Shown: in pieces, positions 1-23,938 of the stretch | Position numbering within the stretch: the first letter of the stretch is position 1 | Layout: each line of letters starts with the position of its first letter | From: a virus | Strand: one strand, 5' to 3' | DNA: 23,938 nucleotides | Virus record (IMG/VR): IMGVR_UViG_3300047317_000532 | Coordinates: 1 to 23,938 of that record | The notes under the pieces: generated by a model | Seen by the model: the letters and a program-made list of their open reading frames with translations, nothing else | What the model was told of the DNA's origin: nothing | Databases searched by the model: none | Translations under genes and position numbers: made by a program

Positions 1-79
1 TGGGCCGGGTGGACCCGGGGTAGAACTGCTCCCCGATCTGCGCGAACTCCTGATCCAGGGTCGCTGCGGCGGTCGTCAT
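1..79 (-). CDS. Partial CDS, N-terminus only, unknown function
   Basis: An ATG at 77-79 opens a frame that runs without a stop to the left edge, giving 26 residues beginning MTTAAATLDQEFAQIGEQFY. The rest lies outside the window, so no function can be given. It follows the gene ending at 91 by 11 bases and probably belongs to the same transcript. No strong purine-rich ribosome site is visible; instead the start is directly preceded by CACCACA, a leader element seen before several other starts in this half of the window. Confidence in it being a gene is moderate, from position, frame and spacing. Confidence 0.6.
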   Translation of the reverse strand, partial: MTTAAATLDQEFAQIGEQFYPGSTRP

Positions 80-90
80 GTGGTGGGGTC

Positions 91-525
91 CTATCCGTAG
101 TGAGTGGCGAGGAACCAGCGGGGCTCTTCCTGGTCCGGCGTCAGGCCGAGTGTCTTCAGAGCCCAGGCCAGCCTCTCCCGGTGGGCGTCGGTGATCTCCG
201 GGATGTCGACCGGTTCGATCCAGTTGACGTTCAGGGACGTCCCGGAGAACAACAGCGTGCCGCTGTAGTCGTGGCCGCCGTAGGACTGGAAGTGGACTCC
301 GACCTTCTCTTGGGCGGCGTCCTTCCGTGTGAAGTAGCCGTCGACCATGTAGTCGTCCTCGGTGAACCCGACGGCCTTGAGGAGAACTTCCATGGCCGAA
401 TCGACCAGTCCAATACCCTCGTCGTACCAGGGCAGGTCCTCGGGATCCTGGGAGACCTTGTACTCCCCGTCAGTCCCGACGAGGTCGTAGCCGTAGCCGA
501 GACGCGCGTAGGCGTGGGAACCCAT
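91..525 (-). CDS. Hypothetical protein, 144 aa, acidic
   Basis: A 144-residue acidic protein rich in Tyr, Trp and Gly with no membrane segment or signal peptide. The N-terminus (MGSHAYARLGYGYDLVG) followed by an acidic stretch with PWYD, and a C-terminal half reading HRERLAWALKTLGLTP, suggest a small soluble alpha/beta protein. I do not recognise the family. The ATG at 523-525 sits one base after the TGA of the upstream gene (527-529), so the two are probably translationally coupled and cotranscribed from the promoter near 1057-1085. Third-position G/C is high throughout, which supports real coding. Confidence 0.8.
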   Translation of the reverse strand: MGSHAYARLGYGYDLVGTDGEYKVSQDPEDLPWYDEGIGLVDSAMEVLLKAVGFTEDDYMVDGYFTRKDAAQEKVGVHFQSYGGHDYSGTLLFSGTSLNVNWIEPVDIPEITDAHRERLAWALKTLGLTPDQEEPRWFLATHYG

Positions 526-526
526 G

Positions 527-1009
527 TCAGCCCCGGATCGGCTTGAAGGCGAAGGACACGGTCTCGGTGAACAGGCTGTCCAGTTCGTCGTCGGACAGCA
601 GTCCCTCCTGGTTGAGCACGTACAACTCCTGCTGGTCCAGGACCTCGGTGGTGACCTGCTTGAAGACGCGGTCGCGGATGCCCTTGGAGGTGACCAGCGC
701 CTCGACGGCCTCCTCGTCCAGGCCGACGGAAACGCGGCGCTCGCGCTTGACCTCGGTGAACTTCTGGCCGTTGACCTCGACGGGGGTCGGCAGGGTCCAG
801 AACTTGGAGCCCTTCTCGTCGACCTCGCCGACGTTGTCGACGTAGACCGAGATCTCGTCGCGCAACTTGTTCTTGCGCGTGACGATCTGCGTCTCCTGGA
901 ACTTCAGCGCCAGGAACTGCCGGGTCTTCTCCAGCGGATCGTTCTCGATCTGGAGGTTGATGGGCTTCTCGGGAACCCGGCGGGTGTTGCGACGTGGGAC
1001 GGTAGCCAT
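527..1009 (-). CDS. Hypothetical protein, 160 aa
   Basis: A 160-residue charged soluble protein. It has a basic N-terminus (MATVPRRNTRRVPEKP), a central segment of alternating charged and hydrophobic residues, and a C-terminus ending TVSFAFKPIRG. I do not recognise it and see no catalytic motif or membrane segment. It is the first gene after a promoter-like sequence at 1057-1085 and heads a small operon with the 144-residue gene and the partial gene at the left edge. A purine-rich GAAGGAG lies upstream of the ATG but at a rather long spacing (about 12 bases). As the lead gene with its own promoter and an upstream TACCGTTTC element it could be independently regulated. Confidence 0.85.
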   Translation of the reverse strand: MATVPRRNTRRVPEKPINLQIENDPLEKTRQFLALKFQETQIVTRKNKLRDEISVYVDNVGEVDEKGSKFWTLPTPVEVNGQKFTEVKRERRVSVGLDEEAVEALVTSKGIRDRVFKQVTTEVLDQQELYVLNQEGLLSDDELDSLFTETVSFAFKPIRG

Positions 1010-1056
1010 AGAGCGGATGCTCTCCTTCTACTGGGTGTTGGGTTGGGCAAGTAGTG

Positions 1057-1085
1057 ACTCTACACTACCGTTTCAGCGTTGTCGA
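1057..1085 (-). promoter_or_regulatory. Sigma-70-type promoter for the 1009-to-1 operon
   Basis: Read on the minus strand, TCGACA (1085-1080), a 17-base spacer and TAGAGT (1062-1057) form a good vegetative promoter about 48 bases before the ATG at 1009. The spacer contains GAAACGGTA (plus strand TACCGTTTC, 1066-1074), the element shared with three other intergenic regions, placed where a bound regulator would touch polymerase. The assignment rests on match and spacing only. Confidence 0.6.
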
Positions 1086-1092
1086 TTCTTGA

Positions 1093-1437
1093 TTACCGAC
1101 TCTTGTGGGTGCTGTGCTTGGCGGCGTACCGCTTGGCGTCACGGTCGGTCTGGTCCCGGCGCACGGCGGTCTCGACGACGTCCTGGTAGACGGTGACGAT
1201 GCGGTGCTTGGCGGGGTCGACGACGGCAACAAGGTCTCCGCGCACGTGGCGGACCTGTCCGGGAACCCTCATGGAGGGGTAGGTATGAAGCGGCTCGTTG
1301 GCGGCCAGCAGGACGTCCTCGCTGGTCCAGCCCTTCTCTGCGGCCTGCTTCTGCGCGTGGAAGGTCAGTCGGAAGTTCGGGGCCTCCGTGACGGAGGAGT
1401 CCCAGTTGATCCCGAGAGCTTCGGCGATGGTGGTCAT
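1093..1437 (-). CDS. DUF4258-like (RelE-fold-like) small protein
   Basis: A 114-residue protein. The core from about residue 22 reads FRLTFHAQKQAAEKGWTSED, then a conserved-looking VRHVRGDLVAVVD and HRIVTVYQD. This order (His-Ala-x-x-Arg/Lys at the start of a helix, a short helix beginning Thr-Ser-Glu-Asp, then beta strands ending in a Val-Thr-Val-Tyr strand) is that of DUF4258 proteins, which resemble RelE/ParE-like folds. The C-terminus is very basic. RNA binding or a toxin-like activity would fit the fold, but no antitoxin partner is adjacent. The ATG at 1435-1437 has a good TAGGAG eight bases upstream and its own promoter at 1483-1511. It carries one copy of the GTATGAAG element. Assignment is from pattern memory only. 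Confidence 0.7.
   Translation of the reverse strand: MTTIAEALGINWDSSVTEAPNFRLTFHAQKQAAEKGWTSEDVLLAANEPLHTYPSMRVPGQVRHVRGDLVAVVDPAKHRIVTVYQDVVETAVRRDQTDRDAKRYAAKHSTHKSR
1283..1290 (-). repeat. GTATGAAG element, copy 1
   Basis: Plus strand GTATGAAG. In the DUF4258-like gene it is read CTT CAT AC(C) as Leu-His-Thr (context NEPLHTYPS). Confidence 0.75.
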
Positions 1438-1482
1438 GCGCGTCTCCTAAGTTCGAGCCTTGTTCGAGCGGCTGATAGGGAG

Positions 1483-1511
1483 ACACTACGGTCCGCGTAG
1501 GTTGTCGTCAA
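1483..1511 (-). promoter_or_regulatory. Sigma-70-type promoter for the DUF4258-like gene
   Basis: On the minus strand TTGACG (1511-1506), a 17-base spacer and TAGTGT (1488-1483) make the best vegetative promoter in the window, about 46 bases before the ATG at 1437. Its spacer ends GGACCG ahead of the TAGTGT, a weaker relative of the CGGTA element found in other intergenic regions. Confidence 0.65.
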
Positions 1512-1542
1512 TGGGTTTAGCAAATCAACTTGCGATATGCCG

Positions 1543-1674
1543 CTACCAGTCGAGGACAGCGCCTCGCAGAGCCAGGCGGACGGGAGCTATGTCCCAATCC
1601 TCCTGCTCTTCCGGAGGTCGTATGACGTCCCCCAGCCCCTCGCGGAGCAGGACGTCGAGCAGTTCTTCGCGCAT
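1543..1674 (-). CDS. Small acidic protein, 43 aa
   Basis: A 43-residue open frame in the gap between the helicase gene and the DUF4258-like gene. It starts MREELLDVLLREGLGDVI, is acidic, and ends VRLALRGAVLDW, with the amphipathic character of a real small protein. The ATG at 1672-1674 is the only in-frame start, because a TGA lies five codons upstream. A GAGAG lies about nine bases before the ATG, in the same stretch as a possible -10 element, so the message could be leaderless or nearly so. I do not recognise it. Evidence is composition, placement and the promoter-associated element just upstream; it could still be a chance frame. Confidence 0.5.
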   Translation of the reverse strand: MREELLDVLLREGLGDVIRPPEEQEDWDIAPVRLALRGAVLDW

Positions 1675-1680
1675 ACCTGC

Positions 1681-1704
1681 ATACTCTCATGCAGTTACCG
1701 CTTT
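1681..1704 (-). promoter_or_regulatory. Possible regulatory region of the 43-aa gene
   Basis: The plus strand carries TACCGCTTT (1696-1704), the shared intergenic element, between the helicase stop and the small ORF. A weak -10-like GAGAGT lies at 1688-1683 on the minus strand, which would place transcription start within a few bases of the ATG at 1674. No convincing -35 is seen. Confidence 0.35.
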
Positions 1705-1739
1705 AGAACCACTCGACGTCCTGGGTGAGATCCTGGAAG

Positions 1740-3383
1740 TTACGCCGCTTCCAGGGCTTGCGTGAGCGTGACAACGTCGTTGTCGATACGCCCGTTGCCG
1801 TCGGCACCCCGGCCGTCCGTGATGGCCGCACCCACCCGCCGCTTGTGCGCCAGCATGGCCAGCTTGCGGGGCTCGGTGGTGGCCGCCGTGATGGCGTTGA
1901 GGATGTAGATGTCCTTGAACTCGCTGCTCGCGCGGTTGTGCCGGGCGTTGATCTGGTCCTGCTTCCCCGACGACCAGGCGAGGTCGTAATTGACCAGGTA
2001 GTTGGCCATGTACAGGTCGGTGCCGAACGCCCCGGCGTGGCTGGACAGGAACACCCGACACTGTCCATCGGTCTCGAAACGCTGGGCGGCATAGGCCTTG
2101 GCCGCCGACGACATGCGCCCGGTGTAGGTGACAGCACACCCTTCGGGCAGCCGGTCGGCCAGCAGATCGAGCATGTCGGGGTTCACCGAGAAGATGATCA
2201 CCTTGTTGCCCGGCACCGCGAGGATGTCGTCGACCGCAGCGACCACCGCGTCCAACTTCGGCGCGGTCTTGACAGCGTCCAGCACGCCGGACTGCCACAC
2301 CTCGTAGGCGTACTTCGACCCCGGCCACGTCTTCTTCTGCACGCCCGACTGCCGCGCCTGCTCGCTCTCCTCGTAGCGCTGGCCGGAACGCACGATCAGG
2401 TCCGGGTGGTTCAGCAGCATGTCCAGCGCCTGCATCCGCGCCATGATCTTGCCCTGCTGGCTGTTCTCGTTCGGGGTGTCCCCTCCGTGGTAGTGGGCGA
2501 ACAGGTCGAAGGACGTCGTGTTGGGGCCGAGCGACTGCAGCTCGGCGAGCAGGTCGGCGGAGATGTGCTTGTAGGCCTTGCGGGTGTGCGTGTCCAGGGC
2601 CACCGGGATGACGCTCTCCTGCACGCGCGGCAGGAACGGCTTCACGTCCTCGTCCAGGCGCGTCTTGCGCACCATGGCGTCAGCCAACTTGGCGTGCAGC
2701 AGCGGCAGGTTGCGGTACTGCTGCACACCTCCGAAGCGGTTGCGGACGATGTAGGTCTTGTCGAACAGGTCGAAGCGTCCCAGGACGTCCTCGTCCACCC
2801 ACTGCATGATCGAGAACAGTTCCTCGGGCTTGCCGTTCTCCACCGGGGTGCCGGTCAGCCCGAACCGGAACGGCGCCGTCAGCCGCTTGATCTTCCGGGT
2901 GCGCTGGGCCTTGAACGTCTTGATCGCGGTGCACTCGTCCAGGACGATGCACTCCGGCTTGATCCGGCGGACGAAGTTCCAGTCGTTGACGACGTTCTCG
3001 TAGCCCAGGATCACGTAGTCCGGCCGGTACGTCTTCACCTTGACGTACTGGGCCGCGCGCTTCTTGGCGTCGCCGTCGATCAGGACGCAGTAGTCCTCCG
3101 TCGGCACGGTGATCTCCTGCGACAGGCCGTCCTCGCGCACCTTGATCACGCGAGTGTCCACGTCCGTCAGGCGGGCGATGGACTTGGCCCACTGGTACTT
3201 CAAGTTGGCCGGGACGACGATGACGGTCGTCTCGACCTCCTCCCTGTCGATCAACTCCTCTATCGCGGCCAGGGCGATGACCGTCTTGCCCAGGCCCATC
3301 TCGTAGGCAATCAGGAGAGAGCCGCGCGCTACGGCACGGTCCACGGCTTCCTCCTGGTAAATATGAAGATCGACGGCTAGCAC
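1740..3383 (-). CDS. SNF2-family (superfamily 2) DNA helicase/translocase
   Basis: A 547-residue ATP-dependent DNA translocase or helicase. Visible motifs: Q-like entry LHIYQEEAV (6-14), Walker A MGLGKT (29-34), motif Ia VVPANLKYQW (57-66), motif II as VLDECT (148-152, in place of the usual DEAH/DEAQ), motif III LTGTP (176-180), and in the second RecA lobe an SSHAGAFGTDL segment and a QINARHNRAS motif VI region. This order is that of SNF2-type proteins. I place the start at the GTG at 3381-3383, which overlaps the TAG of the HNH-like gene and puts the Q-like motif at the N-terminus; longer extensions would read through that gene out of frame. Members in phages act in replication, recombination or branch migration. 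The Cys after the DE pair in motif II is unusual. Confidence 0.9.
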   Translation of the reverse strand: MLAVDLHIYQEEAVDRAVARGSLLIAYEMGLGKTVIALAAIEELIDREEVETTVIVVPANLKYQWAKSIARLTDVDTRVIKVREDGLSQEITVPTEDYCVLIDGDAKKRAAQYVKVKTYRPDYVILGYENVVNDWNFVRRIKPECIVLDECTAIKTFKAQRTRKIKRLTAPFRFGLTGTPVENGKPEELFSIMQWVDEDVLGRFDLFDKTYIVRNRFGGVQQYRNLPLLHAKLADAMVRKTRLDEDVKPFLPRVQESVIPVALDTHTRKAYKHISADLLAELQSLGPNTTSFDLFAHYHGGDTPNENSQQGKIMARMQALDMLLNHPDLIVRSGQRYEESEQARQSGVQKKTWPGSKYAYEVWQSGVLDAVKTAPKLDAVVAAVDDILAVPGNKVIIFSVNPDMLDLLADRLPEGCAVTYTGRMSSAAKAYAAQRFETDGQCRVFLSSHAGAFGTDLYMANYLVNYDLAWSSGKQDQINARHNRASSEFKDIYILNAITAATTEPRKLAMLAHKRRVGAAITDGRGADGNGRIDNDVVTLTQALEAA

Positions 3384-3688
3384 TGGGAGTACCACCGGCT
3401 GAACTGCTCGTTGGAGCGCACGCGGCGCTGGCGCGGCATCCCTGCGAGGGAGTCCTTCTCGTCCCGCTGGGTGACTCCGATGATCAGGTGGGAGGGCTTT
3501 ATGCATTTGCGGTGCGTGCAACTGCGGCTCTTGGGCTCGCGGGATCCGGTGACGTACACCAGAATGCTGGTGCCCTTGAACGTCGGGACGGAGCAGGAGT
3601 CGCTGAGGTAGATCCAGCAACCCTCCCGCTCCTCGACGCGATCCCAGAATCGGGGGTCCAGGTGCTCGTAGCCCTCGGGGGCTTTCAT
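3377..3688 (-). CDS. HNH-like small protein, probably degenerate
   Basis: A 103-residue protein resembling the compact phage HNH family: GCWIYL near residue 23-28 and a zinc-knuckle-like SCTHRKCIKPSHLIIGVTQR at about 56-75, matching the usual C-x4-C-(V/I)-N-P-x-H-L-x-x-x-T pattern. The His normally found two residues before the first Cys (the Asp-His pair) appears to be replaced by Ser-Arg, so nuclease activity is doubtful; a DNA-binding role is possible. Its ATG shares a base with the TAA of the primase gene (TAATG), and its stop overlaps the helicase start, so it is tightly built into the replication operon rather than inserted in a gene as homing nucleases are. Confidence 0.7.
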   Translation of the reverse strand: MKAPEGYEHLDPRFWDRVEEREGCWIYLSDSCSVPTFKGTSILVYVTGSREPKSRSCTHRKCIKPSHLIIGVTQRDEKDSLAGMPRQRRVRSNEQFSRWYSQC

Positions 3689-4653
3689 TAGAACCTCGCT
3701 ATGACGGATGAGTAGGAATTGCGCACGGCGAAGAAGACTTCGGCGTCGGTCATGTCTCCTGGGTCCTTGGCGGAAGTGCCGGAGTAGTCCAGGAACTTCA
3801 GGGCCAGGCCCCGGCGGGACCATTCCTTGCGCAGCCTTTCGCTGTGCTTGGCGCCGTCCACGTCGTTGTCCAGCGCGATGATCACCGTGTCGAAGTGGTC
3901 GCGGATCAGGGACATCTGCGCGTCGGATACACCCGCGCCGAAGGAGGACAGGCCGGTGGGGAATCCAGCCGCGCGCAGGCGGACGACGTCCAGAGGGGAC
4001 TCGACGAGGATCGCCGTGTCGCCCTCGTAGGTATGAAGCCCGAACAGCGTCTTGGACTTGGTCATGGAGTTGGGGCGGTTGCGGAAGTAGCGGGCGTTCT
4101 TCTCCTGCCAGCCCCACAGCAGGCCGGTGTCGGGGTCGCGGACGGGAACGATCCACATCTCCCGCTCGGTGTCCCACAGCACGCCGCTGGCGTCGGCGTC
4201 CTCGGGGGCGAACCGGCGCTTGGCGCACTCCTCCGCAGGAGGGGTCACCCACAAGGCCAGCGAGGCCTCGTTGATATGCGTGGTGGTGTCGACCTTGGTC
4301 GGGTCGGCCGTCTTCTTGGCCAGGAACTTCTTGACCCGCTCGATTCCCCCGCGCTTCCGCACCCACGCAATAGCATCCGCGTAGGGAATTTCGAGTACAT
4401 CCTTCACCAGGATCACGAACACGCCGTGATATCCGCAGGAGAAGCAGTTGAACTGCCCGACTCCGGAATGCACGGAGAATGACGGATGCTTGTCCGCCTT
4501 TCCTGTCCTCGCCTCGTGCATGGGGCAGGGCATGTGGAGTTCTTCGCCGTACTCCTTGTACTCCAATCCGAGTTCGTCGAGGCAGGCCGCCACGTTGCCC
4601 GGAATAGGGGCGGTTCCTGCGGAGTCCCAACCACTACGCTTTACCGCGCGCAT
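3688..4653 (-). CDS. DNA primase, CHC2 zinc finger plus Toprim
   Basis: A 321-residue primase that would make RNA primers for lagging-strand synthesis. The N-terminal zinc-binding site reads CPMH (Cys43, His46) and CFSC (Cys70, Cys73), the CHC2 pattern. The middle resembles the DnaG core, and the Toprim part shows ILVESPLDVVRLRAAG (metal-binding Glu) followed by the TVIIALDNDVDGAK segment (Asp-x-Asp). It is shorter than bacterial DnaG and lacks an obvious helicase-interaction domain at the C-terminus; the DnaB-like helicase is encoded two genes upstream. I chose the ATG at 4651-4653 because AAGGGAGG lies just upstream and the TAA of the preceding gene overlaps it (TAATG). It carries one GTATGAAG copy. 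Confidence 0.92.
   Translation of the reverse strand: MRAVKRSGWDSAGTAPIPGNVAACLDELGLEYKEYGEELHMPCPMHEARTGKADKHPSFSVHSGVGQFNCFSCGYHGVFVILVKDVLEIPYADAIAWVRKRGGIERVKKFLAKKTADPTKVDTTTHINEASLALWVTPPAEECAKRRFAPEDADASGVLWDTEREMWIVPVRDPDTGLLWGWQEKNARYFRNRPNSMTKSKTLFGLHTYEGDTAILVESPLDVVRLRAAGFPTGLSSFGAGVSDAQMSLIRDHFDTVIIALDNDVDGAKHSERLRKEWSRRGLALKFLDYSGTSAKDPGDMTDAEVFFAVRNSYSSVIARF
4031..4038 (-). repeat. GTATGAAG element, copy 2
   Basis: Inside the primase gene, read CTT CAT AC(C) as Leu-His-Thr (context FGLHTYEG), just before the Toprim segment. Confidence 0.75.
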
Positions 4654-4895
4654 TACTGCCTCCCTTCCAGGTATCTGAGGTAGTGAAGGAGTTCCGAGCC
4701 GTCCTGTCGCATGTACCAGGACCCGTAGGTGAGGTATCGGATCTTCCCCAGTCCCTGGATTCTGTGCATACCACTGGCGAATAGCACACTCCGATCGCGG
4801 GGACTTATCTTGATCTCCCAGCACCAGAATGCGAATTCCCGGTAGTTCCCGGCGAGAACCACCAGCAGGGTGTCAGAAGGATCCTTGCCAGCCAT
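4653..4895 (-). CDS. Hypothetical protein, 80 aa, in the replisome operon
   Basis: An 80-residue protein with an N-terminal hydrophobic strand LLVVLAGNYREFAFW, then ISPRDRSVLFASG and a C-terminal YLRYLEGRQ. The strand-helix-strand pattern (LVVLAGN, then VLFASG, then KIRYLTYGSW) looks like a small Rossmann-type domain that lacks a P-loop. I do not recognise the family. I start it at the ATG at 4893-4895, which has AGGAG seven bases upstream; this overlaps the end of the DnaB-like gene by 23 bases, and its stop overlaps the primase start (TAATG). Its fixed position between helicase and primase suggests a role at the fork, by context alone. Confidence 0.75.
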   Translation of the reverse strand: MAGKDPSDTLLVVLAGNYREFAFWCWEIKISPRDRSVLFASGMHRIQGLGKIRYLTYGSWYMRQDGSELLHYLRYLEGRQ

Positions 4896-6141
4896 CGGTG
4901 TTCTCCTCTCCGGCACCTGCGAACGGGTCCTCGTTGAGTTCCTCGAACTTCCCCGTCTCCCAATCCCACTGGCAGTAGGTCTCCAGCGGCGGGCAGTTTC
5001 GTGCCAGGACGACCTTGATCTTGTTGATGTTCTCGTCGTCGGTTCGCTCGACGCCGAGAATCACGTCGGAGTCCTGGGCGAAGGAGGAGGAGTAACCGAT
5101 CGAGTCGGAGGTGATCCCCTTCTTCTTGTTCATCTTCCATTCCAGGACCTGCGTCGATATGACCATGGGGATCTGCAGGTTCTTCGCCATGCGCTTGAAT
5201 CCACGAGTGAGATTCGTCAGCGCCTGACTGGATCCCTGCGCTTCTCCGAGTTCGTCCTGCATCATGTAGATGCCGTCCACGAATACGATCGTCGGCCGGA
5301 TGGTGTCAATCTTCGACTGCACACCGGTCAGCGTCGTGGCGCTCATGGAGTCCGACGAGAGGAAGAATGAAGGCATTGCCTCCAATTCCCTCAGGGCCTT
5401 TTCGAGTTTGTCCCACTCGGTCTTCTTGAGCGTGCCGTTCCGCAGCCGGGCGTGGGAGATCCCCGCGCGGATGGCGTCGAAGCGTTCCTCCTGCTCCTCG
5501 TTGCTCATCTCGAACCCGATGAACAGCGGGCGCTCGCCATAGAGGTGGGCCGCCATGGCGGCCAGCAGCAGCAGCGTGGACTTCCCGGCCTTGGGCGGGC
5601 CGACGAAGGTGACCAGTTGCTCCTTCTGAAGGCCCTGAGTGGCCCTGTCGATCGTCGAGAAGCCGGTGGGGACACCCCGGAGCCCGTCGGGCAGGTCCTT
5701 CAGCGAGAGGTACCGTGCAAGGCGTTCCTGGCCGGTCTCCGTCAGGTCGGTGTCCCGGCTGTTGGGTACGGCCGAAGCGATGCTGGCCAGCGTGCGCGAC
5801 AGCGCCTCGATGGCGGACTTGGCGTCGTTGTCCTCGTGTGCGTCGACCGAAGCGGCCAGGCCCTCCTCCAGGAGGGCCAACGTATGAAGTTCTCGAAGCC
5901 GGTCGGTGAGCACCTGCATGGTGTCCTCGACGCGAACGAACTTGTAGGTGGGGAAGTCGGTCTTGATGGTGGCCAGCGAGGGAACCTGGCCGTAGGTGCC
6001 CTTGTGGCGCAGGATCGCCTTGAAGACAGCGCGGTTGTCCGGGTCCTGGAAGAAGTCCGGTGTCACACCGGCGTCCGCGACCTCGGCCAGGTCCTTGTCC
6101 TGGATGACGCGGGAGACGAGCAGCCGCTCGAAGTCAGCCAC
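4873..6141 (-). CDS. DnaB-like replicative helicase
   Basis: A 422-residue protein with a DnaB-type N-terminal helical region (1-100: LLVSRVIQDKDLAEVADAG, PDNRAVFKAILRH) and a RecA-type core. Walker A is GPPKAGKST (181-189), Walker B is TIVFVDG (284-290), and FIGFEMSNEE and DVILGVERTDD fit the later helicase motifs. It would unwind DNA at the fork, loaded by the DnaC-like protein encoded two genes upstream. The start is the GTG at 6139-6141, overlapping the TAG of the preceding gene by one base (TAGTG); the longer frame upstream has shadow-like composition. One GTATGAAG copy lies in the N-terminal region. The C-terminus is short and acidic. Confidence 0.9.
   Translation of the reverse strand: MADFERLLVSRVIQDKDLAEVADAGVTPDFFQDPDNRAVFKAILRHKGTYGQVPSLATIKTDFPTYKFVRVEDTMQVLTDRLRELHTLALLEEGLAASVDAHEDNDAKSAIEALSRTLASIASAVPNSRDTDLTETGQERLARYLSLKDLPDGLRGVPTGFSTIDRATQGLQKEQLVTFVGPPKAGKSTLLLLAAMAAHLYGERPLFIGFEMSNEEQEERFDAIRAGISHARLRNGTLKKTEWDKLEKALRELEAMPSFFLSSDSMSATTLTGVQSKIDTIRPTIVFVDGIYMMQDELGEAQGSSQALTNLTRGFKRMAKNLQIPMVISTQVLEWKMNKKKGITSDSIGYSSSFAQDSDVILGVERTDDENINKIKVVLARNCPPLETYCQWDWETGKFEELNEDPFAGAGEENTDGWQGSF
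5882..5889 (-). repeat. GTATGAAG element, copy 3
   Basis: Inside the DnaB-like gene, read CTT CAT AC(G) as Leu-His-Thr (context RELHTLALL, residues 86-88). Confidence 0.75.
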
Positions 6142-6584
6142 TAAAGTGCTCCGATCAAACTTGTGGGGACAGCCGGGAGCATGCGCCCCTTGCTGCCGTA
6201 GATCAGGTGGTTCTCGTTGTCGTAGACGGCCGCGACGTCCGGCATCAGCGCCAGGCGGCGGGCTAGACGCTGGGGGCTGTCCGCCCACACGCGTCCGACG
6301 GGAAGGCCCTCGTCGTCCAGGCGCGCCTCCACCGCGTCGGCGAAGTCCTCACCGAGGTAGGTGATGACGTCGACCGAGTAGCGGTAGCGCCAGACGGTGT
6401 CCCAGATGACGCGGGCCAGCGGCTCGTTGATCTCGTAGGCCTTGGCCGCGCGCTTCCACTGGTGCGTCTTGCGGGCGAGTGCTTCGCCAGCTCGGGCACG
6501 TGGGGTGGGCAACAGGCCCAGCAGGCCTTCGTAGACCAGCACCAGACGCGGGGACACCTCGTTGGAAATGTCACCGTTCTGCAC
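6141..6584 (-). CDS. Hypothetical protein, 147 aa
   Basis: A 147-residue soluble protein between the DnaC-like and DnaB-like genes. Its C-terminal half reads VDVITYLGEDFADAVEARLD, then RVWADSPQRLARRLALMPDVAAVYDNENHLIYGSKGRML. The pattern of strand, helix, strand and the late VAAVYDNE with HLIYGSKGR recalls a HAD-like or Rossmann-like half-domain, but I cannot place it firmly and see no complete catalytic set. The GTG start at 6582-6584 overlaps the end of the DnaC-like gene by 14 bases and has GGGGGAG at good spacing. Its place between loader and helicase suggests a replication-linked role, by context only. Confidence 0.75.
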   Translation of the reverse strand: MQNGDISNEVSPRLVLVYEGLLGLLPTPRARAGEALARKTHQWKRAAKAYEINEPLARVIWDTVWRYRYSVDVITYLGEDFADAVEARLDDEGLPVGRVWADSPQRLARRLALMPDVAAVYDNENHLIYGSKGRMLPAVPTSLIGAL

Positions 6585-7233
6585 GGCGGTCTCCCCCGAC
6601 GACGGTCAGGTGCGCGAAGGCTCCCTGGATGAAGGAGCCCATGGACGGGTTGTAGATGTCCCCCCACTTGCTCGGTGGCACGTTGGAGGTGATCAAGGTC
6701 GGCCGGGCCTCGCGGTGCCGCAGGCGCAGCAGGTCGTCCAGCAGGCCTTCGGCGTAGCCGCTTTTGGTCTTGTGCTCCTTGCCGACGTCGTCGAGGAGCA
6801 GCACGGGTGCCTTCTCGGCCGCGAGGATCTGGTCCTGCACAGCCCACCAGCGGGCGATGGCCTCGGGCTCCTTTCGGTCCTGCAGGCCCATCCGCTCGAT
6901 GCTCAACTTCACGTAGTCGGAGTAGGCCAACCACGCGACCGGCAGGCGGCGGGTGAAGTAGATCTCCATCAGCGTCGCCGTGGCCAGCGTTGTCTTGCCG
7001 GTGCCGGGAGGTCCGACGACCAGCAGACCCTTGCCGATCTGCGACCAGTCGGCCGGGTAATGCTCGATCGGCCGCTTGTCGGTGACGTAGTGGTCCTGCA
7101 GGTTGTCGACGAACTTCTGGCAGACCGCCTTGTGCGGCGAGTCCGCCAACGTATGAAGTCGAAGGTGGCGGTAGTGCGGTGGGATCCCGTACTCCTTCAG
7201 CCGGAGCGCGTGGACCCGGGGGTCAGTTGCCAA
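6571..7233 (-). CDS. DnaC-like helicase loader (AAA+ ATPase)
   Basis: A 220-residue AAA+ protein of the DnaC/IstB type. Walker A is GPPGTGKT (74-81), Walker B is VLLLDDVGKE (144-153), and LITSNVPPSKWG near 188-199 matches sensor 1 and the segment after it. DnaC proteins open and load the DnaB ring onto origin DNA. The start is the TTG at 7231-7233, six bases after GGAG; it overlaps the 3' end of the preceding gene by 11 bases. The longer ATG frame reads the upstream gene in another frame. A GTATGAAG copy lies near the N-terminus (residues 27-29). With the initiator upstream and DnaB-like helicase downstream, it completes an initiator-loader-helicase set. Confidence 0.9.
   Translation of the reverse strand: MATDPRVHALRLKEYGIPPHYRHLRLHTLADSPHKAVCQKFVDNLQDHYVTDKRPIEHYPADWSQIGKGLLVVGPPGTGKTTLATATLMEIYFTRRLPVAWLAYSDYVKLSIERMGLQDRKEPEAIARWWAVQDQILAAEKAPVLLLDDVGKEHKTKSGYAEGLLDDLLRLRHREARPTLITSNVPPSKWGDIYNPSMGSFIQGAFAHLTVVGGDRRAER
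7151..7158 (-). repeat. GTATGAAG element, copy 4
   Basis: Inside the DnaC-like gene, read CTT CAT AC(G) as Leu-His-Thr (context LRLHTLADS, residues 27-29). Confidence 0.75.
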
Positions 7234-7561
7234 CGGTGTCTCCTGTGGTGGGCAGGTCGGGGCAGTTGTCCGCGTGTGCGATGCCGCTGAGGATGTAGTA
7301 CTGACGGCCGCCACACTTCTGGCACTGGTTCATGGGGCCGATGCGCAGGGAGTAGACGGTGCCCTGGTACTCCCACGGTTCAGGGATGCGCACGTCGTAG
7401 TCCGAGTCGAACGGGTGGTCCAGCGCTTCGTACCATTCCGGGTCGTCGTTCAACTGCTTGACGGCGTCCTCCGGGCTCTCGCCTTCCTGCCAGACCAGGT
7501 GGTGGTTCGTGGTCGACACAACGACGGGGTAGCGACGCACCCCGGTGTCGTAGATCGGCAT
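7223..7561 (-). CDS. Hypothetical protein with possible zinc knuckle, 112 aa
   Basis: A 112-residue acidic protein. The C-terminal region has CQKCGG and, about 15 residues later, AHADNCPD, which could coordinate a metal through Cys, Cys, His and Cys. The N-terminal half contains ESPEDAVKQLNDDPEWYE, a helix-rich acidic stretch. I do not recognise a family. The ATG at 7559-7561 has AGGAGG nine bases upstream, preceded by CACCACA. The gene is the first of the left-hand replication operon after the terminator at 7644-7673 and a promoter at about 7597-7625. Its 3' end holds the ribosome site for the DnaC-like gene. Confidence 0.8.
   Translation of the reverse strand: MPIYDTGVRRYPVVVSTTNHHLVWQEGESPEDAVKQLNDDPEWYEALDHPFDSDYDVRIPEPWEYQGTVYSLRIGPMNQCQKCGGRQYYILSGIAHADNCPDLPTTGDTVGN
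7240..7253 (-). repeat. CACCACAGGAG leader, DnaC-like gene
   Basis: The 14 bases CTCCTGTGGTGGGC on the plus strand are identical to 7572-7585. On the minus strand they give a CACCACA box joined to GGAG, six bases before the TTG start at 7233. Confidence 0.6.
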
Positions 7562-7571
7562 GTGTGGGTAC

Positions 7572-7585
7572 CTCCTGTGGTGGGC
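7572..7585 (-). repeat. CACCACAGGAG leader, 112-aa gene
   Basis: Second identical copy of the 14-base leader, here extended to AGGAGG, in front of the ATG at 7561. Unlike the copy at 7240-7253, this one lies in non-coding DNA, so coding constraint does not explain the match. Confidence 0.6.
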
Positions 7586-7596
7586 GAACGATGAGA

Positions 7597-7625
7597 AGGC
7601 TAGCACAGCTACCGCTTCTTGAATA
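7597..7625 (-). promoter_or_regulatory. Promoter of the DnaC-DnaB-primase operon
   Basis: On the minus strand TAGCCT (7602-7597), preceded by TG one base upstream, reads as an extended -10 element. The -35 region (TATTCA, 7625-7620) is weak. AGAAGCGGTA (plus strand TACCGCTTC, 7610-7618), the shared intergenic element, lies between them. It sits about 36 bases before the ATG at 7561 and directly after a terminator, where a new promoter is expected. Confidence 0.5.
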
Positions 7626-7643
7626 CCTTATTCGAAACGCGAA

Positions 7644-7673
7644 AGGGGCGAGCCGCCGAAGCAGCCCGCCCCT
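7644..7673 (-). terminator. Strong hairpin terminator after the initiator gene
   Basis: The minus strand folds into a 13-base-pair stem (outer AGGGGCG with CGCCCCT, inner GGCTGC with GCGGCT including two G-U pairs) closed by a TTCG loop, the very stable UUCG tetraloop. It follows the initiator stop (7683) by ten bases and is followed by TTCGCGTTT rather than a pure U-run. It separates the initiator transcript from the DnaC-DnaB-primase operon. Confidence 0.8.
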
Positions 7674-7682
7674 GCGGGTCGG

Positions 7683-8720
7683 TCAGGCCCAGTACTCCTC
7701 GTTGAACCTGTTGGCCTCCACCTGGTCGGCGACTTCCGCCTTGCCCCGGCGCTGGACCAGCAGCCCCCTGGCGGCGAGGAAGTCCTTCCAGGCGGGGACG
7801 TTCTCCGAGCGCTGCCAGGAGGGCGACCAGTAGGTGATGATCATCTTGGTGATCTCCTCCTTCGAGGTGCCCTCCCGCATCCACCGGCCGAAGTTCCCGG
7901 TGAGCGCCCCGATGTTGGTGGCGCCGGGCACCGGGTGACCCACCTCCTGCGCCCGCTTGTCGAAGAACGAGGCCAGGACCTCTGAGGGCCGCGTGGAGCG
8001 ACGCTCATGAGGTCGCCGGACCGGAGGGGCCGCGTTGGCCAGTTCGGCCGCGACAGCGGCTTCTGTGACCTCTCCGGGGTATCCAGACGCCAGAGCCTGA
8101 GCCACCACGTAAGCCGGGTCCAGTTCCCTCTCTGCCTGGGCGGCTTCTTCCGCCTGCTGCTTCCGGGACTTCTTCCGGCCGCCACGCTTGGGAGCCACGA
8201 CCGCACCCCAGCCCTTACCTCCCGGCCGGGAGGCCTCCTCGTCCTCCTCGCTTCGTGACCGTGCCGCCCGGCGCGGTGGGAACAACGAAGTTGTTCCTAT
8301 ATCTCTTACTACTAGTTGGTTACTAGGGTTGGATGAACCACGTTCCGGGTTACCGCCGGTCACGGAACCACGTTCCGGGTTAAGGGCGGAACCACGTTCC
8401 GGGTTGTCGTCCTCCAGATCAGAGAACATCCAGTCTTCCACCGGACGGATTCGCCGGACATAGGAGCGGTACTTGCTTGCCTCTGCAGGCGCCCTATCCT
8501 TCGGGATCGACTCCACGATGCAGAGTTCCTCCAGTTCCCGGACCGCCTTGCGTACAGCCCGATCCGTCAATCCGGTACGCCTGGCGATCGTGGGCATGGA
8601 TTCCCACATCATGCGGTCGTCGTTGGACGCGTCAGCCATCCGCAACAGGACAACCAGCGGCGTCGTGCGCACGCGGGTGCTAGCGTGCGCCCACACCTCG
8701 TCGTTTACCTTGTGGCTCAC
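7683..8720 (-). CDS. Replication initiator with N-terminal winged helix
   Basis: A 345-residue protein. Residues 15-95 form a winged-helix domain (TTPLVVLLRMADASNDDR, then TIARRTGLTDRAVRKAVREL as the helix-turn-helix, and a wing ending YVRRIRPVEDW). Residues 106-129 hold three NPERGS repeats, encoded by DNA iterons. A basic linker (KRGGRKKSRKQQ) follows, then a helical C-terminal region with IGALTGNFGRWMREGTSKEE, similar in style to the C-terminal, partner-binding parts of phage initiators. It probably binds the repeats in its own gene and recruits the DnaC-DnaB complex, as lambda O does. The GTG at 8718-8720 overlaps the TGA of the small winged-helix gene by four bases (GTGA). A strong terminator follows. 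Confidence 0.8.
   Translation of the reverse strand: MSHKVNDEVWAHASTRVRTTPLVVLLRMADASNDDRMMWESMPTIARRTGLTDRAVRKAVRELEELCIVESIPKDRAPAEASKYRSYVRRIRPVEDWMFSDLEDDNPERGSALNPERGSVTGGNPERGSSNPSNQLVVRDIGTTSLFPPRRAARSRSEEDEEASRPGGKGWGAVVAPKRGGRKKSRKQQAEEAAQAERELDPAYVVAQALASGYPGEVTEAAVAAELANAAPPVRRPHERRSTRPSEVLASFFDKRAQEVGHPVPGATNIGALTGNFGRWMREGTSKEEITKMIITYWSPSWQRSENVPAWKDFLAARGLLVQRRGKAEVADQVEANRFNEEYWA
8279..8405. other. Probable replication origin inside the initiator gene
   Basis: Three directly repeated 18-base iterons lie beside the most AT-rich stretch of the neighbourhood (about 8281-8332, including CCTATATCTCTTACTACTAG), with a perfect 8-base inverted repeat (GGAACAAC-GAA-GTTGTTCC, 8279-8297) on the far side. 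Iterons next to an AT-rich unwinding region within the initiator gene are the arrangement of the lambda origin in gene O. The function is inferred from layout; no replication data are available. Confidence 0.7.
8335..8405. repeat. Three iterons, GGAACCACGTTCCGGGTT
   Basis: Copies at 8335-8352 (first G of the consensus replaced by T at 8334), 8364-8382 and 8388-8405. Each contains a dyad GGAAC-CAC-GTTCC. Spacing is 30 and 24 bases, so all copies keep reading frame and encode NPERGS on the minus strand. Confidence 0.9.
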
Positions 8721-9025
8721 TTAGTGACTGTCCCCCACGCCCGCACCGGTCGGATGTATCGGACCAGGTCGTTGTTCCCGTATACCCACTCGGACTCATC
8801 GTCGCGGGTACGGATGATGCCCCAACGGGTCTCCAGTTCCTCCAGGCAGGTATGAAGTTCTTCAGGTGTGACGTGCGCCTTGCGGCACAGGTACTCCTCG
8901 TTCACGACGGCCGTACGGAAGTCCTCGCTGGCGTTGTTGGCCAGTGCGAGAAGGATCAGAAGTGAACTGCCTCGGACCTCGTACGGTGCGTTCTCGTCTA
9001 CGTCGACCCAAACTGCGACGCTCAT
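8717..9025 (-). CDS. Small winged-helix DNA-binding protein, paralogue of initiator N-terminus
   Basis: A 102-residue protein that lines up over most of its length with residues 15-100 of the next gene's initiator: SSLLILLALANNASEDFR against TTPLVVLLRMADASNDDR, then a helical segment ending LEELETRWGI against RELEELCIVE, and a closing VRYIRPVRAWG against VRRIRPVEDWM. It is therefore probably a stand-alone winged helix derived by duplication. It could bind the same origin DNA, modulate the initiator or act as a repressor. The ATG at 9023-9025 has AGGAG eight bases upstream within a CACCACA leader. One GTATGAAG copy is present. In the region 9026-9120 I see only CACCACA-type boxes and no clear promoter. 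Confidence 0.8.
   Translation of the reverse strand: MSVAVWVDVDENAPYEVRGSSLLILLALANNASEDFRTAVVNEEYLCRKAHVTPEELHTCLEELETRWGIIRTRDDESEWVYGNNDLVRYIRPVRAWGTVTK
8850..8857 (-). repeat. GTATGAAG element, copy 5
   Basis: Inside the small winged-helix gene, read CTT CAT AC(C) as Leu-His-Thr (context EELHTCLEE, residues 58-60). The paralogous initiator has a different sequence at the matching place. Confidence 0.75.
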
Positions 9026-9123
9026 GTGGTGTTCTCCTGTTCCTGTGGTTATCAGTCTCCTGAATCCCACTGGTAGGGTTCATGCATCTCGGGGTTTGTG
9101 GTGGGCCTTCGGGTGTGGTGGCC

Positions 9124-9177
9124 AAAGGCCCCCGGTGCTGGATGTGAGGAGCGATCCTCTCCAGCACCGGGGGCCTT
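9124..9177 (-). terminator. Long hairpin terminator after the AT-hook gene
   Basis: AAGGCCCCCGGTGCTGG (9125-9141) pairs perfectly with CCAGCACCGGGGGCCTT (9161-9177), and the interior GAGGA-GCGA-TCCTC extends the stem. It lies nine bases after the stop at 9186. No U-run follows on the minus strand, as is common for actinobacterial terminators. Because the stem is symmetrical it could also stop plus-strand transcription. Confidence 0.8.
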
Positions 9178-9185
9178 GGCGTTTG

Positions 9186-10283
9186 TCACTCCCCGTCGAG
9201 TTCGAGGCCCTTCTCCTCGATCTCCGCCCGGGTCAGTTGCACGATCTTCGAACCGGCCGGGACACGGCCACGGCCGCGCTTGGTGAGGTTGCCCTCCTCG
9301 TCCTCCAGGAAGGCGAAGGTCTTGGACTCGTCACGCGGGCGGCCACGGCGCCGACGGCCGGAGGGCTCTTCCTGCTCCTCCTCGGCCTTCTGCTTGGCCG
9401 GACCCTCCCCCAGCGTATGAAGCGCCTTGCGCAGCAGTTCGGTCAGCGGGCGCTCGCGCACGTCGGCCTGGTTGATGACCGCGTTGCGCTCGTCCTCCAG
9501 CCGGAAGGCGGTGTACGCAGCCTCCAGCGCGGCACGCACCAGCCCCTGGTCGTCGGCGACAGGCTGCTTGGCGGTCTCGGCCTTCGGCTGCTCCTCCGGC
9601 TCCGGCTCGGCCTGCCGACGGCTTCGGCGCTGCGGCTTGTCCTCCTGCTTCGACTTGTCCTCCGGCTCGTCCTCGGTGAGCGGCTCCTCCTCCGGCTGCG
9701 CTTCTTCCGGCTCGGCCCGGCGACCTCGACGGCGACCACGCTTGGGCTCCTCCGGCTCAGGCTCGGGCTCGGGCTCCGGCTCGGGCTCCTCGGCGGCCTC
9801 GGGCTCCCCGAAGGAAATGTCGTCGAGCCCGGCGGTGAGGTCCTTGGCCTTGATGCCCTCCTGGTCAGCCGCGTCCAGGAGGAGTTCGGCCTCCTCGCTG
9901 CCGTCCTCGCCCCACAGCAGCACCAGGTACTTCTCCCCCTCCGCCTTCGCCAGCAGGTCGACGACCTTGGCTGTGACGTTGGCCGCCGTGTGCGAGGCGT
10001 CGGCGGTCCGGAGGATCTTGTCGAGCGCCCGCGACTTCTCGCCGTCGGTCACCGCGACGAAGGGCAGGTCGACGTACTCCGACCAGGCCAGCACGTTCTC
10101 CAGGCCGTCGGAAAGGTGCGTCTTGGTGATCGGGAGGATCAGGTTGATCTCGCGGTCGGAGGGGGCGGGGTAGCCGTCGGCGTCCTCGTCACCGAAGCCC
10201 AGCCAGTCGTTCAGGAGTCCCTTGATGTTGTCGAGGTCCACGTCGGCCGAACCGGCGAAGGCGAGGGTGATGGGCTTACTCAA
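9186..10283 (-). CDS. Acidic AT-hook protein with N-terminal alpha/beta domain
   Basis: A 365-residue protein in three parts. Residues 1-155 alternate strands and helices (ITLAFAGSADVD, INLILPITKTHLSDGLENVL, FVAVTDG, YLVLLWGEDGSEEAELLLDA), suggesting a Rossmann-like fold of unknown activity. Residues 159-245 are low complexity, with a run of Glu-Pro pairs and basic clusters (KRGRRRGRR). The C-terminal third has a canonical AT-hook, RRRRGRPRD (about 310-318), and a second basic KRGRGRVPAG (335-344). It likely binds AT-rich or minor-groove DNA. The TTG at 10281-10283 has CGGGAG upstream. It forms its own transcription unit between two terminators with a promoter at 10331-10359. It carries one GTATGAAG copy. 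I do not recognise the N-terminal family. Confidence 0.8.
   Translation of the reverse strand: MSKPITLAFAGSADVDLDNIKGLLNDWLGFGDEDADGYPAPSDREINLILPITKTHLSDGLENVLAWSEYVDLPFVAVTDGEKSRALDKILRTADASHTAANVTAKVVDLLAKAEGEKYLVLLWGEDGSEEAELLLDAADQEGIKAKDLTAGLDDISFGEPEAAEEPEPEPEPEPEPEEPKRGRRRGRRAEPEEAQPEEEPLTEDEPEDKSKQEDKPQRRSRRQAEPEPEEQPKAETAKQPVADDQGLVRAALEAAYTAFRLEDERNAVINQADVRERPLTELLRKALHTLGEGPAKQKAEEEQEEPSGRRRRGRPRDESKTFAFLEDEEGNLTKRGRGRVPAGSKIVQLTRAEIEEKGLELDGE
9415..9422 (-). repeat. GTATGAAG element, copy 6
   Basis: Inside the AT-hook gene, read CTT CAT AC(G) as Leu-His-Thr (context KALHTLGEG, residues 288-290). Confidence 0.75.
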
Positions 10284-10330
10284 GTGCGCTCCCGTGTGGT
10301 GTCGTTACCGCCTCTCCGGCGGCAAGGAAG

Positions 10331-10359
10331 ACGCTACAGGTTACCGTTTCTAAAAGCAA
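10331..10359 (-). promoter_or_regulatory. Promoter of the AT-hook gene
   Basis: On the minus strand TTGCTT (10359-10354), a 17-base spacer and TAGCGT (10336-10331) form a promoter about 48 bases before the TTG start. The spacer contains GAAACGGTA (plus strand TACCGTTTC, 10342-10350). The -35 overlaps the U-rich tail of the upstream terminator. A further GGCGGTAAC lies at about 10300-10308. Confidence 0.55.
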
Positions 10360-10388
10360 GAAACCCCCGCCAAGAAAGCGAGGGTTTC
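10352..10388 (-). terminator. Terminator of the late tail/lysis operon
   Basis: On the minus strand GAAACCCTCGC (10388-10378) pairs with GCGGGGGTTTC (10370-10360) with one mismatch across a seven-base loop, followed by TTGCTTTT (10359-10352). This is a classic intrinsic terminator, placed 15 bases after the stop of the last late gene at 10403. Confidence 0.85.
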
Positions 10389-10402
10389 AAGTCGATTGAC
10401 AA

Positions 10403-10690
10403 TCAGGGCAGGTCGGGTACCCTGCGCCCGGTTGCCGGATGCCTGCGTGGAACGCGCAGCGGGGGCGCTTCCACCACTCCACCGCGAACCACCGTGTGCA
10501 GAAGGGCCACGGCACCGGCCGCCGCCACCGCCAGCAGCCACCGCTCGGGGAGCCTTTGGACCTCGTAGGCCAGGCCCACCACGGCGATCGGCTGGAGCCA
10601 GGCCGGAAGGGAGAAGGGGAGCGCGACGGCCACCCACTCCCACGCGGTGAACGTGCCCAGCGAGATCAGCAGCAGCCAGAACCAGTCCAT
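10403..10690 (-). CDS. Small membrane protein, possible holin or lysis accessory
   Basis: A 95-residue protein with an almost entirely hydrophobic first 70 residues: about three membrane segments (3-22, 28-43 and 50-68), then a basic proline- and arginine-rich tail (VPRRHPATGRRVP). This architecture and its position directly after another three-helix membrane protein suggest a holin or holin partner. The ATG at 10688-10690 is three bases after the upstream stop. It contains an ordinary Leu-His-Thr encoded CTG CAC ACG (10493-10501), a useful contrast to the GTATGAAG elements. It is the last gene before the late terminator. Confidence 0.7.
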   Translation of the reverse strand: MDWFWLLLISLGTFTAWEWVAVALPFSLPAWLQPIAVVGLAYEVQRLPERWLLAVAAAGAVALLHTVVRGGVVEAPPLRVPRRHPATGRRVPDLP

Positions 10691-10693
10691 GGG

Positions 10694-11182
10694 TCAGACC
10701 GTGCCCTGGACCGTCGCGGCGACTGGCTGATCGACCACGGGCTGTTCAGGGGCGGTCTCCTGCGGCTGATCGGTGGCCTCGTCGGTACTCAGGGGGAAGT
10801 TGTTCGACGGGCCGGACTCCTCCGCCTCCAGGACCTGCGCGAAGTCGAAGACACCGTCGGCCACGAAGCCGGTATGAAGCGTCTTCGCCTCACGCACCAG
10901 CGCGTTCTGCAGCCACTGGAACCATCCGTACTTCTTGAGCAGGGAGTGGTAGAAGGCGGTGCCGGTGAGCCAGGCGAGGAACGTCGCGATCACGGCCGGT
11001 GCCCAGGTGAAGTTCTTCGGGTCGCCCTGGTAGACCGCTGCGAAGCCGGTGGCCGCTGCGAGGAGGGCGTGCACGGTGCCCTTGACCGTGCTGTTGGTCG
11101 AGGGCCTGGTGAACATGGCGACGATGGCAGGCAGGATCAGACCGGCAGCAAGAGATGTCGCGTCGGCGTAGTTGGCGATCAT
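10694..11182 (-). CDS. Holin-like membrane protein, 162 aa
   Basis: Residues 1-80 hold three likely membrane segments (about 9-24, 35-51 and 60-78: LAAGLILPAIVAMF, VHALLAAATGFAAVY, APAVIATFLAWLTGTAFY). A soluble amphipathic region follows, then an acidic Pro/Gln/Glu-rich tail after residue 125. Three-helix holins with charged tails are common in actinophages, where they permeabilise the membrane for lysis. The ATG at 11180-11182 has AAGGA six bases upstream; longer frames begin in the upstream gene. It carries one GTATGAAG copy. No endolysin gene is adjacent. Confidence 0.7.
   Translation of the reverse strand: MIANYADATSLAAGLILPAIVAMFTRPSTNSTVKGTVHALLAAATGFAAVYQGDPKNFTWAPAVIATFLAWLTGTAFYHSLLKKYGWFQWLQNALVREAKTLHTGFVADGVFDFAQVLEAEESGPSNNFPLSTDEATDQPQETAPEQPVVDQPVAATVQGTV
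10872..10879 (-). repeat. GTATGAAG element, copy 7
   Basis: Inside the holin-like gene, read CTT CAT AC(C) as Leu-His-Thr (context AKTLHTGFV), just after the membrane part. Confidence 0.75.
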
Positions 11183-11204
11183 GGGGTTCCTTACGCTTTG
11201 GTGG

Positions 11205-12431
11205 TTACTGTGTCGGCAGTACGGCATATTGCGGGGTGCCCGAAGAGATCCCCAGAGGGACATTCTCTGTGAGCAGCGTTCGGATGAGGTAACTGCGCTC
11301 CACGCGGTTCTCGTAGAAGTAGGAGCGGGTCGCGTTCACCGTGCCGCCGGTTTCCCACAGGTAGTCGTCTCCCATGGATCCGTCGAAGTAAGGCCGTGCG
11401 GTGTCGCCTTCCTCGGTCAGTACGCCGTCGACCCAGAAGATGCTGCTCAGTCCCGCTGACATGGTGCTGGCCACGACGTTGACGCCCACGGACACCGAGG
11501 AGGTTATGGCGGTAAAGGACACCCAGATGGTGCGCCAGCGCTGGTCGTCGGGATCGACGGAGTCCACCGCCTGCCTCCACGTCTGAGATGCCTTGTACGC
11601 CGCGCCATTGCCCACCCATGGTGTGACGTCTCCACAGCCCTGGGCTGTGGCCACCCTTGCGGACAGGTTGTACGTGCGTCCGGGGATCAGCCCGGTGATG
11701 GAGAAGGCTGTTCCGCTGTCGCTGCTGGTGCCCGCCGGTACGGTGACCTTCAGTGCTTGCGTCCCCCGCCAGCAGAAACCGTCCCCTGCCAGCGTCGTGG
11801 TGCCGTTGGCGGAGTAGCCGGTGATTCCGGACTCCATGTTCGGGTTGCTTGCGTAGTTGAGCCGGGTCGGCTTGACGACGACCTGGATCTCCCGTGCGTT
11901 CTGGTAGGCGCTGGGGCCCGTTCCCGCCAGGGCCAGCTTTTCGAACTGGATGGCGTCCAGGATCTGATGCTTGTTGGCCGTCATGGAGGCGAACTTGAAT
12001 CCTACGGAAGCGTAGGCGGCCCTCTTCCAGGCGTAACCGCCTGCCGATACGGGATAGTCCGCCGGGCCGGTGAACGCGGCGTACTGGCGCGCGTAGGACC
12101 CCGCGACGGCCGATGTCAGGGCACCGCTGTTAACGCCGAGCCACGCCATGGCGGGGTCTATGCCCTGGTAGGGGTAGTGCGAGAAGTCCTTGAACGCTGC
12201 GGCGGGTGCTTCGACGCCCGCGCTGAGGTATCCGCCGACGGTGAACTGCCCGGCCAGTGGCAGCAGCGGGCGAGGTCGGGGGATGCGTATGACCAAGAGG
12301 CCATCGACGGTGAAGGCGCCGTCCATGGCGGGGGTGAGTACGCGGTAGGTGCGTACGGATATCCCACCGGTGATACCCAGCGAGGGGGTGAAGTCGTCGT
12401 CGTTGACGAAGGTGATGCTGTGTGTCGTCAT
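11205..12431 (-). CDS. Minor tail / receptor-binding protein with CBM-like domain
   Basis: A 408-residue beta-rich tail protein. The N-terminal region to about residue 180 resembles a phage tail attachment domain rich in aromatic and glycine residues. From about 191 it shows LNYASNPNMESGITGYSANG, then LKVTVPAG, GLIPGRTYNLSARV and a VSFTAITSSVSVGVNV strand, the signature of CBM4/9-like beta-sandwich carbohydrate-binding modules common at the ends of actinophage tails. It would contact cell-wall glycans on the host. The ATG at 12429-12431 shares a base with the TGA of the upstream gene (TGATG). It is the last structural gene before the holin candidates, the usual place for a receptor-binding protein. 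Confidence 0.75.
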   Translation of the reverse strand: MTTHSITFVNDDDFTPSLGITGGISVRTYRVLTPAMDGAFTVDGLLVIRIPRPRPLLPLAGQFTVGGYLSAGVEAPAAAFKDFSHYPYQGIDPAMAWLGVNSGALTSAVAGSYARQYAAFTGPADYPVSAGGYAWKRAAYASVGFKFASMTANKHQILDAIQFEKLALAGTGPSAYQNAREIQVVVKPTRLNYASNPNMESGITGYSANGTTTLAGDGFCWRGTQALKVTVPAGTSSDSGTAFSITGLIPGRTYNLSARVATAQGCGDVTPWVGNGAAYKASQTWRQAVDSVDPDDQRWRTIWVSFTAITSSVSVGVNVVASTMSAGLSSIFWVDGVLTEEGDTARPYFDGSMGDDYLWETGGTVNATRSYFYENRVERSYLIRTLLTENVPLGISSGTPQYAVLPTQ

Positions 12432-14470
12432 CAGGTCACCGCCATTCCGACCTTGGTGGCCGTGCTGAGTGCTGCGTTGGTGGTCGTGAGCACCTGTGTT
12501 CCGTTTCGATAGACCGTGATGTTGCTTCCGGAGAAGGCGGCGGTGATGCGATCACCGTCGGCGAAGGGCTGCCCGTAGGGGAACGTCCCGGTGACAGCGC
12601 CGGATTGCACCAGGTGGAGGGCTGTCCTACCGGCCCTCCAGTAGTTGCTGGAGTCCTGAAGCCGGAAGACGACGCCCTGCTTGAGGCTGTTGCCGGGGTT
12701 GGTCAGGAACGTCGCCGACACCGTGCCGTCTGCGTGGCCGGGGATGGTGGCGATGGACGCCGTGGTGCCGATCGGGTATGCCGATCCTTGCGCGTAGTCG
12801 CTGGAGGTCCACTGCCCCAGCGTTTCGGTCCACGTTGCCGCGCCCATGTCGGTGTTGCGGGTGGTCCAGTCCGACCAGCCCTGGGTGAAGGAGTCCAGGA
12901 TGTTGAAGGCTGGCACCGCATCGGAGTACAGGGCAGTGATCAGGGCGCCGTGGTTGTCGTAGTACTCCACGAACGGGTACACGGCCACCTGCTGGCCGGA
13001 GTAGGCCTGCGTGTAGCCGGACAGGCACATCTGCACGCGCTCGTCGTACCCGACGGGGGCCCAGGAGGAGCTTCCTCCGGACGCGCCGCCACCGTAGAGA
13101 CCGTCTCCGTATCCACCGCCTCCGTAGACGCTGTCCACCGGCGACGCCGGGGGTTCTCCGAGGCTTGCTACGAGCGCCTGGTAGGCCCGGCCCTGGTAGA
13201 CCACCAGTTCTCCGGGCTGGTAGAAGGTGCCGTAGTCCCACGCCTGGTACGCGTAGGGCAGCGGGATTCCCCACAGCACGGGCTGCTGCGGGTCCATCGA
13301 CGACTGTCCGGCGATCCTGGCCACCGAGCGCACGGCCATCGTCGCAGTCGTCCCGCCGGAGTTGGTGTTGCGCACCCACAGGGCGTTCCCGGCTTTGTCG
13401 TCGGGGTTGGTCGGGTTCTGCACGCCGATGCCGACCAGGACGCCACCGGTGCCCGGGGTGACTCCGGCGGTGAAGGAGATCTCCTCCCACCCCGCGATGT
13501 TCCCGTTGGCGTTGACCAAGGTGCTGTCGGTGCCGTAGACCACAGAGGTCCAGTAGGCGTTGCTGCTGGTGGTGCCGGTAGGAGCCTGGCTCGGCCCGTA
13601 CGCGCCGCTGGATCCCGCCTGGTACAGGTAGGAGCCGAACTCCACGCGCTCCCCGGCGGCGTAGTTCACGTCGCCGTCCCACTGGGGGTAGCTGGGGTGG
13701 TCGAAGTCCGCCTGGTCGTCGGAGAGCATCAGGTTGCTGCCGGGCAGCAGCTCGACGTCGTAGCCAGTGGTTTCGGAGATGACGCTGCGGATCTGTTCCA
13801 GCGTTCCCCGCTGCCGTCCCAGTGTGGCGGCGTCGCGTACTCGCTGGCGGAACAGGTAGGCCGGAGCCGATGCCTCGTACTGGATCCCGAACTGGGTGGC
13901 CAGCTCGGAGATGTTGTCGTAGTGCGTGCGCATCGCGTCGTTGGTGTAGCGGTTCGCATCGTAGTAGCTCTTCACGATGTCGAAGCCGAAGCCGAAGATC
14001 GAGAGGAACGACGCCAGGTCGGGGTTGATCGTGTTGGTGTCGTCGGTGAGGTTGTTGCCGGGAGTGACGGTGACCTTGTAGTAGTCCGGGACCAGGGAGT
14101 AGAGCAGGTCGCTGTAGCCGTTGTTCTTCGGCATCAGGGTCGAGACGGTTCCCGCGCGGCTCCACTGGCCGGAGGCACTGATGAAGATCGTGTAGTACAG
14201 CCAGTGCCCGCCGACCACGCTCTGGTCCACGAACGAGGTGCCGGTGTGCGTCTGGTCGAGCAGGATCTCCCCGTCGTTCTCGTTGACCGACCATCCGTAG
14301 CGGTTTCGGATCAGCCGCAGGGTGTCCCAGGATCCTGCCGGGGCCTTCCAGTCCAGCAGCACGGTGGAGTAGTCCACGGGCGTGGCTGTGAAAGGGCTGA
14401 CGTCGAACTCGGGGTGTACGTCGGCCCCGTAGGTCGACAGCCCGTAGAGGGACGTGCCGTAGGTTGCCAT
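12431..14470 (-). CDS. Tail protein I-like baseplate protein with glycan-binding modules
   Basis: A 679-residue modular protein. Residues 25-115 resemble a fibronectin III domain. Residues about 120-250 (SLVPDYYKV, ASFLSIFGFGFDIVKSYYDA, LATQFGIQY, GTLEQIRSVISETTGYDVEL) match the P2 gpI-like tail proteins that join fibres to the baseplate, following gpJ in gene order as here. Two CBM5/12-like modules follow (about 260-310 and 408-445, the second with AWDYGTFYQPGELVVYQG), then a Gly/Tyr linker. The C-terminus, 527-679, looks like a LamG-type lectin sandwich (GVVFRLQDSSNYWRAG, DRITAAFSGSNITVYRNG). It probably positions and provides contact with host surface glycans. The ATG is at 14468-14470. 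Confidence 0.75.
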   Translation of the reverse strand: MATYGTSLYGLSTYGADVHPEFDVSPFTATPVDYSTVLLDWKAPAGSWDTLRLIRNRYGWSVNENDGEILLDQTHTGTSFVDQSVVGGHWLYYTIFISASGQWSRAGTVSTLMPKNNGYSDLLYSLVPDYYKVTVTPGNNLTDDTNTINPDLASFLSIFGFGFDIVKSYYDANRYTNDAMRTHYDNISELATQFGIQYEASAPAYLFRQRVRDAATLGRQRGTLEQIRSVISETTGYDVELLPGSNLMLSDDQADFDHPSYPQWDGDVNYAAGERVEFGSYLYQAGSSGAYGPSQAPTGTTSSNAYWTSVVYGTDSTLVNANGNIAGWEEISFTAGVTPGTGGVLVGIGVQNPTNPDDKAGNALWVRNTNSGGTTATMAVRSVARIAGQSSMDPQQPVLWGIPLPYAYQAWDYGTFYQPGELVVYQGRAYQALVASLGEPPASPVDSVYGGGGYGDGLYGGGASGGSSSWAPVGYDERVQMCLSGYTQAYSGQQVAVYPFVEYYDNHGALITALYSDAVPAFNILDSFTQGWSDWTTRNTDMGAATWTETLGQWTSSDYAQGSAYPIGTTASIATIPGHADGTVSATFLTNPGNSLKQGVVFRLQDSSNYWRAGRTALHLVQSGAVTGTFPYGQPFADGDRITAAFSGSNITVYRNGTQVLTTTNAALSTATKVGMAVT

Positions 14471-14483
14471 GTCAGATCAGCCC

Positions 14484-15155
14484 TTACAGCCCGATGATGC
14501 GGTTGCCACGGGGCTGCTCCCGGAGCATGGCGGCGCTCAGGTGCAGGTCGGACACCGAGAGGGTCTTGTTCAGCAGCGGGTGGTAGATCCGAAGGTCGAT
14601 GTTCTTACCGGTGGTTACCCAGCCCTGCCAGCCGATGTGCATGTGGGAGTTGCCGTCCGAGATCGGCGGGAGGTCCTGCGTCATGACGTCCGAGCCGCCG
14701 ACGTTGATGGACAGCATGCGGTCCGATCCGGTGGCGTTGGCGCCGGTGGCGTTGGTCCACACGCAACGGGCGAAGACCACCCACCAGCCGGAGCGGTTGG
14801 TGGTGATGCTGTGTCCGTTGAACAGTCCCTCGGGGTCGTAGAAGTTGCCTGGTGAAGGCCAGGAGATGGTCTTCATCGGGACCCCCGCCGCAGCCTTGTA
14901 GCTGTCCGAGGTCTTGGACAGGTAGACCACGGGCATCCCGTCGCCGCGCTGCACGGAGTCCAGCCGGTCGGCCACCGACGCCCACGTGTTGACCTTCATG
15001 GTCAGGCTGGTGTCCTGGTGGGGGTTGAGCCCCAGCGTCTGCTGTACGGCCCGGACCTCGTCCTGGAGGTTGTTGACATGCGACGCGTCGATGTCCTCCA
15101 CGAGGTTCTTGTGGACAGTGAAGGACTTGTACTGCTTGGGGTAGACGGCGGCCAT
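14484..15155 (-). CDS. Small tail fibre protein with C1q/TNF-like head
   Basis: A 223-residue protein. Residues 18-45 form a short helix likely to trimerise (LVEDIDASHVNNLQDEVRAV). From about 95 a beta-rich domain reads HSITTNRSGWWVVFARCVWT, then DRMLSINVGG, SHMHIGWQGWVTTGKNIDLRIYH, the jelly-roll pattern of C1q/TNF-like knobs found at fibre tips. It lies between gpJ- and gpI-like genes, so it is probably a baseplate-attached fibre or a decoration. The ATG at 15153-15155 has GGAGGG eight bases upstream and shares a base with the gpJ stop (TGATG). The head assignment is by pattern only. Confidence 0.65.
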   Translation of the reverse strand: MAAVYPKQYKSFTVHKNLVEDIDASHVNNLQDEVRAVQQTLGLNPHQDTSLTMKVNTWASVADRLDSVQRGDGMPVVYLSKTSDSYKAAAGVPMKTISWPSPGNFYDPEGLFNGHSITTNRSGWWVVFARCVWTNATGANATGSDRMLSINVGGSDVMTQDLPPISDGNSHMHIGWQGWVTTGKNIDLRIYHPLLNKTLSVSDLHLSAAMLREQPRGNRIIGL

Positions 15156-16633
15156 CAGCCGATCCCTCCGGTCATGGTGATGTTGGTGATGTCTCCGACC
15201 TTCGGGATCTCCCAGGCGCGGAAAACGACGTCAGCGGTGCCTGTCTGCGCGGCGTCCGCTCGGGCGACCATGGGGATGTCCACGTAGCGCACGCCGTCCA
15301 CGGCGAGCAGGGTCTTGTAGAAGTCGGACAAGGTCAGACGCATGCCGAAGTCGACGCTGGAGAAGCCGAGCATGTTCTTCAGCGACTGCTGGACGTCGTA
15401 GAGCACGGACGCACGCGAGTACCTGGGCCAGCATTCGATGGTGACCGGGGTACCGCTCTTGCCAACGTTCACGGCGACCACCGAAGGACCTGCGACGGTG
15501 ACGGTCACGCCTGCCAGAGCCTTGGCCTGGAGAGTGCTCAGCACGGTGTTCAGCACGTTGGTGCTGGGCTGTCCTCCGTCGGCTCCGATGACGTACACGG
15601 TGACGGAGGTGTAGGTGGCGGCGACCGCGTTGGCCCGAACGATGCCCGGAACGGTCAGTGCCAGGTCGGAGAAGTCGTTGAGGGTGACGCATCGGTCCTG
15701 GGTGCGGAAGATGCGCGGCGCGTTCGAACGGATCTGGTCGTTGGTCTCGGGATCCGCACCGCCCGTCATGGCGGAGGAGATCGCGCTGCCGTCGGTGTCC
15801 TGGGCAACGGTCACGCCGGGCAGGTTCGCGCTGGCGATGGCGTTGACGACACCGGCGTTGACGTTGCCGACGGTACCGCCGCCGACCCGGTAGGTCGCGT
15901 AGACGGTCAGTTGGTTGGTGGGGATGGCCCCGTTGACGTTGTCGCCGAAACGGATCCAGGTCGCACCGGAGTCGTCGAGGTAGGTGGTGAAGACTCTGTC
16001 CTCGGGCTCGGCGTCCACCAGGTAGGTGATGTACGTCCACTCGGTGAGGGAATCGACGTCGTCCACGAAGACCTGCACGGTCCCGCTGATGACGGGCACG
16101 TCGGGCAGCCGGAACTCCTGCACCGGCAGACCGGTCGAGGTTCCGACGTTGACCTGGGTGCGCGTGACGCCCTGGGTGATCGACACCGTGGCGGTGCCCC
16201 CGTTGAGCGGGACGGTCACGTCGGTGTCGGTCTCGTAGGTGACCGGGCTGTCGATGCTGTCGAGGTACTCGGTGACCACCTGCGTGCCTGCGGGCACCAC
16301 GACGGCGGGGCCGGGGTTGGACGTCTGGAAGGTCACCGTGCCGGTAGCGGGCACCCCGTTGCTGGGCCGGTAGCCGAGAAGGTCGGCGATCTGCAGCAAA
16401 GACAGGCGCTGCGTGGCGGTCGGCAGGAACGACTCCTGCTGGAGGCGGTCGCCGTAGTAGGACAGGTTGTCGCCGAGGTAGGAGAACAACTCCACCATGA
16501 GCACACCGAAGTCACCCTCGGAGGAGGGGACCCACTGGGGGTAGGCGCGCGAGGCGAAGTCCAGCAGCGAGGCTTTGAAGCCTTCGTAGTCCCTGCTGGT
16601 GTAGTCGATGGCCGGTGGGGTGGGGGTACTCAT
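15155..16633 (-). CDS. Baseplate J-like wedge protein
   Basis: A 492-residue homologue of P2 gpJ / T4 gp6-type baseplate wedge proteins. The N-terminal IDYTSRDYEGFKASLLDFA and GDFGVLMVELFSYLGDNLSYY with QQESFLPTATQR are characteristic, as are the central VPAGTQV strand and the later NDQIRSNAPRIFRTQDRCVTLNDF and VVAVNVGKSGTPV segments. Such proteins form the ring that transmits the contraction trigger. The ATG at 16631-16633 overlaps the gp25-like stop by four bases (ATGA), and GAGG lies upstream. Length is in the normal range for the family. Confidence 0.92.
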   Translation of the reverse strand: MSTPTPPAIDYTSRDYEGFKASLLDFASRAYPQWVPSSEGDFGVLMVELFSYLGDNLSYYGDRLQQESFLPTATQRLSLLQIADLLGYRPSNGVPATGTVTFQTSNPGPAVVVPAGTQVVTEYLDSIDSPVTYETDTDVTVPLNGGTATVSITQGVTRTQVNVGTSTGLPVQEFRLPDVPVISGTVQVFVDDVDSLTEWTYITYLVDAEPEDRVFTTYLDDSGATWIRFGDNVNGAIPTNQLTVYATYRVGGGTVGNVNAGVVNAIASANLPGVTVAQDTDGSAISSAMTGGADPETNDQIRSNAPRIFRTQDRCVTLNDFSDLALTVPGIVRANAVAATYTSVTVYVIGADGGQPSTNVLNTVLSTLQAKALAGVTVTVAGPSVVAVNVGKSGTPVTIECWPRYSRASVLYDVQQSLKNMLGFSSVDFGMRLTLSDFYKTLLAVDGVRYVDIPMVARADAAQTGTADVVFRAWEIPKVGDITNITMTGGIG

Positions 16634-17049
16634 CCGCTGATGACCTCACTTACGGTGCCGCCGACGCTGACCACGGCGGTGTTGGTCTTGAGCGCCAGGC
16701 TGGACGGGGACACGCCCGCCTCACGGCGCACGTAGTCGACCTCGATGCGCGCGAGGGACATCTGCGAGGCGTCCGGAATGGGTGTGGCCTTCTGCAGGAC
16801 GACACCGGGCTCGTACGTGGTGAACGCGGCTGTCACGGCGCGGCTGATCTCCTGAGCGACGAAGGACGCGTCAGGGTCGAAGAGCAGATCCGCCACGGGG
16901 ACTCCGTAGTCCGGCAGCATGACCCTCTCCCCCGGCTGCGTGCCGACGAGAGCGTTCACATGCTGCGCGATCTGCCTGTCCGGATTCGACTCGACGGAAA
17001 TCGTCCCGTCGGACGCTAGACGAAAGGGAATGGCTATCTCGGTAGGCAT
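16630..17049 (-). CDS. gp25-like baseplate wedge protein
   Basis: A 139-residue protein of the T4 gp25 / P2 gpW family, which clamps the sheath to the baseplate. It shows a basic-polar N-terminus, NPDRQIAQHVNALVGTQPGERVMLPDYGVPV (the family's signature of a helix, then GER and a PDYG turn), LFDP and a strand-rich end. The ATG at 17047-17049 follows GGGAG by nine bases. The start codon region and the untranslated leader are complementary (see the inverted repeat), which could control translation. It is followed directly by gpJ with a four-base overlap, the standard gene order. Confidence 0.88.
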   Translation of the reverse strand: MPTEIAIPFRLASDGTISVESNPDRQIAQHVNALVGTQPGERVMLPDYGVPVADLLFDPDASFVAQEISRAVTAAFTTYEPGVVLQKATPIPDASQMSLARIEVDYVRREAGVSPSSLALKTNTAVVSVGGTVSEVISG

Positions 17050-17098
17050 GCTTGCATTCTCCCAGGCGGGTTCTGCCTGCTGTTAACACCTACCGAGA
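17037..17098. promoter_or_regulatory. Inverted repeat bracketing the gp25-like start
   Basis: TCTCGGTAGG at 17037-17046 is the exact complement of CCTACCGAGA at 17089-17098. In the minus-strand mRNA the leader arm would pair with codons 2-4 of the gp25-like gene, enclosing its ribosome site; a smaller CAGGC/GCCTG hairpin lies within. The 62-base gap between spike and gp25-like genes holds no gene. A role in translation or mRNA processing is inferred. Confidence 0.5.
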
Positions 17099-17111
17099 CA
17101 GCCGTGGCGCA

Positions 17112-18908
17112 TCAGATGATGTTACCGATGGGCACCTTTGCGTTGATCAGGTACTCGGTTCCGGCCGCAACACTCAGTCCGGTTGCGGTGATGATGTTCA
17201 GGTTTCCTGCGGCGGAGATCTGGGCGAACGCCATGGTGATGGCGCCTGCGGAGGTCCTCTGCTGAACGAGTACGGGCTGCTGGGTGGCCGGATGCCAATT
17301 CGTTTCGGCGATGTTGAACACCGTGAGGCCCGGAGCGGTAGACCCCGCCTTGAAGGCGCCCAGCAGCCAGAGGTTGTCCTCCGCGTCGATGCGGTACCGG
17401 AGAGTTCCCCAGTTCGTGGATCCGTTGAAAGTAGTACTGCCCGACCAGTTGGTGTTGTACGACGGGACTTCCCATGACACCCCAGTGGCGGAGATGTAGT
17501 AGGTGGTCCCGATAACGCCTAGGACTTCGACATTCTTGTGGCTGGTGACCTGACCATTGCGAATGTCGACCAGCAGTTCATTGGTCTCGTTCTCCACGAA
17601 CTGAACCGACGCGGGATTCGATCCGTCCTTTGGCTGCGAATTCAACTGCATACGAAGGCTGCCGTTGGCGGTGTTTACCGTGGGTCCCTGCACCTGCAGT
17701 GCCAGGGATTCCGTGGTAGTTCCTGCGTTGATGATTCCCGCAACCACCTTGCTCGGCAGGCTTTCGGTGGTGGCATTCGATGGAAAGGAGAGGGCGCCAG
17801 CGGCTCCGGCAGAGGACGACAACTTCACCTGGACGTTGGGGGCGGTACCGACCAGCACCGTTCCACCGTTGATCTGACCGCCGTTGACCGTGACGCCGGT
17901 GATCGTCTTGCCGTTGATGGCGTTGGCGTCGAGCAGTTCCGCCGTGATCGACCCGGCCGCGATCTGGTTGGTCGTCACCGAGTTCGTGGCGAGATCCCCG
18001 GTACCCGCCTGTTTGGGGGTGTCGGAGTGCGACCCGGACGGCGCGGATGCGATACCGACCTTGGAGTAGGCCACCAACCGGTAGTTGTAGGCGTTGGCGT
18101 AGTTCTGCACCGAGTCGTACAGGAAGTCCGGGCCGGGCAGGGTGCCGACGACGACGGGGTTGGGGAACGCCGCGTTGGTGTCTCGCTGCACCTGCACGTG
18201 GGAGAAGATCACCGGCATGGGGCTGCCGGTGCTGTCCAGGCCGTCCCAGGACACACGAAGGCCTCCGAGCACTCCGAGCACCGTCGGGGTGGAGGGGACC
18301 GGCGGAGGGGTCGTGGAGGACGCGGTGGTGATGTCCGTGGAGGACCACAGGGAGGCGTTGCCGGAGTTGTCGATCGCCTGGACGCGGACGAAGAAGTCCA
18401 CGCCGGTATGAAGTCCGTCGAGGACGACGCGCGTGTCGGAGGTGACCTGGCCGCCGGACCAGTTGGCGTTGTCGTAGGAGGTCTGCAGCACGTAGTGCGA
18501 CAGGTCGACGAGGGTGGTGCCGTCCTGGTTCTCCGTCGGCGCGGTCCACGTCGCTGTCACCTGCGCCAGGGTGGTCCCCTCGGCGGTGACGTACTGCACG
18601 GTGGATAGCGCGAGCGCGGTCGGCTGCTTGGGTGGCATGCCATCGGCGATTCCTGCCACCTCGTCCTGCACCGCCTTGATCCCCAGAGGGGAGTACACCG
18701 GCTGGGTCACATCTCCCCCGGAGAACTGCACCCACACGCGCTGCCCCTGCGGGGGGACGGTGTTGGTCGGGGATGCGGGAACCGCCCACGCGCTTTCCGC
18801 GCCGCCCAGGATCTGGGGTATGAGCAGGGTGACCCTGGCTTCCTTGAGTGGGTCCACGTTGTTGGCAACCGTGCCTGGGTACATCCCCAGGATCTGGTCA
18901 GACGACAT
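17112..18908 (-). CDS. Baseplate spike (gpV/gp5-like OB fold) fused to FN3 and fibre segments
   Basis: A 598-residue fusion. Residues 8-73 are an OB fold of the baseplate assembly protein V / T4 gp5 N-terminal type (GMYPGTVANNVDP, ARVTLLIPQILG, PPQGQRVWVQFSGGD, VYSPLG). Residues 95-197 and 203-305 are two fibronectin III domains. Then a Gly/Asn/Thr-rich segment (SVTTNQIAAGSITAELLDAN, GKTITGVTVNGGQINGG) of the type that opens beta-helical fibres, and a C-terminal beta-rich region. Spike proteins plug the central hub and pierce the envelope. The ATG at 18906-18908 has GGAGG seven bases upstream and overlaps the hub gene by 11 bases. One GTATGAAG copy lies in the first FN3 domain. Confidence 0.82.
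   Translation of the reverse strand: MSSDQILGMYPGTVANNVDPLKEARVTLLIPQILGGAESAWAVPASPTNTVPPQGQRVWVQFSGGDVTQPVYSPLGIKAVQDEVAGIADGMPPKQPTALALSTVQYVTAEGTTLAQVTATWTAPTENQDGTTLVDLSHYVLQTSYDNANWSGGQVTSDTRVVLDGLHTGVDFFVRVQAIDNSGNASLWSSTDITTASSTTPPPVPSTPTVLGVLGGLRVSWDGLDSTGSPMPVIFSHVQVQRDTNAAFPNPVVVGTLPGPDFLYDSVQNYANAYNYRLVAYSKVGIASAPSGSHSDTPKQAGTGDLATNSVTTNQIAAGSITAELLDANAINGKTITGVTVNGGQINGGTVLVGTAPNVQVKLSSSAGAAGALSFPSNATTESLPSKVVAGIINAGTTTESLALQVQGPTVNTANGSLRMQLNSQPKDGSNPASVQFVENETNELLVDIRNGQVTSHKNVEVLGVIGTTYYISATGVSWEVPSYNTNWSGSTTFNGSTNWGTLRYRIDAEDNLWLLGAFKAGSTAPGLTVFNIAETNWHPATQQPVLVQQRTSAGAITMAFAQISAAGNLNIITATGLSVAAGTEYLINAKVPIGNII
18406..18413 (-). repeat. GTATGAAG element, copy 8
   Basis: Inside the spike gene's first FN3 domain, read CTT CAT AC(C) as Leu-His-Thr (context DGLHTGVDF, residues 166-168). 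It is the only copy in the structural genes upstream of the holins. Confidence 0.75.
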
Positions 18909-20049
18909 TGATGTCCTCCAGAATGCTGCTCTCCCAGAATTGCTTATTGCGAAGAACTGCCGGGACAGCATTGAATTTGAAACGCTTGTTCGCGTCACTC
19001 TTAAAGGTTACGGTGTAGGGCTGGTCCCTTTCTGCATCCACGGTGGAGGTGAATAGCAGCCCCGAATTTGAGGTGGACCGGTTGATTACGTGCTTCGTTC
19101 CGGTGACCATCCACCTTCCCGAGCGGTCGGAGGCAACGGCCGTTCCGCCAATACCGATGAGCGTTCCCGGGGCAACCGCTGCCGTACCGTACAAAGAGGC
19201 CTGCATCGTGATCCATCCACGCGAGGCGAGAGTGCGCGCTTCGGTTATGGCCTTTGCGTCCGCGTAGTTGTTAACCGACCTGGCCGTGTTGATGGTGTTG
19301 AGGAACGTCGAGGTTCCCGCGTCGGCGCTCGCGGATGCTTTGATGACCTGACCGGTCTTGGCGTCCAGTCCCGATAGGGACGAGGTTCCTGTCGTCCCAT
19401 TCGCACGGGGAACCATGGTTCCTGTGAGAATCGACATGTCCCGCAGGGTGTCAAAGACTCCTGGAGTCTGGTTCTTGGAGAACACAGGAATGTCCTGGGA
19501 GCGCTGTCCCAGAAGAAGGATTCTCGGGTCGAGAAAGTAAAGGGTCGCTCCTTCGACCCAGAATCGGAATCCCGTTTCGTCGGCGAGGTCCTGCACGAGT
19601 TTGAAGTCCGACACGCCCGCCTGCGCCCAGTACGTCAGCCTCCGTGCGCTCGGGGAGATGACGGTGCGCAGGCCGTTCTCCCGGGCCACCTGGCGCACGA
19701 TCGCGGTCGGCGAGGTGCTCTTCCACGAGCGGCTGCGCTGGGTGTTCATCGGCAGCGTGGTCCCGATGCAGACGTAGCGGGTGAGCACGTTGTTGCTTCC
19801 GGAGGACGCCAGCGCGCTGGAGTGGTGGACGTACCCGTACCAGCGCGCGGTGTCCTGGGGAGCGCGTCCGTAGTCCAGCACCACGGGCGTCAGCTCCGCG
19901 TAGGCGGCCTTCTTGGTGGGGGCGGTGGTTACGTCCAGGAGGGCCATGGAGTGCACACCGAAGGCCTCTCGCACTTCCACGCGCGAGAGGTATGCGGAGA
20001 CGTTGCTCCCGCCCATGGACAGGGTCGTGAAGGGGGTCTGTTCAGACAC
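18898..20049 (-). CDS. Baseplate hub protein, gpD/gp27-like
   Basis: A 383-residue protein of the late control protein D / T4 gp27 type, forming the trimeric hub to which the spike attaches. Recognisable features are the N-terminal strand region (VSAYLSRVEVREAFGVHSMALLDV), WYGYVHH, a YVCIGTTLPMN segment, then SPTAIVRQVARENGLRTVI, DFKLVQDLADETGFRFWVEG and LYFLDPR, which together are typical of the gpD swapped domain. The GTG at 20047-20049 has AGGA six bases upstream and overlaps the LysM gene by eight bases. The C-terminal third uses more A/T in third positions than the N-terminal part, hinting at mosaic ancestry. Confidence 0.85.
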   Translation of the reverse strand: MSEQTPFTTLSMGGSNVSAYLSRVEVREAFGVHSMALLDVTTAPTKKAAYAELTPVVLDYGRAPQDTARWYGYVHHSSALASSGSNNVLTRYVCIGTTLPMNTQRSRSWKSTSPTAIVRQVARENGLRTVISPSARRLTYWAQAGVSDFKLVQDLADETGFRFWVEGATLYFLDPRILLLGQRSQDIPVFSKNQTPGVFDTLRDMSILTGTMVPRANGTTGTSSLSGLDAKTGQVIKASASADAGTSTFLNTINTARSVNNYADAKAITEARTLASRGWITMQASLYGTAAVAPGTLIGIGGTAVASDRSGRWMVTGTKHVINRSTSNSGLLFTSTVDAERDQPYTVTFKSDANKRFKFNAVPAVLRNKQFWESSILEDINVV

Positions 20050-20314
20050 TGGGGATCCTGATGATCTGGCCGGGGGTCAGGACCTCCCACGACAGGACCT
20101 CCGGGTTGGCGTCGGCGATCTCCCACCACAGCCGGGCATCGCCGTAGTACTGCTGCGCGAGCAGGTCGATGCGGTCGGCGGACGTCAACTGGTGGTAGGT
20201 GAAGCGGAAGGCCCACTCGCGCTGCTGGGACGGCACGACGGTCAAGTTGGTGCCGCGCCCGGAGGCGATGAGGTTCAGCGAGGACTGCGCGTACCGCGAG
20301 TTGCTGGTGATCAT
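20042..20314 (-). CDS. LysM-domain tail protein (gpX-like)
   Basis: A 90-residue protein whose C-terminal half is a LysM domain: DRIDLLAQQYYGDARLWWEIADANPEVL and ending TPGQIIRIPSV, the classic D-x-(I/L)-x-x-(I/L)-A-x-x-x-Y-G-D ... N ... L-x-(P/V)-G-x-x-(I/L)-x-(I/V)-P. In contractile systems small LysM proteins (P2 gpX, the LysM part of Afp7) sit at the tube end near the hub. The ATG at 20312-20314 overlaps the preceding gene by four bases (ATGA), with AAAGGG upstream. It is a structural LysM protein, not a lysin. Confidence 0.85.
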   Translation of the reverse strand: MITSNSRYAQSSLNLIASGRGTNLTVVPSQQREWAFRFTYHQLTSADRIDLLAQQYYGDARLWWEIADANPEVLSWEVLTPGQIIRIPSV

Positions 20315-21069
20315 CGGCCACCCTTTCCGCTCGGCCCACCGGCGAAGGAATCCGGGGTCACTCCGGCGGGCAGCGACCCGAACGCCTGGAACTCGGTGTT
20401 CCCCTTGGGCTTGGGGAGCAACTGCAAGGAGATGGACACCTGGCACCGCGAGGGGATCATCTTCTGGGTCCAGTGGGTGTACTGGATATCCAGTTCCTGG
20501 ATGACCCCGTAGTAGTTCAGCGTCTCGCCGATGATGATGTACACGGGGACGTAGAGCATGGGCCCGGCGGTGTCGAAACTGAATTGACCCTGCCGGAACG
20601 AGTTGGACGAGTTTCCTGTTGCGTCGGCGCCCGTCCCGGTCACGTCCACCGAAGCGGAAATGCCCGTGATCTTGTACAGCAGGGAGATGTCCCACCCGAC
20701 GCCGAGAGCCGGAACGAATATGCTTTCCGCTCCGGACACCCGAGAGGAATCCCACAGTTCGTAGGTCCGGTCGAAAAGCAGGTCGAACTGCACCGTCTGC
20801 TGCAGCGGCATCAGGAAGTCCTGCGCCGTCACGTCATTCGGGTTGATCGCGTTGTCGTCCGCCAGCACCGCCGGGTTCACGGAATGCGAAGCGGATATCA
20901 CGCTCGGGTTGTACAGGAAGTTGCAGCGGTATCGCACGCCGTTGACCGGCTTCTCCTGAATGATGAAGCCGCGACTCAGCGCCTTTCCGCCGCCGACGAG
21001 GGACTGCAGGCCGGGGAGTTTCGTGATCCTGGGGTCGAACTTGCCGTTGTCCTGAATGACGGTAGCCAT
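20311..21069 (-). CDS. Tube-initiator protein, CIS (Afp7 N-domain)-like
   Basis: A 252-residue protein between the tape measure and the LysM gene. RCNFLYNPSVISASHSVNP near residue 48 corresponds to the F-x-(F/Y)-N-P-x-x-(I/L)-S-x-S-x-S-V-N motif of CIS tube proteins (Afp7/PVC7 N-domain), and FDLLFDRTYE with the VTGT and YVPVYIIIGETLNYYGVIQELDIQYTHW region fits the rest of that beta-barrel domain. In Afp7 this domain and a LysM domain are one chain; here they are two overlapping genes. It probably caps the hub and starts tube assembly. The ATG at 21067-21069 shares a base with the tape-measure stop (TAATG), after a GCAGGAA ribosome site. Confidence 0.75.
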   Translation of the reverse strand: MATVIQDNGKFDPRITKLPGLQSLVGGGKALSRGFIIQEKPVNGVRYRCNFLYNPSVISASHSVNPAVLADDNAINPNDVTAQDFLMPLQQTVQFDLLFDRTYELWDSSRVSGAESIFVPALGVGWDISLLYKITGISASVDVTGTGADATGNSSNSFRQGQFSFDTAGPMLYVPVYIIIGETLNYYGVIQELDIQYTHWTQKMIPSRCQVSISLQLLPKPKGNTEFQAFGSLPAGVTPDSFAGGPSGKGGR

Positions 21070-23938
21070 TAGTTTCCTGCCGCGATGAGATTGATTCGGT
21101 CGTCCTCGGCGATGGCCTGCATGAACTGCTGCGCCGCATCGCGTGCCGACTGCTGGTCCATGACGCCCTGCACCTTCACCACCACCGAGCCGGAGGCGAA
21201 GTGGAGCGTGGGCGAGGCGCCCTTGGAGTGCATGCCTCCGACACCGCCGGTGAGTGGGGTGTTCGCCGCCAGCGACTTTCGGATGGCCTCGGCCTGGAAG
21301 GCGGGGATGATCATCTCGCCCTTGTGCACGCGCGCCGTCTGGTCGACGTCGATGTTCGACGAGCCGACCGCGTACCCCTTGTAGGCTCCGCCGTTGGCCA
21401 TGCTCTTGATGCCGGGGGCGTTGGCCAGGGAGCCGTACCGCGACTCCTCGTACCGCACGCCCGCGATGATGTTGTCGACGGGGTTCCAGATGTTCTTGTG
21501 ACCAGGCAGCGAGTAGTGGTTGAAGGTGCCGTCGATCGTCTGCATGATGCCCTTGGACGGGTGGCCCGCCCTGGCGTTGGAGTCGTAGTTGTTCTGCGAG
21601 CGCGGGTTACCGCCGGACTCGTGCATGGCGATGGTGTTCACGTACCGCTCGTTGGCGGCCGTGTCCTGCTTCAGGATCCCCAGGGCGCTCTTGATCCACG
21701 TCTTGAGGCTTCCGGAAGGCATCGGGCCGGACGCGGTCGAACCATTGTTGGTGTTCCGTGAGGATCCCTGTCCGGCGCCGACTCCCGAGTTCAGGTTCGC
21801 CGCGCCGATCGGAGAGATCCCTGCCGCGATGGCGTCGACTTCCTCCGTCGAGCCGTAGTTGCCGACGTCTCCACCGAAGCCCATGGTGGCCAGCCGGTTG
21901 GAGGTCGACCCGGCGGTGTCGGAGTTGTCGTTGGACTTGTCGTTCATGCTGCCGACCGAGCCCAGGATCCGGCGGGCGTTGGTGAATTCGCCGGGCGTGT
22001 AGGAGCGGATCCGGATCGCAGCACCGGTGTGCGGCGCCTCCAGGCACTTGCCGTTGCCCACGCACATCACCACGTGGTGCGCGGGGTTGCCGACGAACAT
22101 CAGGTCACCGGCGCGCACCTGGTTCAGCGGAACGTCCTTGCCGACCTTCTGCTGCTGGGCTGCGGTACGCGGCAGGCTGACACCGATCTGCTTGAAGGCG
22201 AACTGCATCAGGCCCGAGCAGTCGAAGCCGGTCTGCGGGCTGCTGCCACCCCACTTGTAGGGGGTGCCCAGGTACTTCTTGGCGATGGAGATCACGGCAG
22301 CGGCCGTCTTGCCTGCGCCCTGGGTGCCGGTGGCCGCAGCCCCTCCCCCGCCCGCGCCAGTGGCCGCAGCCGCGCCGCCTCCGGTGTCACCACCGAAGAT
22401 GCCTGTGAGCGCACCAGCACCCGCACCGATGGCCGCACCGACGCCGGTACCGATGACCGGGACGACCGAGCCGATGGCGGCACCGGCCAGTGCTCCGGTC
22501 GCGGTGTCCACGCCGATGCTGGCAGCCTTGTGGGTCTTCTTGCCGTGCACGTGCTTGTCGACGATCTGGCTGCCGAAGTGGTGCACTCCCCACGCGCCCA
22601 GGCCGAAGGCACCAGCGGTGCCCAGGGCACCCATGGACAGGTCCATCATGCCCGCGCCAACGCCGCTGCCGAACAGGCCTCCAGCACCGCTGCCACCGCC
22701 CATACCGAACAGGCGGCCCGCAGTGCCGAGACCTCGGGCGATGCCCAACGCGCCAAGCCCGCTGCCGACGCTGGAGCCGATCAGGGAGCCTGCGCCGCCT
22801 GCGAAGCCCATGGCCCCGGCGAGACCGGTTGCCTGCAGGACTCCCTGCAGGGCCGTGGAGAACTGGTCCAGGTACTTGGTTGCGGTCTGCAGGCCGTCGG
22901 AGAAGGCGGCGTCGCGGTTGACTTCACCGTTGCGCAGCGTCCCGGCGCGGGTCATCAGAGTGTTGGCGTCCGATCCGCCGATGTGCATCTTGCCGAGCGC
23001 GGACTGGGCGGCGTTCTTCTGCGTGGTGGTCCCGCTGTCACGCTGGTTGGCCAGGCTGGTGTACGTCTGCGCGGTACCCCCGTGGACCTGCGCGAGCATC
23101 ATGCCCTTGAGTTCACCCTTGACCAGCTCCAGGGTGTTGGGGTCCAGGCCCCAGGAGTTCAGCGACTGATTCAGGCCGGAGGCCGGGTCGTCGAGGGTCG
23201 CCGACAACTGGGCGGCGGTCGTGACGCGCTTGAGTTCGGGGAAGCGCTGATAGATCTGCTGGGCGATCTGGCGTGGCGTCTGCTTGCTGCCGTTCTTGAT
23301 CGTCTGGATCCCGAAGCCGCGCAGGGTGTTGTAGGTTCCCGCGTTCCAGGCAGCCGCCGTTCCCTGCGCGCGCTGCGTCTGCGACATGCCCGGGTTGACG
23401 TAGCCGGACGTGCCCGTGACGTAGTTCCACTGCGTTTTGTACGACGACGAGCCGGGGGACAGGCCCATCTGGGACAGCATCGAGTAGGCCTGCGCCGCGT
23501 CCTGGTTGGACTGGGCGGTGAAGTTGTTCTTGAAGGCCTGTGCGTCGAGCGTCTGCCACGAGGAGGAAGACAACTGCGCCGCCTGGTAGGCGGTGGTCTG
23601 CCGTGTGACGGTATCGGGCAACTGCTTCTGGCCCCAGGAGACAATGCCCTGGATACCACCCTTGAGGGTGGGTCGGCCGCCGTTGTGAGCCGCGCCCCCA
23701 CCCATGTGCCGTGAGCCCCGCCCACCGCCGAATCCGCTGGAGCCACCGTGGCCTCCGTTGTTGGCACCGCCACCGCCCTGGCCGCCGCTGCCCCCGGTGA
23801 ACCGGAAGGTGCCGCCATTGCCGAAGCGCGAGCCGCCCTGCCCACCGTTGGGTGCGGCATTGGCCAGGTTGCTGGAGCCGTTCCAGACGCCTCCCAGGGC
23901 GAGGCCTATGCCACGCGCCCTGGACATCTGCCCGACGC
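21069..23938 (-). CDS. Tape-measure protein with NlpC/P60 and lytic transglycosylase domains (5' end off window)
   Basis: At least 952 residues; numbering here is from the ATG at 23925-23927, but the frame stays open to the right edge and no ribosome site precedes that ATG, so the gene probably begins outside. The first 90 visible residues are Gly/Asn-rich, then helices. Two glycine-zipper hydrophobic stretches follow (about 366-443 and 476-515), suited to membrane insertion. About 540-658 is an NlpC/P60 endopeptidase with KKYLGTPYKWGG, FDCSG (Cys570), HHVV (His617-618) and EAPHTG. About 746-843 is a transglycosylase with AMHESGGNPRSQ (Glu770) and GIMQTIDG. It sets tail length and should cut peptidoglycan during DNA entry. 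Confidence 0.9.
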   Translation of the reverse strand, partial: VGQMSRARGIGLALGGVWNGSSNLANAAPNGGQGGSRFGNGGTFRFTGGSGGQGGGGANNGGHGGSSGFGGGRGSRHMGGGAAHNGGRPTLKGGIQGIVSWGQKQLPDTVTRQTTAYQAAQLSSSSWQTLDAQAFKNNFTAQSNQDAAQAYSMLSQMGLSPGSSSYKTQWNYVTGTSGYVNPGMSQTQRAQGTAAAWNAGTYNTLRGFGIQTIKNGSKQTPRQIAQQIYQRFPELKRVTTAAQLSATLDDPASGLNQSLNSWGLDPNTLELVKGELKGMMLAQVHGGTAQTYTSLANQRDSGTTTQKNAAQSALGKMHIGGSDANTLMTRAGTLRNGEVNRDAAFSDGLQTATKYLDQFSTALQGVLQATGLAGAMGFAGGAGSLIGSSVGSGLGALGIARGLGTAGRLFGMGGGSGAGGLFGSGVGAGMMDLSMGALGTAGAFGLGAWGVHHFGSQIVDKHVHGKKTHKAASIGVDTATGALAGAAIGSVVPVIGTGVGAAIGAGAGALTGIFGGDTGGGAAAATGAGGGGAAATGTQGAGKTAAAVISIAKKYLGTPYKWGGSSPQTGFDCSGLMQFAFKQIGVSLPRTAAQQQKVGKDVPLNQVRAGDLMFVGNPAHHVVMCVGNGKCLEAPHTGAAIRIRSYTPGEFTNARRILGSVGSMNDKSNDNSDTAGSTSNRLATMGFGGDVGNYGSTEEVDAIAAGISPIGAANLNSGVGAGQGSSRNTNNGSTASGPMPSGSLKTWIKSALGILKQDTAANERYVNTIAMHESGGNPRSQNNYDSNARAGHPSKGIMQTIDGTFNHYSLPGHKNIWNPVDNIIAGVRYEESRYGSLANAPGIKSMANGGAYKGYAVGSSNIDVDQTARVHKGEMIIPAFQAEAIRKSLAANTPLTGGVGGMHSKGASPTLHFASGSVVVKVQGVMDQQSARDAAQQFMQAIAEDDRINLIAAGN

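Follow-up and report, generated by a model that had tools for sequence, protein, structure and literature searches.

The box in the 23.9-kb window

Why should a short sequence recur in a single orientation and a single reading frame in viral genes ranging from primase to baseplate spike? In the window (here the whole stretch of DNA analysed, a 23.9-kb virus record of 23,938 nt) an exact count on both strands recovered the eight plus-strand copies of GTATGAAG listed in the initial annotation and none on the minus strand. Its estimate of less than one copy by chance was borne out as well: dinucleotide shuffles of the window gave a mean of 0.17 copies (maximum 2) and 2000 codon-order shuffles of the window genes a mean of 0.07 (maximum 2). 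These shuffle controls exclude chance or codon bias as the origin of the window copies. Since the genes carrying the boxes are coded on the minus strand, the motif is CTTCATAC, and all eight copies are read in one frame as CTT CAT ACN, the Leu-His-Thr codons already noticed.

On the minus strand the box has the form CTTCATACC at 1282-1290 (codons 50-52 of a small gene at 1093-1437, with a stem candidate at 1266-1278), at 4030-4038 in the gene for a DnaG-type primase (Toprim, Zn ribbon), at 8849-8857 in a small gene (8717-9070) without a good hairpin, at 10871-10879 in a holin-like gene (10694-11263; hairpin 10858-10871), and at 18405-18413 in the baseplate spike gene (17112-18998; Phage_base_V, fn3), where a strong minus-strand hairpin of 9 bp with a 6-nt loop (18381-18404) lies immediately 3' of the box. 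The form CTTCATACG is found, also on the minus strand, at 5881-5889 in the DnaB helicase gene, at 7150-7158 in a DnaC-like loader gene (weak hairpin 7135-7148) and at 9414-9422 in an acidic/basic-rich gene (9186-10283), with a hairpin at 9397-9414 adjoining the box. The hairpin of the DnaB gene (5859-5878, minus strand; 8-bp stem, 4-nt loop) begins exactly at box offset +11, i.e. base +12. The near copy described at the start of the SNF2 helicase gene is present too: a degenerate box CTTCATATT (Leu-His-Ile; minus strand, 3360-3368, 8-mer 3361-3368), at whose position the closest relative carries CTTCATACC (G001 32606). A scan of the window against Rfam gave no match at the gathering threshold, and a tRNA search of the window found none. 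The window belongs to a phage of the soil-actinobacterium type. Its DnaB protein is 41% identical to those of Streptomyces phages BRock and GiJojo, and IMG/VR contains relatives far closer than these two.

Copy number and two box classes in relatives

Whole or long relatives of roughly 100-110 kb contain 31-39 forward copies each, all sense to genes, and about 36 genes per phage carry the box, as CTT-CAT-ACC or, in sister phages, as CTT-AAT-ACC. The element is thus polar, as proposed at the outset: the one reverse copy present in each of the six longest genomes follows its own transcript strand. These genomes are metagenomic contigs, linear according to IMG/VR, with heuristic gene calls made within the analysis; sites at homologous positions cannot be treated as independent, which makes counts by ortholog group preferable.

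In a set of 60 DnaB-related loci, those closely related carried either many CTTCATAC and no CTTAATAC, or vice versa. The 12 relatives analysed in full likewise fall into two all-or-none classes, CTTCATAC (class C, that of the window) or CTTAATAC (class A), with no mixture. In the sister phages the whole box is switched to CTTAATAC (Leu-Asn-Thr), and in one genome, G008, CTTAATACC occurs 37 times against 0.02 expected. Gene similarity between classes often equals that within classes; a DnaB from class A (L020), for example, shares 93% identity with one from class C, and class C members go down to 88% in this partial set. When the sites were sorted into 103 ortholog groups, both classes were found at the same place in 25. 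Enrichment of CTTCATATC in class C relatives (24 observed, 0.5 expected), a variant that the near copy in the window had foreshadowed, and of CTTAATATC in class A gives the box as CTT MAT AYC. Between close relatives, the dispersed element seems to have changed its sequence across the whole genome. Separately, a class A contig bearing a HicA-like gene (L165-L167) has one CTTCATAC, and G016 represents a putative, unproven third class with the codon pair CTT-CTA (35 observed, 1.5 expected), a HicA-like protein and no hairpin.

The initial annotation had placed seven of the eight copies in the replication-to-holin region. This describes the fragment and does not generalise: in complete relatives the boxes extend over nearly the whole genome, through replication, structural, RNA-repair and lysis genes, with the exception of one box-free block of 15-19 kb and a few smaller gaps. 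In the genomes measured this block lies downstream of a dpdA/TGT homologue and its genes are mostly without relatives in BRock or GiJojo; we infer that it comprises the early genes. One sister genome encodes a tyrosine integrase and a DUF5753/HTH regulator, both without boxes. No comparable motif was found in BRock and GiJojo. Avoidance of the other class's box went no further than that of control words, the tRNA sets of the one pair of opposite classes compared (G001 and G008) showed no difference, and a host/prophage search of the genome contigs returned no close relative.

The box is selected as translated codons

At 375 of 375 sites (12 relatives plus the window) frame 0 is open, with a start codon upstream, and reads CTT-MAT-ACN. 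At 348 of these sites it is the best coding frame as well, and most of the other 27 are mini-ORFs or gene ends. Boxes outside long genes lie within mini-ORFs of 9-28 codons, and 20 of 28 mini-ORF sites have a Shine-Dalgarno sequence and a start codon within 30 nt, compared to 4% of random intergenic positions. The mini-ORF immediately before recA, for example, reads ATG CGA CTT CAT ACC TAC GGG GGC CCC TGT TGA, and that between the primase and SNF2 genes ATG ACC CGG CTT AAT ACC TGC CCC CGC AAG GGG GAC CAC CGA TGA, each with AGGAG upstream. At two gene ends (G008 87634, G001 80148) the box stands directly before the stop codon. That intergenic boxes are given mini-ORFs of their own indicates that the box must be translated. 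In other frames the class A box yields TAA or TTA/ATA codons whereas the class C box yields none of these; the frame choice in class C is therefore free of stops, and stop avoidance is not a sufficient cause of frame 0. Dependence of the element on translation is well supported.

The codons, not the peptide, are under selection. Leu-His-Thr occurs 114 times in class C (13.1 expected), 103 times coded by CTT-CAT and 11 times by other codons; Leu-Asn-Thr occurs 82 times in class A (12.3 expected), 77 times as CTT AAT ACC. Selection on the Leu-His-Thr peptide is excluded by the 11 other-codon versions, to be compared with about 13 expected in total. The earlier view that the constraint acts on nucleic acid and not on protein is upheld by the same numbers: the refuting pattern named there, in which the 8-mer disappears but other codons preserve Leu-His-Thr, was not found, such codons being at background.

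An RNA stem-loop 3' of the box

A stem of at least 5 bp beginning at box +11 was found at 40% of 114 non-redundant sites versus 5% of controls; in this set stem frequency peaks at +11 and is at background outside about +9 to +14, and the folding energy (MFE) differs from control with p=1.6e-18. By ortholog group, 63 of 103 (about 60% of independent sites) have a good hairpin and about 40% do not; the outermost stem base is at +11 in 34 and at +10 in 9 of the 63. Compensatory changes are present in 7 pair columns as against 0-2 when the alignment is slid, and the stems contain 56 G-U pairs versus 13 A-C mismatches. The G-U excess together with the compensatory columns shows that the sense RNA is the folding molecule. 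In the alignment the reverse copy carries a GGGCTC-loop-GAGCCC hairpin of its own, formed on the reverse transcript. Guide-RNA pairing, with the reverse copy as anti-box seed, was considered and rejected on account of this hairpin, found on the reverse transcript in G008 and G005, and of its co-switching like an ordinary box.

The spacing of +12 from the first CTT base matches the published geometry of ribosome stalling by stem-loops (PMC7282821, PMC8861025); on geometric grounds, CTT would occupy the P site and MAT the A site. Most stems have 5-7 bp, which seems short in comparison with the frameshift stem-loops of the pausing studies.

A HicA-like protein as candidate reader

When 127 ortholog families were ranked by how well they split between the classes, a small HicA-like protein (G008 102903-103196; G003 84357-84602) gave the second-largest split overall and ranked first when only families of near-complete coverage were counted, with identities of.76/.77 within the classes and.47 between them. 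It was found wherever its region was covered in classes A and C, and also in G016; the window fragment is without this gene. No HicA-like match was found in BRock, GiJojo or G017, all three of which are without such a box. The match to PF07927 (HicA) is weak (E=5e-5, 23.8 bits, Pfam cut-off 27 bits). The predicted model, of medium confidence (pLDDT 73), has the order helix-strand-strand-strand-helix; a Foldseek search with it gave no match below E 0.001, with 1whz on top (E=0.034) and the HicA chains 6g26 and 4p78 lower. GGNH is invariant in all HicA-like sequences (GSH-type strand), and by alignment its His may be equivalent to the HicA catalytic histidine. No HicB match was detected among the proteins neighbouring the gene in G008. 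In both classes the HicA-like gene terminates in a box or near-box just before its stop codon, which would allow self-control. Other small families follow the classes too: a 64-aa family (G008 99075-99269) shows almost as clear a split, which makes it a further candidate for the reader, and a 240-aa family (G009 55872-56594) outranks the HicA-like protein in class split on partial coverage. The HicA-like protein is the best-supported candidate for the reader, and cleavage by it is what we infer.

Proposed mechanism and alternative explanations

The reading that we favour, and would put slightly above an even chance, is a dispersed CTT-MAT-AYC translational element with a hairpin at which the mRNA is cut by a phage factor, most likely HicA-like. 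The box (M = C in the class of this phage, A in the sister class) would be read in frame by the ribosome. Among the candidates of the initial annotation, the evidence points to an RNA signal such as a translational pause. At most boxes a short stem-loop follows from +12; once CTT occupies the P site, the stem would stand at the mRNA entry and may delay A-site tRNA binding or translocation, so that MAT would stay accessible as the A-site codon. The phage factor would then recognise the box and cut the mRNA. Such cutting would mark most transcripts of the genome, the 15-19 kb block excepted, and the two box classes would represent two specificities of the same cutting factor. Its role could possibly be the shut-off or processing of lytic mRNAs, as in T4 with RegB; it could also be RNA-level silencing or immunity akin to stoperators, in an integrase-bearing temperate phage. 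The full version, in which some 36 in-frame boxes with pausing hairpins are cut in the A site by a phage HicA-like RNase and form an RNA-level counterpart of stoperators (silencing/immunity with switchable specificity), is put forward tentatively.

The alternative that survives best is a programmed ribosome pause without cleavage, in which ribosomes stalled by box and hairpin would protect the mRNA or order it; the difference between the classes would then come from another, ribosome-acting phage factor. Frame 0, the mini-ORFs and the +12 hairpin also fit this reading, with the pausing geometry cited above (PMC7282821, PMC8861025). However, each base of the box is fixed (CTT, MAT, AYC), which plain stem-loop pausing does not need, and neither the genome-wide M = A/C switch nor the co-variation of the HicA-like protein is explained; we regard pausing alone as rather unlikely. 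Processing of the mRNA at the box by an unrelated RNase, with the hairpin shielding the 5' end newly formed on the downstream RNA, would suit the hairpin position just 3' of the box, the mini-ORF sites that immediately precede recA or lie between primase and SNF2, and the polynucleotide kinase and RNA ligase homologues encoded by the phages; by itself it offers no explanation for the need of frame-0 translation, and we consider it improbable. A shade less probable again is an antitermination or nut-like RNA element, bound co-transcriptionally and independent of translation. The box-then-hairpin order resembles boxA-boxB, the orientation is sense, and the reverse transcript carries a site with hairpin near its start, yet one site per operon would be enough and 31-39 are present, all 375 sites are in frame 0 with intergenic mini-ORFs, and the class C frame is not forced by stops. 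A repressor-binding DNA site of the stoperator type, listed first among the initial candidates, is very improbable despite the likeness in number, polarity, dispersal and class-wise sequence switch to cluster A stoperators (PMC6550527) and the integrase and DUF5753/HTH regulator of the sister genome, since a dsDNA-binding repressor needs neither a strict frame and mini-ORFs nor an RNA-type hairpin that tolerates G-U and not A-C; the frame, mini-ORF, transcript-strand and hairpin evidence speaks in the same way against a primase or recombination signal as the main explanation.

The open-licence literature searched contains no description of such a system. If the proposal is true, it would be a new whole-genome control of expression, with a codon-level address readable only on the ribosome and built into many proteins as well as into purpose-made mini-ORFs between genes, and it would amount to a naturally occurring, programmed set of substrates for a HicA-type RNase. 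Because the two sister groups carry different boxes, the reader protein and its specificity can be put to a direct test, and the element might be used for frame-dependent cutting of chosen mRNAs.

Comparison with known systems

The frameshift-stimulating stem-loops of dnaX and HIV differ from the present element, which has dozens of sites per genome and shorter, sequence-variable stems; CTTMATACC contains no -1 slippery heptamer X XXY YYZ. Lambda nut sites share the linear box followed by a small RNA hairpin; they are untranslated and few per genome, and boxB is sequence specific, whereas the strict frame and mini-ORFs here argue against translation-independent working. HicA toxins (PF07927) are matched by the HicA-like protein in its predicted fold and GxxH motif; it differs in its sub-threshold profile match and in having no HicB partner detected among the neighbours examined. 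E. coli HicA cleaves along the length of mRNAs, strongly preferring the site before codon position 1, and the specificity of HicA-type RNases is poorly defined (PMC8546651); targeting of particular transcripts by toxin RNases was found unlikely by Culviner et al., and the HicA literature examined does not report any long set of targets programmed across a genome.

Cluster A mycobacteriophages carry 20-30 short asymmetric stoperators per genome, oriented with transcription, whose consensus varies between heteroimmune phages together with the repressor (PMC6550527). The 31-39 forward boxes are similarly polar, but stoperators act as dsDNA sites at which a repressor blocks transcription elongation, and the boxes are translated in frame, placed in mini-ORFs and followed by an RNA hairpin; it is the HicA-like protein that segregates with the classes, and no DNA-binding repressor was identified as co-varying. 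The T4 RNase RegB acts on the phage's own mRNAs at the motif GGAG, with likely involvement of the ribosome, cuts its own message and cooperates with the phage PNK (PMC3014915). RegB has a RelE/YoeB-like fold and a short motif mostly in the translation initiation regions of early genes, in contrast to the 9-nt codon box described here, which lies inside ORFs, is absent from one 15-19 kb block and has a HicA-like protein as its candidate reader.

Other repeated codon pairs and motifs in related phages

A different set of codon pairs is strongly enriched in frame 0 in the related genome G016 (L112-L116), where CTT-CTA occurs 35 times against 1.5 expected and GAT-CTA and CAT-CTA are likewise overrepresented; none of the three is accompanied by the hairpin. 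This genome carries a HicA-like gene, the kind that encodes the candidate reader of the box, together with a tmRNA gene and many tRNAs. In G017 (L117-L122) we observed a polar motif, TTTTGGGT(T/C)GG, with 13 copies on a single strand and frequently outside ORFs, and a near-palindrome, CAATGTTG/CAACATTG, on both strands.

Genomic surroundings of the box

Downstream of the HicA-like gene lies a short sequence, CATCCCGGGTACCATTAAGTCGCAAGC (for example G008 (L080) ~103206-103245 and G003 ~84613), present once per genome wherever it is found. It is nearly the same across box classes A (CTT-AAT-ACC) and C (CTT-CAT-ACC) and divergent in some relatives, such as L179/L180. The gene next to it is very conserved, and CATCCCGGGTACCATTAAGTCGCAAGC is perhaps its promoter or operator. 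The only reverse box is found on a reverse transcript divergent from the tyrosine integrase gene (G008 ~2300-3519 and equivalents in other genomes). The record number of G008 (class A; IMGVR_UViG_2799112265_000002) looks like one given to a sequenced isolate, not to metagenomic DNA, and this phage may therefore have a culturable host. A box-free block of small genes follows the dpdA/TGT homologue (G008 72-87 kb; G001 60-79 kb). Most of these genes have no relatives in the more distant Streptomyces phages BRock and GiJojo, and the block is likely the early region.
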